Part shown: positions 1-64,000 of the stretch, one piece after another
How the letters are laid out: every line of letters begins with the position of its first letter
Position numbering within the stretch: position 1 is the stretch's first letter
DNA from: an uncultured Clostridia bacterium
Lineage (GTDB): Bacteria > Bacillota > Clostridia > UBA1381
DNA: 64,000 bases
Assembly: GCA_947591315.1 (NCBI GenBank)
Contig: CANQDD010000011.1
Span: 1 to 64,000, forward strand
Direction: 5' to 3'
Notes under the pieces: model-generated
The model's database searches: none
What the model was told of the DNA's origin: nothing
Seen by the model: only the letters and a program-made list of their open reading frames with translations
Position numbers and translations under genes: made by a program

Positions 1-576
1 CACGCGGAGAATTACGTGTGCAATTTCTTTGCGTCCGCGAGCATACCGCCCGACAAGTACCCGTACGCCTTAAATTCTGTGCTGCCGAGCGATATAGTGT
101 GCTTCGGCGCGACACAGGTCGGCGGCGATTTTCACGCGAACAAAAGCGCGAAATCGAAGCGGTACGTGTACAGAATACTTAACCGCGAGTTTCCCGACGC
201 GGTACTCTGTCGTTACGCGTGGCATTACAGATACCCGCTTGATATTCAAAAAATGTGTGAGGCGGCAAAAGCGTTTTTGGGCGAGCATGATTTTATCGGC
301 TTCGCGTCGAGCGGTTTTTCGGTCAAAACGACCGTCAGAACGATATATTCGCTTGACGTGACGCGCGAGGGAGAAATTATAACCGTTGACATACACGGAA
401 ACGGATTTTTGTATAATATGGTGAGGATCATCACCGGCACACTCGTGTCGGTCGGCGGCGGTAAGATAAATCCCGCCGACATGACCGGTATAATAGCGTC
501 CCGTGACCGCGAAAGGGCGGGTATTACCGCCCCGCCGGAGGGACTGTGCCTGAAGGAGGTGTATTATGATGAATAA
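1..576 (+). CDS. truA: tRNA pseudouridine synthase A, C-terminal part (5' end outside window)
   Basis: This is the carboxy-terminal two thirds of TruA, which converts uridines 38-40 of the tRNA anticodon arm to pseudouridine. The frame is open from base 1 (reading H-A-E-N-Y-V), so the GTG at 16 is an internal codon and the true start, with the catalytic Asp, lies upstream of the window. Visible family motifs are the KRYVYRI strand, the region around HDFIGFASSG, and the GNGFLYNMVRIITG segment that ends the second domain. It overlaps the next gene by 11 bases, which carries its ribosome binding site inside the truA end, so the two are probably translationally coupled. Confidence 0.93.
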   Translation, partial: HAENYVCNFFASASIPPDKYPYALNSVLPSDIVCFGATQVGGDFHANKSAKSKRYVYRILNREFPDAVLCRYAWHYRYPLDIQKMCEAAKAFLGEHDFIGFASSGFSVKTTVRTIYSLDVTREGEIITVDIHGNGFLYNMVRIITGTLVSVGGGKINPADMTGIIASRDRERAGITAPPEGLCLKEVYYDE

Positions 577-1984
577 CGACGAGACAAACAAAAGCCCCAT
601 TGACGAGCTTGTAACGTACGCCGAAGATAATACACCCGACTACGAGGACGATTTTGACAGTGCGCCTCCCGTACCCGACGCGTCCGAGCCGCCCGTCAGC
701 TCGGACGGCGAACATGAGGACGAGCCCCTCTACGATGACGAGTACGATGATGAGTATGACGAAGAATATTATGACGATGACGGCAGCGAAACGAGCGGCG
801 ACAGTAAAAAAAAGATAAAGAAAATAATCATAGCAGCCGTAATTCTTGCGCTGCTGACGGGTATAGCCGCCGTTTTGAGCATAGACACCGGAATAATCGC
901 GACGTACAAGAAAAACTTTGCGAATAACTTTTCAAAAATATTCGGCGTGTTTACAATGAAAACGGCTGACAGCGGTATTCAATATGAGGACGCGCAGAAC
1001 GACAGCTACAATACGGGGGTGCGCGAAAGCATAACGGTTTCGGACGGCGTGCGCGGCGCGGAGGTGCTCCCGTACAGGGACGGCGTTGTATGCGCCTCGC
1101 CAAACCACCTTACGTACATAGACGCGTCCGGCAATACGGTATGGAGCGAGGATACGCTTATAGCAAATCCGCTTGTTTCCGCGAGCGGCGGCTACATACT
1201 GGCAGCTGAAAAGGGCGGAAGTAAGCTGTGTCTTTACAACGGCAGCAGCATGCTGTACGAAGCCGACGATCCCGACAGTATAGCCGCTGTCAAGGTCTCA
1301 TCGGCAGGCGATTCGGTGCTCATCACGAGCAAGCCGGCGTACAAAGGCGGCATATCGGTTTACAATAAGCTCGGTGAACAGATTTACTCGTGGGCGTCGG
1401 GAAGCGGCGTCGTTATAGGCGCGGACATATCGCCGACGTCGAGAAACATTGCCGTGTCGCTCCTGAATACGGAGACGTCGGCGAAAAGCATTATACAGTT
1501 TTTTGACATAAACGAAACGCAGAGCCGCGCGCAGGTGAACGCCGAGGATACCGTTATGTTTGATCTGCGGTTTGTCGGGAATACCTTGACGGCGTTCGGC
1601 GACAACCGTCTCGCGGTGCTTTCGTCGGACGGCGGCGTTGTGGCTGACAATGACCTCACAAGCTGTCAGCTCACACATTCCGCTATGGACGACAACGGCA
1701 ACACCGTGCTCACGCTGTATGACGGCGCAGTTCCGAAGCTGAATTTATACAACGGCAGCGGAAAAGAGCTGTCAAGCGTTACTATGGACGGTATGGCTGA
1801 TTTTGTCGATATACACGAGAACACCGTGCTTTACAGCATAGGACGCGACGTATTTATCGGCAGACCGGGCATAGGCAGTCTCACAAAATATACCGCGGCT
1901 ATGGATATTAAAAAGCTTATACTTATATCGCCGAGCACGTTCGCGATAGTATATTCAAACAGTATCGAATTTGTTAAGGTCTGA
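566..1984 (+). CDS. DUF5711-like membrane-anchored beta-propeller protein
   Basis: A 472-residue protein of unknown function. Residues 1-80 are strongly acidic (runs of D, E and Y), residues 87-105 are a single membrane segment behind a KKKIKK patch, and the rest is an extracellular region of repeated strands resembling a PQQ/WD-like propeller (recurring patterns such as YIDASGNTVW, YNGSGKEL). This layout and the position just before cvpA match the DUF5711 family of Clostridia as I remember it. An AAGGAGGT site at about 552-559 precedes the ATG. It overlaps truA and is followed 12 bases later by cvpA, so it belongs to the same operon. The function is unknown; a cell-envelope role is an inference from topology. 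Confidence 0.72.
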   Translation: MMNNDETNKSPIDELVTYAEDNTPDYEDDFDSAPPVPDASEPPVSSDGEHEDEPLYDDEYDDEYDEEYYDDDGSETSGDSKKKIKKIIIAAVILALLTGIAAVLSIDTGIIATYKKNFANNFSKIFGVFTMKTADSGIQYEDAQNDSYNTGVRESITVSDGVRGAEVLPYRDGVVCASPNHLTYIDASGNTVWSEDTLIANPLVSASGGYILAAEKGGSKLCLYNGSSMLYEADDPDSIAAVKVSSAGDSVLITSKPAYKGGISVYNKLGEQIYSWASGSGVVIGADISPTSRNIAVSLLNTETSAKSIIQFFDINETQSRAQVNAEDTVMFDLRFVGNTLTAFGDNRLAVLSSDGGVVADNDLTSCQLTHSAMDDNGNTVLTLYDGAVPKLNLYNGSGKELSSVTMDGMADFVDIHENTVLYSIGRDVFIGRPGIGSLTKYTAAMDIKKLILISPSTFAIVYSNSIEFVKV

Positions 1985-1996
1985 CAGGAGGTTAAC

Positions 1997-2644
1997 ATGA
2001 GCATTATAGCCGACATTTGTCTCGCGGCAATATTTGTCGCCGCGTTTGTATATTGGTACAGCAAGGGACTTATAAAGTCCGTATGGAAAATTGTCGCTCT
2101 CGCCGCGACAATAATTCTCGTCATGCTTCTGAAAACACCCGTGACAGATTACATATCGCAGACGAAGCTGGCTGAAAACATAAACAACTCGCTCTCGCAG
2201 GTGATAACCGTTCCGCCGGGCGGCGGAGTGAATATAGCGGAAAATCTCAATCTGCCCGAGGTCATACAGGATAAGCTCATGATAGGCATCGACAGCTCGC
2301 TGTCAACCGCCGACGCGATAAAGAACGCCGCCGCGAACGCGCTTACCGGCGCTATCATAAATATCGGCGTGTGCGTCGTGCTGTTTATATTTATACGGCT
2401 TGTGCTTATGGTTTTGTATATAATCATCGACAGCGCGGCAAAGCTCCCGATACTGAAGGGGACGAACAAGTTCCTCGGCGGACTTTTGGGGGTTATAAAC
2501 ATACTGTTTATAGTGCTTCTCATACTTATGCTGCTCGCGATGTACGCGCCGTCGGACAGCGGCTTGTACGAGATTATAAACAACTCTTATCTGGTCAGGT
2601 TTTTATATAACAATAATATACTGCTAAAATTATTTATTAGATAA
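1997..2644 (+). CDS. cvpA: CvpA family integral membrane protein
   Basis: A 215-residue polytopic protein with hydrophobic segments near residues 3-20, 30-46, 115-140 and 160-185. The opening (ADICLAAIFVAAFVYWYSKG) and the long loop with many small residues fit the CvpA family, named from colicin V production and linked in other bacteria to envelope stress tolerance. It begins after an AGGAGG site and lies 12 bases after the DUF5711-like gene and 15 before ilvD, so it is inside the operon. The precise biochemical role is not known. Confidence 0.82.
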   Translation: MSIIADICLAAIFVAAFVYWYSKGLIKSVWKIVALAATIILVMLLKTPVTDYISQTKLAENINNSLSQVITVPPGGGVNIAENLNLPEVIQDKLMIGIDSSLSTADAIKNAAANALTGAIINIGVCVVLFIFIRLVLMVLYIIIDSAAKLPILKGTNKFLGGLLGVINILFIVLLILMLLAMYAPSDSGLYEIINNSYLVRFLYNNNILLKLFIR

Positions 2645-2659
2645 CAGGAGGAAAAAGAA

Positions 2660-4324
2660 ATGTACAGTGACTTGGTAAAAAAAGGACTTGAAAAAACTCC
2701 GCACCGCTCGCTTTTTAAGGCGTCCGGTCTGACGGACGAGGAAATCGAGCGCCCCTTGGTCGGCGTGGTAAGCTCGAAAAACGAGATTATCCCGGGACAC
2801 ATTAACCTCGACAAAATAGCCGAGGCGGTCAAGGCAGGCGTAAGAATGGCAGGCGGCACTCCGCTGGAGTTCCCGTCAATCGGCGTGTGCGACGGTATCG
2901 CTATGGGACATATCGGCATGAAATACTCGCTCGCGTCGCGCGAGCTTATCGCCGATTCCATTGAGTCGATGGCTCTCGCGCACGGTCTTGACGCGCTCGT
3001 CTTGATACCCAACTGCGACAAAATCGTGCCAGGTATGCTTATAGCGGCAGCGAGACTTAACATTCCCTCGATAGTCGTAAGCGGCGGCGCGATGCTCTCC
3101 ATGAATTACGGCGGCAAGTACCGCGACCTTAACACCGCGTTTGAGGCGGTCGGCGCGTTCAAGGCGGGTACGATCGACGAAACGGAGCTTGAAAACCTCG
3201 AAAACGCGGCGTGTCCGTCGTGCGGCTCGTGTTCGGGTATGTTTACTGCAAACTCTATGAACTGCTTAAGCGAGGTGCTCGGTATGGCTCTGCCCGGCAA
3301 CGGCACAATTCCGGCGGTGTACTCTGAGAGAATACGTCTCGCGAAGCACGCGGGTATGAAGGTTATGGAGCTTTTGGAGAAGAACATCAGACCGCGCGAC
3401 ATTATAACTCCCGATTCGATTTACAACGCGCTTAGAGTTGATATGGCTCTGGGCTGCTCGACAAACTCTATGCTTCACCTCCCCGCTATCGCGTACGAGG
3501 CGAAAGCTCCTATCACGCTCGACTACGCAAACGAGATAAGCAAGGAAACGCCGAACCTCTGCCACCTCGCGCCCGCGGGCGAGCATCACATACAGGATTT
3601 ATACGCTGCCGGCGGCGTTCAGGCGCTGATGAACGAGCTTTCAAAGAAGAACCTCCTGAAGCTCGACACAATGACCGTCACGGGCAAGACGCTCGGCGAG
3701 AACATAAAGGGCTGCACCGTTAAGGATTATTCAGTTATCCGTCCTATTGACAACCCGTACAGCGAAACGGGCGGTATCGCGGTGCTTAAAGGCAATCTCG
3801 CGCCCGACGGCTCGGTCGTTAAGCGCAGCGCGGTCGCTCCCGAAATGCTGAAGCACGAGGGCCCCGCAAAGGTGTATAACAGCGAGGAGGAGGCTATCGA
3901 GGCTATTTACACGGGCAAGATTGTAAAGGGCGACGTTGTGGTTATACGCTATGAGGGTCCGAAGGGCGGTCCGGGTATGCGTGAAATGCTCTCCCCCACC
4001 TCCGCTATCTGCGGTATGGGGCTTGACAAGGACGTTGCGCTCATCACAGACGGACGTTTCAGCGGCGCAACGCGCGGCGCGGCGATAGGTCACGTGTCGC
4101 CGGAGGCTCTCGCGGGCGGTACAATCGGACTTTTGAAGGACGGCGATATAATCTCCATTGATATAGACAACTGCAAGCTCGAGGTTAAGCTCTCCGACGA
4201 GGAAATAGCAAAGCGCAGAGCGGAATGGATACCGCAGGAACCGAAAATCAAGACCGGCTACCTCAGACGCTACTCAAAGCACGTCGCCTCCGGTATGCAG
4301 GGCGCGGTTATGATTGATGACTGA
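2660..4324 (+). CDS. ilvD: Dihydroxy-acid dehydratase
   Basis: IlvD dehydrates 2,3-dihydroxy-isovalerate and 2,3-dihydroxy-3-methylvalerate to the 2-oxo acids that give valine, leucine and isoleucine. The 554-residue length is normal. Diagnostic segments are present: [10 protein letters not shown] with an iron-sulfur ligand cysteine, [19 protein letters not shown] with the second cysteine region, [14 protein letters not shown], and [15 protein letters not shown] near the C-terminus. A strong AGGAGG site sits 8 bases before the ATG. It is the last gene of the truA operon. No other branched-chain amino acid gene is nearby. Its terminator has been split by the mobile element that follows. Confidence 0.97.
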
Positions 4325-4345
4325 TGAAAATTGCATAAAAACATT

Positions 4346-4356
4346 AAGAGCGTATC
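4346..4356 (+). terminator. Left arm of the split ilvD terminator
   Basis: The sequence AAGAGCGTATC, 22 bases after the ilvD stop, is the exact reverse complement of GATACGCTCTT at 14165-14175, which is followed by a run of Ts. Together they would form an 11-bp Rho-independent terminator stem, now separated by the 9.8-kb element. As it stands, ilvD has lost its own hairpin. Confidence 0.75.
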
Positions 4357-4396
4357 ATGAGGTGGCGTGAGATAAAACAGTAAGATATGTTTTCGG

Positions 4397-5933
<1,537 letters not shown>

Positions 5934-5941
5934 TCAGTATA

Positions 5942-6121
5942 TCACATTTCATTTTGTTTGTCACCGCCTTTTTCGGGATTTTCAGCCATCAATTTCAACA
6001 ATTTTGACGGCAGAGATTTGTGTCCGGCATACACGCCGCTGAAACGATAGGTAGTGTTGCCGCTTTCAAAGGTAAGCGTTATCTGCGGAAGTTCCGCAGA
6101 TAACAGGTTTTTAACTTTCAT
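5942..6121 (-). CDS. Small element-encoded protein of unknown function (59 aa)
   Basis: A 59-codon frame beginning MKVKNLLSAELPQITL and ending KGGDKQNEM. Its ATG overlaps the stop of the upstream DUF4315 gene as ATGA, a sign of translational coupling, and it ends 53 bases before the recombinase start. The composition is that of a small basic soluble protein, with a predicted strand-rich first half (LTFESGNTTYRFSG). Small proteins in this position are common in clostridial mobilizable elements, but I do not recognise a named family. Confidence 0.6.
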   Translation of the reverse strand: MKVKNLLSAELPQITLTFESGNTTYRFSGVYAGHKSLPSKLLKLMAENPEKGGDKQNEM

Positions 6122-6321
6122 ATTGCACCGTTCCTTTCCTTTAGTGATGTCAGTAAATTTTTTAATTCGCTGATTGGAATGTTTGCCTCGTTTACGGCGT
6201 TTATGATTTCTTCATTTTTAAGCTGTGTTTTCTTTGTTTCAAGAGCCTTTATTTCCGCTTGGAGCTTTTTCACTCGCGCTGTTTTGTAATTTATCTTGTC
6301 CGTTATTGTTTGAATATCCAT
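6118..6321 (-). CDS. DUF4315 family protein
   Basis: A 67-residue protein that is almost wholly one coiled coil (KINYKTARVKKLQAEIKALETKKTQLKNEEII split over residues 9-41) followed by a short helical tail. Size, heptad pattern and position between relaxase and recombinase fit DUF4315, a small family of clostridial conjugative and mobilizable elements with no known activity. A GGAGGACAC-type site lies before the ATG. It is 11 bases downstream of the relaxase gene and overlaps the next small gene, so it is part of the mob operon. Confidence 0.75.
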   Translation of the reverse strand: MDIQTITDKINYKTARVKKLQAEIKALETKKTQLKNEEIINAVNEANIPISELKNLLTSLKERNGAI

Positions 6322-6332
6322 AGTGTCCTCCT

Positions 6333-7739
6333 TTACAATTCGGGATCGTTATGCCCTTTGTGATGTTGTGTTTGCTCGGGTTCCCGGTCAGCACGCTCTC
6401 TGTATTCGGCAAGTTTTTTGAGAATGCTCGGCTTTTTCTTCGGCGCTTCCTGCTCCGGCTTTATGTCAAGGAACATATCCACATTTTTCTTTAACACCGC
6501 TATGTCGGTGTATTCATCTTTAATATCCTTGTGCAGAGCCGACAGCTTGGAGATGTCTGTCAAAAGCCGTTGCTTTTCCGCTTCTATTTGTTTAACGCTC
6601 GGCAGCTTGTTGTTCTCCGTCAGGTGCGGTTTTAGCTCGTTCGTTAATCGGCGGAACAGGTCTATCTCCTGTTTATGCTTGGAATAGAAGCTGTTTTTCA
6701 GCAGCGGATTTTTATTTGTGTATTCCTCATAAATCGGTTTGAGGTTTCGATACATATTCAGCTTTTTTATCAAGGTGTCAAGCTCGTTTATTCGTTTTTT
6801 ATCCGACTTGATTTTGTCCGCTGTTTCCTTTAGTTTTTTTGATTTCTCCGATACTCGTTTTGATAAATCATCATAGTCCGCAATACCTCTCTCGTGTATG
6901 ACAATAAGCGTTTTTGCTATCAGCTGTAAATTGTGGATTTTCGCCCATTGTTCATACCCCTTTGATTGCTGACACTTTACGTTGTGTTCGATGTCAATGA
7001 GCAGGTCAACTGTTTTGGGGTGATATGCTCCTTTAATGCGAAGCTCAATATTTTCTTTTTTGTATGCTCCGCCTATGGTGTCGGTTTTGGTAAATCGTTT
7101 GTTATCCGCGTCGCGAAACCACAGAAACTCGTCCTCGCGGACACTATATTTCTTATCGCGCATCCGCCGCAGAAAATCCTCATAATCAACCGCGAACAGG
7201 ATACACTCGTCAATCGCTTTTTTGATTTTGTACTTGTTTGAGATATACGTTTTCTTTTGCTCATAGCTCCGTTTCCGTCCGCTCGGCTCAACGATATTTA
7301 ATCCGTACTCGGCGCATATCTTGTCGCTGATTTCCCGTATTCGGTAGTATGATTTCTTGTCGGAGCGGTAACGCTTGTGATCTTGGAAGCTGACGGCATT
7401 AAATATGATGTGATTGTGGTAGTGGTCTTTGTCGGTATGCGTACAGATGACATATTCATATTTCCCGCCCAAAACCTCGTCGGCGAATTTCTTTTCTATT
7501 GCGTGGCATTGTTCCGCTGTGACTTCGTTCGGCTTAAAGGATTGGATAAGGTGATATGCTTGATTTTCACCGCCGCCATTTGCCGATTGCGCTGTCAGAG
7601 CAAATTCAAGCTCCGCTGTTTCACAAGCGCAGCCGAAGGTTGAGATATATTTGCCGTTTTCTGTTTTATCAGAATTGCCGATATATGTTATTGACTTGCC
7701 GAGAGTGTGTTTGATAGGGTGTATTTTAGTAATTGCCAT
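6333..7739 (-). CDS. Relaxase (MobA/VirD2-type mobilization nuclease)
   Basis: The relaxase nicks the element at its origin of transfer and leads the strand into the recipient. Residues 1-180 form the nuclease domain, with the metal-binding signature H101-T-D103-K-D-H106-Y-H108-N-H110 and an upstream LIQSF strand. Residues 300-440 are mostly coiled coil and basic, ending in a Pro/Glu/Gln tail. The length (468) suits mobilizable-element relaxases. Its start overlaps the end of mobC by 52 bases, as is usual for MobC-relaxase pairs. Confidence 0.9.
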   Translation of the reverse strand: MAITKIHPIKHTLGKSITYIGNSDKTENGKYISTFGCACETAELEFALTAQSANGGGENQAYHLIQSFKPNEVTAEQCHAIEKKFADEVLGGKYEYVICTHTDKDHYHNHIIFNAVSFQDHKRYRSDKKSYYRIREISDKICAEYGLNIVEPSGRKRSYEQKKTYISNKYKIKKAIDECILFAVDYEDFLRRMRDKKYSVREDEFLWFRDADNKRFTKTDTIGGAYKKENIELRIKGAYHPKTVDLLIDIEHNVKCQQSKGYEQWAKIHNLQLIAKTLIVIHERGIADYDDLSKRVSEKSKKLKETADKIKSDKKRINELDTLIKKLNMYRNLKPIYEEYTNKNPLLKNSFYSKHKQEIDLFRRLTNELKPHLTENNKLPSVKQIEAEKQRLLTDISKLSALHKDIKDEYTDIAVLKKNVDMFLDIKPEQEAPKKKPSILKKLAEYRERADREPEQTQHHKGHNDPEL

Positions 7740-8026
7740 ATCTCGTCCACCTTCGCTTTGATAATCTCAACGTCTTGTTTCATAATTCCATAGGTATTGG
7801 CGTTCCGCACGATTTGATTGATATTCTTCCCGATAGCGTTCATCTCTTTAACAACCGCTTTCAAGTCGGAAGTATCAACATTTACCACGAACCCGTCAAT
7901 AGCCATTTTCCGCAGATACGCACCTCGATTAGTCACGTTAGCCAACTGTACGCGCCTATTAATCTGTTCCAATTCTTTCTCATCAACATAAAATTTCATC
8001 TGAATATTCCGCTTACGCTTATCCAA
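7688..8026 (-). CDS. mobC: MobC-like mobilization accessory protein
   Basis: A relaxosome accessory protein that binds near the origin of transfer. The region from MKFYVDEKELEQINRR is a ribbon-helix-helix type opening, and the C-terminal half (LKAVVKEMNAIGKNINQIVRNAN) is the MobC family signature. A longer frame exists upstream, but the start is placed at TTG 8026 because GGGAGG sits 8 bases before it and the extra residues do not look like MobC. This gives 112 residues. The gene opens the minus-strand mob operon, divergent from the XRE regulator. Confidence 0.83.
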   Translation of the reverse strand: MDKRKRNIQMKFYVDEKELEQINRRVQLANVTNRGAYLRKMAIDGFVVNVDTSDLKAVVKEMNAIGKNINQIVRNANTYGIMKQDVEIIKAKVDEIWQLLKYTLSNTLSASQ

Positions 8027-8065
8027 AATTTTTGCCTCCCTTCGTGTAGTAAGGAAACTTTTTTG

Positions 8066-8087
8066 CAAAATCCCGCAAGGGATTTTG
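8066..8087 (-). other. Candidate origin of transfer hairpin
   Basis: A perfect 9-bp inverted repeat, CAAAATCCC-GCAA-GGGATTTTG, lies 40 bases before mobC. On the minus strand it reads AAAGTGCTCC, then the hairpin with CTTGCGGGATTTT. This resembles the AAGTGCGCCCT plus GGGATTT nick region of RSF1010/pGO1-class oriTs, where an inverted repeat also sits beside the nick. Location just upstream of mobC and relaxase is typical for oriT. The assignment rests on this resemblance only. Confidence 0.45.
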
Positions 8088-8097
8088 GAGCACTTTC

Positions 8098-8112
8098 GGT
8101 ACTTTGAGTACC
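8098..8112. promoter_or_regulatory. Palindrome GGTAC-N5-GTACC, possible operator
   Basis: GGTAC and GTACC flank five bases in the region between mobC and the XRE gene. A degenerate form survives in the second copy (near 30108-30120) and a half site in the third (near 52695). It could bind the XRE repressor or MobC, but no binding data support it. Confidence 0.35.
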
Positions 8113-8279
8113 ATAGTATTATGCTTGCTAAAAAAGTTCCACCTATTATTAGCACTATAAATACGTTGTTTTCTCGTTTTTACCTGAAATCAGAGAATAT
8201 CTGTATCAATAGTACATATTTATTATATCAGCGAACTAATAATATGTCAATAGTATTTTAAAAAATTTTATTTATGTAC

Positions 8280-8308
8280 TTGAAATTCATAAATAAATAT
8301 GCTATACT
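8280..8308 (+). promoter_or_regulatory. Promoter of the element XRE regulator
   Basis: TTGAAA at 8280-8285 and TATACT at 8303-8308 are 17 bases apart and 20 bases upstream of the ATG at 8329. The same promoter with the same spacing stands before the third copy of the gene at 52971-52999. The repeated TTCATAAAT between the boxes could be an autoregulatory operator. Confidence 0.75.
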
Positions 8309-8328
8309 GTATGTGAGGTGAAGCAAAG

Positions 8329-8838
8329 ATGAATAACGAAGAAACAACAATCGGTCAGCGCGTCAGAAAGGCGCGGAAGGAAAAAGGGTATAACCAAACG
8401 GAGCTTGCGAACGCTCTCGGTAAATCGCTTCGTACAATACAAAAGTACGAAAACGGCGAGATTGAAATTTCAATCAGTATGCTGAATGAGCTTGCAAGGG
8501 TTCTTGACACCACCACAACGCATCTGCTCGGCTACAAAACCGAAACGGTGAAACCGCAGATTACCACGTTTGCTGATGTCGCGGTAATGCTGTTTGAGCT
8601 TGAAAAGGTCGCGGGGCTTAAATTTGATATTGATGTAAAGCGTCCGCCGCGAGATGATAATTGGGAGTGCTCCATAAAGTTTGACGGAAAGGCAAAGACC
8701 GACCTTAACGCCGATATGTGCCTTTTTCTTGAGGACTGGTCGGACGCAAGAGAGAATTACTCAACAGAGCGGTACGCGGATTGGAAGGATAAGACGCTTG
8801 CGTATTATTCAAGGTTGGCGGTGGCGAAACAACCGTAG
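8329..8838 (+). CDS. XRE-family transcriptional regulator of the element
   Basis: A 169-residue repressor-like protein. Residues 8-65 are a Cro/cI helix-turn-helix (IGQRVRKARKEKGYNQTELA ... RTIQKYENGE). The C-terminal part (residues 75-160, with ADVAVMLFELEKVAGLKFDI and CLFLEDWSDARENY) is shared with the copies at 53020 and 30197 but not with any family I can name. It is divergent from mobC and presumably governs the shared intergenic region. The gene ends earlier than its 53020 homologue, losing the acidic tail. Confidence 0.88.
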   Translation: MNNEETTIGQRVRKARKEKGYNQTELANALGKSLRTIQKYENGEIEISISMLNELARVLDTTTTHLLGYKTETVKPQITTFADVAVMLFELEKVAGLKFDIDVKRPPRDDNWECSIKFDGKAKTDLNADMCLFLEDWSDARENYSTERYADWKDKTLAYYSRLAVAKQP

Positions 8839-8917
8839 ACAGAAAAAACAGAGATACGAAATATGTTTTTGAACAATATTAATAACATAAATAATTAAAA
8901 TGAAAGGATGATACATT

Positions 8918-9613
8918 ATGGATTACACGGTATTTAACACATATAAAAAATGGAGAAAAAAGGCGGGGAAAAAGAATGCAAAAAAATTATTTAACTCATC
9001 TCCAAAATTAATAATGGCGCTAGTTGTCATTCTAGTAATAAATAGTATTGCAATTCTTGTAATAGATGTTTTAGAAGCACTTAATGCTATAAGTCATGGC
9101 TCGGTATGGATGTTTATATCATTTGTGACACTATTTATTGTCATAATAGTATTATATATACTCACAACATCTTATTATAAAAATAATATTAAAAAGAATT
9201 TAAAAGCCAAACAAAAACAAGCCAAGATATTAAAAAAAGAATTAAAGGCCATTGGATATAAAAAGAAGAATCAATTAAAACAATTGTGCAACCGAATGAA
9301 CGAAAAATACGAAAAAGAAAATTTGTGGATACAACGTATGCAAAAAATTATAGATAGCATTTTTATTTCACTATTTATTCCCATAAATCTAAAAATATTT
9401 GAAATTCTGGCAGATAAAAATTTTGATATAGCTAATATAATATACATTACTGGATATGGGTTAATATTCTTGTTCGCCTCATATTGCCTCTTGGTAGGAT
9501 TGGTTCAATTGTGTAAAGTGTTTATATGCCGACTAAATACCATCGAAGAGATGATTGAGGATATACATTATATTTTGGATCATTTCTTCCCGATAGATGA
9601 TAATGATGTATAA
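8918..9613 (+). CDS. Membrane protein of unknown function
   Basis: A 231-residue protein with four likely membrane segments (about residues 31-52, 62-83, 145-165 and 172-197) and a very basic cytoplasmic stretch between the pairs (IKKNLKAKQKQAKILKKELK). The coding sequence is much richer in A and T than its neighbours, a hint of separate acquisition. It lies between the XRE regulator and the structured RNA of the element and is read in the same direction. GAAAGGAT precedes the ATG. I do not recognise the family. Confidence 0.6.
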   Translation: MDYTVFNTYKKWRKKAGKKNAKKLFNSSPKLIMALVVILVINSIAILVIDVLEALNAISHGSVWMFISFVTLFIVIIVLYILTTSYYKNNIKKNLKAKQKQAKILKKELKAIGYKKKNQLKQLCNRMNEKYEKENLWIQRMQKIIDSIFISLFIPINLKIFEILADKNFDIANIIYITGYGLIFLFASYCLLVGLVQLCKVFICRLNTIEEMIEDIHYILDHFFPIDDNDV

Positions 9614-9690
9614 TGAAAGTTTTTGAACCTATGTTTTTCACCGTACAGATATTTGTGCAGAATATTATTGATTTTGGTTGTCAAAAAATA

Positions 9691-9719
9691 TTTACAACCT
9701 TCGTTAAGTATGATACAAT
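9691..9719 (+). promoter_or_regulatory. Promoter of structured RNA 3
   Basis: TTTACA at 9691-9696 and TACAAT at 9714-9719 with a 17-base spacer. The closing helix of the RNA begins 7 bases after the -10 box, where transcription should start. Confidence 0.75.
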
Positions 9720-9725
9720 TATACT

Positions 9726-9886
9726 TGCGACATACTATACTTGTTCAGGCTTGCGCTTTGCCAATAAGCGCATGCTTTGATTTTTCATACCTGAGTAAGT
9801 AATTGTATGAAAGTGTGTCGCAGCATTTAATCAAGGTGGCGTTTTTGGAGTGCGCCGCTGTAGATTTATGCACGGCGCACTTTTTT
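9726..9886 (+). ncRNA. Structured RNA 3 (leader of the LRR surface-protein gene)
   Basis: The predicted transcript starts at a terminal helix, TGCGACATACT (9726-9736) with AGTGTGTCGCA (9812-9822). Inside are a second helix, ACTTGTTCAGG (9739-9749) with CCTGAGTAAGT (9790-9800), and an apical hairpin GCGCTT (9753-9758) with AAGCGC (9766-9771). After the terminal helix comes GGTGGCG-TTTTT, then a terminator GTGCGCCG (9850-9857) with CGGCGCAC (9873-9880) and six Ts. GTGGCG can also pair with CGCCGC, so two alternative hairpins are possible. The ribosome binding site of the LRR gene follows only about 15 bases later, so this may be an attenuator. It shares its build with the RNAs at 62471 and 62659. 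Confidence 0.62.
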
Positions 9887-9914
9887 ATTAAAATCACATA
9901 CGGAGGTTAAAATC

Positions 9915-12900
9915 ATGAAAAAAAGGCTACTCAGCGTACTATTGTCAGTATGTATGGTTACGGCAATACTGCCAACATTCAGCAGTACGGCGTTCGCGGC
10001 GGGTACAGTTACTCGAAGCGAGTGGATTTCTCGGCTTGTTGAAGCGTTCTCAATGACGGTGGAAAGCGACGACAATATGCCGGACAACTATTTCAGTGAT
10101 ATTTCTGAGGACGACAGTTGCTATCAGGATATACTGCTTGCGGTAGAGTTCGGCGTGATAGACCTTGAAGCGGGCGAGGCATTCGAGCCTGACGCGGACG
10201 CTACGCGTGAATTTGCGGCTCAGACACTCAACTCCTGCCTGATGTTCCAGCTTGACGAAGACGTGGAATACACATACAGTGAGGCAGACAGTGTTACATA
10301 TCCAGACGATATACAGGTTGCGGTCAATCGCGGTTGGTTTGCGCTTTCAGGCAAAAACTTCCTGCCAGAACAGGCAGTAACTGCATCTGAGGCGGATGCT
10401 ATGATAGCTGACGCAAAAGAGATTATTGCGGGTGATGTCATTGATGAAAACCATGAGAACACATATGAGTTCGCTGAAGGGGTTATAGAGATACCAGAAA
10501 CAGCAAACGCAGTTATTGACGCTGATAATACAGTCATAATCACAGATTATGACGCACAAATCAGTGAGGGTGATATATTTGTTGTATACGCAAGCGGTCT
10601 GCCTGTTGTATTGAAGGCGGTTACAGTTGAAACTGTTGATAACGTGACAACTGTCACTTCCACCACTGACGGTACAGAAGACGCAATTACATCTGCTGCT
10701 GCTGAGGGTGTAGCTGCTGTTGACCTTGAAGCCTTCCAAGCTGATGAAGTGAGTACATATTCAGTTATTGATACCTCTGATTCCAATGCTGAATACGAAG
10801 AACTGTCCATTGAACTGCAAAGCATTGAATATGATAAAAAGGCTAATAGACTTATTATGTCAAAAAGTGTTAAGCTCGGTTCGGCAGCAGTGGGCAGCAT
10901 AAATGTAACAATAAATGATTTTAAAGCTCCATATAAGGTTGACGTCCTTTTAGGCGAATATTCTATAGATATACTTGGTAATGCGGTTGTTACCACAAAT
11001 ATCAAGGTTGATTTTGGCGAATACGCGGGAATCCCATCAAGTATTCCACTTGGAACAATACCTGTAGCCGGTGTTGGAGATATTTCGCTTGAAATGCAGT
11101 ATTCACTTAAAGGTGATGTTACTGCAACATGGTCTGGCTATTTGGATACAGGAGCGTCATATTCCAGATTTAATGGCGGATTTAGAAATCATCTCAGCTT
11201 TGATAAAAAAGATTTTTCAATTTGTGCTAAAGCAGAATTGTCAGCAGGCTTAAAACTTTCTGCATCAATAAACCTGCTCAATATAGTAAAAGGCAGCGCG
11301 TGGATAACAAGTGGTGCAAGAATGAGTTTCAGTGCAACTGGATATAACAGCGGTACACCAAAGCTCTGTGTTACCACACAGGGATATTTGTATGCGTCAG
11401 CGGGAGTAAGTATTACGATAGACTATTTTCTTGACGCAAAAACATTCAGTAAGCCTATAGATATATATACAGCAAGCAACAGTCCTATACGCGTAGTGTA
11501 TCATTACGAGGATGACCAGCAAGTATCATCTTGTACGCGCGGTCAGAGCCTAAAATATACTACTTCCTACAACTCACACTATTTTAACCCATATTCGGGG
11601 CAAAGCTCATACGGCGGCGGAGGTGGCGCAGGAGGTACGGCTGAACCTGTTGTAATTTGGGAATACAAGGTAGAAAATGACGGTAATGCAACTATTACGA
11701 AGTATAGCGGTAATGCTTCGGCTGTTGTTATACCTGAAAAGATTGATGGATATACGGTTACGAAGATTGGTAATAGAGCTTTTGCAGATAATAAAATCGT
11801 ACGTTCTGTTACTATGTCAAATAATATTATAGCCATAGATAGTTCAGCATTTGGCGGCTGTATAAATTTAAGTAATGTACAATTATCGAAAAATATTACA
11901 GAGCTTGGAACCTATATATTCAATGGTTGTACATCACTATTAGAAATAGAAATACCGAAGTCGCTTACAACGGTTCATTTTGATTATAATAATAATGGTG
12001 CATTACAGGGCAGTAGCATAAAAACAGTCACTTTTGAGGAAGGCACAACACAGGTTGTTCCCCTATTGTGTAAAGGGGCAACAGAACTTGAAAATGTGAC
12101 TTTGCTGGATAGTATGACCAATATTGGTGGTAGTGCTTTTAATGGCTGTACATCATTAAAAAGAATTGATATACCTAATTCCATAACAACTATAGGCGAC
12201 AGGGCATTTCTTGGGTGTACGCAATTAGACAATCTTATTTTACCTGAGTATCTTACTAGTATAGAAGCCTATGCTTTTGAGGGCTGCTCATCTTTAAGCG
12301 AAATTAAAATACCAAACAGCGTGACAAAGATTGAAAACTCCACATTCAAAAATTGTGCAAAGTTAAGTAATGTTCAATTACCCGAACATATTACAAAAAT
12401 TGCTTCGAGTGCGTTTGAAGAATGTGCAGCATTAAATACAATAAACATTCCAAATAGTGTAACAAATATCGAAGCATCAGCATTTAAAAATTGTGATGAG
12501 CTTACAGAAATAAAGATAAATATGTCTGGAACAATAGGCACTCAAGCCTTTTATGACTGTGACGCGCTCACGACGCTTGAGCTTGGTGACGGAGTAACAG
12601 AGATAGGCAGTGAACTGTGTCGTGGCTGTGATAAGCTGTCTACGGTTAAATTAGGAAAATACATAACAACTATCCCAGATTCTGCTTTTAGGCTTTGTCA
12701 GAGCTTGGAAACGGTAACATTACCACGTTTCTGCATCACAGTAGCGGCAAATGCTTTTGCGGAAGATACAAAGCTGACAAGTTTCTATGCACCTGTAAGC
12801 GTATCGAAAATCGAAACAACTTCATTCTCATATCCAATGAAAATGACTATGTACGGCAAGTCGGGTTCATATGCTGAGGAATATGCGGGCTCAAGAAATA

Positions 12901-13871
12901 TGGCGTTCAACGCTGTCAATGCGCCAATAACGAGTATCAAGTATGCTGACAGCAGTATGAGTATCGCCAGAAATGCGACGGTCAGACCACAGCTTGATAT
13001 TGAGCCTGATTTTGACACCAGTGTTGTGACCTTTTCAACAAGTGACAACAAAATCCTCACTGTATCGGATACAGGTCTTGTAAAAGGCGTAAATTACGGT
13101 ACTGCTACAATTACGGCTACTGCTGATTCAGGTAAGAGTACATCCATAGAAATAACTGTTCTAAAGACAGCAACCAAGCTTGAACTTGACAAAACCTCTC
13201 TTTCGCTTGAACAAGGGCAGTCTGATACCTTGTCAGTTACCATGACACCCTCTGATGCTGCTGATAAGCTTAATTGGAGCAGCAGTAATTCTGAGGTGGC
13301 AACGGTTGACGAAAATGGCAAGATTACTGCTGTTGGTGTAGGTACGGCTGTTATCACTGTAACAGCGGAGTACAGCAGCGTGAGCGCAAGCTGCACTGTT
13401 GAGGTTGTCGGGGATGTTACAATCACAGCAAGCGCGGGCGAACATGGCAAAATTACCCCATCCGGCGAGGTTTCTGTAAAGAGCAACGCAAAAACCACAT
13501 TTGCCATAATTCCTGATTACGGGTATGTCGTAAAGGATGTACAGGTCAATGGTTCAAGCGTCGGAGCGGTAGAATCGTACACATTCAGCAATCCAAAAGA
13601 CAACGCGACAATTCACGCGGATTTTGCGGCTGTTAATGTGTCATACGAAAATGGCGATGTGGTAATTACCTCAGAAGCTAAGCTGGATAATCTGAAGCTG
13701 ATTATCGCGGAGTACAATGATGATAACAGTCTTGTGGATTGCAAAATTGAGACGGTTACAGCTGAACCCAACGTGGAACATCATGTGTCGGTATCCCCAA
13801 CTGGTAAGTATAAGCTTATGCTCTGGAGCAGTATGGATACCATGAGACCAGTGTGGGCATCGGGGAATTAA
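9915..13871 (+). CDS. BspA-like leucine-rich-repeat surface protein with SLH-like and Big2 domains
   Basis: A 1318-residue secreted protein and the main cargo of the element. In order: signal peptide (1-29, ending AFAA), an SLH-like anchoring region (about 30-180), a beta-rich region with little similarity I can name, BspA-type LRR_5 repeats (about 578-990, with recurring ITxIGxxAFxxCxxLxxIxIPxS), two Big2 immunoglobulin-like domains (about 1007-1165), a repeat domain around GEHGKITPSGEVSV, and a C-terminal module ending KLMLWSSMDTMRPV. BspA-type proteins act as adhesins or glycan- and host-binding proteins. The gene has an ACGGAGG site just behind a terminator-like RNA element, which suggests conditional read-through. 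Its tail module recurs in the cargo gene at 53605. Confidence 0.85.
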   Translation: MKKRLLSVLLSVCMVTAILPTFSSTAFAAGTVTRSEWISRLVEAFSMTVESDDNMPDNYFSDISEDDSCYQDILLAVEFGVIDLEAGEAFEPDADATREFAAQTLNSCLMFQLDEDVEYTYSEADSVTYPDDIQVAVNRGWFALSGKNFLPEQAVTASEADAMIADAKEIIAGDVIDENHENTYEFAEGVIEIPETANAVIDADNTVIITDYDAQISEGDIFVVYASGLPVVLKAVTVETVDNVTTVTSTTDGTEDAITSAAAEGVAAVDLEAFQADEVSTYSVIDTSDSNAEYEELSIELQSIEYDKKANRLIMSKSVKLGSAAVGSINVTINDFKAPYKVDVLLGEYSIDILGNAVVTTNIKVDFGEYAGIPSSIPLGTIPVAGVGDISLEMQYSLKGDVTATWSGYLDTGASYSRFNGGFRNHLSFDKKDFSICAKAELSAGLKLSASINLLNIVKGSAWITSGARMSFSATGYNSGTPKLCVTTQGYLYASAGVSITIDYFLDAKTFSKPIDIYTASNSPIRVVYHYEDDQQVSSCTRGQSLKYTTSYNSHYFNPYSGQSSYGGGGGAGGTAEPVVIWEYKVENDGNATITKYSGNASAVVIPEKIDGYTVTKIGNRAFADNKIVRSVTMSNNIIAIDSSAFGGCINLSNVQLSKNITELGTYIFNGCTSLLEIEIPKSLTTVHFDYNNNGALQGSSIKTVTFEEGTTQVVPLLCKGATELENVTLLDSMTNIGGSAFNGCTSLKRIDIPNSITTIGDRAFLGCTQLDNLILPEYLTSIEAYAFEGCSSLSEIKIPNSVTKIENSTFKNCAKLSNVQLPEHITKIASSAFEECAALNTINIPNSVTNIEASAFKNCDELTEIKINMSGTIGTQAFYDCDALTTLELGDGVTEIGSELCRGCDKLSTVKLGKYITTIPDSAFRLCQSLETVTLPRFCITVAANAFAEDTKLTSFYAPVSVSKIETTSFSYPMKMTMYGKSGSYAEEYAGSRNMAFNAVNAPITSIKYADSSMSIARNATVRPQLDIEPDFDTSVVTFSTSDNKILTVSDTGLVKGVNYGTATITATADSGKSTSIEITVLKTATKLELDKTSLSLEQGQSDTLSVTMTPSDAADKLNWSSSNSEVATVDENGKITAVGVGTAVITVTAEYSSVSASCTVEVVGDVTITASAGEHGKITPSGEVSVKSNAKTTFAIIPDYGYVVKDVQVNGSSVGAVESYTFSNPKDNATIHADFAAVNVSYENGDVVITSEAKLDNLKLIIAEYNDDNSLVDCKIETVTAEPNVEHHVSVSPTGKYKLMLWSSMDTMRPVWASGN

Positions 13872-13884
13872 AAACCAAATCTAC

Positions 13885-13914
13885 GGGAGCACGGAAATGT
13901 CGTGCTCCCTTTTT
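13885..13914 (+). terminator. Terminator of the LRR surface-protein gene
   Basis: GGGAGCACG pairs with CGTGCTCCC across a 7-base loop, followed by five Ts, 11 bases after the stop codon. Confidence 0.88.
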
Positions 13915-14161
13915 GTGTAGAAAGTTTTGACCTCATTTTTGAGGTTGTAAATATAAACATAAGGGGTATGTCAATTTTGACGTTTTTGCCGTTAAAAAAG
14001 TAAGTGTTTATGCGGGTTTCAGAACTATAAATATCTTATAAATGAGGACATTATATGTAGAGAAAAAGCATATCGCAATTCAAGCGATATGCCTTTTCTT
14101 GTACCCTGTCCGACAGCCTGTCATAAAATTATTGATTATACTGTCTTATGTCATGCCATCG
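13910..14161. repeat. Element right-end repeat, copy 1
   Basis: About 250 bases from TTTTTGTGTAGAAAG to GTCATGCCATCG, repeated at 36849-37087 and 54754-55005 with only scattered changes. It contains a hairpin, GCATATCGC with GCGATATGC, between an A-rich and a T-rich run, looking like a bidirectional terminator. It ends in TACTGTCTTAT, a near inverse of the left-end ATAAAACAGTA. Copies 1 and 3 share 12 further bases (GTCATGCCATCG) that copy 2 lacks. It marks the right end of this family of elements. Confidence 0.85.
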
Positions 14162-14164
14162 TGC

Positions 14165-14178
14165 GATACGCTCTTTTT
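14165..14178 (+). terminator. Right arm of the split ilvD terminator
   Basis: GATACGCTCTT followed by Ts is the exact complement of the arm at 4346-4356. It now lies downstream of the element and can no longer pair in an ilvD transcript unless the element is excised. Confidence 0.75.
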
Positions 14179-14201
14179 GGTTTGAGTGGTATGTTGAACC
14201 A

Positions 14202-14352
14202 TGGTTAGCCTCCCCTTGAGGGGAGGTGGCATTTGCGAAGCAAATGACGGAGAGGTGGTAAATGACAACTTTAACAGCCACCTCTCAGTCGCTTTCAGCG
14301 ACAGCTCCCCTCAAGGGGAGCCACACGCGGGCGAACACGGTTCGCCCCTACA
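14202..14352. repeat. MITE-like palindromic repeat R1
   Basis: A non-coding stretch with terminal inverted repeats of the CTCCCCTTGAGGGGAG type (left arm near 14205, right arm near 14305-14325), internal small palindromes such as GCGAAGC, and a following GCGGGCGAACACGGTTCGCC module near 14326. Related composites lie at 20313, 32517 and 60310. No gene is seen in it. Confidence 0.75.
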
Positions 14353-14366
14353 ATTCCAAATTTATC

Positions 14367-16508
14367 TTACAGCTTCAAAATCTTTGTATCGAACGCGCCG
14401 AGAGTGACGGTCTTATCGCCGAACTCGGTTTTTACGGTCGTTGTCTGCTCGGTGTCGCTGTTATTTATCACAACGAGCTCCTTACTGCTCGGATAGTACG
14501 CGCACTCGCACCAGAGGTTATCGGTGATGTAATTCTGATCCATGCCCTCGCCCGTATTTTTGAGAATAAGGCTCATCAGCATACGCGTGTTCTTTTCATT
14601 CACGGTGAAGCTCGCAAGGTACACGCCCGCGCCCTTGCCGAACGCGTGACGCGCCACAACGGGTACGCCGTCCTTTTCCGCCGCCACAACCGTATCCGCG
14701 TCGATGAGGTAAATTCCCTCGTTCACCTTGAACGAGTCCTTATCCTGCACACACGCGCAGTTTGTCGGCTCGAACGTGTAGCGTCCGTGACAAATTCTCG
14801 CACCGGTGTCCTCGTCAACGCCGAGTACGTGAGCCATTTTGAAGTACGTGTCGCTGCCGCCGACAGCCGACGGCTCATTTACGCCGATGAACACGCCGCC
14901 GTCGTAAACCCATTTTGTGAGCGTCGAAACCACCTTTTCATCGTTCCAGCACTCGCCGCCCGACCACGCGCTGCCCGCTTTGCCGGCGTTTATGACAACA
15001 TCGAAGTTTTCGAGCTTACCCGCCTTCACGTCCTCGAAGCTGATAAACTCAACGTCGAACGGAAGTCCCGAAAGCGCCTCGTTCACATTTATGAGGTCAA
15101 CTTCGGGGTGCTCGTGGTAGTGACCGGAGCATGTCCACGAGCGGAGGCTGCCCCAGAAGTGCAGCACCGCTATTCTCGGCTTTAACACATACGGCTTGCC
15201 CTCGGTGTGCAGCGCGCGTATCTCGCGGAACTCGTCCGATATTTTTTCTATATAGTCGTTGAAGTCGGGGAACGGCAGCGTCAGCGACAGGTAGCCGCCC
15301 AGACCTATTCTGTCAATCTTGTCGCGGAGAAGTGCGCGGCGCACATTTTTCCAGTAGCCCTGTGCCTCCTTCGTCGGGTTGCCGCCCTCCATGAATGTCG
15401 GCGCACCGCCGAGGCCCACGGGGAACAGATACGGGTGAAGTCTTATCTCATGCGTTTCAACCGCGTCAACGCCCGCGCACAGGCGTGTCTCAAAGCCGTT
15501 GAACACGCACTTTATAAGTCCGTCGAAGCCGAAATCCTTAAATCTCTTGCCCCACGGCTCAACGCCTACCCACGAATCGTCGTAGAACACGTACGCCTTT
15601 TTGCCGTAATCGTGAACGAGGTCAACAAGCTGCTTGCCGAAGTCAACGACAAAATCGTTCACAAACTCCATCCAGTCAATTTTCGATTTCGGCGCGGTCA
15701 TGTGCGTCGCGTGGAGATTTCCCTTATTTATGAAGTCCTCGGACGTAATTCTGTAGCCGTACTTCTTCTCAAATTCTTTGAGCGCAAGCGGCGAAACGGT
15801 AAAGTCGTACGAACCCCAGTCGGAGAAAAGCTGCTGATTGCGCGGGTTTGAACCCCAAATCCATACAAAGTTGTAGAACATGGACGTGAAGCGCACAACG
15901 GTCGTCGCCGGGTGCGTCTCGCACCAGTTTTTGAGCCAGTCGAGCATGAATTTCTGCGTTTCGGGATAGCGCGGATCTATCTGCATGAGATGCTCCTTGT
16001 CCCAGTTGTTCGTCGTGTGGTTGTACATCGAGATTTCCTCCCATATACGCCACGCGAGGAAGTTTACCGTGTACTTGTGGAACGGAGTGATGTTCTTAAT
16101 CGTGACCTTGCCGTCCGCGTACGACCAGTCCTTTATCTCCTCGTTCGTCGTGCGGTCGAACACCTGCCAGTACTCCTTTGACTCCTCGCTGTCGTTCAGC
16201 CTGAACTGATCCGCGAAAAAGTCCTTCATAAGGTCTATCGTAAGGCTCGTGTCCGTCGCGACGATCGGATTTGTCATGAGGAACGTCTGCTGGAGCTTGT
16301 CCGGATTTGCCTTCGCCCACTCGTTATGGTCGCGGATAATGCAGATAGTCGAGTAAATGCCGTAGCCCGCGTTGATTATTTCGGGTGAAAGCTCCGTGCC
16401 GTCGGAGTCGCGTATTACGTCCGCGCCCCATTTTTCAGCCATTTGAAGCGTAAGCTCCTCATATCCGCTCTCGCCCGGAAGTGTGAAGCCGCCTGTTGTT
16501 TTTGCCAT
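14367..16508 (-). CDS. gnpA: GH112 1,3-beta-galactosyl-N-acetylhexosamine phosphorylase
   Basis: A 713-residue cytoplasmic phosphorylase that splits galacto-N-biose or lacto-N-biose with phosphate to galactose 1-phosphate and the N-acetylhexosamine. The start MAKTTGGFTLPGESGYEELT, the segment WGADVIRDSDGTELS, the IYSTICIIRDHNEWA strand and the HFWGSLRSWTCSGHYHE region are hallmarks of GH112, and the length is normal. Some GH112 enzymes prefer galactosyl-rhamnose, which cannot be excluded from reading alone. An AGGAGAGAG site precedes the ATG. No sugar transporter or N-acetylhexosamine kinase lies beside it. Confidence 0.9.
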   Translation of the reverse strand: MAKTTGGFTLPGESGYEELTLQMAEKWGADVIRDSDGTELSPEIINAGYGIYSTICIIRDHNEWAKANPDKLQQTFLMTNPIVATDTSLTIDLMKDFFADQFRLNDSEESKEYWQVFDRTTNEEIKDWSYADGKVTIKNITPFHKYTVNFLAWRIWEEISMYNHTTNNWDKEHLMQIDPRYPETQKFMLDWLKNWCETHPATTVVRFTSMFYNFVWIWGSNPRNQQLFSDWGSYDFTVSPLALKEFEKKYGYRITSEDFINKGNLHATHMTAPKSKIDWMEFVNDFVVDFGKQLVDLVHDYGKKAYVFYDDSWVGVEPWGKRFKDFGFDGLIKCVFNGFETRLCAGVDAVETHEIRLHPYLFPVGLGGAPTFMEGGNPTKEAQGYWKNVRRALLRDKIDRIGLGGYLSLTLPFPDFNDYIEKISDEFREIRALHTEGKPYVLKPRIAVLHFWGSLRSWTCSGHYHEHPEVDLINVNEALSGLPFDVEFISFEDVKAGKLENFDVVINAGKAGSAWSGGECWNDEKVVSTLTKWVYDGGVFIGVNEPSAVGGSDTYFKMAHVLGVDEDTGARICHGRYTFEPTNCACVQDKDSFKVNEGIYLIDADTVVAAEKDGVPVVARHAFGKGAGVYLASFTVNEKNTRMLMSLILKNTGEGMDQNYITDNLWCECAYYPSSKELVVINNSDTEQTTTVKTEFGDKTVTLGAFDTKILKL

Positions 16509-16588
16509 GTTTCTCTCTCCTTTGCATAAAATATCTTAATAGATTTATTTTACCATATTTTTATTCCGTTGTAAATAGTTTAAGCAAT

Positions 16589-16611
16589 AAAAAAGACGGT
16601 GTAAAACCGTC
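16589..16611 (-). terminator. Terminator after eutP
   Basis: GACGGT pairs with ACCGTC over a short loop and is followed on the minus strand by six Ts. Confidence 0.85.
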
Positions 16612-16616
16612 CTGTC

Positions 16617-17069
16617 CTATTCCTCCCACGGCATAACGTCGCCGTCCTCTCGGAGATAATCTATAATCTGCCACACGCCCTCACCCGTTTTCGAGTCAAC
16701 GCGGAACACCTTCTCACAGCCCGCAAGTTTAAGCCAATGCTCCGCAAGCTCCACGTGCGCGTCGGGCTCGTTTATCTGCGTCACTATTCCTATAACCGGT
16801 CTGTTCGCGACCGGCGTCACTGCGGGCGGGTACAATGAGTACGGCTCTCTCGCGCTTATGAGCATACCCACGACGTCCGCCTCAAACGTGTACATCGCGA
16901 TTGCGTTGCCGAGGTTTTTCGTCTGTATGTATTCTCCGGGCGTGTCTATTATCACGTCGAAACGGTTCACGTACTGCGTCTTGTGATAATGTATCTTCTC
17001 GCCCTTTAACGCCTGCGTGAGCGTCGTTTTACCGCATTCGCTCCTGCCGACGAGTATTATCTTTTTCAT
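16617..17069 (-). CDS. eutP: EutP/PduV-like small GTPase
   Basis: A 150-residue P-loop protein of the EutP/PduV family found in bacterial microcompartment loci. The P-loop is GRSECGKTT (residues 8-16), switch II is DTPGEY (about 43-48), and the usual NKxD base-recognition motif is replaced by TQIN. PduV is reported to associate with shells and help place them in the cell. Its start overlaps the end of the BMC-shell gene by 4 bases, so the two form a coupled pair. No other microcompartment gene is in the window. Confidence 0.88.
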   Translation of the reverse strand: MKKIILVGRSECGKTTLTQALKGEKIHYHKTQYVNRFDVIIDTPGEYIQTKNLGNAIAMYTFEADVVGMLISAREPYSLYPPAVTPVANRPVIGIVTQINEPDAHVELAEHWLKLAGCEKVFRVDSKTGEGVWQIIDYLREDGDVMPWEE

Positions 17070-17443
17070 GTTTTCGTTACCTTGCAGCAGCTGTAGCCGA
17101 GCGTCTTTTCGGCGTACTCCATAATCGAGCGCAGAGCCGTTTCAACATCGGCTACCATGCCCGTTATTATTAGCGTGCCGCTGAAACGGTCGACAAAGCT
17201 CAAATCGACGTTCGCCGTCTTTGTCGCAATGTCGGCGCATATTACGGCAGTCTCGGCGGGACTTACCGTCAGTATGCCTATCGCGCTTTTATCGTAGTCT
17301 ATTTCGGGATTTAAGCCGAGCTTTGTATAGAGTATGGGGTCTGGGCTTGCGATTACGTGCGAAAGCGTAATCTGCTTGCCCGGCACAAGCTCCTGTATAA
17401 TTCTCAGCTTTTCATCGGTTGACAATATATCTTTAAGCTCCAT
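17066..17443 (-). CDS. eutS: BMC-domain shell protein, EutS/PduU type
   Basis: A 125-residue shell protein of the EutS/PduU class, which forms hexamers with a small beta-barrel plug. The segments QELVPGKQITLSHVIA, AIGILTVSPAETAVICADIA and VDRFSGTLIITG align with EutS. The start is set at the second ATG (17443) because AAAGGA is 9 bases upstream of it, while it would abut the first. The N-terminus is longer than in enteric EutS. No signature enzyme, EutL/K/M/N or vertex protein lies near, so this is an orphan shell gene. Confidence 0.88.
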   Translation of the reverse strand: MELKDILSTDEKLRIIQELVPGKQITLSHVIASPDPILYTKLGLNPEIDYDKSAIGILTVSPAETAVICADIATKTANVDLSFVDRFSGTLIITGMVADVETALRSIMEYAEKTLGYSCCKVTKT

Positions 17444-17502
17444 ACGAAACATTCCTTTCCGTATCTATTGTAACACATTCCGCTTTATTTTTCCATAGGT
17501 TT

Positions 17503-17958
17503 TTAAAAAAAAGTCCAAAAACCGAGAAAACCGAGTATAAAGCTGTCCAAAAGCAGCTGTATCAGGAATAATACCGGCACGCCGACGGAAAATTTCTTTT
17601 TGAGTGTCTTGTGTCTGAACAGGTACATACCGATCATACCGCCTATCGCGCCGCCCCAGAAGCAGACGCGGAACAGCTTTTTCTCGCTTACGCGCGTACC
17701 CTGTTTTTTTGCGCTTAGCTTGTCCGCGCCGAACAGCACGATCGCCCATATATTCATCAGCAGAATGTACGCGATTATGCCGTAAAACAGGTATTGGTTT
17801 ACCGTCGAGTTGCTGAACAGCTTTAACGCGTTCGGGAACGATATCGAATTAAACCACCCGCATACGGCTGTCCACGCTTTGCCGAGCCATGTTCCTATTG
17901 AAGTTATCATTGTGTAAAGTCCCTGTCCTATGGACTGAAACAATGCGTGTATATCCAA
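17503..17958 (-). CDS. DUF1294 family membrane protein
   Basis: A 151-residue protein with three membrane segments in the C-terminal half. The DUF1294 signature is clear: GADKLSAKKQGTRVSEKKLF, then FWGGAIGGMIGMYLFRHKTLKKKF. An N-terminal extension of about 55 residues precedes it. The function of the family is unknown. It begins 1 base before the end of the dehydratase gene and is probably transcribed with it. Confidence 0.82.
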   Translation of the reverse strand: MDIHALFQSIGQGLYTMITSIGTWLGKAWTAVCGWFNSISFPNALKLFSNSTVNQYLFYGIIAYILLMNIWAIVLFGADKLSAKKQGTRVSEKKLFRVCFWGGAIGGMIGMYLFRHKTLKKKFSVGVPVLFLIQLLLDSFILGFLGFWTFF

Positions 17959-17959
17959 T

Positions 17960-18928
17960 TTATGTCAATCCTTTCACGGCAGTCATTTCACGCAGAACGG
18001 CGCGTATTCCGTCACGGTCGCACGCGTCAGCCATTTTCCGCAGCCTGTCCGTATATTCGTAAAGTCCTTCCACGCCGCTGCCGTCCACGCGGTACACCCC
18101 CGGAACGGCGCAGCTTTCGGGCGTTTCAAAATCGTAAAACAGCTTTTCCGTCAGCTTGTCGCCCTGCCTTAACGACGTGACGCGTATCTCGGCGTTTTTG
18201 CCGCTTTCCTCGATCAGTTTTTCGGCAAGGTCGATTATCTTCATGCTATCGCCCATATCCGGCACAAACACGTCGCCGCCCTTCGTATGTTCGGCACACG
18301 ATATTACGACGCTTGCCGCGCGCTCGACGGTCATAAAGTACCGCTCAACATTCCTGTCGGTAACGGTCACAACGCCCTTTTCGATCTGCTTCTTAAACAG
18401 CGGCACGACCGACCCGTTCGAGCCGAGCACGTTACCGAAACGCACCGTTGTGAAAACAGTTTTTGCCGACCTGCTCATTTCATACATCAGCATTTCGCAC
18501 ACGCGCTTTGTCGCGCCCATGACGCTCACCGGCTCGACTGCCTTGTCGGTCGAGATAAGCACAAACCGCTCCGCGCCGTACTTTTCGGCAAGCTCCGCCG
18601 TCACACGCGTGCCGATTATGTTGTTTTTCACGGCTTCCTCCGGGTTACGCTCCATAAACGGAACATGCTTGTGCGCCGCGGCGTGAAACACGATATTCGG
18701 GCGGTACTTGTCAAACAGATACTCCATCTTACCCGCGTCGCGCACGGACGCAATTTCGGCTGTCACGCCGCCGACGTCGGTTATAACGTCATACAGACCG
18801 TTCTCCGATATATCGACCGCGACAACCTTCGCCGCGTTAAGGCGCGTCAGAGCGCGCACGATCTCGCCGCCGATACTGCCGCCGCCGCCCGTAACCATAC
18901 ACACCTTGTCAGTCAAATAGCTTTCCAT
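17960..18928 (-). CDS. Nucleotide-sugar 4,6-dehydratase-like protein (short CapD/FlaA1 family)
   Basis: A 322-residue short-chain dehydrogenase of the Polysacc_synt_2 family, likely acting on a UDP-N-acetylhexosamine for surface glycans. The NAD-binding GGGGSIGGEI is at residues 14-23, the HAAAHKHVPFME signature near 82-93, and the catalytic STDKAVEPVSVMGATKR region near 127-143 has Met in place of the usual Tyr of YxxxK, as in the CapD/FlaA1 group (with K retained). It lacks the N-terminal membrane part of full CapD. No other glycan gene is adjacent. Confidence 0.85.
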   Translation of the reverse strand: MESYLTDKVCMVTGGGGSIGGEIVRALTRLNAAKVVAVDISENGLYDVITDVGGVTAEIASVRDAGKMEYLFDKYRPNIVFHAAAHKHVPFMERNPEEAVKNNIIGTRVTAELAEKYGAERFVLISTDKAVEPVSVMGATKRVCEMLMYEMSRSAKTVFTTVRFGNVLGSNGSVVPLFKKQIEKGVVTVTDRNVERYFMTVERAASVVISCAEHTKGGDVFVPDMGDSMKIIDLAEKLIEESGKNAEIRVTSLRQGDKLTEKLFYDFETPESCAVPGVYRVDGSGVEGLYEYTDRLRKMADACDRDGIRAVLREMTAVKGLT

Positions 18929-18940
18929 ACCGAAAATCCT

Positions 18941-19426
18941 TTAAAGCGAAATGTAATGCGGAATAATATCCTCGTAGCTGCCGTCCTTCATGCGAAAACC
19001 CTTCGGTATCACGCCGAGCGGCGTAAAACCGAGGCTTTTATACAGCTTCAGCGCGGCGGTATTCGTTGCGACGACGGCGTTAAACTGCAAAATACCGTAC
19101 CCAAGCTCACGCGCCTTTTCCATACAATCCTTCACAAGAACCGCGCCGATACGCTTGCCGCGCATATCGGAGCGAACCGCGTAGCTCGCGTTGCAGATAT
19201 GCCCGCACCGTCCGACGTTGTTGGGGTGAAGTATGTAAAGTCCGACGATTTCACCGCCGTCACATGCCACGCCCGTATACGACTGCGAGCGGAAAAACTC
19301 GTCGCCCGAAATTTCATCAAGCGGCTCGTCCTGCGGGAAGGCGTTACCCTCCTCTACAACCTCGTTCCACACCGCCGACGCTGCCGCCGCGTCCGACGGC
19401 GCGTACCGTCTTACCTTTATATCCAC
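18941..19426 (-). CDS. GNAT family N-acetyltransferase
   Basis: A 161-residue acetyltransferase with the acetyl-CoA pyrophosphate loop SDMRGKRIGAVLVKDCM and the terminal ALKLYKSLGFTPLG motif. The start is placed at GTG 19426: GGGAGAG sits just before it, and it follows the methyltransferase stop by two bases. An in-frame ATG at 19441 would overlap that gene and has no site of its own. The substrate cannot be told; PhinothricinAT/YhhY-like relatives acetylate amino groups. Confidence 0.85.
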   Translation of the reverse strand: MDIKVRRYAPSDAAAASAVWNEVVEEGNAFPQDEPLDEISGDEFFRSQSYTGVACDGGEIVGLYILHPNNVGRCGHICNASYAVRSDMRGKRIGAVLVKDCMEKARELGYGILQFNAVVATNTAALKLYKSLGFTPLGVIPKGFRMKDGSYEDIIPHYISL

Positions 19427-19428
19427 TG

Positions 19429-20292
19429 TTATCTCTCCCATCTTCCGCTGATACCGCACGGCAGCACCAGCCCGTTTGATTTCATCGGCAGACCTATCTC
19501 GTCAGCCGTGATTTTACCGCCGAACCGCTCGCCGAGCGTCATGTTCAGCACGTTTACAAGCACCTGCGCGCTAAGTCCCGTCGTGTACGAATTTATGAGG
19601 AAAAACAGTGGGTTCGGCGACAGTATTTTCATACAGTCCAGCACGAGCGGATAAAGCTCGTTTTCAATCTTCCACACCTCACCCGACGGGCCCCTGCCGT
19701 ACGACGGCGGATCCATTATAACGGCGTCGTACTCCCTGCCGCGCCGCTGCTCGCGCTGCACGAACTTTTTAACGTCGTCCACTATATATCTCACCGGCGC
19801 GTCGCTAAGCCCCGACGACGCGGCGTTCTCCTTCGCCCACGTCACCATGCCCTTCGACGCGTCAACATGCACGACCTCCGCGCCGGCTTCAAGCGCGGCA
19901 ACTGTCGCGCCGCCTGTGTACGCGAAAAGATTAAGAACCCTAACGGGCTTGTCCGCGCCGCGTATAAGCTCCGAGAACCAGTCCCAGTTTACCGCCTGTT
20001 CGGGGAACAGACCGGTGTGCTTAAACCCCATCGGCTTTATGTTAAACGTAAGATTGCGGTATGAGACCGTCCAACGGTCGGGCAGACGCTTGTTGAGGTA
20101 CTGCCAGCTTCCGCCGCCCGATTTTGAGCGGTGGTACCACGCGTCGGCTTTATTCCAGTTTTTGTCGCTTTTTTTACTCCATACAGCCTGCGGGTCGGGA
20201 CGGCGGAGCAGGTATTTGCCCCAGTATTCAAGCTTTTCACCGTCCGCGCTGTCTATGAGACTGTATTCCGTCCATTTGTCACTTGTCCACAT
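19429..20292 (-). CDS. Class I SAM-dependent methyltransferase (RlmI/rRNA-type)
   Basis: A 287-residue methyltransferase of the PF10672 type. The SAM-binding VLNLFAYTGGATVAALEAGA lies near residues 119-138, the acidic HVDASKGMVTWA strand follows, and the catalytic-type DPPSYGRGPSGEVWKIE is near 196-212. Such proteins resemble RlmI/RlmK 23S rRNA methylases without the PUA domain. It is the first gene of a run ending with the GNAT gene. Confidence 0.85.
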   Translation of the reverse strand: MWTSDKWTEYSLIDSADGEKLEYWGKYLLRRPDPQAVWSKKSDKNWNKADAWYHRSKSGGGSWQYLNKRLPDRWTVSYRNLTFNIKPMGFKHTGLFPEQAVNWDWFSELIRGADKPVRVLNLFAYTGGATVAALEAGAEVVHVDASKGMVTWAKENAASSGLSDAPVRYIVDDVKKFVQREQRRGREYDAVIMDPPSYGRGPSGEVWKIENELYPLVLDCMKILSPNPLFFLINSYTTGLSAQVLVNVLNMTLGERFGGKITADEIGLPMKSNGLVLPCGISGRWER

Positions 20293-20312
20293 GATATTCT
20301 CCTGAATTGAAT

Positions 20313-20473
20313 TGCGGGCGACCGCAAGGGTCGCCCCTACATATGACCCCCTCTACGAGGGGGTCGAAATCTTTGATTTCGGGGGGTGTGGGTACATAAC
20401 TCAATAAACACCCCCCAAAAGCCTACGGCTTTTGACCCCCTCATAGAGGGGGTCTTTCGGGCGACCACCTCAC
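20313..20473. repeat. MITE-like palindromic repeat R2
   Basis: A gene-free stretch starting with GGGCGACCGCAAGGGTCGCC and holding two inverted arms, ACCCCCTCTACGAGGGGGT and ACCCCCTCATAGAGGGGGT, around an AT-rich centre. It is related to the composites at 14202, 32517 and 60310 by the GGGCGACC-type module but uses a different core palindrome. Confidence 0.72.
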
Positions 20474-20521
20474 ACCCCTCTATTTTACCACCGCGCCATA
20501 CAAATAGTCAATACCATACAC

Positions 20522-20550
20522 GAAAAAGAAACCGCCCGATTTGAGCGGTT
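20522..20550 (-). terminator. Terminator after the aquaporin gene
   Basis: AACCGC pairs with GCGGTT across a 10-base loop, followed on the minus strand by TCTTTTT. Confidence 0.8.
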
Positions 20551-20568
20551 CCTTCAAAATGCGTCAAA

Positions 20569-21264
20569 TTACTCGTCCTTACCCGCGATATACGTGTAGA
20601 ACAGCGCCGCGAGAGCCGCGCCGATAAGGGGACCTACGATGAACACCCACAAGCAGGAAGCGGCAGCCGTATTACCCGTAATAGCAGCCACGATCGCCGG
20701 ACCGATACTTCTCGCGGGGTTTACAGATGTGCCGGTAAGACCGATACCGAGAATATGTACGAGCGTCAGCGTAAGACCTATCACAAGTCCGCCGAACGAG
20801 CCGTGCTTCGCCTTATTCGACGTTACGCCGAGGATAGCCGTTATAAACACGAACGTCAGCACGATCTCGACTATAAGACCTGCAACCGCGCTGCCGCCGA
20901 CACCTGTAAGACCGTTCGTGCCGAAGCCGCCGGTACGGTCGATAACGCCGCCGAGGTTGAATACAAGCGCGAGCACACCCGCGCCCGCAAGCGCGCCGAG
21001 ACACTGCGCGATAACGTACTGCACAAACTCCGACACGCTCATTTTCCCGCGCATGAGCATTGCCAAAGAAACGGCGGGGTTAATGTGACAGCCCGAAACG
21101 TTGCCTATCGAGTACGCCATTGCCACAATCGACAGACCGAACGCGAACGCAGTCAAAAGATAACCGCCCACAACGTCGCAGCCGACGAGCATAGCCGTTC
21201 CGCAGCCGAAGATTACAAGCACCATTGTGCCTATAAATTCGGCAGCAGCCTTTTGGATTTTCAT
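20569..21264 (-). CDS. aqpZ: Aquaporin (MIP family)
   Basis: A six-helix channel of 231 residues with both NPA boxes, SGCHINPAVS in loop B and GTSVNPARSIGP in loop E. The Ser after NPAR, in place of the Asp of glycerol facilitators, points to a water-selective AqpZ-type pore. The start is the ATG at 21264, 8 bases after GGGAG; an upstream in-frame start overlaps that site. It follows the LOG-family gene by 20 bases and may share its transcript. Confidence 0.9.
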   Translation of the reverse strand: MKIQKAAAEFIGTMVLVIFGCGTAMLVGCDVVGGYLLTAFAFGLSIVAMAYSIGNVSGCHINPAVSLAMLMRGKMSVSEFVQYVIAQCLGALAGAGVLALVFNLGGVIDRTGGFGTNGLTGVGGSAVAGLIVEIVLTFVFITAILGVTSNKAKHGSFGGLVIGLTLTLVHILGIGLTGTSVNPARSIGPAIVAAITGNTAAASCLWVFIVGPLIGAALAALFYTYIAGKDE

Positions 21265-21284
21265 AAAAACCGCTCCCTTCAATT

Positions 21285-21875
21285 TTAAATGTTCTTTGTT
21301 TTAAAAATATCTACCCTCTCGGGTACATAATTTTCAACATAATCGAGCATTTCGTCCATGTCGGTGAAAACCTCTATCAGACTGCGGCACGCCTTACCGA
21401 CAAAACGCAGCTGCTCCGCCTCGTCGAGCATATGAAGCATCGCGTCATAATACCCATTCAAATTCAGCACGGCAATCGCCTTATTATGCCTTTGGAGCTG
21501 CTTTAACGTGAACACCTCAAAGAACTCCTCAAACGTGCCTATACCCCCGGGGACAACTATGAACGCGTCGGCTCTATCCTCCATAACGCGCTTTCTCTCG
21601 CGCATGGTGTCGGTCAGAACAAGCTCCGTGCAGTTTTCAAAAACACGTCCATCCACGCCCAAATCCTCGTCCACGAAGAAATTCGGCACGACGCCGACGA
21701 TACTTCCGCCCTTTGAGTACGCTCCGCGCGCGACAGCGCCCATAAGTCCCGACGCGCCCGCGCCGTATATGAGCGAGTGACCGTGCTCGGCTAATTTCTC
21801 GCCGAGCAATGTCGTTTCGTCTATAAATGATGTGTCAATCGTGCTGCTCGATGCTCCGAACACGCATATATTCAT
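21285..21875 (-). CDS. LOG family (TIGR00730) nucleoside 5'-monophosphate phosphoribohydrolase-like protein
   Basis: A 196-residue Rossmann-fold protein with the family motif VPGGIGTFEE and the upstream MRERKR segment. Relatives release cytokinin-type bases or purine bases from nucleotide monophosphates; the bacterial role here is unknown. The start is ATG 21875 with GAGGTG 6 bases before it. An in-frame GTG further up is part of that binding site. It begins a short operon with the aquaporin gene. Confidence 0.87.
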   Translation of the reverse strand: MNICVFGASSSTIDTSFIDETTLLGEKLAEHGHSLIYGAGASGLMGAVARGAYSKGGSIVGVVPNFFVDEDLGVDGRVFENCTELVLTDTMRERKRVMEDRADAFIVVPGGIGTFEEFFEVFTLKQLQRHNKAIAVLNLNGYYDAMLHMLDEAEQLRFVGKACRSLIEVFTDMDEMLDYVENYVPERVDIFKTKNI

Positions 21876-21963
21876 ATTGGTCACCTCTTTTTGATACTAC
21901 TTATATTATACCACATTTTGGGTATATTGTAAACAATTTTATTTTGCGGCGAAAGGAGCGCAG

Positions 21964-21997
21964 AAAAAACGCATACGCGTATGCGTATGCGTTTTTT
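21964..21997 (-). terminator. Terminator after the SLH-domain protein
   Basis: ACGCATAC pairs with GTATGCGT around a CG-rich centre, with six As before and six Ts after it, so it can act on both strands. Confidence 0.88.
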
Positions 21998-22030
21998 ATT
22001 ATTCATGATGTTTTGAACAATCTACCGAAA

Positions 22031-25000
22031 TTATTCAAATCTGTAGACAACCATTTCCTGAAGTCCGCCCTTATCGGCAAATCTTGCGAATACATAGTCG
22101 CCTGTCATTGACGTTTCGTCAAACGGTGAAATATCGAATACTTCACTCGGCTCTGAAGCAATGGTAGCCTTACCTGTCTTTGAGTTGATTATAACGGTGT
22201 CCATTGTAGCCGAAGCGTCGAATGAAAGCTTCTCCGTAGCGCTTCCATATGAGTAGCCATCTCCTCTGCCCGGCGTGTATTTACTAAGGTTAAGCATAAT
22301 TTCCGCGCCGTTTTCGGTGCTGGGCGTCTCTGCTACAGGACCAAATTCCATCATGTTACGCGCGATAAACTGACCGAAACCGCCGAAGAGCAGTTTTGTA
22401 GCAGGTTTATCACCCTTAACTACCTGATAAACATCGTCCGCGTCAAGCAGCTGAATAATCTTGTCTCCGCCGCTGCAGAGGAGCAAGTCGCCCTGGCTGA
22501 TAAATTCTGTCAGAGAATGATCCGTCTGCTTAGCATCCCACAAAGCCTCTGTTGCATAGTGTCTGTCGTTGTCAATATACTCATTTTTACCTGCGCCCGG
22601 CGTCAGCTTACCTACAACAGTATTCTTTGTTGTCGTAACCTTTGTCTCCGCGCCCGAAGAATAACCGCTGATTATGTAGATAGGATTATCATCCTCGTCA
22701 ACACCGGTGCTGATTTTATCAACTATCATCGTCGGGTTGTTTCCGGCTGTATCAACATCGTTAAGACTTGCAAGAGCGTCGGCGCTCTGAACGTAGTTGA
22801 TAAGAACGCTCGGAACAGAGCCGTCAAACTCACCTACTACGAAGTCACGCGTTGAACCGTTCTCTCTTACAACATAGCTTCCCGACACAACCTCGCCGAA
22901 CTTATAGTTGTCAGCGTCTTTCATGTCATCCGTTTCCTTCGGAACGGAAATTTCAAGCATACCGTCCTCAATCTTGTAGCCGCCTACGAGTCCCGAAGCA
23001 ACGGGCACACTCCTAAGGTTGTTGGGAGCTATTCTGAGCGCGTCGGTATCATCCACCTGAGTGCTGTCAACAGCGCAGTAGAGCTTAGAGATAGCGTTCG
23101 ACGAATTTGCCTTAAACTTAACAAGTCTTATCTGGAAAGTTCCTGCCGTTAAGAACTTTGTGCTGCTGTCGTTGTTGTCTAACATTTTCCTAATTGCAGC
23201 CTCAACATCTGCGCGGGATGCGTCCGGATCTGAACTCTCCGCACCATTCGGCCAGAAATCAACCTTTGAAGCATACTTCGCCTCAATGGGGCCTTCCTGA
23301 GTCATAATTTCAACTACCTGGTCGCTTGAACCCTCAGCCCTGTACTGGTTCATGATCCAGCCGTACTTTTCGCCGGAAGCGAGCTGTCCGCCGCCGTTGG
23401 ACTCGATATAAGCGATTCTGCCGAACTGGTCGAGATGGAACGTTCCCTGCGAGCCTGTCTTAAGGTCGCCTACAGCAAGGTTTGCAACGTCATATTCCTG
23501 ACCATTTATAGTAGCCGTTGTCTCATTCCACTCCTTGGACATGGACGAAACAGAGCCTGTTATGCTTTCGGTCGATACAACCACATCTACAACCTCGGGA
23601 TCCGTGCTGTCTGTAAGCGGGCTGCTTGTTCTTATGGTAGCAACGTCGTTAGCCTTGAGGTTTCTCGACTTAATCGCCTCGCCGTCCTTTGTAATCGTAA
23701 CTGTTCTGTCGATTGAATCGTCAAGATTGATTACTACTGTTTCGAGAGCGCCAAGCTCCGCATTCGGTTCGGTGGACTGTCTCTTTGCCGTAATCTTTGT
23801 ATTGCTTGCGCTTGAAATTATAACGGTTTCGTAAGCGTCGATGAATACAACGTCATAGTCCTCAACAGCGCTCTTGTCGCTCTTTACGAACGTAATCGAA
23901 CCCTTGTCGGGCTGGAACATATCCTCGGTAATATCGCTTGTGTCTATAAGCTTACCGTTATAGATATACTTTGCGTCAGACGTTGTTACCTTCTTCTTGT
24001 TTACCTTTTCTTCCTTAACGCTGAGGACGCCGCCGTCTAATTCAACCTCCTCTATATTTTCGGTATCAATCTTGTATGTCTCCGACTTTGAAGAGTCATA
24101 GGCAACAGCAAGTACCTCGGGTGTTCTGCCCGGGTTTTCTCTATAGTAGAATGTAACCATGCGGGCTACGCAGTCATCGAGGTCTGTAAGGAGAGTATCG
24201 TATACCTCCGAAGTATCCTCCTTATTCATTTTGATTTCAATCTGACCTTCGCTAAGCTCGGTGTCGCCGATTGAAGTCTTATATGTACCCATAAGGAGAC
24301 CCTTAGCCTCGATTACGTCGAACTTATCCTCCGCAAGTGTCTTGTCTGCAGTATACTGAATGCTGCCGTTCTCGAATGAGGAAACTCGGTTGTAGTCGGC
24401 AAGAAGCGTGTTGTATACCATCTTGATAACAAGTCCGCGGTCTGCGGGTTCGTCCGCAGTGCTCGACGCGCTCTTAAGAATATCCTTGTCGCCGGCTACC
24501 TTTATGTAACCCTGCTGCCAGCCGCCGTACATCTCGGCTTCATTCTTGAAGTTAAGAGCGTTTACAAGCATAACGATAACCTGAGCGTATGTAACCTGCG
24601 AGTCCGGAGCGAACGTACCGTCGCCCATACCGCTTACAATGCCTGCCTCGTATGCGGCCTGAATCTGATCCGCTGCCCAGTGACCGCCTGTGCCGCCCTG
24701 TACATCAGTGAAGATGTTCTGGTATGTCGAGCCGGTGTTCATGTTAAGCATACGGAGAACGATTGAAGCCATCTGTGCTCTCGTTACCTTTTCGTCAGGC
24801 TTTACGCTGCCGTCCTCAAAACCCGAAATAACGCCGAGTGATGAGCAGAGAGAAAGCGACTTCTGATAATATGCATCCTTATCGTAAGCCGTGCCTGTCG
24901 GTGCAGCCGTAGCCTCGGGAGCCGCCGTTGCTTCGGGAGCCTCTGTAGCCTCAGCCTCGGGTGCTTCCGTTGCTTCGGGAGCCTCTGTAGCTTCAGCCTC

Positions 25001-25171
25001 GGGCTCTTCTGTAGCTTCAGGAGCTGCCGTAGCCTCCGCTCCTTCTGTGGTTGCGGGCGGATCGCCCGCAGCCGCGTCCTCGCCTTCGGCGAACACGAGC
25101 ATGCTTGCGGAGCTTACAACCATTGCCGCAGCAAGAAGTGAGCAGATTAGTTTTTTAATCTTATTACTCAT
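22031..25171 (-). CDS. Large SLH-domain surface protein
   Basis: A 1046-residue exported protein. A signal peptide (1-28, ending LVFAEG) is followed by a low-complexity linker of Ala/Thr/Glu/Pro repeats (APEATEAPEAEATE, about 30-95) and SLH repeats (about 97-260) with GVISGFEDGSVKPDEKVTRA and GIVSGMGDGTFAPDSQVTYA, which bind secondary wall polymers. The remaining 780 residues are beta-rich and acidic with no family I recognise. Size and layout suit an S-layer or major cell-wall protein. GGAGG lies before the ATG and a terminator follows the stop. Nothing else is co-transcribed. Confidence 0.85.
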   Translation of the reverse strand: MSNKIKKLICSLLAAAMVVSSASMLVFAEGEDAAAGDPPATTEGAEATAAPEATEEPEAEATEAPEATEAPEAEATEAPEATAAPEATAAPTGTAYDKDAYYQKSLSLCSSLGVISGFEDGSVKPDEKVTRAQMASIVLRMLNMNTGSTYQNIFTDVQGGTGGHWAADQIQAAYEAGIVSGMGDGTFAPDSQVTYAQVIVMLVNALNFKNEAEMYGGWQQGYIKVAGDKDILKSASSTADEPADRGLVIKMVYNTLLADYNRVSSFENGSIQYTADKTLAEDKFDVIEAKGLLMGTYKTSIGDTELSEGQIEIKMNKEDTSEVYDTLLTDLDDCVARMVTFYYRENPGRTPEVLAVAYDSSKSETYKIDTENIEEVELDGGVLSVKEEKVNKKKVTTSDAKYIYNGKLIDTSDITEDMFQPDKGSITFVKSDKSAVEDYDVVFIDAYETVIISSASNTKITAKRQSTEPNAELGALETVVINLDDSIDRTVTITKDGEAIKSRNLKANDVATIRTSSPLTDSTDPEVVDVVVSTESITGSVSSMSKEWNETTATINGQEYDVANLAVGDLKTGSQGTFHLDQFGRIAYIESNGGGQLASGEKYGWIMNQYRAEGSSDQVVEIMTQEGPIEAKYASKVDFWPNGAESSDPDASRADVEAAIRKMLDNNDSSTKFLTAGTFQIRLVKFKANSSNAISKLYCAVDSTQVDDTDALRIAPNNLRSVPVASGLVGGYKIEDGMLEISVPKETDDMKDADNYKFGEVVSGSYVVRENGSTRDFVVGEFDGSVPSVLINYVQSADALASLNDVDTAGNNPTMIVDKISTGVDEDDNPIYIISGYSSGAETKVTTTKNTVVGKLTPGAGKNEYIDNDRHYATEALWDAKQTDHSLTEFISQGDLLLCSGGDKIIQLLDADDVYQVVKGDKPATKLLFGGFGQFIARNMMEFGPVAETPSTENGAEIMLNLSKYTPGRGDGYSYGSATEKLSFDASATMDTVIINSKTGKATIASEPSEVFDISPFDETSMTGDYVFARFADKGGLQEMVVYRFE

Positions 25172-25325
25172 GTGAATACCTCCATAAAGTTTTTTTACAT
25201 TGTATCATTTAATAAAATCGGACAGTGCCGATGTTATTAACAAATTTTCCCTGTTTGGGCTAAACTTAATTATATATTAGCGTGCCGTCCCATAACAGTA
25301 AAAAATCAGTTATGTTTGTGCAATT

Positions 25326-26567
25326 TTAAGAGTTGTTTGCACTTTGCTTTTTCTCGCGTACAGAGCGGGCGTATTCCTTGTATTCCAAGGGCGAAACGCC
25401 GGTGTACTTTTTGAATACCTGGCTGAAATACTGCGAGTTACTGCCGTAACCCACGTTTTCCGCTATCTCGTATATTCTGTCCTTCTTACCCTCGCGGAGC
25501 AGCTCTTTCGCCATTTCCATGCGCTTTTCCATTACGTAGTGCGAGAAGTTCTTGCCCGTCTCCTTTTTGAAGAGCTTGCCGAGATAGTCCACGTTTGTAA
25601 ACAGTATCGAGCTTGCAAGCCAGCGGAGCGAGAGATTCTCGTTTTCGATGTTGCTGTTTATGCTGTTTATGGTGTCGCGCACGAGCGAGGAGTAGACCTT
25701 CTTCGACTCGGAAACGTTGCTTTGCGTAATTTCAAGGCTCTTGTCCAAAATGTAAGAGTGTATCTCCGAGAGCGTTTTGGCTTCCTGCACCTCGACAACG
25801 CCCTTCATATAGCGGTCGATCTTGTCGTCGCCGCAGCAGCGCGCTATGCTGACGTAAAGCTCCAGACAGTATATCTTCGCAACCGCAGGAAGCGGAGCGG
25901 TTTTTCTGAGCTTTTTGAAAAAACCGTCAACGCACAGCTTGGTCTTGTCGGCGTCGCCGGAGCGTACCGCCTGCTCGACCGCATTGTAATCGGGGCGGAA
26001 GGTTATTTCGCCGCTGTTTACGATTATGTCGCTTTCGCACAAAGTCCTGTCGCTTTCGGCATAAAATGAATATCCCAAACAAGTCCTGAGACGTTCAAAC
26101 GTTTCCGGCAAATCGTCAAGCTGTGTTTTGACGCTGCATACCGACATAAGGCTGTAACCGTAGCACCGCTTTACCGAGCAGCGGATTTTTTCCAGAACCT
26201 GCACAAGCTCCGTCTTTCCGCCGTCGGGTACAGCGAGCACTATAAAATCACTTATTACAGTCGCAAAAATCAGTTTTTCTTCTCCTATGTACTGCTGTGC
26301 TGTGTTTTTAATAAAGAAGAAATCCTCTAAATCCTTTGCGCCGGTAGGCTTTAGAATGACAAGCCTTACTGTCTGCCGCGCGTCCGCATTGAATAACGCG
26401 CAGTACGTATTTAAGATTTCATTTGTGTCGCCGCCGCCGATAAGCAATTCGCGCATGAGCTGCTCATTCAGCATCGGTCTTACGCGCTCCTCCTCCGACG
26501 CGACAAGCTCCGCGAAGCTTGCGCCGGACGTCGCGCTGTCAGGACTATGTATATTTTTATTATACAT
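25326..26567 (-). CDS. AraC-family transcriptional regulator
   Basis: A 413-residue regulator with a C-terminal AraC/XylS double helix-turn-helix (residues 310-400: LASSILFTNVDYLGKLFKKE and IAENVGYGSNSQYFSQVFKK, ending TGVSPLEYK). The N-terminal 300 residues lack a receiver domain or cupin that I can recognise and resemble the sensor halves of YesN-type regulators. The start is set at 26567, behind AAAGGAGAG; an earlier in-frame ATG overlaps that site. Targets are unknown; the SLH-protein gene 154 bases downstream is a candidate. Confidence 0.85.
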   Translation of the reverse strand: MYNKNIHSPDSATSGASFAELVASEEERVRPMLNEQLMRELLIGGGDTNEILNTYCALFNADARQTVRLVILKPTGAKDLEDFFFIKNTAQQYIGEEKLIFATVISDFIVLAVPDGGKTELVQVLEKIRCSVKRCYGYSLMSVCSVKTQLDDLPETFERLRTCLGYSFYAESDRTLCESDIIVNSGEITFRPDYNAVEQAVRSGDADKTKLCVDGFFKKLRKTAPLPAVAKIYCLELYVSIARCCGDDKIDRYMKGVVEVQEAKTLSEIHSYILDKSLEITQSNVSESKKVYSSLVRDTINSINSNIENENLSLRWLASSILFTNVDYLGKLFKKETGKNFSHYVMEKRMEMAKELLREGKKDRIYEIAENVGYGSNSQYFSQVFKKYTGVSPLEYKEYARSVREKKQSANNS

Positions 26568-26737
26568 AGCTTTTCTCTCCTTTATAGTCACTCTCGTACA
26601 CTATATAGTATATTATATACGGTTTTTTTAACAAATTCAAGTATTAAATTTTGTTAAATATAAATAAATTTTTGATTTTTGTGGTATAGTTCATTATATG
26701 TCTGATTTTTCCACAATATCTTGTATTTTACATACAA

Positions 26738-26776
26738 AAAAATTACCGCCGAAGGCGGTGTGAGATAAAACAGTAA
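26738..26776. repeat. Left end of element copy 2
   Basis: GTGAGATAAAACAGTAAG at about 26759-26776 equals the left end of the first element near 4368. It is preceded by a hairpin ACCGCC-GAA-GGCGGT with seven As, which on the minus strand is a terminator (GGCGGTAATTTTTTT). This marks where a second element of the family was inserted upstream of the AraC-type gene. Confidence 0.7.
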
Positions 26777-26803
26777 GATTCAATTTTCGGTGAGTGGCGC
26801 AGC

Positions 26804-27172
26804 TTAAGCTGCGCCATTCCTTGCTTCTGCTTGAAATAGCGACATTGGCAGGAAGCCTACCAAGTCGTAGTAGATGTCAATTTGCTGCGTCCGTTTGCCG
26901 TTCATCTTTTCCGTCGAGTGGACGTAAACGCGCTGAACCATATCGTTAAGTATGGTCGGCGTTAATTCCTGCAAGTCGAAATATTTGTGAACCTTTCCGA
27001 TGAACCGCTCTATGTTGTCGGACTGCTCCTGTTGACGGTCAATCTCGGCGATCAGCTTGTCGATAGACTTTCTCAAGTCCTCCTGTTTCCGCTCGTAATC
27101 GTCGGCAAGTATTTTGAAACGGCTTTCGCTGAGCGTGCCGTTCGCCTTGTCCTCGTAAATGCACTTGAGAAG
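26804..27172 (-). pseudogene. Serine recombinase, C-terminal fragment
   Basis: Only the last roughly 120 codons remain, from [16 protein letters not shown] to the shared end [12 protein letters not shown], and they match the recombinase at 4410 closely. Divergence is seen in the coiled coil (RKSIDKLIAEIDRQ here). The fragment stops abruptly at about 27172, six bases before the helicase stop codon, so the helicase gene adjoins the break. Catalytic and DNA-binding domains are gone. Confidence 0.85.
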
Positions 27173-27177
27173 TCAAT

Positions 27178-29916
27178 CTAAATGCTATTTTTCAACATGG
27201 ATTCAATTCGTTCCCGTTCTCCGCTTTCATTGGTGCGTATACGCAATAATGGAATACCGCACTTGTCGAAAATGTTATTTTTCATATTGTCTCTATCTGA
27301 CTGTTGACTCCCAGGCGGATGAAAACGGACTCCATCTACTTCAATTGCCATTACAGGTGATTTATCCATCTTGTTAAAAAGCAGAAAATCCGTATGAGTT
27401 AATGGATTTTTAACATATTGTTTCTCATTTTCATTCAAAAGCTCATAATTTTTCACTATTGATGCCAAAGAAACGTGAATCGCACAATCAATATTTTGAA
27501 AATCTTCTTTATGTATGATTTCTTCAATAATTGAATAGAGCAGGTTTTCAGAATCATATTGCGAAACTCTCTTATGTTTTTTCAAATATGCTCGCCTTTG
27601 TTGAGCATATTCTTTGTATAACAAATCAAATACCGAGAATACAGCGCTATCAACAACTTCACAATTGTTGTATGTAATGTAGCGAGCTAAATCACCATAG
27701 TTGGTTTTATAATTTTGTGGGGAATTTGACATGACCACCACAAGAGTCTTAACTGCTCGGGATACGGCTACATTCAACATATTGGGATCATCTACAAAAT
27801 CTCCTATTTCGTTATCTACAGATACTAAAATGATAGCTTTTTTCTCACGTCCCTGAAATTTGTGAACCGTAGCTACCTCATATTTTGAACCTAGCTGTTC
27901 TGCAATTTCTTTTACTTGATCCTTGTAGGGTGTAATAATTCCAATGTTCTCTGCCTGATAGCCTTTTTCCTTTAAAACAGGCAAGATTTCTTTCTTTATA
28001 ACGTCTATTTGCCGTTGGTTGACATGGTATCTGGCATGATTACCTGTTACTGTTTTATACATTGTAATCACATTTTCCTCTCCACGATCTTCTGTCATGA
28101 TAATCAACTGCCCCTGATAGAATTTCTGATTGCAAAATCCAATAATTTTTGGGTGGCAGCGGTAATGCTCTCTCAGTAATACGGAAGGTACATTTTGCCA
28201 TCTGCTTAATGCTGAAGACAGGAGGCTATGTTTTGTAAAACGATACATTTCATCAAGATTGTATTTAGCCCAAATCTCTTCTGCAATCTGCATATCATTA
28301 TTGGTGAGCACATTTGGAAGCTGCTTCACATCGCCTACAACAATAACATTTTTTGCGCAGGAAAATGCTAATACTCCTGTTGTTAAATTTACTTGAGATG
28401 CCTCGTCAATAATAAGGTAATCATAAATGTGTTCTACGCTGAGCGTTTCTTTTATCGAATAGGTTGTACTAAGAACAACGGGATATTCTTCATTAAATTC
28501 CTTGGACTTACAGTGAAAATCGTTCATCACAAACTTTTTTCTTTTATCTCGCCAATTGTACCGCTTTGCCAACTTTGCCCTAAACAGCTGCAATGATTTA
28601 TTAGACAGTTCTTCCATTTTCGTGTCAAATGAGTAATCAGTCAATTGATTTTTTAGCTTTATTTTTTCTTCTTGGAGTTCGGTTTTCTTGCAAATGTAAA
28701 ACTGTTTTTGCAAATAGGGTATAACCGACTCCGAAAGCTGAGAGAATAGTTTTATTGCATAATAGCCGAAACGGAATAGAATAAACATCTTCTTTAATAA
28801 TCCAACACTGTCATTTCGTTCGGCGTATTGCTCATATTCCAACAGCAACGACAGAATCTGCCGTGACGTCATCTTCCTTAATTTGTAGTCGGTAAGTCGA
28901 TATTCAACAGTAGCATAGTATTCATCAAAATAATGTTGCTCAGGTTGCAATTCCAACAGTTCCTGCTCTATCTCAGCAACACGATTTTTCTTGTTCAACA
29001 TCGCATCTAATTCCGTTGACAAAAGCTTTACATCTTCTGAAAGCTTTTCTTCAGATTCGGCTGTAAGTTCCCACTCGCTCATATTAGGATATTGACCGTT
29101 CTGACTGTCCAAAAATTTCTTTTTATTATCTTTTTTGCCAAGAAATGCCGCAAAAAAGGATACATCTTTTTTCTCTAACTTTTCGACTACATTCAAGGTT
29201 GCCGAATTATTGTTAGAAACAACTGCAACCGTTTTTTTGTTTAAGACAGCATTCGCAATAATATTCAAAATTGTTTGGGTTTTTCCGGTTCCCGGCGGTC
29301 CTTGAATTATACTCACTTGAGAAGAAAAAGCATTCTCCACTGCTTGCTTCTGACTTTGGTTTAGACCAAATGGATAAATGAGCGAATGTGTACCTTTATG
29401 AATCTGAGGCTTTATGTCAGTACTAAAATAAGTTGCCAACACCGTATTGTCTTGAACAGAAACAACTTTTTCATACTGTTTTTCTAAAAAAATATTACTT
29501 TCATCACTATTTTCAAATTTTATCGGAAGCTTTTTAGCTGTTTCCTTAAAATAATTAAAAAGCTGTTTTGAGTTTTTATCATTTAAACAATTATGTAAAA
29601 GTTGTATTTCATTACGACGAAATGACAAATCAGGTTTATTTTTGAGGATAATACGATAAAAACATCCAAAATCCAGGATTTTATCAACCCCTTTGATATG
29701 ATTGCCGTTTGCGACTACAATTACACCTTGTGGATCTATAACTTTCTGAAGATTAAGAATTTGAACATTTTGTTCGTTATAGCTATATACTTTTGATGAA
29801 TTCGAGTATTGAATGTTGTATTTACCATTTTCAAACTTGTAAGACACAACCAAATTCGTCTTATCTTCTCCTTTTATAATCAGTAATTGCTTGTGTGTGT
29901 CCATTTTTTCACACAT
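27178..29916 (-). CDS. Superfamily 1 helicase with C-terminal DUF2726-like nuclease domain
   Basis: A 912-residue DNA2/NAM7-type helicase. Motif I is GPPGTGKT (206-213), motif II DEAS (504-507), motif III GDVKQLP (528-534), then REHYRCHP (582-589), VHKFQGRE (684-691) and VAVSRA (716-721). Residues 250-450 form a coiled-coil insert. The last 75 residues (D843, E859-V-D861, then QxxxxRD and GIPLLRIRT) resemble the DUF2726/Vsr-like PD-(D/E)XK nuclease fold. Such helicase-nuclease fusions often defend against phages, but no named system is proven here. The gene is A/T-rich unlike the host and lies between halves of a broken mobile element. Confidence 0.82.
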   Translation of the reverse strand: MCEKMDTHKQLLIIKGEDKTNLVVSYKFENGKYNIQYSNSSKVYSYNEQNVQILNLQKVIDPQGVIVVANGNHIKGVDKILDFGCFYRIILKNKPDLSFRRNEIQLLHNCLNDKNSKQLFNYFKETAKKLPIKFENSDESNIFLEKQYEKVVSVQDNTVLATYFSTDIKPQIHKGTHSLIYPFGLNQSQKQAVENAFSSQVSIIQGPPGTGKTQTILNIIANAVLNKKTVAVVSNNNSATLNVVEKLEKKDVSFFAAFLGKKDNKKKFLDSQNGQYPNMSEWELTAESEEKLSEDVKLLSTELDAMLNKKNRVAEIEQELLELQPEQHYFDEYYATVEYRLTDYKLRKMTSRQILSLLLEYEQYAERNDSVGLLKKMFILFRFGYYAIKLFSQLSESVIPYLQKQFYICKKTELQEEKIKLKNQLTDYSFDTKMEELSNKSLQLFRAKLAKRYNWRDKRKKFVMNDFHCKSKEFNEEYPVVLSTTYSIKETLSVEHIYDYLIIDEASQVNLTTGVLAFSCAKNVIVVGDVKQLPNVLTNNDMQIAEEIWAKYNLDEMYRFTKHSLLSSALSRWQNVPSVLLREHYRCHPKIIGFCNQKFYQGQLIIMTEDRGEENVITMYKTVTGNHARYHVNQRQIDVIKKEILPVLKEKGYQAENIGIITPYKDQVKEIAEQLGSKYEVATVHKFQGREKKAIILVSVDNEIGDFVDDPNMLNVAVSRAVKTLVVVMSNSPQNYKTNYGDLARYITYNNCEVVDSAVFSVFDLLYKEYAQQRRAYLKKHKRVSQYDSENLLYSIIEEIIHKEDFQNIDCAIHVSLASIVKNYELLNENEKQYVKNPLTHTDFLLFNKMDKSPVMAIEVDGVRFHPPGSQQSDRDNMKNNIFDKCGIPLLRIRTNESGERERIESMLKNSI

Positions 29917-30079
29917 AATATAAATTATTCTTGAAAATAAGAATTGTTATATTATTTTCTCCCTTCCGCAAAATTTTGATTATAATAAAATTATATTAAA
30001 CTATGTCTGCTATAAGCAGCCAATATATTATATCATATTTCGTTCTATTTGTCACCGTGTTTTTTTGATTTTATTTCTT

Positions 30080-30196
30080 TCATCAGGAATTTTTGGACAT
30101 ATTCTGTACTTTGAGTATCAAAGTGGTTATGTTGACCTAAAAAAGTTTCCATCTATTATTAGCACTATTAATACGGCATTTATCATATTTTCATTC
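30080..30196. repeat. Remnant of the element's mob-XRE control region, copy 2
   Basis: The stretch with GTACTTTGAGTATC, AAAAAAGTTTCC and TATTATTAGCACTATTAATACG matches the region upstream of mobC at 8095-8165 and of 52693-52770. It is joined directly to the C-terminal part of the XRE gene, so the promoter and helix-turn-helix part of the gene have been deleted between them. Confidence 0.7.
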
Positions 30197-30405
30197 TTTT
30201 GACGGAAAAGCAAAAAACGACCTTAAAGCCGATATGTGCCTGTTTCTTGAGGACTGGGCGAAGAGAGAATTATTCCACGGAACAGTACGAGGATTGGAAG
30301 GATAAGACGCTTGCGTATTATTCGAGATTTGCGGTAGACGAACAGACGGATGAAGCAGACGGTGATGCGATAAAGGTGAAAATTGTTCCGGCAGATGACA
30401 AATAA
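30197..30405 (+). pseudogene. XRE regulator remnant (C-terminal third, frameshifted)
   Basis: Bases read FDGKAKNDLKADMCLFLEDW in one frame, then, after a 5-base loss near 30260, EQYEDWKDKTLAYYSRFAVDEQTDEAD in another. Both parts match the XRE proteins at 8329 and 53020, including the acidic tail of the latter. The DNA-binding domain is missing, so this is a dead copy. Confidence 0.85.
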
Positions 30406-30410
30406 AATCC

Positions 30411-30453
30411 AAAAAAATTCGCCGCAGCCGTATGTCGGAGCAGCGAATTTTTT
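30411..30453. terminator. Bidirectional terminator after phoR
   Basis: AATTCGC pairs with GCGAATT over a 20-base loop, with seven As before and seven Ts after, so it can stop transcription from phoR on the minus strand and from the element on the plus strand. Confidence 0.78.
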
Positions 30454-30459
30454 TATTCA

Positions 30460-31794
30460 TTAGCCCTTATCAAACGCTAACGTAACGCTCGTGCCTTTAC
30501 CTTCGGCGCTCTCTAAGGTGATTTCGGCGTTATGATACATCGCACCGTGCTTTACTATCGCAAGTCCCAGTCCCGTGCCGCCGACCTGCTTGGAACGGCT
30601 TTTATCGACGCGATAGAAACGCTCGAAAACGCGCGGTTTGTGCTCGGCACCGATGCCTATGCCGGTGTCGCGGACAGTCAGGTACACTTTTTTATCCGCG
30701 TCGTTCACGATAACGTCGACTGTCCCGTTTTCCTTGTTGTATTTGATCGCGTTATCGCAAAGATTGTAGACCATCTCGTCGAGAATTTTTCGCACGCCGC
30801 ACACCTTCGCGCTGCCGCCGATCAAATTTAAGCTCACGTTTTTCTTCGCTGCTTCGCTTTTAAGGCGGTCTATAATTTTGCCGGACAGTTCATATAAATC
30901 AACATCTTCCTTTTCGAGCGGAATGTTCTTTTCGTCAAGCTCCGACAGCTCTATAATGTCATTCACAAGCGAAATGAGCCGCTGCGTTTCGTCATAGATC
31001 GACTTTGAAAAATCCGACGCGACCTCCTGCGGGACATCTCCGTTTTTCATAAGCTCCGCGAAGCCGGAAATCGAGGTTAGCGGCGTTTTCAGTTCGTGCG
31101 ACACGTTCGCGGTAAACTCGCGTCGCGTTTCGTCGCGTTTTGAAAGTTCCGCAATTTGCTTTGAGATAGTGCACTTTTGGTCGGATATTTTTCTCAAAAG
31201 CGGCGTTAATTCCTCGTATGTTTCGTTGTTTTCGGGGTTTTCCAAATCGAGATCGTTTATCGGTTTTACAATCGACTTTGACACCCTCGACGACAGAACC
31301 GCCGTTATTATAAGCACCGCCAAGAGAATAAACAGGATAGGCTGCAAAAGTCCCATAACGATTGTGAAAACGGTGTACTGGTTTGTTGAAACGCGCAAAA
31401 TGCTGCCGTCGGACAATTTCACGGCATAGTACAGCGTTTTCTCGGTCAGCGTTTTTGAGTATCTGACGCTCATGCCCGTTCCCGTTTCCATCGCCTGCTT
31501 AATTTCCTCGCGCCCGGCGTGATTGTCGAGCGACGACGCGTCGGCTTGATTGTCGAAAACAACAGTTCCGTCTGGATTTACGAGCGTTATTCGCCTGTCT
31601 GTGTTATCAAGACTTTCAAGAAAAGAAATGCCCTCGTTTTCAACCGCTTGGGCGATATAACCCGCTTCGCTTTCAACCTCAGTCCGAATTTGATTTTCAA
31701 ACGTATCGAATAAAATTCCTATAACAAATACCGCCGCAGCGATGAGAGCGAAAAGCGTTGTCAAAAACGTGAAGCGGAATATTTTTTTATTCAT
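30460..31794 (-). CDS. phoR: Phosphate-sensing histidine kinase PhoR
   Basis: A 444-residue membrane kinase with two membrane segments (about 8-28 and 150-172) around an extracytoplasmic sensor domain. The H-box is FTANVSHELKTPLTSISGF, the N-box YNLCDNAIKYNKENG, and the G boxes are RDTGIGIG and GGTGLGLAIVKH. The ATG at 31794 overlaps the end of phoB by 8 bases, so translation is coupled. PhoR phosphorylates PhoB/PhoP when phosphate is scarce; the adjacent pst genes support this assignment. Confidence 0.9.
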   Translation of the reverse strand: MNKKIFRFTFLTTLFALIAAAVFVIGILFDTFENQIRTEVESEAGYIAQAVENEGISFLESLDNTDRRITLVNPDGTVVFDNQADASSLDNHAGREEIKQAMETGTGMSVRYSKTLTEKTLYYAVKLSDGSILRVSTNQYTVFTIVMGLLQPILFILLAVLIITAVLSSRVSKSIVKPINDLDLENPENNETYEELTPLLRKISDQKCTISKQIAELSKRDETRREFTANVSHELKTPLTSISGFAELMKNGDVPQEVASDFSKSIYDETQRLISLVNDIIELSELDEKNIPLEKEDVDLYELSGKIIDRLKSEAAKKNVSLNLIGGSAKVCGVRKILDEMVYNLCDNAIKYNKENGTVDVIVNDADKKVYLTVRDTGIGIGAEHKPRVFERFYRVDKSRSKQVGGTGLGLAIVKHGAMYHNAEITLESAEGKGTSVTLAFDKG

Positions 31795-32467
31795 GCCCTT
31801 CACCGCCTATCTTGTAGCCGATATTTTTCACCGTTTTGATAAGACCGCCCGCCTCGCCGAGTTTTACTCGCAGCTTGCGTATATGCACATCGAGCGTCCG
31901 TGATTCCGTGTAATACTCGCCCCACACCTTAGTGAGCAGGGAGTCCCGTTCCACCACGTTTCCGTCGGCTTCCAAAAGCGCGGTAAGCAGGGAATATTCC
32001 TTATATGAAAGCTCCACGTTTGTACCGTTTACCTCTATAATATGCTTCGCGGGATTTACATATAAACCGCCGATTTGATATACCTTTTCGCGCGGTGCGG
32101 TTTTCCCGTATCGGCGCAGCACGGCGCGCACGCGCGATATAAGCTCGGTCATGCCGAAGGGCTTTGCTATATAATCGTCCGCGCCCATGTCAAGACCCGT
32201 CACCTTGTCAAATTCGCTGCCCTTCGCGGTGAGCATAATAACGGGAATGTCGGCTGTGGCGGGGGTTTCACGGAGCTTTTTCAAAACCGAAAGTCCGTCC
32301 TCGTCGGGGAGCATGATGTCAAGCAGGAATAATTCAGGCGCGGCGGTACCGAGCGCGTTCCAAAGCGGGTGCGGCGAGTCAAAACCGCATACGTCGTAGT
32401 CCTCGCGTTTTAAGGCGTAGATTACGAGCTTTCTGATGTTGTCGTCGTCTTCGAGAATGTATATCAT
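31787..32467 (-). CDS. phoB: Phosphate regulon response regulator (PhoB/PhoP, OmpR family)
   Basis: A 226-residue regulator with a receiver domain (acidic EDDD near 6-9, phospho-acceptor Asp in LFLLDIMLPDEDG, Lys in YIAKPFG) and a winged helix DNA-binding domain (LSYKEYSLLTALLEADGNVV, TLDVHIRKLRVKLGE). AAGGAGGAA lies before the ATG. It and phoR form a separate unit from pstSCAB-phoU, separated by a repeat of about 240 bases. Confidence 0.92.
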   Translation of the reverse strand: MIYILEDDDNIRKLVIYALKREDYDVCGFDSPHPLWNALGTAAPELFLLDIMLPDEDGLSVLKKLRETPATADIPVIMLTAKGSEFDKVTGLDMGADDYIAKPFGMTELISRVRAVLRRYGKTAPREKVYQIGGLYVNPAKHIIEVNGTNVELSYKEYSLLTALLEADGNVVERDSLLTKVWGEYYTESRTLDVHIRKLRVKLGEAGGLIKTVKNIGYKIGGEGHE

Positions 32468-32516
32468 TTTGTATTCCTCCTTTGGTGATGTAAATTATGA
32501 TTTATATGTGTAAAAC

Positions 32517-32757
32517 CCCTCCGACGCCTTCGGCGCCACCTCCCCTAGTAGGGGAGGCTTGCGATATGCGGCGCTCACCGTATGGCTCCCCTACTAGGGG
32601 AGCTGTCACACGCAGTGTGACTGAGGGGTTTATACGGGCGAACACGGTTCGCCCCTACGGGAACGGGCTGTCGAGGGCGCCAGCCCCTACGGCGCAGTAT
32701 TTACAAATAACGGGTGTAGGGGACGGCGCCCTCGACGTCCCGCATTTCGCCGTTAAA
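32517..32757. repeat. MITE-like palindromic repeat R3
   Basis: The gene-free gap between phoB and phoU is filled by three modules: inverted arms with CTCCCCTAGTAGGGGAG and CTCCCCTACTAGGGGAG, the CGGGCGAACACGGTTCGCC module, and a CTGTCGAGGGCGCCAGCCCC / GGGACGGCGCCCTCGAC pair. The last two modules recur at 60310 in the opposite order. It separates phoU from phoBR in what is often one cluster. Confidence 0.78.
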
Positions 32758-32800
32758 TCATAATTTACCACACACATTATACACCCGCTCCACATGATTT

Positions 32801-33442
32801 TCAACACGGGCGTTTATTCGTTATCGAATAAATCACCCATTCCGCGATATTTTCCGCATGGTCGCCGATGCGCTCAAAATATTTCGCGATCATCAATAAA
32901 TCAATCAGCGCCTCCGCGCTGTCCTTGCCTTCGCGCACGGCTTCTATAAGCTCGTTTTTGACCTTATCAAAAAGCGCGTCAACCGCGTCGTCCTGACCGA
33001 TAACGGATTTCGCGAGCGAAATATCCTTTTTCACAAACGATTCCACGCTGTCCGTCACCATTTTTATCGTCGCGCGCGCCATTTCCGTTATGTGCGTCTT
33101 GCTCACGGGCGCGCTGCCCTTGATATGTTTCACGATCTCCGTAATGTCCGTCGCCTGGTCGCCTATGCGCTCCATGTCGGAAATCATTTTCAGCGCGGAC
33201 GATATTACCCTCAGATCCGTCGCCACCGGCTGCTGCTGCAATAACAGCCGCATACAAAGCCGCTCTATGTCGCGCTCCTTTTGGTCTATCTGCCTGTCCG
33301 CTTCGAGAGCCGTGTCGCGCATATCATCACCGCCCTCCGTGAGATACTTCACACAGCCGCTTATCGCTTCCTCGCACAGCGCACCCATCGTCGTAAGCTC
33401 GTCGTTAAGATGCGCTAATTGCTCGTCAAATTTATTCCGCAT
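32801..33442 (-). CDS. phoU: Phosphate signaling complex protein PhoU
   Basis: A 213-residue all-helical protein made of two three-helix repeats, with the metal-binding ERIGDQATDI (about 92-101) and ERIGDHAENIAEWV (about 190-203) motifs. PhoU links the Pst transporter to PhoR and dampens the phosphate response. Its ATG shares one base with the pstB stop (TAATG). It is the last gene of the pst operon. Confidence 0.95.
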   Translation of the reverse strand: MRNKFDEQLAHLNDELTTMGALCEEAISGCVKYLTEGGDDMRDTALEADRQIDQKERDIERLCMRLLLQQQPVATDLRVISSALKMISDMERIGDQATDITEIVKHIKGSAPVSKTHITEMARATIKMVTDSVESFVKKDISLAKSVIGQDDAVDALFDKVKNELIEAVREGKDSAEALIDLLMIAKYFERIGDHAENIAEWVIYSITNKRPC

Positions 33443-34194
33443 TATCCGAACCTCCCCGTTATATAGTCCTCCGTCCTCTTGTCGGCGGGCATTGAGAACA
33501 TCTTTTCCGTATCGTCGTACTCAATGATTTCGCTGAGCAGGAAAAACGCCGTTTTATCCGCTATTCGCGCCGCCTGCTGCATATTGTGCGTGACTATCAC
33601 TATCGTGTATTTTTCGCGCAGTTCCGTTGCCAGATCCTCTATTTTCGATGTTGAGATGGGATCGAGCGCGCTTGTCGGCTCGTCCATTAAAAGTATCTCC
33701 GGCTCTACGGCGAGCGCACGCGCGATACATAGCCGCTGCTGCTGACCGCCGCTCATGCCGAGCGCGCTCTTTTTGAGTCTGTCCTTGCACTCGTCCCATA
33801 TCGCCGCCTGTCTTAACGACCGCTCCACAATTTCGTCAAGCTTCACGCGCGACTTTATCCCGTGTATTCTCGGTCCGTAGGCGATGTTGTCGTAAATGCT
33901 CATCGGGAACGGGTTCGGTTTCTGGAACACCATACCGACGCGCTTCCGCAGCACGTTCACATTTATATCCTTGTAAATGTCCACTCTGTCAAGCGTGACT
34001 TCGCCCTTGATATGACAGCCTTCAACGAGGTCGTTCATGCGGTTAAGCGTTTTCAGAAACGTCGATTTTCCGCAGCCCGACGGTCCTATCAACGCTGTGA
34101 TTTGCTTTTCGGGAATATCCATATTTATATTTTTTAAAGCCTGATGCGCGTTATACCACAAATCGAGCTTTTGCACCCTTAAAATATCAGCCAT
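33442..34194 (-). CDS. pstB: Phosphate ABC transporter ATP-binding protein PstB
   Basis: A 250-residue ABC ATPase. Walker A is GPSGCGKST, the PstB-specific [10 protein letters not shown] follows, the signature is [17 protein letters not shown] and Walker [12 protein letters not shown]. The ATG at 34194 is chosen because AGGA lies 8-9 bases upstream; a further ATG 6 bases earlier is possible. It overlaps the pstA end by 8 bases. Confidence 0.96.
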
Positions 34195-35059
34195 TTTCAT
34201 TTTCCTTTCTACGAAGCCTTTTCGCCGCGAGCTTTGCCGCGAGGTTTATGATAAGCGTCAGTATCAGCAGTATCGCCGCGATCGAAAACGCTATGTCAAA
34301 TTCGCCGCGCTCCTTCGCGTACATATACAGCGCGACCGTGAGCGTCGAGCCCGACTTGCCGGGCATTACGCTTTCCCATATTCCGAGTATTTCATTCGCC
34401 ATACCCGCCGTAAACAGCAGCGCCGCGCTCTCGCCGACAATTCTTCCTATCGATAAAATGCAGCCGGTCACGATTCCGTCTATCGCCGACGGCAGCACCG
34501 TTGTGCGTATCATATGCCACTTGCCCGCGCCCAGTCCCAACGCGCCCTCGCGGTAGCCGTTCGGCACGGTTTTAAAGCTCTCCTGCGTCGTTTTTATGAT
34601 AGTCGGCAGCGTCATTATTACGAGCGTCAGCGCGCCCGCGATAAGGCTTGTGCCGAGCGAGAAAAACTGCACGAATATCAACATTCCGACAAGTCCGTAT
34701 ATAATCGACGGAATGCCCGACAGCGTTTCCGTCGCAAGCTCGATCATGCGCACGATCCGCTTATTCCTCGCGTATTCGTTCAGGTAGACCGCCGCGCCCA
34801 CGCCTATCGGCAGCACGATCACAAGCGTCACGATTATGATGTAGAGCGTGTTTAAGATATTCGGCAAAATTCCTATCGTATCGTTTATAAGGCTCGGCTT
34901 TGACGTGAGCAGTCCGGGCGTTATATGCGGTATGCCGCGCGCGAGAATATAGCCGATAATCCCCAAAAGCATAAGGCACATCAGTCCCGCGCAGACGTAC
35001 ACAAGCGCGTTCAATACCGCGATTTCTATCCTGCGCCTTTTCGATATTCCGCTATTCAT
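34187..35059 (-). CDS. pstA: Phosphate ABC transporter permease PstA
   Basis: A 290-residue membrane protein with six predicted helices and the binding-protein-dependent EAA loop ([28 protein letters not shown]). The [16 protein letters not shown] segment is typical of Pst permeases. Start at ATG 35059, overlapping the pstC stop. It pairs with PstC to form the phosphate channel. Confidence 0.94.
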
Positions 35060-35924
35060 CGCTTTCACCCCGCTTCACAACGAAATTCAGTATAAGATTT
35101 ATTATCATAATGAACACGAACAGCACGAGCGCGATCGAGAACAGCGCTTGCCTTTGCAGTCCCGATGAGTACGACATCTCGCTCGCGACCGCCGTTGTGA
35201 GAAAGCGCACGCTTTGAAACAGACTCGGCATATTCGCGACGTTTCCCGCGACCATCATGACCGCCATAGCCTCGCCTATCGCCCTGCCTATTCCGAGCAC
35301 CACGGCGGTGAGTATTCCGCTTTTCGCGGCGGGTACGACGACCTTGAAAACCGTTTCCGTTTTTGTCGCGCCGAGCGCCAATGACGCTTCCTCGTACTCC
35401 TTCGGCACGGCTTTTATCGCCGTTTCCGATACGGAGATAACCGACGGCAAAATCATTACCGCGAGTACGATTATAGCCGAAAACAAGTTTGCGCCGTCGG
35501 GCAGATCGAAAACCTTGCGCACAAGCGGAACTATGATTATCATGCCCAATAAGCCGTATACCACCGACGGTATTCCCGACAGCAGATCCACCGCCGTCCG
35601 CACGATCCCCGCGCTTTTGCCGCCCGACATTTTCGCGAGATACACCGCGCACATCAGCCCTATCGGCACGCCTATCACGATCGCGCCCGCCGTTCCGTAA
35701 ACGGAGGTCAGTATGAACGGTAAAATGCCGTATTGCGGCTCGGCGGCGGTTGACGCCCAAACTCTGCCGAAAAGGAAATCCGTTATTCCGATCTCGCCTA
35801 TCGCCGGTATTCCGCTTATCACGAGGAACACCGTTATCACCAGCACAAACGCGACCGCCAAAAATCCGCAGAATGTAAACACGGCGTTCATCGCTTTTTC
35901 AATCGTATCAGTTGTCTTTTTCAA
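35052..35924 (-). CDS. pstC: Phosphate ABC transporter permease PstC
   Basis: A 290-residue permease with six helices, the LSGIPSVVYGLLGMIII motif and an EAA loop (YEEASLALGATKTETVFKVV). It lies 6 bases after pstS and overlaps pstA, as expected for a tightly coupled pst operon. Confidence 0.94.
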   Translation of the reverse strand: MKKTTDTIEKAMNAVFTFCGFLAVAFVLVITVFLVISGIPAIGEIGITDFLFGRVWASTAAEPQYGILPFILTSVYGTAGAIVIGVPIGLMCAVYLAKMSGGKSAGIVRTAVDLLSGIPSVVYGLLGMIIIVPLVRKVFDLPDGANLFSAIIVLAVMILPSVISVSETAIKAVPKEYEEASLALGATKTETVFKVVVPAAKSGILTAVVLGIGRAIGEAMAVMMVAGNVANMPSLFQSVRFLTTAVASEMSYSSGLQRQALFSIALVLFVFIMIINLILNFVVKRGESDE

Positions 35925-35930
35925 ATTACG

Positions 35931-36743
35931 TCACCTCTTGACCGGCACCGCGCCCGCTTTTTCTATCATCTCGTCCGCCGCCGCGCTCGACGCGTAATCC
36001 ATAAACGACTGCGCCGCTTCGGACAATTCCTTGTTTTTTGGAGTAACGAACACGAAATCGCGCTGAATTTTATACATTCCGTTCTGTATCGTCTCGGTTG
36101 ACGGAGTAACCCCCTCGACCGACAAAAGCTTCACGCTGTCCTTTACCGACGCGAGCGACGCGTAGCCTATCGCGTTCGGGTTTGTCGAAACGGTCTGAAC
36201 AACGTCGCCGGTCGAGGTAAGCTCCTGCGTGTATTTGCACATATCCTCCGTTCCGGTTATCGACTCAAATCCGTCGCGCGTACCCGAAGCCGCCTCGCGC
36301 CCAATCAGAACCACCGGCGCATCCGAGCCGCCGACCTCGCTCCAATTCGCGATCTCGCCCTTGTAGAGCTTTCCTATCTGCTCGATAGTCAGATCCGACA
36401 CAGGATTCTGCGGATTTACGATCATCGCGATCCCGTCGATCGCGATCACCTCCGCGTCGAGCGTCTCCGCTTCCTCCGGCTTCAAATCGCGGCTCGAAAG
36501 CCCGATGTCGCATCGCCCCTCCGACACCGCCTGTATCCCCGCGCCGGAGCCTGTCGGGTTATATGTGATCTTCACGCCGCCGTTTTCAGCTATATACGCC
36601 TCGCTTAAGTAGCCTATAACCTTCTCCATAGAAGTCGAACCGTCCGTCGATACCGTCTGTGTTGTGCTGTCTGTCGTCCCTCCGCAGCCGGTAAGAGCCG
36701 CCGCCGATATTCCTACGATAAGTAGTGCTGCAATAAATTTTTT
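35931..36743 (-). CDS. pstS: Phosphate-binding lipoprotein PstS
   Basis: The extracellular phosphate-binding protein of the Pst system, 270 residues from the ATG at 36743. GGAAGGTGA stands 5 bases before it, while an upstream in-frame start has no site. The lipobox is LTGCGG, giving a lipid-anchored protein, and the phosphate-binding STDGSTSMEKV and REAASGTRDGFE motifs are present. It heads the operon and carries PhoP-box-like repeats upstream. Confidence 0.94.
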   Translation of the reverse strand, partial: KKFIAALLIVGISAAALTGCGGTTDSTTQTVSTDGSTSMEKVIGYLSEAYIAENGGVKITYNPTGSGAGIQAVSEGRCDIGLSSRDLKPEEAETLDAEVIAIDGIAMIVNPQNPVSDLTIEQIGKLYKGEIANWSEVGGSDAPVVLIGREAASGTRDGFESITGTEDMCKYTQELTSTGDVVQTVSTNPNAIGYASLASVKDSVKLLSVEGVTPSTETIQNGMYKIQRDFVFVTPKNKELSEAAQSFMDYASSAAADEMIEKAGAVPVKR

Positions 36744-36794
36744 CATTAAAATCACCTTCCGAAAATTATTGTATCTTTGATACAATTCGATATT

Positions 36795-36845
36795 AGCATA
36801 GGTGATGTTAATTCCGAAAGCGCAGCCGGGTTAATTGTATGTTAA
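36795..36845 (-). promoter_or_regulatory. PhoP-box-like direct repeats and promoter of pstS
   Basis: On the minus strand TTAACA (36840-36845) and TTAACC (36829-36834) are separated by exactly five bases, the PhoP-box pattern of Bacillus-type Pho regulons (11-bp period). A third TTAACA is at 36806-36811, one base out of phase, and TATGCT at 36795-36800 can serve as the -10 box. There is no good -35 box, as expected for an activated promoter. Confidence 0.7.
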
Positions 36846-36848
36846 TAA

Positions 36849-37087
36849 TTTTTATGTAGAAAGTTTTGACCTCATTTTTGGGGTTGGGAGTATACACATA
36901 AGGAGTATGTTGATTTTGAAGTTTTGCCATTAAAAAGGTAAGTGTTTATGCGGGTTTCAGAACTATAAATATCTTATGAATGAGGACATTATATGTAAAG
37001 AAAAAGCATATCGCCATTCAAGCGATATGCCTTTTCTTGTACCCTGTCTGACAGCCTGTCATAAAATTATTGATTATACTGTCTTAT
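36849..37087. repeat. Element right-end repeat, copy 2 (isolated)
   Basis: About 239 bases matching 13910-14161 from TTTTTATGTAGAAAG to TACTGTCTTAT, including the GCATATCGC hairpin. It lacks the final GTCATGCCATCG of the other two copies and stands directly upstream of the pst promoter, with no element genes on its left side. It is the scar of a deleted element. Confidence 0.82.
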
Positions 37088-37210
37088 TGTAATTGAAAAG
37101 GAATTAACTTGATAAATTTCCGTTTATCGGATAGATAAAAACTAAATATCGCAATTCAGAGCAATCGAAAAACGGTTGCTCTTTTTTGTTGCCCGAAAGG
37201 AAGTGATTTT

Positions 37211-37333
37211 ATGGCGATCTATCATTGCAGTATCAAAATTATCAGCCGTGGAAAAGGAAAATCAGCCGTTGCCGCCGCTGCCTATCGGAGCGGTGAAAAT
37301 CTGATGATAGCAATGCTCCGCATGAACAAATGA
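37211..37333 (+). pseudogene. MobA/MobL-type relaxase, N-terminal fragment
   Basis: An open frame of 40 codons, MAIYHCSIKIISRGKGKSAV then AAAAYRSGENL, is the unmistakable start of a MobQ-class (MobA/MobL) relaxase. After about 31 codons the match ends and a stop follows. GAAAGGAAG precedes the ATG, and a small hairpin with GAGCAATCG/CGGTTGCTC lies upstream. It belongs to a different element type from the one at 4357 and is now a relic between the right-end repeat and aguA. Confidence 0.8.
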
Positions 37334-37401
37334 TTCATCGAAGCGTTTTCTGTTTTAAGGCTGCCGTTTTATTGCTTCTTGCGCAAAATATGTTTAATAT
37401 C

Positions 37402-38499
37402 TTAAGCGGACGGAAGCTGTTGCGTTATGCAGTGAATATTGCCGCCGCCATACACTATCTCGCGTGTACGCACCCCGACGACCTCGCGTTCGGGGAACAT
37501 TTTCCCTATTTGTTCCAATGCGAGTGAGTCGTTTTCGTCATCATACTGCGGAACTATAACAGCATTGTTGCATATAAGAAAGTTGGCATATGACGCTATA
37601 CACAATTCGCCTGTTTTTCTCGGCTGAGAGCCGCAACGTGAGTCTATTGTGCTTGCGTCAGCCATAAGCACCGGCTTTTTTGTGCAGCAGAGCTTATGAA
37701 TTTTCAGCTTTCTGCCGCGCGCGTCCGTCATGGAAGATAATTGTTTTACGGATTCTTGTGATACGTTGTAAAATGGGTGATTTTTGTCTTCGGTATAAAT
37801 GCAGCATACCTCGCCCGGGCGCACAAAACACGCTATATCATCGACATGACCGTTTGTTTCGAGCGGATCGATCCCGTCGCTCAGCCACAGGACCTTTTCA
37901 CAGCCGAGGTAATCGCATAGCTTTTCGGCGATTTCCGCTTTAGTCATATGAGGATTTCTGCCTTTTGACAAAAGACACATTTCGGTCGTAAGCACTGTGC
38001 CCTCGCCGTCGGTATGGATAGAGCCGCCCTCCAATACAAAGCCGTCGGTTGTGTAATAATCCGTACGGGTCAATTCGCATATTTTTTCCGCTATGAGCAG
38101 ATCCTTATCCCACGGAAAATACAAGCCGTCATACAAGCCGCCCCATGCGTTGAAGCCCCAGCTTACGGCGCGTCTACCGCCGTTGCCGTCAACGAGAAAG
38201 GTAGGACCTGTGTCGCGGCACCACGCATCGTTTGAAGACATTTCAACTACGCGTATATCACTGTTCAGTTTTGAACGGCAGTTTTCATATTGACTGTGCG
38301 ACACAAGCATGGTCACCGCTTCAAAACGGCTTATCGCTTCGGCGACCTGCGCGTAGCTTTCCTGCGCGGGCTTTGCGCCGAGCCGCCAGTTATCGGTGCG
38401 CTCGGGCCATATCATAAAAATTTCGTCCTGCGGCTCAAATTCCGCAGGCATTCTGTAGCCGTCCCGTTTCGGCGTTGAATTTGTTATAATTCGTGACAT
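37402..38499 (-). CDS. aguA: Agmatine deiminase
   Basis: AguA hydrolyses agmatine to N-carbamoylputrescine and ammonia. The 365-residue protein has the guanidine-group-modifying fold, with DEIFMIWPERTDNWRLGAKP near the start, SSNDAWCRDTGPTF, ETNGHVDDIACFV with catalytic His/Asp, and the catalytic cysteine in YGGGNIHCITQQLP. The start at 38499 is set by AAGGAG 8 bases upstream; the longer frame has no support. It lies 10 bases after aguB, with which it forms an operon. Confidence 0.95.
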   Translation of the reverse strand: MSRIITNSTPKRDGYRMPAEFEPQDEIFMIWPERTDNWRLGAKPAQESYAQVAEAISRFEAVTMLVSHSQYENCRSKLNSDIRVVEMSSNDAWCRDTGPTFLVDGNGGRRAVSWGFNAWGGLYDGLYFPWDKDLLIAEKICELTRTDYYTTDGFVLEGGSIHTDGEGTVLTTEMCLLSKGRNPHMTKAEIAEKLCDYLGCEKVLWLSDGIDPLETNGHVDDIACFVRPGEVCCIYTEDKNHPFYNVSQESVKQLSSMTDARGRKLKIHKLCCTKKPVLMADASTIDSRCGSQPRKTGELCIASYANFLICNNAVIVPQYDDENDSLALEQIGKMFPEREVVGVRTREIVYGGGNIHCITQQLPSA

Positions 38500-38509
38500 A
38501 ACGATCTCC

Positions 38510-39358
38510 TTAATTTCCGTGGGTGAGAAGTATTTTATACATTTCAGGTCTGCGGTCGCGGAAAATCCCCCATTCGCGCCGCTCCCTTGAAAGCGCATCG
38601 AGGTCAAATTCATGCGCAATAAATCCCTCATCCGTTCTGTTCATTTCCTTGATTATTTCACCGTGATTATCCGTTATAAATGAAGAGCCGTAGAATGTGA
38701 TTTCACCTTCGCGTCCCACTCTGTTTGCGGCAATAACCGGAACCATATTCGCCGCCGCGTGACCGCGCATGACGTTCTGCCAATGCGGCTTGGAATTCTT
38801 TTTAAGATACGGCTCACTGCCGATCGCGGTGGGAAAGAACATCAGCTCCGCTCCCATCAGCGCCATAGCACGCGCCGTTTCCGGGAACCATTGATCCCAA
38901 CATATACCGAAGCCGAGCCTTCCAAAACGGGTGTCCCACACCTTAAATCCCGTATCACCGGGAGTAAAATAGAATTTTTCCGCGTAAGGAATACCATCGG
39001 GAATGTGCGTTTTGCGGTACACGCCGAGAATTTCCCCGTCCGCGTCTATAACGGCGATACTGTTGAACGCTGTGTTTACGCCACGTTCGTAAAAGCTGAC
39101 GGGAATCACTGCGCCAAGCCTTCGCGCGAGGCTTTGGAACCGCGCTATTGCCGGGTTTTCCTTTATCGGCACAGCATAATCAAGATATTGGAAATCATGC
39201 TTTTGGCAGAAATATTCCGTTTCAAACAGCTCTTGCAAAAGTATAATATCCGCTCCCGCGTCTTTTGCCGCGCAAACGTAGTATTCCGCCTTGTCCAGAG
39301 TATCTTCGCGGTCTTTTCCGACGCTCATTTGCACCGCGGCGGCTGTAACCTTTCTCAT
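38510..39358 (-). CDS. aguB: N-carbamoylputrescine amidase
   Basis: AguB, a nitrilase-fold enzyme of 282 residues, converts N-carbamoylputrescine to putrescine, carbon dioxide and ammonia. The Glu-Lys-Cys triad is visible in LLQELFETEYF, VYRKTHIPDGIPYAEKFYF and GFGICWDQWFPETARAM. ATG 39358 has GAGGTGA upstream; further in-frame ATGs exist in the leader, including one two bases from the predicted transcript start. It is the first gene of the aguBA operon, divergent from the LuxR-type gene. Confidence 0.94.
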   Translation of the reverse strand: MRKVTAAAVQMSVGKDREDTLDKAEYYVCAAKDAGADIILLQELFETEYFCQKHDFQYLDYAVPIKENPAIARFQSLARRLGAVIPVSFYERGVNTAFNSIAVIDADGEILGVYRKTHIPDGIPYAEKFYFTPGDTGFKVWDTRFGRLGFGICWDQWFPETARAMALMGAELMFFPTAIGSEPYLKKNSKPHWQNVMRGHAAANMVPVIAANRVGREGEITFYGSSFITDNHGEIIKEMNRTDEGFIAHEFDLDALSRERREWGIFRDRRPEMYKILLTHGN

Positions 39359-39370
39359 GTAAATCACCTC

Positions 39371-39400
39371 AAAAAAAACGGAGCGATCCCGCCGCTCCGT
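39371..39400 (-). terminator. Terminator-like hairpin in the aguBA leader
   Basis: On the minus strand ACGGAGCG pairs with CGCTCCGT over a 7-base loop and is followed by eight Ts, then at once by the GAGGTGA ribosome site of aguB. It lies between the promoter and the first codon, so it could attenuate the operon. Confidence 0.72.
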
Positions 39401-39415
39401 TGCCATGTTATATAC

Positions 39416-39444
39416 ATTATAGTTTTTAAAGTGCAATTTTGCAA
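39416..39444 (-). promoter_or_regulatory. Promoter of aguBA
   Basis: On the minus strand TTGCAA (39439-39444) and TATAAT (39416-39421) are spaced by 17 bases. Transcription should start near 39409, only 9 bases before the leader hairpin. Confidence 0.72.
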
Positions 39445-39531
39445 CAATATTTGTAAAATGTGGTCTGTTTTAATAATAAAAATGGGCAAAAAGAAGTATT
39501 TTTTACGGATTATTTTGGGATATTTTTTACA

Positions 39532-39560
39532 TTTACAAATCCGCCGCGCCGGAGTATAAT
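39532..39560 (+). promoter_or_regulatory. Promoter of the LuxR-type regulator gene
   Basis: TTTACA (39532-39537) and TATAAT (39555-39560) with a 17-base spacer, about 50 bases before the start codon. Confidence 0.7.
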
Positions 39561-39609
39561 ATAATTTAAGAACAATGGGGTTCCGAATACTCTTTCGGAG
39601 GTGTGAGGA

Positions 39610-40374
39610 ATGCTCATTAACGAACTCAACGATTTAATATTTTTCAATAATTTAATTTATAAAATTTATTCCGTTGACGATCTCGACGATATGCGCCGCG
39701 GATTCCTTGAACAGCTTCATTTGACGCTCGATTTTGACGCGTCCGACTTTTATCTCGCCGATAAAAACAATTCAACCGGACTTGCGGAGCCTATCTTCTA
39801 TAATTACAGCGGCGCGGGCGCGGGTGAATATGACGAGCTCGACTATTCGCGCGGCATACTCTACAGCGGCAAGTGCATTGTTTACCGCGAGTCCGATATT
39901 ATTTCGGAGGACGCGCGCGTGCGTACCGATTACTATAAAAAGGTATACGAGAAAAACGGCTGGCACTACGCCGTACAGATGATACTTGCGCGCAATAAGC
40001 GGTTTCTCGGCGTTATCACATTTTACAGAAACAAGGGCAAGCCCGATTTTTCCAACGACGAGGTCATGATGCTCGATATGCTCAAGGATCATATGGCGTT
40101 CAGGCTGTACAGGGAGCTTACTCCGCATGAAAAACGCCCCGTGCGCGATATTGCCGAATTTGCTGAGCTCCATTCGCTTACAAAGCGCGAGGTCACCGTT
40201 CTTGAGCTTGTAATGGAAGGACTTTCCAATCAAGAGATAAGCGACAGGCTCATAATAAGCGTGCATACGCTAAAAAAACACATACTCAACATTTACAGAA
40301 AGGCGGACGTGAATAACAGAATACAGCTTCGCAATAAGGTCGCGGGACTGAAAAACGACGATTTTGAATACTGA
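39610..40374 (+). CDS. LuxR-type transcriptional regulator
   Basis: A 254-residue regulator. The last 65 residues are a LuxR/GerE helix-turn-helix (LTKREVTVLELVMEGLSNQE, then SVHTLKKHILNIYRKADVNN). Residues 20-170 resemble a GAF-type sensor fold (WHYAVQMILARNKRFLGVIT) but no ligand can be named. GGAGGTG precedes the ATG. Its position between aguBA and the P-II/pot operon makes it a likely regulator of the polyamine island. Confidence 0.85.
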   Translation: MLINELNDLIFFNNLIYKIYSVDDLDDMRRGFLEQLHLTLDFDASDFYLADKNNSTGLAEPIFYNYSGAGAGEYDELDYSRGILYSGKCIVYRESDIISEDARVRTDYYKKVYEKNGWHYAVQMILARNKRFLGVITFYRNKGKPDFSNDEVMMLDMLKDHMAFRLYRELTPHEKRPVRDIAEFAELHSLTKREVTVLELVMEGLSNQEISDRLIISVHTLKKHILNIYRKADVNNRIQLRNKVAGLKNDDFEY

Positions 40375-40414
40375 TATACTACTTTTGGAGTATAAAAATA
40401 AATATTTGTGCTAC

Positions 40415-40443
40415 TTGAAAACCCGAAACGCGAGTGCTAATAT
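40415..40443 (+). promoter_or_regulatory. Promoter of the P-II/pot operon
   Basis: TTGAAA (40415-40420) and TAATAT (40438-40443) are spaced by 17 bases, about 100 bases before the P-II gene. Confidence 0.6.
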
Positions 40444-40460
40444 ATTTTTAAAGCAAGGAT

Positions 40461-40512
40461 AACGGAAAAGGCAATGGGGCTCAAAAGGTCCTGGTGCCTT
40501 TTCCGTTTTTTG
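40461..40512 (+). terminator. Terminator-like hairpin in the P-II/pot leader
   Basis: AACGGAAAAGGCA (40461-40473) pairs with TGCCTTTTCCGTT (40495-40507) over a 21-base loop and leads into Ts. It may end the LuxR-type transcript, but it also lies downstream of a promoter for the P-II gene, so it can act as an attenuator. The AATGGG at the loop edge recalls hexaloops bound by ANTAR antiterminators. Confidence 0.75.
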
Positions 40513-40540
40513 CTTAATAAATTTTAAGGGGATGTTTACC

Positions 40541-40894
40541 ATGAAGGAGCTTGTTATTATCATTCGCCCCGAAAAGCTGGAGAAGGTCAAGGAAATTCTT
40601 GATTTGATGCACTGCGGCGGCATGACCATTTCAAGCGTTATGGGCTGCGGCACGCAGAAGGGCGTTGTGGAGGAAAACGCGGTGAACGTGATAAAGGGCT
40701 TTAAAACCAACATTAACCTCCTGCCGAAAATAAGAGTAGAAGCGGTTGTAAAGGACGGCGTGGTGGAGGATATTATCACGGAGCTGCGCGATAAAATTAT
40801 AACCGGTCATGTCGGAGACGGCAAGCTGTTCATCAGGAACATCGAGGACGCGGTAAGGCTCAGAACAGGCGAACGCGGCAACAAGGCGCTGTAG
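40541..40894 (+). CDS. P-II family nitrogen regulatory protein with atypical T-loop
   Basis: A 117-residue member of the GlnB/GlnK family with QKG, LLPKIRVEAVV, ITGHVGDGKLFI and RLRTGERG motifs, so ATP and 2-oxoglutarate binding seem possible. Between QKG and LPK it has 19 residues (VVEENAVNVIKGFKTNINL) instead of the usual 14, and the Tyr that is uridylylated in enterics is absent. The start is ATG 40541, 9 bases after AGGGG; an ATG nine bases earlier abuts the site. It is the first gene before potABCD, not beside an amt gene, so it may control polyamine uptake or catabolism. Confidence 0.86.
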   Translation: MKELVIIIRPEKLEKVKEILDLMHCGGMTISSVMGCGTQKGVVEENAVNVIKGFKTNINLLPKIRVEAVVKDGVVEDIITELRDKIITGHVGDGKLFIRNIEDAVRLRTGERGNKAL

Positions 40895-40922
40895 ATTTAT
40901 TAAAAAGAAGGTGTTAAAGACA

Positions 40923-42038
40923 ATGGCAGACGAAAAGAAGGTAATAGTTGAAATCAAAAACGTGAATAAGCTCTACGGAGATAATCATGTTGTAAAGGAC
41001 TTCAATCTCGACGTTTACGAGGGCGAGTTCCTGACGCTTCTGGGTTCGTCCGGCTGCGGCAAAACGACGACGCTCCGCATGATAGCCGGATTTGAAGAAC
41101 CGACAAGCGGCAGCATAAGCGTCGAGGGTGAGGATATACACAACAAAGAGCCGTATGAGCGCGACGTAAACACCGTTTTCCAAAGCTACGCGCTTTTTCC
41201 GCACATGACCATCTACGACAACGTGGCGTACGGACTGAAAATGAAAAAGGTCAAAAAGCCGGAAATAAAGGAACGCGTAACGGAAATGCTTGACCTCGTC
41301 CAGCTCGGCGGCTTCGAGAGGCGTTATCCGTCGCAGCTTTCGGGCGGACAAAAGCAGCGAGTGGCAATAGCGAGAGCGCTTATAAACAAGCCGAAGGTGC
41401 TCCTGCTCGACGAACCGCTCGGCGCGCTTGACTTAAAGCTCAGGAAACAGATGCAGCTTGAGCTTAAGCGGCTTCAGAAGAAGCTCAACATCACTTTTAT
41501 ATATGTCACTCACGACCAGGAGGAGGCTCTTACTATGAGTGACAGGATTTGCATAATGAACGAGGGCGTTCTGCAGCAGGTAGGAACGCCCTTTGATATT
41601 TACGAAACGCCCGCGACGAAGTTTGTCGCGACGTTTATCGGCGAGACGAACATATTTGACGGTCACGTGCTGCTGGCTGAAAACGGCAGACTGCATATAG
41701 CTGTCGAACCGGGCGATTTCGTGGTGAATGGCACCGATTTTATTTCGGGCGATATGCTTTCGGTGTCGGTAAGACCGGAAAGGATGCTGTATTCCGAAAC
41801 ACCGGTTGAGGGCTTCGACCTGTCCGGCACGGTAAAGGATCAGATTTATGTCGGCTCCGTTTTAAAGACTGTGGTCGTGCTGTCAAACGGTAATGAGGTA
41901 AAAATAGAACGGCTTGCCGGACAGGAGCTTCCAAAGGGAGGCAGAGTGTATCTCTATTGGAATGACGGCGACGCGAAGCTCATTCATACCTTTGATAACG
42001 TTTTCGCGTCGGCTGTGGAAAATATCGTGATGGAATAG
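40923..42038 (+). CDS. potA: Spermidine/putrescine ABC transporter ATPase PotA
   Basis: A 371-residue ABC ATPase with Walker A GSSGCGKTTT, signature LSGGQKQRVAIARAL, Walker B LLLDEPLGALD and a C-terminal TOBE domain (about 285-360). Start at ATG 40923 with AAGGTG 9 bases upstream. It is followed by the two permeases and the binding protein in standard pot order. Confidence 0.94.
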   Translation: MADEKKVIVEIKNVNKLYGDNHVVKDFNLDVYEGEFLTLLGSSGCGKTTTLRMIAGFEEPTSGSISVEGEDIHNKEPYERDVNTVFQSYALFPHMTIYDNVAYGLKMKKVKKPEIKERVTEMLDLVQLGGFERRYPSQLSGGQKQRVAIARALINKPKVLLLDEPLGALDLKLRKQMQLELKRLQKKLNITFIYVTHDQEEALTMSDRICIMNEGVLQQVGTPFDIYETPATKFVATFIGETNIFDGHVLLAENGRLHIAVEPGDFVVNGTDFISGDMLSVSVRPERMLYSETPVEGFDLSGTVKDQIYVGSVLKTVVVLSNGNEVKIERLAGQELPKGGRVYLYWNDGDAKLIHTFDNVFASAVENIVME

Positions 42039-42050
42039 GAGGGCTGAAAA

Positions 42051-42923
42051 ATGGCTTTTTCAAAACACAATTTTCGCTCGAACACACTTCCCGCGATGAC
42101 AATGGCAGGGCCCGTTACGCTGTGGCTCGCGTTCTTTGTGGCGATACCGCTTATATACGTATTCATTATGAGCTTCTGCAGTATCGACGAAGCGTATAAT
42201 GTGGTGTTCAAATTCACAACGGCGAATTATCAGAGGCTTTTCGATCCGAACTATGTTCAGATTTACGGCACCTCCCTGATTGTCGCGTTTCTCACGACTG
42301 CAATATGTATAATTATCGGCTATCCGTTCTCGTTCCTGATAGCGCGGACGACCTCGAAATATAAGGCGCTTTTGTATATGCTTATCATAATTCCGTTCTG
42401 GACAAACTCGCTTATCAGGATATACGGCTGGCGCACGTTTTTAGGCACGAACGGCTGGCTCAACACAATACTGACAACGCTGCACATAACGAGCGAGCCG
42501 GTACAATTCCTTTTTAATCGCGGCGCGACCGTTCTCGGCATGGTATACTGCCTGTTCCCGTTTATGGTGCTTCCGCTCTATACCGCGATCGAAAAGCTCG
42601 ACAAGAGCCTGCTTGAAGCCTCATCGGACTTGGGCGCGAAGGGACCGTCAACGTTTATACGCGTGATACTTCCTCTCACTATGAGCGGAATATTTTCCGG
42701 AAGCATAATGGTGTTTATTCCGAGCCTGGGCTATTTCTTCGTAGCCGACATACTTGGCGGCGGCAACTCGGACGTTATAGGAAACCTTATCGAGCGTCAG
42801 TTCCAAAGCGGCAACAACTGGCCCCTCGGCGCGGCGCTGTCGATCATACTGATACTTATAACGCTGCTTCTTGTAAAGCTGTACCAAAAAGCGGGCGGCG
42901 ACATGGAAAGTTTGGGGGTGTAG
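42051..42923 (+). CDS. potB: Spermidine/putrescine ABC transporter permease PotB
   Basis: A 290-residue permease with six membrane helices, the family strand TNSLIRIYGWRTFLG and an EAA loop (LLEASSDLGAKGPSTFIRVI). GGAGGG lies before the ATG. It lies 12 bases after potA and 3 before potC. Confidence 0.93.
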   Translation: MAFSKHNFRSNTLPAMTMAGPVTLWLAFFVAIPLIYVFIMSFCSIDEAYNVVFKFTTANYQRLFDPNYVQIYGTSLIVAFLTTAICIIIGYPFSFLIARTTSKYKALLYMLIIIPFWTNSLIRIYGWRTFLGTNGWLNTILTTLHITSEPVQFLFNRGATVLGMVYCLFPFMVLPLYTAIEKLDKSLLEASSDLGAKGPSTFIRVILPLTMSGIFSGSIMVFIPSLGYFFVADILGGGNSDVIGNLIERQFQSGNNWPLGAALSIILILITLLLVKLYQKAGGDMESLGV

Positions 42924-42926
42924 CGC

Positions 42927-43739
42927 ATGAAAAGAAAAACAAAGGCGGCTGTAAAGAAAATCGCGGGAATTATATTCTGCGGACTTGTATATTTGTTCCT
43001 GTTCCTGCCTATCGCGGTAATCGTCACAAACTCCTTCAACGCCACGACCTCGAAGCCGTATCTGACATGGCGCGGATTTACGTTTGACTGGTATGTGAAG
43101 CTGTTTGACAACAACACACTTCTCACCTCATTCGGAGTGACAATAGCTATCGCGGTAATAAGTACGCTTCTCGCCACGGCGATAGGAACGCTTGCGGCGG
43201 TGGGAATGTACAAGTATAAATTCAAGGGAAAGGGACTTATCGACGGACTTTTATACATACCTGTCGTAATTCCAGAAATAGTTCTCGGCATATCGCTTTT
43301 AACGCTGTTTTCAAACACGCATATTCCGCGGGGAATGCTTACGCTCATATTTGCGCATACGACGTTTTCAACCCCCTATGTAATATTCAACGTGCGCGCG
43401 AGACTCGCGGGATATGACCAATCCATAGAGGAAGCGAGCATGGATCTTGGCGCGAACAGGATAGCGACGTTTAAGAATATAACGCTTCCTGTGCTCGCGC
43501 CCGGTATAAGCGGCGGCGCGCTGCTGGCGTTCACGCTCTCGATCGACGACGTGATAGTAAGCTATTTTACAAACGGACAGGTCAAGACGTTTCCGCTAAA
43601 GGTTATGGAGTCGATAAAAAGCGGAGTTGCGCCGGACGTGAACGCGCTCTCGACTCTGATACTTATCGGCACGATACTGCTCGTCATTCTGACAAAGAGC
43701 GACTTGTTAAAGAAAATAAAGGCATTAGTTAAAAGATAA
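42927..43739 (+). CDS. potC: Spermidine/putrescine ABC transporter permease PotC
   Basis: A 270-residue permease with six helices, an EAA loop (SIEEASMDLGANRIATFKNI) and the conserved FTLSIDDVIVSYFTNG segment of PotC. Gene order and spacing match potABCD operons. Confidence 0.93.
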   Translation: MKRKTKAAVKKIAGIIFCGLVYLFLFLPIAVIVTNSFNATTSKPYLTWRGFTFDWYVKLFDNNTLLTSFGVTIAIAVISTLLATAIGTLAAVGMYKYKFKGKGLIDGLLYIPVVIPEIVLGISLLTLFSNTHIPRGMLTLIFAHTTFSTPYVIFNVRARLAGYDQSIEEASMDLGANRIATFKNITLPVLAPGISGGALLAFTLSIDDVIVSYFTNGQVKTFPLKVMESIKSGVAPDVNALSTLILIGTILLVILTKSDLLKKIKALVKR

Positions 43740-43754
43740 GAAAGGAAGATTAAA

Positions 43755-44819
43755 ATGAAAAAATATTTATTGAAATCAATGTCAATGCTGGCTGCGGCGT
43801 CGGTTGCCGCACTCTCGCTCTCGCTTGTGAGCTGCGGCGGCTCGTCAGGCAATAACGGAGAGCTTAACATTTTCACATGGACGGAATACGTCCCCCAATC
43901 GGTGATAGACAAATTCGAAGCCGAAACGGGAATAAAATGTAACGTTTCCACCTTCTCGTCAAACGAGGATATGCTGGCGAAGGTACGCTCCGAGGACGAA
44001 GGCGCTTACGACCTTATCCAGCCGAGCGACTACATGGTGGAGCAAATGGCTTCACAGGGTATGCTCGAAGAAATCGACACGTCGAAGCTCACAAATTTAT
44101 CGAACATCGGCAGCGAGTTTTTAAATCCGTCGTACGATCCGGGCAATAAGTATTCCGTGCCGTATCTCGGCGGAGTTGAAGCAATCGCGGTAAATACCGA
44201 TATGATTAAGGATACCATCACATCATACGACGATTTGTTTAATCCCGCATACGCGGGTCAGGAGGTAGTCCTCGACGATTTCCGCGCGATTATCGGCATG
44301 ACGGCGAAAAGTCTCGGCTACAGCATGAGCACGACCGACAGGACGGAGCTTGATGAAATTAAATCAAAGCTGCTGTCGTTCAAGCCGAATGTCGCTCTGT
44401 TTGACTCGGACAGCCCGAAGTCGGCGCTTATTTCCGGCGAGTGTGCGCTCGCGTCGGTATGGAGCGCGGAGGTTGCGCTTGCTATGGACGAGGTTCCGTC
44501 CATCGAGGTCGTATATCCCGACGAGGGCGCGTACCTGTTTGTCGATAACTGGTCAATTCCGAAGGGCGCGAAGAATGTTGACGGCGCGATGCAGTTTATA
44601 AACTTCATGCTTGACGCGGAAAATATGTCAATGGTACTTGAGGAATTTCCGTATATGTGTCCGAATGCGAAGGCTGTTGAGCTGATGGGCGAGGAATACG
44701 CGTCAAATAAGGCGAAAAATCCGCCCGCAGAGGTTATTGAAAAGGGCGAGTACATAAAAAATCTCGACACCGAAACGCTTGCGATTTACGACCAAATGTG
44801 GACGGAGCTAAAGAAATAG
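43755..44819 (+). CDS. potD: Spermidine/putrescine-binding lipoprotein PotD
   Basis: A 354-residue binding protein. The signal peptide ends in the lipobox LVSCGG, followed by the PotD opening LNIFTWTEYVPQSVIDKFE, the YDLIQPSDYMVEQM strand and the VDNWSIPKGAKN region. It supplies polyamines to PotABC. AAAGGAAG precedes the ATG. Confidence 0.94.
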   Translation: MKKYLLKSMSMLAAASVAALSLSLVSCGGSSGNNGELNIFTWTEYVPQSVIDKFEAETGIKCNVSTFSSNEDMLAKVRSEDEGAYDLIQPSDYMVEQMASQGMLEEIDTSKLTNLSNIGSEFLNPSYDPGNKYSVPYLGGVEAIAVNTDMIKDTITSYDDLFNPAYAGQEVVLDDFRAIIGMTAKSLGYSMSTTDRTELDEIKSKLLSFKPNVALFDSDSPKSALISGECALASVWSAEVALAMDEVPSIEVVYPDEGAYLFVDNWSIPKGAKNVDGAMQFINFMLDAENMSMVLEEFPYMCPNAKAVELMGEEYASNKAKNPPAEVIEKGEYIKNLDTETLAIYDQMWTELKK

Positions 44820-44829
44820 GAGTAAAATC

Positions 44830-46302
44830 ATGGAAATTAAGAAAATGTATATAGGCGGCGAATGGCTTTCGAGCGACAAGGTGCTTGACGTGATAAATCC
44901 TGCGGACGGTAAGGTTTTCGCTCAGGTTTACGAGAGCAGCGTCGAGGATACGAGAAAAGCGATAGCCGCAGCGAAGAAATCATTTTACGAAACGCGCGAA
45001 TGGCGCGACATGGACTCGCAGGAGCGCGGCGATATTATATTGAAAATCGCCGATAAGATAGAGGAATACGCCGACGAGTTTGCGCGGCTCGACACTCTGG
45101 ATAACGGCAAACCGCTGCGCGAAGCCGAGGGCGATATATCCGACGGAATACACACCTTCCGCTATTACGCGTCGCTCATAAAAGCGCCGCATGGAGGAGC
45201 GTACGACGTAAACAAAGGCTTCGGGGAGATGCACTCGTATACCGTTCATGAGCCGGTCGGAGTATGCGCGCAGATAACGCCGTGGAACTATCCGTTTCTA
45301 ATGTCGGTCTGGAAGCTTGCGCCGGCTCTTGCGGCGGGCAATTCCGTAGTATTCAAGCCTTCGCCGAAGGCTCCCCTTTCCACGATCAGGCTTTTCGAGG
45401 TGTTTGAGGAGGTTGGAATACCCGCCGGAGCGGCAAATCTCGTGATAGGCGACGCGGAGGTCGGCACGGAGATGGCACAGAACAAGGACGTTGACATGAT
45501 AACGTTTACCGGCAGCACGAGAGTAGGCAGCCACCTTATGAGGTGCGCGTCGGGCAACATAAAGAAGATTGGTCTGGAGCTTGGCGGAAAATCGCCGAAT
45601 GTGATTTTTGCCGACTGCGATCTTGACGGCTCGGTGGAATGGGCGATGGTCGGAATATTCTTTAATCAGGGCGAGGTCTGCTCCGCCGGTTCGAGAATAA
45701 TTATTGAAAAATCAATAAAGGACGAATTTGTAAAGCGGCTCGCAAAAAGGGCGAACGCCATGACTATTGGGAACGGTCTTGACAATCCCGATATTGGGCC
45801 GCTTATCGACGAAACGCAAATGAACCGCGTTCTCGATTATATAAAAAGCGGTATAGACGAGGGCGCGACTCTCGTCTGCGGCGGCACACGCTATACGGAA
45901 AACGGCTGCGAAAACGGCTACTTCGTGCGACCGACGATTTTCGATAACTGCACAAGCGACATGAAAATAGTGCGCGAGGAAATTTTCGGTCCCGTAGTAA
46001 CGGTGCAGACGTTTGAAACCGAGGAGGAAGCCGTAGCGATGGCGAACGACACGGACTACGGTCTTGCCGGAGCGTGCTTTACCTCCGACATAACGCGCGC
46101 CATGCGTGTAATAAAGGAAATAAGAGCCGGAATAACGTGGATAAACTGCTATAATCCGACCTTCAACGAAGCGCCGTGGGGCGGCTACAAGATGTCCGGT
46201 ATCGGACGTGAGCTGGGCGTTCACGGACTGGAGGAATATCAGGAGATAAAGCAGATAAATATAAACCTTACGCCAGGCGTACTCGGCTGGTATGAGAATT
46301 GA
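44830..46302 (+). CDS. Aldehyde dehydrogenase, probably 4-aminobutyraldehyde dehydrogenase
   Basis: A 490-residue NAD(P)-dependent aldehyde dehydrogenase. The glycine motif FTGSTRVGSHL, catalytic Glu in LELGGKSPNV and catalytic Cys in FNQGEVCSAGSR are all present. Closest by motif are the PuuC/BetB-type enzymes. Between potD and the putrescine aminotransferase, it most likely oxidises 4-aminobutanal to GABA. The substrate is inferred from context. Confidence 0.9.
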   Translation: MEIKKMYIGGEWLSSDKVLDVINPADGKVFAQVYESSVEDTRKAIAAAKKSFYETREWRDMDSQERGDIILKIADKIEEYADEFARLDTLDNGKPLREAEGDISDGIHTFRYYASLIKAPHGGAYDVNKGFGEMHSYTVHEPVGVCAQITPWNYPFLMSVWKLAPALAAGNSVVFKPSPKAPLSTIRLFEVFEEVGIPAGAANLVIGDAEVGTEMAQNKDVDMITFTGSTRVGSHLMRCASGNIKKIGLELGGKSPNVIFADCDLDGSVEWAMVGIFFNQGEVCSAGSRIIIEKSIKDEFVKRLAKRANAMTIGNGLDNPDIGPLIDETQMNRVLDYIKSGIDEGATLVCGGTRYTENGCENGYFVRPTIFDNCTSDMKIVREEIFGPVVTVQTFETEEEAVAMANDTDYGLAGACFTSDITRAMRVIKEIRAGITWINCYNPTFNEAPWGGYKMSGIGRELGVHGLEEYQEIKQININLTPGVLGWYEN

Positions 46303-46324
46303 TATTGAAAAGGAGATTTTATAA

Positions 46325-47677
46325 ATGAGTTTTGAACAGGTTTCAAAGGATTTGGAAAAGGTAATAGGTTATATAAAATCCGATGAACTTACAAATGAGC
46401 AGAAGGACGAAATGACAAAGGAAACCATAGAATATTTTGACAACTACGTTTCGCCCGGCTGGCTGAAATACAGAAAATCGGTATCGACAAATTCAGCCGC
46501 GCTCGAGTGGCGCGACCATGACAGCGTTTGCGAGGGGCTTTACGGCGAGGAATTTATCGACTGTCTCGGTGGCTTCGGAATATACACCTGCGGTCACAGA
46601 AATCCTGAAATACTCGACGTGGTAAAGGCTCAGCTTGAGCATCAGGCGCTGCACTCGCAGGAGCTTTTAGACCCTCTGCGCGGCTATCTCGCGAAGGCTA
46701 TGGCTGAGATCACGCCGGGGGATCTGAGCAAGTGCTTCTTCACAAACGGCGGCGCGGAGGCTGTGGAAATGGCTCTGAAGCTCGCAAGAATTGCAACCGG
46801 CGGACGATGGTACATTTCGACTGTCGGCGCGTTCCACGGCAAGTCAATGGGCGCGATTTCGGTAGGCGGTAAAAATACATACCGCGTTCCATACACGCCG
46901 ATGGTGCAGCAAATTCAGCACGTTGAATACGGAAACGCTGAGGACGCGCGAAAGGCTATTAGGAACCTCACCGCTGTGGGCGAAAAGGTAGCGGCGATGA
47001 TAGTCGAGCCTATTCAGGGCGAAGCGGGAGTTATCGTTCCTCCCGAAGGATATTTAAAGGAGCTTCGCGAAATCTGCGACGAGTACGGAGTGGCGCTGAT
47101 ATTTGACGAAATACAGTGCGGTATGGGAAGAACGGGAACCATGTGGCGCTGTCAGGCGGAGGGTGTCGCGCCGGACATCATGACGTTCGGTAAGGCGTTC
47201 GGCGGCGGCATTATGCCTATCACGGGCTTGATATGCACGTCAAAAATGTGGGTCGACGAGCTTGTCGACAATCCGTGGCTTTTGGGTTCGCCGACCTTCG
47301 GCGGCAATCCTGTATGCTGCAGCGCGGCAATCGCGACGATAAAATACATGATTGACAACGACATTCCCGGAATGTGCGCGAAAAAGGGTAAAATATTAAA
47401 GGACGGACTTATGAAGCTTAAGGAAAAGTATCCGGAGGTAATCGACGACGTTCGCGGCACGGGACTTATGCTCGCGGTCGAGTTTTGCAAATCGGAGGTC
47501 GGTTACAGCATCGCAAAGGGACTGTTCGCGCGCGGAGTTATGACGGCGGGAACGCTCGTAAACGCAAAATGTATACGCTTTGAGCCGCCGGCGGTAATCA
47601 CCGAGGAACAGATCGCCGCCGTTACGGAACGCATGGACGCGGCGATAGCGGACACAAAAAAGGAATTTAATTTATAA
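46325..47677 (+). CDS. patA: Putrescine aminotransferase
   Basis: A 450-residue class III aminotransferase that transfers an amino group from putrescine to give 4-aminobutanal. It matches PatA/YgjG over long stretches, such as FIDCLGGFGIYTCGHRNPEI, QALHSQELLDPLR, and the PLP-lysine region MTFGKAFGGGIMPI. The long N-terminal helix (1-45) typical of PatA is present. AAGGAG precedes the ATG. It acts with the aldehyde dehydrogenase just upstream. Confidence 0.93.
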   Translation: MSFEQVSKDLEKVIGYIKSDELTNEQKDEMTKETIEYFDNYVSPGWLKYRKSVSTNSAALEWRDHDSVCEGLYGEEFIDCLGGFGIYTCGHRNPEILDVVKAQLEHQALHSQELLDPLRGYLAKAMAEITPGDLSKCFFTNGGAEAVEMALKLARIATGGRWYISTVGAFHGKSMGAISVGGKNTYRVPYTPMVQQIQHVEYGNAEDARKAIRNLTAVGEKVAAMIVEPIQGEAGVIVPPEGYLKELREICDEYGVALIFDEIQCGMGRTGTMWRCQAEGVAPDIMTFGKAFGGGIMPITGLICTSKMWVDELVDNPWLLGSPTFGGNPVCCSAAIATIKYMIDNDIPGMCAKKGKILKDGLMKLKEKYPEVIDDVRGTGLMLAVEFCKSEVGYSIAKGLFARGVMTAGTLVNAKCIRFEPPAVITEEQIAAVTERMDAAIADTKKEFNL

Positions 47678-47688
47678 AGGGCAGAATT

Positions 47689-48798
47689 ATGAAAACATTT
47701 AAAATAGCTCCCTCCGTGGTATCGCTCGATACCGCGGAGGACTTTTGCGAAAGATATTGTATCAACGAAAACGACCTTGTAATAACAAATGATTTTACAT
47801 GGAACAAATTTTTCAAAAATCAGCGCGCGGGCAATCTGATTTTCATTCAGAATTACGGCATCGGCGAGCCGAACGATGAAATGGTAGAGCGCATCTTCCG
47901 CGACATAAAAAGCGAATATACACGCGTTATCGCGATAGGCGGCGGCACTGTGCTTGATGTGGCAAAGCTGTTCGCGCTGCGGCAGACCTCGCCCGTAACG
48001 GATCTGTTCGACAAAAATATTTCCGCAATAAAGGAAAAGCGGCTTATCCTTGTCCCGACCACCTGCGGTACGGGCAGTGAAATCACAAATATTTCTATTC
48101 TGGAATTTAAAAAGCGTCATACAAAATTCGGTCTTGCCGACGACGCTTTATACGCCGACGAAGCCGTGCTCGTGCCGGAGCTTATGGACGGCATACCGTT
48201 TTCTGTGTTTGCCGTAAGCTCGGTCGACGCGCTTATCCACGCGTTTGAGAGCTATCTCTCGCCGAAAGCGTCGGTGTTCTCGCAGACGTTCTCGATACAG
48301 GCGGCGAAAATGATTTTATCGGGCTATAAGAAAATAGAAAACGGAGCGGAGCTGTCGCCGGAGTTGCTCAAGAGCTTTTTAGTCGCGTCAGACTTCGCGG
48401 GAATAGCGTTTTCAAACGCGGGCTGCGCGGCTGTTCACGCGATGAGTTATCCGCTCGGAGCGGAGTTTCATATTCCGCACGGTGAAGCGAATTACACGGT
48501 ATTTTCCGGTGTTTTCAAAACATATATGAAAAGGGAACCAAACGGCGCGATAAGCCTTCTTTGCGGGATCATATCAAAAATACTCGGCTGTGACGGTGCG
48601 GAGGCTTTAGACGAGCTTGACCGCCTGCTCGACAGCGCGGTTTTGAAGAAAAAACGCCTCGGTGAATACGGCATGACAAGGGAGCAGATAACGAAATTTG
48701 CCGCGTCAGTAACGGAAAATCAAAAGCGGCTTTTATCGAACAGCTATGTACCGCTTACAACGGAGCAGATAGCGGAAATTTACGCCGAGCTGTATTGA
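47689..48798 (+). CDS. 4hbD: 4-hydroxybutyrate dehydrogenase
   Basis: A 369-residue iron-dependent (group III) alcohol dehydrogenase. It closely resembles the Clostridium kluyveri 4-hydroxybutyrate dehydrogenase in length and in segments VIAIGGGTVLDVAK, VPTTCGTGSEITNISI, FAVSSVDALIHAFESY and HIPHGEANY (metal-binding His). It would reduce succinate semialdehyde, made by GabT, to 4-hydroxybutyrate, regenerating NAD. It lies 11 bases after patA. Confidence 0.92.
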   Translation: MKTFKIAPSVVSLDTAEDFCERYCINENDLVITNDFTWNKFFKNQRAGNLIFIQNYGIGEPNDEMVERIFRDIKSEYTRVIAIGGGTVLDVAKLFALRQTSPVTDLFDKNISAIKEKRLILVPTTCGTGSEITNISILEFKKRHTKFGLADDALYADEAVLVPELMDGIPFSVFAVSSVDALIHAFESYLSPKASVFSQTFSIQAAKMILSGYKKIENGAELSPELLKSFLVASDFAGIAFSNAGCAAVHAMSYPLGAEFHIPHGEANYTVFSGVFKTYMKREPNGAISLLCGIISKILGCDGAEALDELDRLLDSAVLKKKRLGEYGMTREQITKFAASVTENQKRLLSNSYVPLTTEQIAEIYAELY

Positions 48799-48812
48799 TT
48801 GGACTTGAGATA

Positions 48813-49679
48813 ATGCTGAAAAAACAAAATATCACCAAGATTTCGGCGGCGGCTATGTTAGTGTCGGCGGCTATGATATGGGGCGGCTCATTCGTGGTCG
48901 TAAAAAGCAGTCTCAATTATGTAACTCCGATGTGGCAGCTTGTGTACAGACTTGCGGTGGCGTCAGTCAGTGGTATTGTGCTTTTTCTTACGCAGCTCAG
49001 GTATGTTTGCAAGCAATATATAAAACAGGGTATTATTCTCGGATTTATATTTGCTGCCGCATTGATATTCCAGAATTACGGCGCAAATGTCAGTACCGCA
49101 AGCAAATGTGCGTTTCTCACCGTAAGCTATGTGGCGTTTACGCCGATAATAGGAGCGTTATTTTTGAAGCGGCGGCTTACACCGAAAAAGGTAATAACCG
49201 TAACAATCTGTATGATTGGCGTGGGACTTGTTACACTTGATGAAAGCTTATCGTTCGCGGCGGGAGATATATTTCTTTTAGCGACAGGCGCGGCATATGC
49301 ACTGCATATCCTGTATATTGATCGGTGCCGCGGCAAAAACGGCGTGATAATTATACATGTAGTTCAAATATGGACGGCTCTCATAATCGCGGTTATTATG
49401 GCGGCAATGCTTGAACCGTTCTGCATAACGCAAGAAAAATCGTTTTGGGTAAGTATTGCATACTGCGGAATATTTGAGGTGCTTATAGGCTTTTTTCTGC
49501 AGTTTAAGGGGCAGCAGAACACCAATCCTTCACTTGCGGGAATTATACTTTCGTCCGAGTGCGTTTTTGCGTGGCTGTTCGGAGTAATATTCCAGAATGA
49601 TCCATGCGATATAAAAATATGTGCCGGAGGATTATTGATATTTGCTTCGGCGGTTATCGAATCATTAAATAATAAATAA
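48813..49679 (+). CDS. EamA/DMT family transporter
   Basis: A ten-helix transporter of 288 residues with two EamA repeats (IWGGSFVVVKSS near the start; LLATGAAYALHILYIDRC opens the second). ATG 48813 is used since the alternative TTG overlaps the previous stop. Its place between the dehydrogenase and gabT suggests it moves an intermediate or product such as GABA or 4-hydroxybutyrate. That is an inference; DMT proteins have wide substrates. Confidence 0.88.
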   Translation: MLKKQNITKISAAAMLVSAAMIWGGSFVVVKSSLNYVTPMWQLVYRLAVASVSGIVLFLTQLRYVCKQYIKQGIILGFIFAAALIFQNYGANVSTASKCAFLTVSYVAFTPIIGALFLKRRLTPKKVITVTICMIGVGLVTLDESLSFAAGDIFLLATGAAYALHILYIDRCRGKNGVIIIHVVQIWTALIIAVIMAAMLEPFCITQEKSFWVSIAYCGIFEVLIGFFLQFKGQQNTNPSLAGIILSSECVFAWLFGVIFQNDPCDIKICAGGLLIFASAVIESLNNK

Positions 49680-49693
49680 AAGGAGATTTTAAT

Positions 49694-51058
49694 ATGACGG
49701 AATTAAAATACGCGCTTCCGGAAATCAAAACGGAAACGCTTCCCGGACCGAACGCGTCGGATATTATCAAGCGCAGAGAAAACGCGATCCCGAACGCCAT
49801 AAAATGCGGCTATCCGCTTGTTGTCAAGCGCGGCGAGGGCGCGATGATAGAGGACGTTGACGGAAATATATTTCTCGACTGGGTAGGAGGCGTGGGAGTA
49901 ATGAACGCCGGCTACAGTCAGCCGGAGGTGATCGCGGCTGTTAAAGAGCAGTCGGAACGGTTTTTCCATGTGATGATGAATATAGGGACTCACGAGGGTT
50001 ATGTCGCTCTTGCGGAGGAGATGAATAAGCTGGTACCCGTAAGAGGCGAAACAAAAAAGACCATGTTCGTAAACTCGGGCGCTGAGGCGGACGAAAACGC
50101 GGTGAAAATCGCGAAGCAGTACACTAAGCGCCCGAATATAATCGTATTTTCCGGCGCGTTTCACGGCAGAACGGCTATGACGATGGCTATGACCTCAAAA
50201 AAGGCGTATGCCTACGGCATGGGACCGTTCCCCGACGGAGTGTACCGCGCGGAATTCCCGTATCTCTACAGAAAGCCGAACGGCATGAGCGACGACGAGG
50301 CGGTAGAATACTATATAGAGCGATTTAAAGCGGTATTTGAGGAATGCTCGCCGCCGGAATTTGTCGCCGCGGTAGTCGTCGAGCCGGTGCAGGGCGAGGG
50401 CGGATTTATTCCCGCGCCTATCGAGTGGGTAAAAGCTGTGAGAAAGATATGCGACGAGCACGGCATACTTCTCGTCGCGGACGAGGTGCAGACGGGCTTT
50501 GGCAGATCGGGAAAAATGTTCGTATCGGAATACTGGAAGGAAGCCGGCTGCGCGCCCGACATTATGACAAGCGCGAAATCCATAGCCGCAGGAGCGCCGC
50601 TGTCCGCAGTCACGGCAAGCGCGGAAATAATGAACTCATGCCGCGCCGGAACGCTCGGCGGAACATTTTCCGGAAACGCTCTCGCGTGCGCGTCGGCTCT
50701 TGAAGTGATTAAAATTATGGAAAAATATAATCTCCCCGGGCGCGCCGCGAAAATAGGAATGCGTTTCCGCGAATTTATGCACACGCTCGAAAAATACGGA
50801 GTGATCGGCGACGTGCGCGGTATAGGCGCAATGACGGGCGTGGAGCTTGTAAAGGACGTTAAAACAAAGGAACCGTATCCCGAGCTTACGGCGAAGCTCA
50901 TACAAACCGCCGCCCAAAACGGACTTATCATCGAAAACGCCGGAACATACGGAAACGTGATACGTTTCCTGTGTCCGCTCGTTGTTACGGACGAGCAGCT
51001 TGAGGCGGGTTTAAAAATATTCGAGAACGCGCTCGCGGCGGCGTTAAAGACTGTTTGA
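49694..51058 (+). CDS. gabT: 4-aminobutyrate aminotransferase
   Basis: A 454-residue class III aminotransferase that converts GABA to succinate semialdehyde. Family segments include FLDWVGGVGVMNAGYSQPEV, MFVNSGAEADENAVKIAKQY, FHGRTAMTMAMTSK, VADEVQTGFGRSG and the PLP-lysine region MTSAKSIAAGAPLSAV. AAGGAG precedes the ATG. It is the last gene of the operon, followed by a terminator. Confidence 0.92.
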   Translation: MTELKYALPEIKTETLPGPNASDIIKRRENAIPNAIKCGYPLVVKRGEGAMIEDVDGNIFLDWVGGVGVMNAGYSQPEVIAAVKEQSERFFHVMMNIGTHEGYVALAEEMNKLVPVRGETKKTMFVNSGAEADENAVKIAKQYTKRPNIIVFSGAFHGRTAMTMAMTSKKAYAYGMGPFPDGVYRAEFPYLYRKPNGMSDDEAVEYYIERFKAVFEECSPPEFVAAVVVEPVQGEGGFIPAPIEWVKAVRKICDEHGILLVADEVQTGFGRSGKMFVSEYWKEAGCAPDIMTSAKSIAAGAPLSAVTASAEIMNSCRAGTLGGTFSGNALACASALEVIKIMEKYNLPGRAAKIGMRFREFMHTLEKYGVIGDVRGIGAMTGVELVKDVKTKEPYPELTAKLIQTAAQNGLIIENAGTYGNVIRFLCPLVVTDEQLEAGLKIFENALAAALKTV

Positions 51059-51078
51059 AGCTTTGAAAATTAAATTAC

Positions 51079-51112
51079 GGCAGGAAGCCGCTCGGCGGCA
51101 TTCCTGCCTTTT
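51079..51112 (+). terminator. Terminator of the polyamine operon
   Basis: GGCAGGAA pairs with TTCCTGCC around an inner GCCG/CGGC, followed by TTTTGT, 20 bases after the gabT stop. Confidence 0.85.
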
Positions 51113-51248
51113 GTATTCCAAAATAATTTATAAAATACTGATTTTCATTTTCCCTCGCAAAAATCGGATAAAATTTTTTTATCGCTTGAATAAAAGGAAA
51201 AACAGTGATAAAATAAAGGGTGTAACGTATAAGAAAGCCGTGGTAAAA

Positions 51249-52613
51249 ATGAAAAAGGAAATCTTGATAACCGATTTTACGGAAGGAAATGTCACGCGGC
51301 AGCTGTTGAAATTCGCGGCGCCGCTGTTTTTGTCGAGCATGCTGCAGATAGTGTACAACATGGTCGATATGGTTATCGTCGGACAGAAGCTCGGCGCGGT
51401 CGGATTGTCGGCTGTTTCCGTCGGCGGCGATGTTTCCAACTTTCTCACGTTTCTCGCGATGGGATTTTCAAACGCGGGACAGGTTATAATATCGCAGTAC
51501 ATAGGCGCGGGCAAGCGAAAGCAGATAAGCCGCTTTATCGGGACGATGTTCTCGTTTTTAACCGTCTGCGCGGCTTGCATAACCGTAGCTTGCATTATGC
51601 TTCGCACTCCGATACTGCGCCTTATGAACACGCCCGAGGAAGCGTTTTCCGAGGCTCTCGCGTACGCGACGGTGTGTATAATCGGTCTTGTTTTTATATA
51701 CGGCTACAATATCGTAAGCGCGGTGCTGCGCGGAATGGGCGATTCGACGCGTCCGTTTATATTCATAAGCATCGCCGCGGTCGTAAATCTTGTGCTCGAT
51801 ATTCTGTTCGTCCTCGTTTTCAATTTCGGCAGCATGGGCGCGGCTCTGGCTACAGTCATCAGTCAGGGATTGTCGTTCGTTTTGTGCGCGTCGTACATAT
51901 TCAAAAACAGAGAACGATACGAGCTTAAATGGTCGGTGAGCGATTTTCTGCGCTGGGATAAGCGTATGCTTTCGAGGCTTATCAAGCTCGGACTTCCTAT
52001 GGCGATAAAGAATGCGTCGATACAATTCTCGAAGCTTTTCGTAAACTCATGGATAAATTCCTACGGAGTTGCCGTATCGGCGTTCGCAGGCATCGCGAAC
52101 AAGATAAACAGCACGACAAATCTCATCTCGAACGCGTTTAACACAGCCGGTTCTTCTATGGTCGGACAAAACGTCGGAGCGAGGAAATACGACCGCGTCA
52201 AGAGGGTTATTCTTGAGGTATTCAAGATAACGACGCTTATCGCGGTATTGCTGTCAATTTTGATAATAGCTTTTCCGAGACAGATTTACGGCTGCTTCAC
52301 AAGCGACGCAGCAGTTCTCGAGATAGGCATTAAATACATACCTATCGCTGTGCTGATATTCTTCGGAAGCGCGGCGCGCTCGGGAATGAACGCGCTGATA
52401 AACGGCAGCGGAAACTATATCGTAAACTTCGCGACCGCGATATGCGACGGTATAATACTGCGCATAGGGCTTGCGCTGCTGTTCGGACTCGGCTTCAAAA
52501 TGCAGCACTACGGCTTCTGGCTCGGCGACGCGCTTGCGGGCTTCACGCCGCTGTGGATAGGACTTATATTCTATTTCAGCGGGAAATGGAAATCCGACGC
52601 TTATACGGGATAG
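51249..52613 (+). CDS. MATE family efflux transporter
   Basis: A 454-residue protein with twelve predicted helices in two MATE repeats (LKFAAPLFLSSMLQIVYNMV and LGLPMAIKNASIQFSKLFVN open the halves). Start is put at 51249, the MKKEILITDFTEGNVTRQ that is typical of clostridial NorM/DinF-like proteins; the longer frame upstream reads through the terminator and is not credible. It is a separate unit with a TATAAA-like box upstream. Substrate unknown; MATE pumps export cations and drugs. Confidence 0.9.
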   Translation: MKKEILITDFTEGNVTRQLLKFAAPLFLSSMLQIVYNMVDMVIVGQKLGAVGLSAVSVGGDVSNFLTFLAMGFSNAGQVIISQYIGAGKRKQISRFIGTMFSFLTVCAACITVACIMLRTPILRLMNTPEEAFSEALAYATVCIIGLVFIYGYNIVSAVLRGMGDSTRPFIFISIAAVVNLVLDILFVLVFNFGSMGAALATVISQGLSFVLCASYIFKNRERYELKWSVSDFLRWDKRMLSRLIKLGLPMAIKNASIQFSKLFVNSWINSYGVAVSAFAGIANKINSTTNLISNAFNTAGSSMVGQNVGARKYDRVKRVILEVFKITTLIAVLLSILIIAFPRQIYGCFTSDAAVLEIGIKYIPIAVLIFFGSAARSGMNALINGSGNYIVNFATAICDGIILRIGLALLFGLGFKMQHYGFWLGDALAGFTPLWIGLIFYFSGKWKSDAYTG

Positions 52614-52814
52614 CGCTCTGTTTTATTTCGTAAATTCTCTGTTATGACTGAAAAAATTTCAAAAAATATTTCATTTACCCTTGACAACACGACGAGTACC
52701 GCAGTGTTATGCTTGCTAAAAAAGTTTCCACCTGTTATTAGCATTATCAATGCGTTATATTTCTCGTTTTTACCTGTTATTAGATAATATCTATATCGAT
52801 AGTACATATTTATT

Positions 52815-52915
52815 CAATAAGGGCTGAAAGACCGTAATTCAACGTTCCGATGGAGCGAAAGCCTCCATCGGAAAACGAAAGTAATTCTGCTGCAAGCAGA
52901 GGTACTTTCATTTAG
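52815..52915. repeat. 101-base structured insertion in the XRE control region
   Basis: Against the region at 8210-8240, the third copy has an extra block between TTTATT and TTATATCA. It contains two strong hairpins, CCGATGGAG-N7-CTCCATCGG and GAAAGTA..TCTGCT with AGCAGA..TACTTTC. No open frame is seen. It looks like a small inserted repeat unit. Confidence 0.65.
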
Positions 52916-52970
52916 TTATATCACGAATTAAAAATATGTCAATAGTTTTCATAAAATTATATTTATGCAC

Positions 52971-52999
52971 TTGAAATTCATAAATATATGTGCTATACT
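52971..52999 (+). promoter_or_regulatory. Promoter of XRE regulator, copy 3
   Basis: TTGAAA (52971-52976) and TATACT (52994-52999) with 17 bases between, identical in layout to the promoter at 8280. Confidence 0.75.
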
Positions 53000-53019
53000 A
53001 TGTATGAGGTGAAGTGAAG

Positions 53020-53580
53020 ATGAATAACGAAGAAATGACAATAGGACAGCGCGTCAGAAAGGCGCGGAAGGAAAAAGGGTATAACCAGACGGAGCTTGCG
53101 AACGTGCTCGGTAAATCGCTCCGTACAATCCAAAAGTATGAAAACGGCGAGATAGAAATTTCGATAAGTATGCTGAACGAGCTTGCAAAGACACTTGATA
53201 CAACGACGACTTATCTGCTCGGCTACAAAACAGAAACGGTGAAGCCGCAGATAACCACGTTTGCCGATGTCGCGGTAATGCTGTTTGAGCTTGAAAAGGT
53301 CGCGGGACTGAAATTTGATATTGCCGTAAAGCGTCCGCCGCGAGATGATAATTGGGAGTGCTCCATAAAGTTTGACGGAAAAGCAAAAACCGATCTCAAC
53401 GCCGATATGTGCCTGTTCCTTGAGGATTGGGCAAACGCAAGAGAGAATTCCTCGCCGGAGCAGTACGCGGATTGGAAGGATATGACGCTCGCGTATTATT
53501 CGAGGCTGACGGTGGGCGAAACGGACGAAGCGGAGGATAACGCGATAAAGAGAAAGGTTACATCAGAGGATTTAATATAA
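53020..53580 (+). CDS. XRE-family transcriptional regulator, third element copy
   Basis: A 186-residue protein nearly identical to the one at 8329 over residues 1-160, with the same helix-turn-helix (QTELANVLGKSLRTIQKYEN) and C-terminal region, and an acidic/basic tail (DEAEDNAIKRKVTSEDLI) that the first copy has lost. The ATG at 53020 aligns with that of the first copy and follows GAGGTGAAG. The gene appears intact although the element around it is broken. Confidence 0.88.
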   Translation: MNNEEMTIGQRVRKARKEKGYNQTELANVLGKSLRTIQKYENGEIEISISMLNELAKTLDTTTTYLLGYKTETVKPQITTFADVAVMLFELEKVAGLKFDIAVKRPPRDDNWECSIKFDGKAKTDLNADMCLFLEDWANARENSSPEQYADWKDMTLAYYSRLTVGETDEAEDNAIKRKVTSEDLI

Positions 53581-53604
53581 GATTTAAAATAATTTAAGCC
53601 TATA

Positions 53605-54498
53605 TTGACGAATAATATAAAAGTCAATTATAATGGACATACCCTTGAAAAAATTGCTTTAGAAAATTATATATTGGTTGAAAATTCAGAATATCAAATG
53701 ATTGGGGATTATATTGTTTTAAAAAAAGAGTTTGTTCGTTCTATTACAAACGGAACTGCAAAATTTGCATTTCATTTTGAAGATAATATCGTATTATACG
53801 AAAATATATCCATAATTAAACAGATTTACACGCCACAGAAAAGTAACTATAAATTATTCTTTAATAATTCCGAAGTTGCTCTTGATGTTGGATTATTTAC
53901 GGTAGAAAACCAGTTTTATGCTCCGGTTAGAGCCATTGCGGAAGCATGCAAACTTTCTGTGACTTGGGATGAAGATTCTGCAACAATTACATTTGATAAT
54001 TCAAAAAAAATATTGAAAATGTCTGTAAATAACTATAATTATACTGCAAACGGAGTTGAAAAAAGCCTTGAAACACCTATGTTATTGGTAGATGATCGTT
54101 TAATAGCACCAATAAAGATTTTATCTGATGAATTTGGCGTGGAATATCAGCGAGATATTGTCAATGAACGAATATGTCTTTTCTCAATGGACTTTATAAA
54201 GTCATTTGAAAATAACAATACTTTTGATGATTTATTAAACAGCACCTATGTGAATGTTGCAGTAACAAGTACACGTGAAGAAAATGTATCGTTTATTGTT
54301 GCTTATTATAATAATTTAGAAATATTACTTAGCACTGAAATTACTAATTCACCTATTGCTGATGGAGCACAAAACATTAGTATTCATTTACCGCATTTAC
54401 AAAATACGGATGAGGTAACAGAAATCAAGCTTATGCTCTGGAGAAATCTAAATACTATGCGACCATTAAACGATGCGATTGTTATAACAAATGAGTAA
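53605..54498 (+). pseudogene. 5'-truncated cargo surface protein (CBM_X2 and copper-amine-oxidase-like stalk)
   Basis: An open frame of about 297 codons with no signal peptide, no ribosome site and only a TTG as possible start, 24 bases after the XRE stop. It begins inside a CBM_X2-type domain (VNYNGHTLEKI ... YQMIGDYIVLKKEFV), continues with a Cu_amine_oxidN1-like stalk (residues 75-200, FYAPVRAIAEACKLSVTWDE) and ends in a module with IKLMLWRNLNTMRPL, the same as the end of the LRR protein at 9915. The upstream part, presumably with signal and main domain, is lost. Confidence 0.75.
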
Positions 54499-54753
54499 CA
54501 CTGTAAAATAAATCTGAATAATCTCAGATCTCATATATAAATGAAAAGACATAGCTCCTCATTCCAATACTAAGAGTTATATTCAGATGTTGGGATAAAA
54601 GGAGTTTATATCCTCACTGCAAAGAAATATTAAAGTTGGATGATTGGTAATAGCATAGTTTAAGGTGATTTTACTGATACTCAGACAATACGAAAATACA
54701 GAGTCAATCCTGCATTTTTATCACAAATTGCATAAGCTGTGAAGCTCATGGGG

Positions 54754-55005
54754 TTTTTGTGTAGAAAGTTTTAACCTCATTTTTCGAGGGTAGGAATATA
54801 AACATAAGGGGTATGGCGATTTTGGCGTTTTGCCGTTAAAAAGGTAAGTGTTTGTGCGGGTTTCAGAACTATAAATATCTTATAAATGAGGACATTATAT
54901 GTAAAGAAAAAGCATATCGCCATTCAAGCGATATGCCTTTTCTTGTACCCTGTCCGACAGCCTGTCATAAAATTAGTGATTATACTGTCTTATGTCATGC
55001 CATCG
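54754..55005. repeat. Element right-end repeat, copy 3
   Basis: About 250 bases matching 13910-14161, including the hairpin with GCATATCGC and GCGATATGC and the end TACTGTCTTATGTCATGCCATCG split as TACTGTCTTAT plus GTCATGCCATCG. The host sequence begins after 55005. The 255 bases between the cargo stop and this repeat (54499-54753) show no gene or clear signal. Confidence 0.85.
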
Positions 55006-55027
55006 GAAGCGGTAATTTTTTTATTAT

Positions 55028-55825
55028 TTACTGAACCGAATACTTGTCGTCTGAACGTGAGATTGTTACGTTCGTGAGGTCGTAGTTGTATGTGTTGCCT
55101 CTGAGGTAACCCCAGCATGTCGTCTTGATACCCTTGATATCCGACGGCTTTGAAGCCTTGTAGGGAGCTTCCTCAAGTGCGCCGATTACCTTGCCCGACT
55201 CATCGGATACCGAAACGCTGTATTCCTCAAGCTTGTTGTTCGTGGCAACCTTTACCTTATACCACTGCTCCGGCTTAATCGTCGCAAGATTTTCCATGCT
55301 CTTGCCGTTGGTTGCCTGTATGCTCTCAGGTCCTATCGTAAGGCTCAGACATACGTCTCTGTCAGCGCTGAAGCCGCTGCTTGTCGGATCTTCAAACCAA
55401 CCCATCATGAAGTTGAAGTTCTGCGAATCCTCATGTACGCGTACCTCAAATTCAACGTAACCGTACGGGTCGATCTGGTTTACAGCCGTGAGGTTTCTCT
55501 GATACATATACATCGAACCCGCGCCGTCGTTGCCGCCTGTTTTATCACTGTTTGAATACATGTGGCAGTAGTTTATGTTTCTCGCGTCGTCATGGCTGTA
55601 GGTCTGGTAGTGAACGCTCGCGCTGCCCTTTGAAAGCCACGGCGAACCGTCAAGAATAATTCCGAGACCATAGATGCCCTGACCTGTAGCTCCGCCTATG
55701 GCGCAGTCGGTAAAGTCGGAATTGGTGATGTACTTAGCCGTGTCTTCTGCGCTTACCATCGGGATGGCAAATGCCTGAACAGCAAGTATTCCCGCCGCAA
55801 TAACTGAAATTAGTTTTTTTGTCAT
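55028..55825 (-). CDS. Secreted protein of unknown function, jelly-roll-like
   Basis: A 265-residue exported protein with a signal peptide (1-26, ending PMVSAED) and one beta-rich domain (YVEFEVRVHEDSQNFNFMMG, WYKVKVATNN, YSVSVSDESGK) that looks like a LamG/concanavalin-type or glycan-binding fold as found next to pectinases. No catalytic motif is seen. Its stop lies 22 bases from the end of the element repeat, so the 3' end may have been trimmed by the insertion, but the frame ends in host-like sequence. AGGAAGAG lies before the ATG. Confidence 0.7.
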   Translation of the reverse strand: MTKKLISVIAAGILAVQAFAIPMVSAEDTAKYITNSDFTDCAIGGATGQGIYGLGIILDGSPWLSKGSASVHYQTYSHDDARNINYCHMYSNSDKTGGNDGAGSMYMYQRNLTAVNQIDPYGYVEFEVRVHEDSQNFNFMMGWFEDPTSSGFSADRDVCLSLTIGPESIQATNGKSMENLATIKPEQWYKVKVATNNKLEEYSVSVSDESGKVIGALEEAPYKASKPSDIKGIKTTCWGYLRGNTYNYDLTNVTISRSDDKYSVQ

Positions 55826-55930
55826 ATCGCACTCTTCCTTTCAATGCTCTTTAAGCAGATTTATCATATTACAAATATTTTACACTAATTTGCACAAAAA
55901 ATATATACAAAAAGCCGATATAAATGTTCA

Positions 55931-55967
55931 AAAAAACGTAATGACCTTCCCGCGCGGGAAGGTCATT
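55931..55967 (-). terminator. Terminator after the amino-acid ABC permease
   Basis: On the minus strand AATGACCTTCCCG pairs with CGGGAAGGTCATT over a single base, followed by ACGTTTTTTT. Confidence 0.8.
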
Positions 55968-55975
55968 GCAGGTCG

Positions 55976-56782
55976 CTAATGTATACTTTCTACCGAAATC
56001 GAAAGCCGTTTTTCAAGCATATTAAACAGCAGCGTGAGGATAAGCGTGATAACGAGATACACGACCGCCGCTATGATAAGCGCGTCAACCCTCATCGTCT
56101 TGTTCATGTTCTGCTTTGCCGCCGTCATAAGGTCAACGAGCGAGATTGAGTACGCGAGCGCGGTATCCTTTACGAGGACGATCGTCTCGTTCGCGATAGG
56201 CGGTATGACCGTCCGTATCATCTGCGGCACGACAATGTATACCATCGTCTGTATACCGCCCAGTCCGAGAGCCTTCGACGCCTCGTACTGTCCCTTGTTG
56301 ACGCCGATTATTCCGCCGCGGAATATCTCGGCAAAGTACGCCGCGTAGTTGAGCGTGAACGCGACGAGCGCCGCCGTAAACGCGTCGGGTACTATGCAGA
56401 ACGCGCCTGCCGCCGCAGCGCTTTCACGCACCGTTATGTGCAGAAACTGCAGCACGGGCACCACCGCTCCGGGAAGCTGTATAAACGGCAGTCCGAAGTA
56501 GAAAAAGAACAACTGAAGCATCAGCGGCGTACCGCGGAATACCCAAAGATACAGGCTTATAATGAACCTTATCGGCGCCTTTATTACCTTTACAAAGCCC
56601 CTGTCGGTCGGCTTTGCCGATACTCCCTCTCTTATGAGGGACACCAAAAGTCCCAGCGGGAGCGACAGGGCAAGCGTCCATATGAACAGCTTAAGCGTGA
56701 TAAGGAAGCCCCTGCCCAGCGTCGGCAAAAGCGACTCTATGTATGCCGCAAATCCCGATATATTCGATATAAACGCGGTCAT
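55976..56782 (-). CDS. Polar amino acid ABC transporter permease
   Basis: A 268-residue HisM/GlnP-type permease. The YLWVFRGTPLMLQLFFFYFG segment and the EAA loop (QYEASKALGLGGIQTMVYIV) are typical of permeases for polar amino acids. It lies directly after the binding-protein gene with one base between. No ATPase gene follows, so the ATPase must be supplied from elsewhere. Confidence 0.92.
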   Translation of the reverse strand: MTAFISNISGFAAYIESLLPTLGRGFLITLKLFIWTLALSLPLGLLVSLIREGVSAKPTDRGFVKVIKAPIRFIISLYLWVFRGTPLMLQLFFFYFGLPFIQLPGAVVPVLQFLHITVRESAAAAGAFCIVPDAFTAALVAFTLNYAAYFAEIFRGGIIGVNKGQYEASKALGLGGIQTMVYIVVPQMIRTVIPPIANETIVLVKDTALAYSISLVDLMTAAKQNMNKTMRVDALIIAAVVYLVITLILTLLFNMLEKRLSISVESIH

Positions 56783-56783
56783 T

Positions 56784-57623
56784 TTACTTTATAAGGTCCT
56801 CGCCAAACCACTTCTTTGATATTTCGGAGGTGATACCCTCTTCCTTACACTCGTCGAGAGCCTTGTTGATTGCTTCCATGAACGAGTAGTCGCCGAGTCT
56901 GCCGCCTACGCCGTAATCCTCCTCGTCAAAGCCCTCGTCGAGAACCTTGAACTGGTCGGACATTCCGTGCTGCTCGAGATAGTATCTTACGAATACCTCG
57001 TCGATAACTGCAGCGTCAGCTCTGCCCGCCTGTACCTCCATAAGCACGAGCGAGTTTTCGTCGAAACGTACAAGGTTGTCCTCGCCGATTGTAGCGAATG
57101 TCTCCTCGTCCTTCTTAAGAGCCTCTTCCGAGGTCGAACCGCCCTGGAGCGCAACCTTCTTGCCCGCGAGGTCAGCCTTTGTAGCTATATCCGAATCCGC
57201 TCTTACAATGATTGACTGCTTCGTTGAGAGGTACGGGTTAGAGAAAAGAACCTCGGTACGTCTCTCGTCGCTTATCGAGAAGCCGTTCCAGATTACGTCG
57301 ATCGAACCCGATGAAAGCTCAAGGTTCTTTGAATCCCAATTTATCGGCTGTACCTTAAGCTCAACGCCCATCTTCTCCGCAACGGCGTTCGCAAGGTCGA
57401 TGTCGAAGCCGACAATCTCATTGTTGTCGTCTCTGAATCCCATAGGCGCGAAATCCGCGTCAAGACCGAGCGTGAAATAGCCCTGCTCCTGTATCTTTTG
57501 GAGCGAATCATCTGTAACCGCCGTGTCCGCCTTCTCCGGCTCCGCGTTCTGTCCGCCACAGCCCGCAAGCGCCGATACGCTCAAAAGCGCCGCAAGTCCT
57601 ATTGATAAAATCTTTTTGTTCAT
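56784..57623 (-). CDS. Amino acid ABC transporter substrate-binding lipoprotein
   Basis: A 279-residue SBP_bac_3 protein with lipobox ALAGCGG and the family pattern FTLGLDADFAPMGFRDDNNE, GFDIDLANAVAEKMG, ISDERRTEVLFSNPY and LEVQAGRADAAVIDE-like strands. Relatives bind glutamine, cystine or other polar amino acids; the specificity cannot be read. It is the first gene of a two-gene unit with the permease. AAAGGAGA lies before the ATG. Confidence 0.92.
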   Translation of the reverse strand: MNKKILSIGLAALLSVSALAGCGGQNAEPEKADTAVTDDSLQKIQEQGYFTLGLDADFAPMGFRDDNNEIVGFDIDLANAVAEKMGVELKVQPINWDSKNLELSSGSIDVIWNGFSISDERRTEVLFSNPYLSTKQSIIVRADSDIATKADLAGKKVALQGGSTSEEALKKDEETFATIGEDNLVRFDENSLVLMEVQAGRADAAVIDEVFVRYYLEQHGMSDQFKVLDEGFDEEDYGVGGRLGDYSFMEAINKALDECKEEGITSEISKKWFGEDLIK

Positions 57624-57728
57624 GTGTTTTGTCTCCTTTTTATTAAATTACTCAACTATTATACTTCATTCTGTTAAATTAGTAAAGTGTTTTTTTTAAT
57701 TTTATGAAAATTTATGTCTCCGGCATAA

Positions 57729-57757
57729 CAAAAAAGACGCCGAAGCGTCTTTTTTTC
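57729..57757 (-). terminator. Terminator after the SLH-NlpC gene
   Basis: AGACGC pairs with GCGTCT over a CGAA loop, with As before and seven Ts after it, eight bases after the stop. Confidence 0.88.
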
Positions 57758-57764
57758 ATTATCC

Positions 57765-59087
57765 TCAAATTACCCTTTTACCGCCTATAAATCTTGACTG
57801 ATAATAAGACGAGTCGATTGACGTGTACTGAACCACCTCGCCGGTGTGGGGAGAGTGAATCATCATACCGTCGCCCACGTACATACCGACGTGCGACGCG
57901 TAGTCGCCGCTGCCGAAGAACACGAGGTCGCCCGGCTCAAGCTGAGCTCTCGACACGTACGTTCCCGGTCCGTGAAGCTGGTCGTCGGCAACTCTCGGTA
58001 TCGAAATACCGTTCAGGCTGCATACATACTGCACAAATCCCGAGCAGTCAAATCCCGAAGGACTTGTGCCGCCCCATACGTACGGTACACCGAGATAATC
58101 GTCAGCAGTATCAAGCATGTTGCCCGCAATCGGATTCTCTGCTATGTACTCTTCATTTGCAAGCGGAGCCTTTGACTTATATTTGAAGTCAACGGGGAGG
58201 CTGTAAACCTCGCTGCCGTCCGAAAGCACCGCGCCTACCGTTATCGAATAATCTCTGTCAACCTCGAGTGAAGCGCCTTCTATTGTAACGCTGTTCTCGT
58301 CATACACGTCCGAAAGAAGTACCGAGTCGGCGTCCGCGTCCTTAATAATTACGTGATACGCCCACGCACTGTCTATCGGCGTCCATGCTACCGAGAAGTC
58401 ACCCTCCTCGATTTCGGCTCCGTCCTCGGGAAGCGTTATTTCCGGAAGAGCAAGCGTGTAATCGGTGTCGCTGAACTTATTGTATAAACGGTTGATACTC
58501 GATATAGCCTGTTCTCTTGTCGTCGAACCGAGAGGGGCGAAATTTTTGTCGTCAACTCCGTTCATCAATGAGTAGTTTATCATTGTAATGACCGAAGGCT
58601 TAGCCCAGGAGCTGACCTCGTCCGAGTCGGCGAACGCGTCGATTACGTACGCGTCCTCATATCCGTCCGAAAGGTTAAAGGAAACCTCGCTCGCCGTAAG
58701 CGTGCTTACGAGCATTGTCGCCATTTCCTCTCTTCTTACAAGTCTGTCGGGAGTAAACGTTCCGTCACCCGTGCCCGAAACAATACCGTAGGCGTAAGCC
58801 TGCGATACCGCTACGGAATCGGTATCGTTAAACGGTGATACCGGAGGCTCGATCATATCTTCTCCCGTAAGCTTTTCGTAAAGATTTACAGCAAGCTCGC
58901 AAAATTCCTCACGCGTTATACTGTCATGAAGATTGTTCGATACAACCGAGTATGATACGAGGCCCGCCTCGTTAGCCTGCTGATAATCGGATATCGCCCA
59001 GCCGCTTAAATCAGCCGCCAGAGCCGACGTGCCAAGCACCGCTGACATAGATATAACAGATAAGATAATCTTTTTCGTAATATTCAA
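57765..59087 (-). CDS. SLH-domain cell wall hydrolase with NlpC/P60 domain
   Basis: A 440-residue secreted peptidoglycan hydrolase. A signal peptide (ending TSALAAD) is followed by SLH repeats (about 25-200, with GIVSGTGDGTFTPDRLVRRE), a fibronectin-like domain (about 205-300) and a C-terminal NlpC/P60 peptidase (about 320-440) with catalytic Cys in GFDCSGFVQYV and His in YASHVGMYVGDG. It should cut wall peptides while bound to the wall polymer. The start is TTG 59087 with GGAGAG 8 bases upstream; a frame extending to 59114 runs over that site. Confidence 0.9.
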   Translation of the reverse strand: MNITKKIILSVISMSAVLGTSALAADLSGWAISDYQQANEAGLVSYSVVSNNLHDSITREEFCELAVNLYEKLTGEDMIEPPVSPFNDTDSVAVSQAYAYGIVSGTGDGTFTPDRLVRREEMATMLVSTLTASEVSFNLSDGYEDAYVIDAFADSDEVSSWAKPSVITMINYSLMNGVDDKNFAPLGSTTREQAISSINRLYNKFSDTDYTLALPEITLPEDGAEIEEGDFSVAWTPIDSAWAYHVIIKDADADSVLLSDVYDENSVTIEGASLEVDRDYSITVGAVLSDGSEVYSLPVDFKYKSKAPLANEEYIAENPIAGNMLDTADDYLGVPYVWGGTSPSGFDCSGFVQYVCSLNGISIPRVADDQLHGPGTYVSRAQLEPGDLVFFGSGDYASHVGMYVGDGMMIHSPHTGEVVQYTSIDSSYYQSRFIGGKRVI

Positions 59088-59194
59088 GATAAAATCTCTC
59101 CTTCTCAATTCCAAAGATGTTTCCTATACGTTCGCATTGTGTTTGGTTATCCGTGTGAATGTGTTTCTCTGCGTTTTTCCTTGACGCTGAATGT

Positions 59195-59223
59195 ATTGTA
59201 ACACTTTAAAAAAAAGCTGTCAA
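59195..59223 (-). promoter_or_regulatory. Promoter of the SLH-NlpC gene
   Basis: On the minus strand TTGACA (59218-59223) and TACAAT (59195-59200) with exactly 17 bases between; the leader is about 100 bases. The rest of the gap, 59224-59582, is very A/T-rich; I see no gene in it. Confidence 0.82.
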
Positions 59224-59582
59224 GCCTTTTTGACTTAAAAATGTTAAGAATCTTAAAATTTTCGTATTATTTTTGTCATTTGAATGTAATTTACCTGAAA
59301 TAATCACGTAATTTTACCGAAATATTACGATATTTTGTTTACCGATTTTACATTTTATTCCATTTTTTGTTTACATAAAAAAGTTAACCTCCACAAAATC
59401 TTGACAATTTTTTTGAAAAGTATCTACATATTGAGAAAATTATGGTGAAATCAACGAAAGATATTACAAATTGATTACATTTTTTTAAGAAGTTGTGAAG
59501 GAATTGATACAACTCGCTGTGCTATGCGATTTGTGAGGCATATTTTTCCAAAAAAATTTCTTAAAAAATATTGACACGCAAT

Positions 59583-59614
59583 AAAAAACTCCGCCGCGAA
59601 ACACGTCGGCGGAG
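59583..59614 (-). terminator. Terminator after the PHP-domain gene
   Basis: CTCCGCCG pairs with CGGCGGAG over a 10-base loop, with six As on the plus strand giving a T-run on the minus strand. Confidence 0.88.
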
Positions 59615-59627
59615 CATATAAAGCTTA

Positions 59628-60269
59628 TCACGGGAGCGGTATACCGAGCTTTTGCAGAAGCTCGTTCGCGCGGCGCACCTGTTTTTTGCGGTACTCGTTT
59701 ACCGCGTGAGTGTCCGAACCCACCGACACGGGTATGCCGCTTTCCTTTACGGCGCGCTGCTTTTTTTCGTTCGTGAGGAAATCATAATAATATATGTAGT
59801 TTCCCGACGTGTTAAGCTCCCAGAAAATATCGTTGTCGCGCATCACCTTTAACATATCCGCGCCGTAACGCTCGCCGAGCTTAAATATATCGGCGTGCGC
59901 CAGCCCGACCTTGCACTTGAACAGCCTGCGCCACTCCAGAAACTCGTAAAAATCCATCGCGCGCTCATCGTCGAGGCTCTCGAACAGCACATAGTCGAAC
60001 ATCTCCGTCGCGCGCGGCAGACTTTCGGGCGGCGCGGGACGCGTTCCTATCTCGAGACCGCACAGCACGCGTATCCTGTCGGCGTATTTAAGCTGACAAT
60101 GGCGGATATGGCGGTAATACGCAGGCAGATTTTCGCCTATCGAGAATTGGTGATCGGTGATTCCGATAACGTCCACGCCGCAGTTTATCGCGTTTTCAAT
60201 TATTTCCTCCGGCGTGTTTGAACCGTCGTAGCTGAAAACCGTATGATTGTGCAGGTCAACCGTGTACAT
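59628..60269 (-). CDS. PHP-domain phosphoesterase-like protein
   Basis: A 213-residue PHP-family protein, with metal ligands in DLHNHTVFSYDG, ITDHQFS, GLEIG and VSVGSDTHAVNEY, the layout of PHP phosphoesterases such as YcdX and histidinol-phosphate phosphatase relatives. The substrate is unknown. The start is ATG 60269 with GGGAGG 7 bases before; an in-frame extension runs into a repeat and is rejected. Transcribed alone. Confidence 0.88.
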   Translation of the reverse strand: MYTVDLHNHTVFSYDGSNTPEEIIENAINCGVDVIGITDHQFSIGENLPAYYRHIRHCQLKYADRIRVLCGLEIGTRPAPPESLPRATEMFDYVLFESLDDERAMDFYEFLEWRRLFKCKVGLAHADIFKLGERYGADMLKVMRDNDIFWELNTSGNYIYYYDFLTNEKKQRAVKESGIPVSVGSDTHAVNEYRKKQVRRANELLQKLGIPLP

Positions 60270-60309
60270 CGAAATCCCTCCCTTTTGTGATATATTTGCG
60301 CCGCAGAGG

Positions 60310-60543
60310 CCAACGGGCGACCGCAATGGCCGCCCCTACGTATGCGGGACGTCGAGGCGCCGTCCCCTACACCCGTATTTTATAAATTTATGCGCCGTAG
60401 GGGCTGGCGCCCTCGACAGCCCGTTGAAAGGCTCCCCTTGAGGGGAGCTGTCGCCGCAGGCGACTGAGAGGTGGTTTTGAAAATTCGTTGCCACCTCTCC
60501 GTCATCGCTTCGCGATGCCACCTCTCCTCAAGGAGAGGCTAAC
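60310..60543. repeat. MITE-like palindromic repeat R4
   Basis: A gene-free block between the PHP gene and the phosphosugar mutase with three modules: GGGCGACCGCAATGGCCGCC, a GACGTCGAGGCGCCGTCCCC / GGGGCTGGCGCCCTCGAC pair around an AT-rich centre, and inverted arms CTCCCCTTGAGGGGAG and CTCTCCTCAAGGAGAG with GAGAGGTGG sequences. The same modules occur at 14202 and 32517 in other combinations. Confidence 0.78.
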
Positions 60544-60591
60544 GATTTGCCGAAAATAATGGAACTTTCTTCTTATATAATATATCGCCTA

Positions 60592-62328
60592 TCAGTTAAG
60601 TCCAAACTGTTCCTTACAATCTGCGAGAACCTTCTCAATCTCCGCTGTCGCGGCCTCAAAGCTATCGGCGAATGTGCCGAGATAAATCTTAATTTTCGGC
60701 TCCGTACCCGACGGACGAACGATGAAGTACGTCTTGTCGTCCGACAGGTTGTACTTCAGCACGTTCGACTTGGGCAGTCCCGTAAGCGGCTTAACATTGC
60801 CCTTTGTGTCCTTGACCGTCTGCGACTGATAGTCGGTGTAAAGCACAATATCCATACCGGCAGCCTTTACGGGCGGATTTTCGCGCAGACCCTTAAGCAG
60901 CGCAGCCATTTTCTCCATGCCGTCCTTGCCGGGCATCGTGAACGAAACGGTCTTTTCCGCGTAATAGCCGTATCTCTTGTACACGTCCATAAGCGCCTCG
61001 TAAAGCGACATGCCCTTTGTCTTGTAGTACGCCGCCATTTCCGCGATAAGCATTGTCGCGACAACGCCGTCCTTATCGCGCGCATGCGTGCCGACGAGGT
61101 AGCCGTAGCTTTCCTCGAAGCCTATTAAATAGGTATGGTTCTTCTTCTCGGCAAACTCGGTCATCTTTTCGCCGATATACTTAAAGCCGGTGAGCACGTT
61201 CATGACCTCAACGCCGTAGCTCTCGGCGATCGCAGCCGCAAGCTCGGTCGTTACGATTGTCTTTATAACAACGCCGTCGGCGGGAAGAACACCCTTTTCC
61301 TTCTTCGAGCGGAGAATGTACTCAACGAGAAGCGCACCCGTCTGGTTACCGGTGAGCGTTCTGTAAACGCCGTCCGCGTCGCGGACAACGATACCTACGC
61401 GGTCGCAGTCGGGGTCTGTGCCGATGATAACGTCAACGTCGTTCTGCTTCGCCATTTCGATAGCGATATCGAACGCCTCTTTATTTTCGGGGTTCGGCGA
61501 AACGACCGTCGGGAAATTGCCGTCCTCGGTATCCTGCTCCTTAACGACAAGCACATTCTTGAAGCCGATACGCTTCAAAATTGCCTGTACCGGACGCGAA
61601 CCCGTGCCGTGGAGCGGAGTGTATATGAGCTTAAACGTGTCGGCAACAGCCGTAACCGCCTCGGGGTTCTGCTGCTGCGTCTGCACAACGTCTAAAAATT
61701 TCTCGTCAAGCTCGCTGCCGGGAATTTCGAGCAGTCCCTTTTCCTTCGCCTCGTCGAGCGAGATATACTTTACGTCGTCAAATATGTCGTAGCTGTTTAT
61801 CGCCGCGACAACAACGTCAGCCGCGTCGGGCGGAAGCTGACCGCCGTCGGGACCGTAAACCTTGTAGCCGTTGTACTCCTTCGGGTTGTGGCTCGCGGTA
61901 ATCATAACACCCGCCGCGCAGCCCAATTCTCTTATTCCGAACGAAACCTCCGGCACGGAATGTACTATCGGGAACAAATACGCCTTAACGCCCGCCGCGG
62001 TCAGAACCTTAGCCGTTTCCTCGGCGAACACGCGCGAGAAATTACGCGTGTCGTAGCCGATAAGCACGCCCGCCTTCGCCGCGTCCTCACCTCTCGACTT
62101 AACGTACTTCGCGACGCCCTGGCTCGCCTGGCGCACGTTGTAGATGTTCAGTCTGTTCGTACCGGCGCCGAGTATGCCTCTCATACCCGCCGTGCCGAAC
62201 TCAAGGTCGCGGTAAAAACGCTCCTCTATCTCCTTTTCGTTGTCCGCAATGGCGCGGAGCTCCGCCTTTGTGTCGTCGTCAACAGCGTCGCTCGTCAGCC
62301 AGCGGTTATATGTTTCCTTGTAACCCAT
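60592..62328 (-). CDS. pgcA: Phospho-sugar mutase (phosphoglucomutase type)
   Basis: A 578-residue alpha-D-phosphohexomutase. The catalytic phosphoserine loop is VMITASHNPKEYNGYKVY, the metal-binding loop GTDPDCDRVGI, the sugar-specificity loop FEESYGYL and the phosphate-binding loop VRPSGTEPKIKIY. Length and motifs fit the PgcA/PGM2 group that interconverts glucose 1- and 6-phosphate; phosphomannomutase or phosphoribomutase activity is possible. GGAGGAT precedes the ATG. Confidence 0.92.
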   Translation of the reverse strand: MGYKETYNRWLTSDAVDDDTKAELRAIADNEKEIEERFYRDLEFGTAGMRGILGAGTNRLNIYNVRQASQGVAKYVKSRGEDAAKAGVLIGYDTRNFSRVFAEETAKVLTAAGVKAYLFPIVHSVPEVSFGIRELGCAAGVMITASHNPKEYNGYKVYGPDGGQLPPDAADVVVAAINSYDIFDDVKYISLDEAKEKGLLEIPGSELDEKFLDVVQTQQQNPEAVTAVADTFKLIYTPLHGTGSRPVQAILKRIGFKNVLVVKEQDTEDGNFPTVVSPNPENKEAFDIAIEMAKQNDVDVIIGTDPDCDRVGIVVRDADGVYRTLTGNQTGALLVEYILRSKKEKGVLPADGVVIKTIVTTELAAAIAESYGVEVMNVLTGFKYIGEKMTEFAEKKNHTYLIGFEESYGYLVGTHARDKDGVVATMLIAEMAAYYKTKGMSLYEALMDVYKRYGYYAEKTVSFTMPGKDGMEKMAALLKGLRENPPVKAAGMDIVLYTDYQSQTVKDTKGNVKPLTGLPKSNVLKYNLSDDKTYFIVRPSGTEPKIKIYLGTFADSFEAATAEIEKVLADCKEQFGLN

Positions 62329-62435
62329 CGAATTATCCTCCTTGAAATTTCTTGTAGATAATTAGATTATACCACCGCTCCGCACATTTTTCAATTATTA
62401 TATATGTAAAATTTGGCGACTTATTATAGTATAAA

Positions 62436-62464
62436 TTGACAAATAGCGGCTTCAATGGTATAAT
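62436..62464 (+). promoter_or_regulatory. Promoter of structured RNA 1
   Basis: TTGACA (62436-62441) and TATAAT (62459-62464) with a 17-base spacer: a perfect sigma-A consensus. The RNA's closing helix starts 7 bases after the -10 box. Confidence 0.88.
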
Positions 62465-62470
62465 AATTGG

Positions 62471-62616
62471 GCAACACAAATCTCTATATATTTTTGCCCA
62501 AAAGCGCATACACTGTAAAAAAACGTATGCCTTAATAATTCGCGCTTTGCGGGTATTGATTTGTGTTGCAGCAAAAGGCGGCGTTTTTATGCGCCGCAGC
62601 GCGGCGCATTTTTTTT
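62471..62616 (+). ncRNA. Structured RNA 1
   Basis: The predicted 146-base transcript opens with GCAACACAAATC (62471-62482), perfectly complementary to GATTTGTGTTGC (62558-62569), a 12-bp closing helix. Inside, AAAGCGC pairs with GCGCTTT and GCATAC with GTATGC. After the closing helix GCAGCA leads to GGCGGCG-TTTTT and a terminator, ATGCGCCGC (62589-62597) with GCGGCGCAT (62601-62609) and a T-run. No open frame fits. A perfect promoter, helix at the start site and terminator make an RNA gene very likely. The class is not one I recognise; a 6S-like role was considered. Confidence 0.75.
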
Positions 62617-62624
62617 ATTTTGTA

Positions 62625-62653
62625 TTTACAACCGGCGGTAAATATGATATAAT
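62625..62653 (+). promoter_or_regulatory. Promoter of structured RNA 2
   Basis: TTTACA (62625-62630) and TATAAT (62648-62653), spacer 17. About 35 bases around it are nearly the same as the promoter at 63151, before the VbhA-Fic pair. Confidence 0.82.
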
Positions 62654-62658
62654 AAGGA

Positions 62659-62828
62659 TTGCGGTACAATAATTTAATAATAGTTATAATGACTTATTAT
62701 TATGTAAAAAACGTCCGCTTTTTGGACAGTGTTTTTTACGTGTCATTGTAGCTATATTAAGTTGTACCGCAATACAATTAAATATATAAAGCGGCGTTTT
62801 TTATGCGCCGCATTGCGGCGCATTTTTT
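62659..62828 (+). ncRNA. Structured RNA 2
   Basis: The predicted 170-base RNA opens with TTGCGGTACAA (62659-62669), pairing perfectly with TTGTACCGCAA (62762-62772). A second long helix joins 62674-62693 to 62742-62760 (AATGAC with GTCATT at its inner end), and a third joins GTAAAAAAC to GTTTTTTAC with an apical GTCC/GGAC. The result is a long rod with an asymmetric bulge of about ten bases. After it comes GCGGCG-TTTTTT and the terminator ATGCGCCGC (62803-62811) with GCGGCGCAT (62815-62823) and Ts, nearly the same as in RNA 1. The AbrB/zinc gene starts 36 bases later. Confidence 0.72.
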
Positions 62829-62863
62829 ATTAATAACTATATCTGCAATAGGAGGTAAAAAAC

Positions 62864-63112
62864 ATGTCCGAAAAAATTTTTAATGTAAGAAAAAACGTAA
62901 TCGAAGGTCTCGGCGAAGAGCTTATCGGTATGCTCGGACTCAGTGACGGTGATGAGGTTAAAGCGGTGAAAAACGGAAACGCCGTTGTGCTGCGCAAGAG
63001 TGGCAAGGTTTGCTTTGTGTGCGGCGGCAGCGATAAGGTAACGGAAATCGGAAACGGAAGATTTATGTGCAAAAAATGCCTCGCCGCTGTGAAAAAGGCG
63101 GCGAAGATATAA
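62864..63112 (+). CDS. AbrB-like DNA-binding protein with zinc ribbon
   Basis: An 82-residue protein. Residues 3-45 have the SpoVT/AbrB swapped-hairpin pattern (FNVRKNVIEGLGEELIGMLG, GDEVKAVKNGNAVVLRK) and residues 50-75 a CxxC...CxxC zinc ribbon (CFVCGG and MCKKC). It is probably a small transcription factor. AGGAGG lies before the ATG, behind two tandem structured RNAs. It precedes a separate toxin-antitoxin unit and may itself act as a regulator of it. Specific targets are unknown. Confidence 0.78.
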   Translation: MSEKIFNVRKNVIEGLGEELIGMLGLSDGDEVKAVKNGNAVVLRKSGKVCFVCGGSDKVTEIGNGRFMCKKCLAAVKKAAKI

Positions 63113-63142
63113 AAAACCGACGCGTCTAAGCGTCGGTTTTTG
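63112..63142 (+). terminator. Terminator after the AbrB/zinc gene
   Basis: ACCGACGC pairs with GCGTCGGT over a 6-base loop, flanked by As and five or six Ts. Confidence 0.9.
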
Positions 63143-63150
63143 ATTTTGTG

Positions 63151-63179
63151 TTTACAATCGGTCGGAAATATGGTATAAT
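63151..63179 (+). promoter_or_regulatory. Promoter of the vbhA-fic pair
   Basis: TTTACA (63151-63156) and TATAAT (63174-63179) with a 17-base spacer, about 20 bases before the antitoxin start. Closely alike in sequence to the promoter of structured RNA 2. Confidence 0.82.
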
Positions 63180-63201
63180 AGTAGTAAGGAGAGTGATTGC
63201 C

Positions 63202-63369
63202 ATGAGCGATACGGATAGAATTATTGCCAATGTAAACGCAACAATGGCAATGGAAGGTATGCCTTTGACGAACGATGATAAAATGAGAATACGCGACTGT
63301 CTTGAGGGCAAAAAAAGCTTTGACGAGACGGTTAAAGAACTTGTGGACTTTTACAGGAAAGCAGTATGA
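63202..63369 (+). CDS. vbhA: VbhA-type antitoxin
   Basis: A 55-residue antitoxin of the class I Fic systems. The inhibitory motif (S/T)xxxE(G/N) is present as TMAMEG (within NATMAMEGMPLT), followed by the family pattern DKMRIRDCLEGKKSFDETVKEL split across residues 28-49. Its Glu should block ATP binding in the partner. The start at ATG 63202 has AGGAGAG upstream; the longer frame covers the promoter. It overlaps the Fic gene by 4 bases. Confidence 0.9.
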   Translation: MSDTDRIIANVNATMAMEGMPLTNDDKMRIRDCLEGKKSFDETVKELVDFYRKAV

Positions 63370-63983
63370 ATAATAAATATTACTATGAGTATGAATGGGA
63401 CAGTAAATACTGTTACCCCAAATCCCATGTGCTGAAGAATAAATTAAATATAACAAATCAAGACGAGCTTGAAGCTGCAGAACGTGCCATAACCGCCGTT
63501 AAGACCTCTCAGGCAAGTGTTAAGCATATAAAAGGTAATTTTAATTTTGAACACTTGAAGAAAATTCATAAGTTTTTATTTGAGGATATATATGATTGGG
63601 CAGGCTGTATCAGGACTGTCAATATATCCAAAGGCAATCAATTCTGCCGATTTGATTATATCGAAACACAGATGAATGACCTTTTAAAGAAGCTGAAAGA
63701 TGAAAATTATTTGCTTAACTGCAAAACCATAGATGAAATCGGAAAGCGGCTTGCTTATTATTTAGGTGAAATCAATGTAATACACCCGTTCCGCGAGGGC
63801 AACGGAAGAACACAAAGAATGTTTATCGAGCATCTTGCTTATAATGCAGGGTATGAACTGGATTTTATGAAAATAAGCAGTCAGGATATGCTTGAAGCAA
63901 GCGCCAAAGCATATGCCTGTGAATATGATTTGATGGAAAAGATAATTATAAACGCATTAAGAAAAACCGATAAAAAAGTGTGA
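63366..63983 (+). CDS. fic: Fic family AMPylating toxin
   Basis: A 205-residue Fic protein, with the catalytic motif H140-P-F-R-E-G-N-G-R-T-Q-R151 complete (HPFREGNGRTQR). The flap-like region around GNQFCRFDYIE is also typical. Relatives AMPylate DNA gyrase and topoisomerase IV and stop growth unless bound by VbhA. Its ATG overlaps the antitoxin stop (ATGA). All key residues are intact, so the pair appears functional. Confidence 0.92.
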   Translation: MNNKYYYEYEWDSKYCYPKSHVLKNKLNITNQDELEAAERAITAVKTSQASVKHIKGNFNFEHLKKIHKFLFEDIYDWAGCIRTVNISKGNQFCRFDYIETQMNDLLKKLKDENYLLNCKTIDEIGKRLAYYLGEINVIHPFREGNGRTQRMFIEHLAYNAGYELDFMKISSQDMLEASAKAYACEYDLMEKIIINALRKTDKKV

Positions 63984-63987
63984 TTTT

Positions 63988-64000
63988 ATGAATGATAAGA
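63988..64000 (+). CDS. Start of a further gene, cut by window end
   Basis: An ATG four bases after the fic stop, reading M-N-D-K, continues to the last base of the window. With so little sequence the product cannot be given; close spacing suggests co-transcription with the Fic toxin. Confidence 0.4.

What the first reader, a model, noticed from the sequence alone, without database searches (positions are those of the whole stretch)
9726..62828. A three-member family of structured RNAs with the same build and a shared end module
Three separate loci (9726-9886, 62471-62616, 62659-62828) have the same order: near-consensus sigma-A promoter with a 17-base spacer, a closing helix of 11-12 bp that starts 6-7 bases after the -10 box, a branched or rod-like interior, then G(C/T)GGCG-TTTTT, a CGCCGC strand and, in the terminator, a GCGGCG or CGGCGCAC strand with a T-run. 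The middle CGCCGC strand can pair with either neighbour, as in an expression platform. Interior sequences differ, while the helices are kept, which argues for structure. I cannot match it to a known class; a riboswitch, an attenuator or a 6S-like regulatory RNA are all open.
Basis: partly seen in the sequence, partly recalled or inferred. Interest (0 to 1): 0.78.

Follow-up and report, generated by a model that had tools for sequence, protein, structure and literature searches.

The report
Widespread unnamed clostridial RNA attenuator family
The three look-alike RNA loci belong to a large, apparently unnamed family of folded RNA leaders in Clostridia that seem to stop or allow transcription of the next gene, often one for a secreted surface protein, by a strand-swapping switch.

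Summary
A covariance model built without the 62-kb pair finds all three loci (window E 8.6e-20, 3e-6, 5.5e-4; next best 0.51). Nothing at the RNA reaches an Rfam 15 gathering score in the window or in 20 distant loci. The model hits 47 of 70 genomes of the family and 68 of 391 sampled from the class, but only the own genome among 398 sampled from the phylum, with up to 22 copies per genome. New here: the linker strand opening the end module pairs either with an internal strand (pseudoknot) or with the middle strand (antiterminator); both pairings co-vary in a partner-swap test. Otherwise the middle strand forms the terminator. Of 105 cores, 65 have a ribosome-site-led ORF within 150 nt of the terminator, median 31 nt. 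BspA-type leucine-rich-repeat proteins were the commonest Pfam class (12 of 43 tested). I read it as a cis-acting transcription attenuator, probably an orphan riboswitch-like class. Unit 3 is weak genome-wide (E 0.02). The signal is unknown, no transcript was seen, and the published SLH motif could not be compared.

The parts
9691..9719 (+). Unit 1 sigma-A-like promoter (TTTACA, 17 nt, TACAAT)
   Evidence: the same placing, -10 box ending 5 or 6 nt before the core, in 91 of 106 cores
9726..9846 (+). Unit 1 RNA core: P1 9726-9736/9812-9822, variable P2, P3 hairpin 9751-9772, to the first T-run
   Evidence: R2 hit 111.4 bits, E 8.6e-20; pair counts on relatives
9773..9782 (+). Unit 1 interior strand TGCTTTGATT, pseudoknot partner (PK1) of 9829-9838
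   Evidence: 10 pairs, p 0.01 against shuffles (row L001); column scan and pair counts
9829..9841 (+). Unit 1 strand A (AATCAAGGTGGCG): pairs with the interior (PK1) or with strand B (antiterminator)
   Evidence: A:B 7-bp stack p 0.005; swap tests over the family
9850..9886 (+). Unit 1 terminator: 9850-9857 with 9873-9880, T-run from 9881; 9853-9859 is the part of B that can pair with A
9915..13871 (+). Gene after unit 1, 1318 aa: BspA-type LRR_5 repeats and Big_2 domains; GGAGG at 9902-9906
62436..62464 (+). Unit 2 promoter (TTGACA, 17 nt, TATAAT)
62470..62588 (+). Unit 2 RNA core: P1 62471-62482/62558-62569; hairpin around 62504-62530; short PK1 TGCCTT 62528-62533 with AAGGCG
   Evidence: R2 E 3e-6 in the window, 1.1e-4 in the genome; PK1 not significant by itself, p 0.14 (row L041)
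62573..62616 (+). Unit 2 strand A (62573-62583), strand B 62589-62597, strand C 62601-62609, T-run
   Evidence: A:B p 0.035 (row L041)
62625..62653 (+). Unit 3 promoter (TTTACA, 17 nt, TATAAT), between the unit 2 terminator and unit 3
62659..62801 (+). Unit 3 RNA core: P1 62659-62669/62762-62772; CCGCTTT 62715-62721 can pair with AAAGCGG 62788-62794 (PK1)
   Evidence: R2 E 5.5e-4 in the window, 0.02 in the genome; PK1 p 0.06 (row window)
62788..62829 (+). Unit 3 strand A (62788-62796), strand B 62803-62811, strand C 62815-62823, T-run
   Evidence: A:B p 0.015 (row window)
62864..63112 (+). Gene after unit 3, 82 aa: small protein with weak MazE/AbrB-like and zinc-ribbon-like matches, under the Pfam cut-offs; AGGAGG at 62850-62855

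Best explanation
Each unit is a self-contained switchable expression cassette: a sigma-A-type promoter that starts the transcript at the closing helix P1, a folded sensor core, and a transcription terminator just before a gene. Strand A (AAUCAAGGCGGCG-like), directly after P1, has two possible partners. If the core is folded, the interior strand GCUUUGAUU holds A in a pseudoknot (PK1); the middle strand B is then free, pairs with strand C, and transcription stops. If PK1 does not hold, A pairs with B as an antiterminator, C is left alone, and RNA polymerase reads into the gene. A signal that stabilises or breaks the core (small molecule, ion or protein; not identified) would set the outcome. 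Shown by computation: the family, P1, P2 and P3, the potential for PK1, A:B and B:C with co-variation, the promoter position and the gene position. Inferred: that these pairings exchange during transcription, that PK1 means OFF, and that there is a signal.
For: Model specificity: 47 of 70 family, 56 of 95 order and 68 of 391 class genomes, own genome only among 398 of the phylum. Pairing: P1 95.4%, P3 97.0%, PK1 96.6%, P2 68.0% of cells in 40 sequences; 87.3% overall against 30.0-49.0% when slid, covariation score reached by 0 of 500 shuffles. Partner-swap test: own A:B better than the mean of swapped partners in 83 of 92, PK1 in 63 of 87, P1 in 87 of 88. A:B better than shuffles (p<0.05) in 76 of 102 tails, PK1 in 65 of 102, terminator -8 kcal/mol or better in 101 of 102. 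Antiterminator and terminator nearly equal in energy, medians -15.1 and -16.1. Promoter of at least 9/12 in 91 of 106 cores against 9 of 105 further upstream. Ribosome-site-led ORF within 150 nt after the terminator in 65 of 105, 50 of them within 48 nt, which leaves little room for another promoter; divergent ORFs on the promoter side in 22 of 104.
Against: No transcript, probing or reporter data. 40 of 105 cores had no ORF by my rule; by my reading at least 15 of them are upstream copies in tandem arrays, but some have no near gene at all. In the tandem pairs each copy has its own promoter, odd for a simple leader. PK1 shows a both-side change at only 1 of 8 pairs in the 40-sequence alignment, is not significant in 37 of 102 single sequences, and is not significant for window units 2 and 3. 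The swap-test sequences are related, so its p-values overstate. Downstream proteins share no pathway, and 17 of 43 tested had no Pfam family over its cut-off.
Confidence: 0.75

Rival explanations
1. Free-standing trans-acting small RNA genes: the promoter-to-terminator transcript is the product and acts elsewhere; the genes downstream are incidental.
For: Fixed start at P1 and own promoter; own strong terminator; tandem complete units, each with a promoter in the window; 40 of 105 cores without an ORF by my rule.
Against: 65 of 105 lead to an ORF against 22 of 104 on the other side, median 31 nt; the co-varying A:B antiterminator has no use in a plain sRNA.
Confidence: 0.12
2. A dispersed mobile repeat whose terminators happen to lie before genes ('mobile attenuators' in the sense of PMC2965389, section 12).
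For: Several copies per genome; in this genome unit 1 and the start of its gene are also found on contig C3, where the ORF is only 91 aa.
Against: Paired changes on both sides across genera; fixed promoter and gene-side bias; no hit in three narrow viral-contig patterns or in one BLAST query each of phages and plasmids.
Confidence: 0.05
3. A motif already in print outside Rfam, such as the SLH riboswitch candidate (PMC6429828) or one of the 2017 set of 224 motifs (recalled; paper not held).
For: The SLH motif also lies before surface-protein genes and occurs in Clostridia. One of 43 tested proteins here has SLH domains (L175).
Against: The SLH motif is about 60% before SLH-domain genes and also in Synergistaceae and Negativicutes, with 80 examples; here LRR_5 is the commonest class (12 of 43). 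Its sequence model is in a figure that is not held, so no direct test; Negativicutes and Synergistaceae were not searched as such.
Confidence: 0.06
4. 6S-like global regulatory RNA.
For: Rod-like fold and own promoter.
Against: No Rfam hit at gathering score; up to 22 copies per genome; terminator/antiterminator design.
Confidence: 0.01

Closest known systems
SLH motif riboswitch candidate (PMC6429828; section 13 and passages read)
   Same: Candidate cis-regulatory RNA before surface-protein genes; reported in Clostridia.
   Different: About 60% before SLH-domain genes, 80 examples, also Synergistaceae and Negativicutes. Structure model not available here, so identity neither shown nor excluded.
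Pseudoknotted terminator-type riboswitches, such as the fluoride class (recalled; abstract start of PMC8752731 seen in the listing)
   Same: A pseudoknot to a strand outside the aptamer helix controls a terminator.
   Different: No Rfam match at gathering score; other sequence, longer rod; predicted sign is OFF when the pseudoknot forms; ligand unknown.
c-di-GMP riboswitches (recalled)
   Same: Recalled to act before secreted and surface genes in Clostridia, with terminator platforms.
   Different: No Rfam match; 8 of 41 RNA-bearing genomes show no GGDEF domain (genomes 67-92% complete).
Mobile attenuators of insertion sequences and BIMEs (PMC2965389, section 12 read)
   Same: Related terminators before unrelated genes.
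   Different: Here a promoter, a pseudoknotted core and an antiterminator are kept together with paired changes.
6S RNA
   Same: Rod-like RNA with its own promoter.
   Different: No Rfam hit; terminator switch; many copies per genome.

Membership tests
Cis-acting transcription attenuator | Intrinsic terminator between promoter and gene | tested here: met
   Terminator -8 kcal/mol or better in 101 of 102 tails; ORF within 150 nt in 65 of 105
Cis-acting transcription attenuator | Conserved antiterminator exclusive with the terminator | tested here: met
   A:B and B:C share B; swap test 83 of 92
Cis-acting transcription attenuator | Regulated readthrough | not testable with these tools
   No expression data
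Riboswitch | Conserved structured core with a platform that shares a strand | tested here: met
   for PK1 by itself the support is weaker than for P1 and A:B
Riboswitch | Direct binding of a ligand | not testable with these tools
   Needs probing
Ribosome-mediated leader-peptide attenuator | Short ORF with a ribosome site in the leader | tested here: not met
   139 ATGs in the 3' halves of the cores, 1 with a ribosome-site-like 4-mer upstream
6S RNA and every other Rfam 15 family | Covariance-model match at gathering score | tested here: not met
   Window and 20 distant loci. Lowest sub-threshold E in the window: tsr25 at unit 3, 30.8 bits against 63, E 8.8e-5
SLH motif (PMC6429828) | Match to its consensus | not testable with these tools
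   Model only in a figure; no Rfam name for it was seen
c-di-GMP riboswitch | Host makes c-di-GMP (GGDEF domain) | tested here: inconclusive
   33 of 41 RNA-bearing genomes have GGDEF, 8 do not; genomes incomplete

The most novel reading that the evidence does not exclude
A previously unnamed, widespread riboswitch family of Clostridia: a pseudoknotted aptamer fused to its own promoter, used as a portable, often tandem ON/OFF cassette that sets which surface LRR proteins and small regulators a bacterium makes in response to one unknown signal.
Probability: 0.45. Interest if true: 0.87.

Novelty: new variant of a known kind. Interest (0 to 1): 0.74.

Why it matters
A structured RNA found in 68 of 391 sampled genomes of the class, with up to 22 copies in one genome and no Rfam 15 match, would be a common orphan regulatory RNA of gut-type Clostridia. 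It would tie one unknown signal to secreted BspA-type LRR proteins, stalk-domain and cell-wall-active proteins, and small DNA-binding-like proteins. The strand map gives directly testable mutations. The portable design (promoter plus switch, repeated in tandem) is unusual for a riboswitch-like element.

Tried and rejected
Loose end-module pattern over 61 genomes: 38 genomes match, but by my sum of the rows there are 143 matches against 128 for the reversed control (own genome 14 against 3), so it is not used as evidence. Covariance model R1 had P2 one column out of register; R2 replaced it and R1 was never searched with. A second possible pairing, interior UCAUAC with GUAUGA 3' of P2: mean best stretch 6.3 bp against 5.2 shuffled, p<=0.05 in only 5 of 40, and to my reading incompatible with a full P2; left open. 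c-di-GMP as the signal: disfavoured, not excluded. Leader peptide: not met. Mobile or viral carriage: three viral-contig patterns and one BLAST query each of phages and plasmids, all empty; these are narrow probes. Sub-threshold Rfam listings (tsr25 E 8.8e-5, SprD 4.4e-4, GcvB 0.0015; others) were judged chance: under the gathering scores and different from locus to locus. Literature: listings; passages of PMC11109978, PMC8632094, PMC2864571, PMC6429828; section 13 of PMC6429828; abstract and section 12 of PMC2965389. The 2017 paper with 224 motifs (identifier recalled) is not held. My statement that the family is unnamed rests on these word searches and on Rfam 15.

Rows dropped. Of the 44 sites, 4 were left out by eye as chance (L091, L092, L105, L117: no promoter or P1 seen). 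Of the 50 distinct cores, alignment A2 used 40; left out were L078 (mis-anchored), L075, L080, L081, L083, L115, L121, L129 and the two 62-kb units. In one search, 2 of 107 had no terminator by my rule. One search used 102 of 107, 95 of 107. Pfam was run on 43 of 63 distinct downstream proteins and on five further window ORFs. 'Signal peptide' is my reading of N-termini; no predictor was run. Tandem and 'upstream copy' counts are my reading.

Full report
WHAT WAS CHECKED. The three loci are as described: promoters, 17-nt spacers, closing helices and end modules sit at the stated places. Rfam 15 gives nothing at gathering score in the 64-kb window. Around the loci the permissive search lists only sub-threshold matches, the lowest E being tsr25 at unit 3 (30.8 bits against a gathering score of 63, E 8.8e-5) and none consistent between loci. 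The genome (2.34 Mb, 85% complete) holds three more copies of the unit-1 type at 82-95% identity. The exact end-module pattern occurs six times there against none for the reversed pattern.

RELATIVES. BLAST over 61 genomes found unit-1 relatives in 14 (the own genome included) and a full-length match to the 62-kb pair in G008 (93%) and G005 (90%); the other matches to that pair are short pieces. A pattern scan of GTDB genomes gave 44 sites in 43 stretches, of which I kept 40 by eye; 37 of the 43 records bear the label Lapin, which I take to mean rabbit gut, titled uncultured Clostridia or Monoglobus.

STRUCTURE. From 40 distinct relatives of unit 1, a scan of all column pairs ranks the closing helix P1 first and then an 8-bp pairing between an interior strand (CUUUGAUU) and the linker 3' of P1. 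The latter crosses P1, so it is a pseudoknot, PK1. Counts on this alignment: P1 95.4%, P3 97.0% and PK1 96.6% of cells paired; P2 68.0%, with changes on both sides at all 11 pairs. Sliding the partners drops pairing from 87.3% to 30.0-49.0%; 0 of 500 shuffles reach the covariation score and 1 of 500 the number of pairs with both-side changes. PK1 by itself has a both-side change at only 1 of 8 pairs there, so it leans on the wider set below. On 54 model hits, some of them seed members, 96.6% of cells pair and 26 of 27 pairs show both-side changes; that alignment is fitted to the model, so it is partly circular.

FAMILY TEST. Model R2 was not trained on the 62-kb pair, yet finds unit 2 at E 3e-6 and unit 3 at 5.5e-4 in the window; genome-wide these are 1.1e-4 and 0.02. 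R2 hits 47 of 70 genomes of the family at E<=1e-3, 56 of 95 of the order and 68 of 391 drawn from the class at E<=1e-4, and 28 of 60 relatives of G357, with up to 22 copies in one genome. These sets overlap. Of 398 genomes drawn from the phylum only the own one is hit, which serves as a specificity control. Twenty distant loci show no Rfam gathering match at the RNA (a tRNA and an L10 leader lie elsewhere in two of them), and 16 of them searched permissively only sub-threshold ones.

END MODULE. In 102 tails of the 107 distinct cores, strand A (the linker) pairs with strand B after the T-run better than shuffles (p<0.05) in 76, PK1 in 65, and the terminator is -8 kcal/mol or better in 101. In the window A:B has p 0.005, 0.035 and 0.015 for units 1, 2 and 3, and PK1 p 0.01, 0.14 and 0.06. 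The partner-swap test, which keeps composition and motifs, puts own A:B above the mean of swapped partners in 83 of 92, PK1 in 63 of 87 and P1 in 87 of 88; the sequences are related, so the p-values printed there overstate. A is thus claimed by two structures, and so is B. Antiterminator and terminator are nearly equal in energy, medians -15.1 and -16.1 kcal/mol, the terminator being the more stable in 64 of 95. This is the layout of a transcription attenuator whose input is the pseudoknot.

POSITION. The -10 box ends 5 or 6 nt before the core in 91 of 106 cores, and a promoter of at least 9/12 is present in 91 of 106 against 9 of 105 in a stretch 200-260 nt upstream. Transcription should therefore start at P1. 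Downstream, 65 of 105 cores have a ribosome-site-led ORF within 150 nt of the terminator (median 31 nt, 50 within 48 nt) against 22 of 104 divergent ORFs on the promoter side. Of the other 40, by my reading at least 15 are upstream copies in tandem arrays, several have a visible start codon that my rule missed, and some have no near gene.

GENES. Of 43 downstream proteins tested, 26 have a Pfam family over its cut-off: 12 BspA-type LRR_5 (the 1318-aa window protein among them), 6 Cu_amine_oxidN1 (two of these with LRR_5), 2 CHAP, 2 DUF6273, 2 MazE_antitoxin, and one each SLH, LytTR, DUF6809 and GLUG. The other 17 have none; the window's 62864 protein is among them, with a weak MazE match. Many N-termini look like signal peptides by eye. 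No shared pathway is apparent, so no signal can be named. c-di-GMP, proposed in print for another surface-gene RNA, is disfavoured: 8 of 41 RNA-bearing genomes show no GGDEF domain, though those genomes are only 67-92% complete.

MECHANISM. Committed reading: a cis-acting terminator/antiterminator switch with pseudoknot input; PK1 formed means OFF (direction inferred). A fixed start and tandem complete units make each copy a portable promoter-plus-switch. A free-standing sRNA is the main rival and would leave the conserved A:B pairing unexplained. What the core senses is open; recurring motifs that look unpaired (TTAATA-like before P2 in 66 of 107 against 19 in shuffles, A-rich P3 loop in 77 of 107 against 12) are where a ligand or protein might bind.

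NOVELTY. No Rfam 15 family, and nothing in the word searches and passages listed under Tried and rejected. The SLH motif of 2019 and the 2017 motif set could not be compared by sequence beyond what Rfam holds of them. I rate it a new, unnamed variant of a known kind (pseudoknot-controlled attenuator or orphan riboswitch candidate), with its wide spread in the class as the main surprise.

Noticed in passing
window 63202-63983: After the 62864 gene lies a 55-codon ORF (no Pfam family) and a Fic/DOC-domain protein (63366-63983, Fic E 8.2e-17), an arrangement that recalls toxin-antitoxin pairs (recalled, not tested).
   Followed up: partly
L002 (G000:C3), L062 (G018:C27): The unit-1 RNA together with the first codons of its gene recurs on another contig of this genome, there before an ORF of only 91 aa with the same N-terminus, and in G018, as if leader and signal-peptide segment were copied together.
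   Followed up: partly
L196, L200, L201 (own genome): Weaker R2 hits in the own genome (E 1.5e-4, 0.022, 0.043) are followed by near-identical small ORFs beginning M(N/D)(E/D/K)YEEMYK.
   Followed up: no
L178, L180, L183: Small ORFs after distant copies share the start IDxTGIxLxPGN and look cysteine-rich; Pfam has no family for the two tested, L178 and L183.
   Followed up: no
cores, interior UCAUAC and GUAUGA 3' of P2 (first strand at window 9785-9790 in unit 1): A second complementary pair that seems to change together in several subgroups but competes with P2; possibly an alternative fold (p<=0.05 in 5 of 40).
   Followed up: partly
L093, L099, L103, L126: Copies followed not by a gene but by similar G+C-rich repeat-like DNA, perhaps another dispersed repeat.
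   Followed up: no
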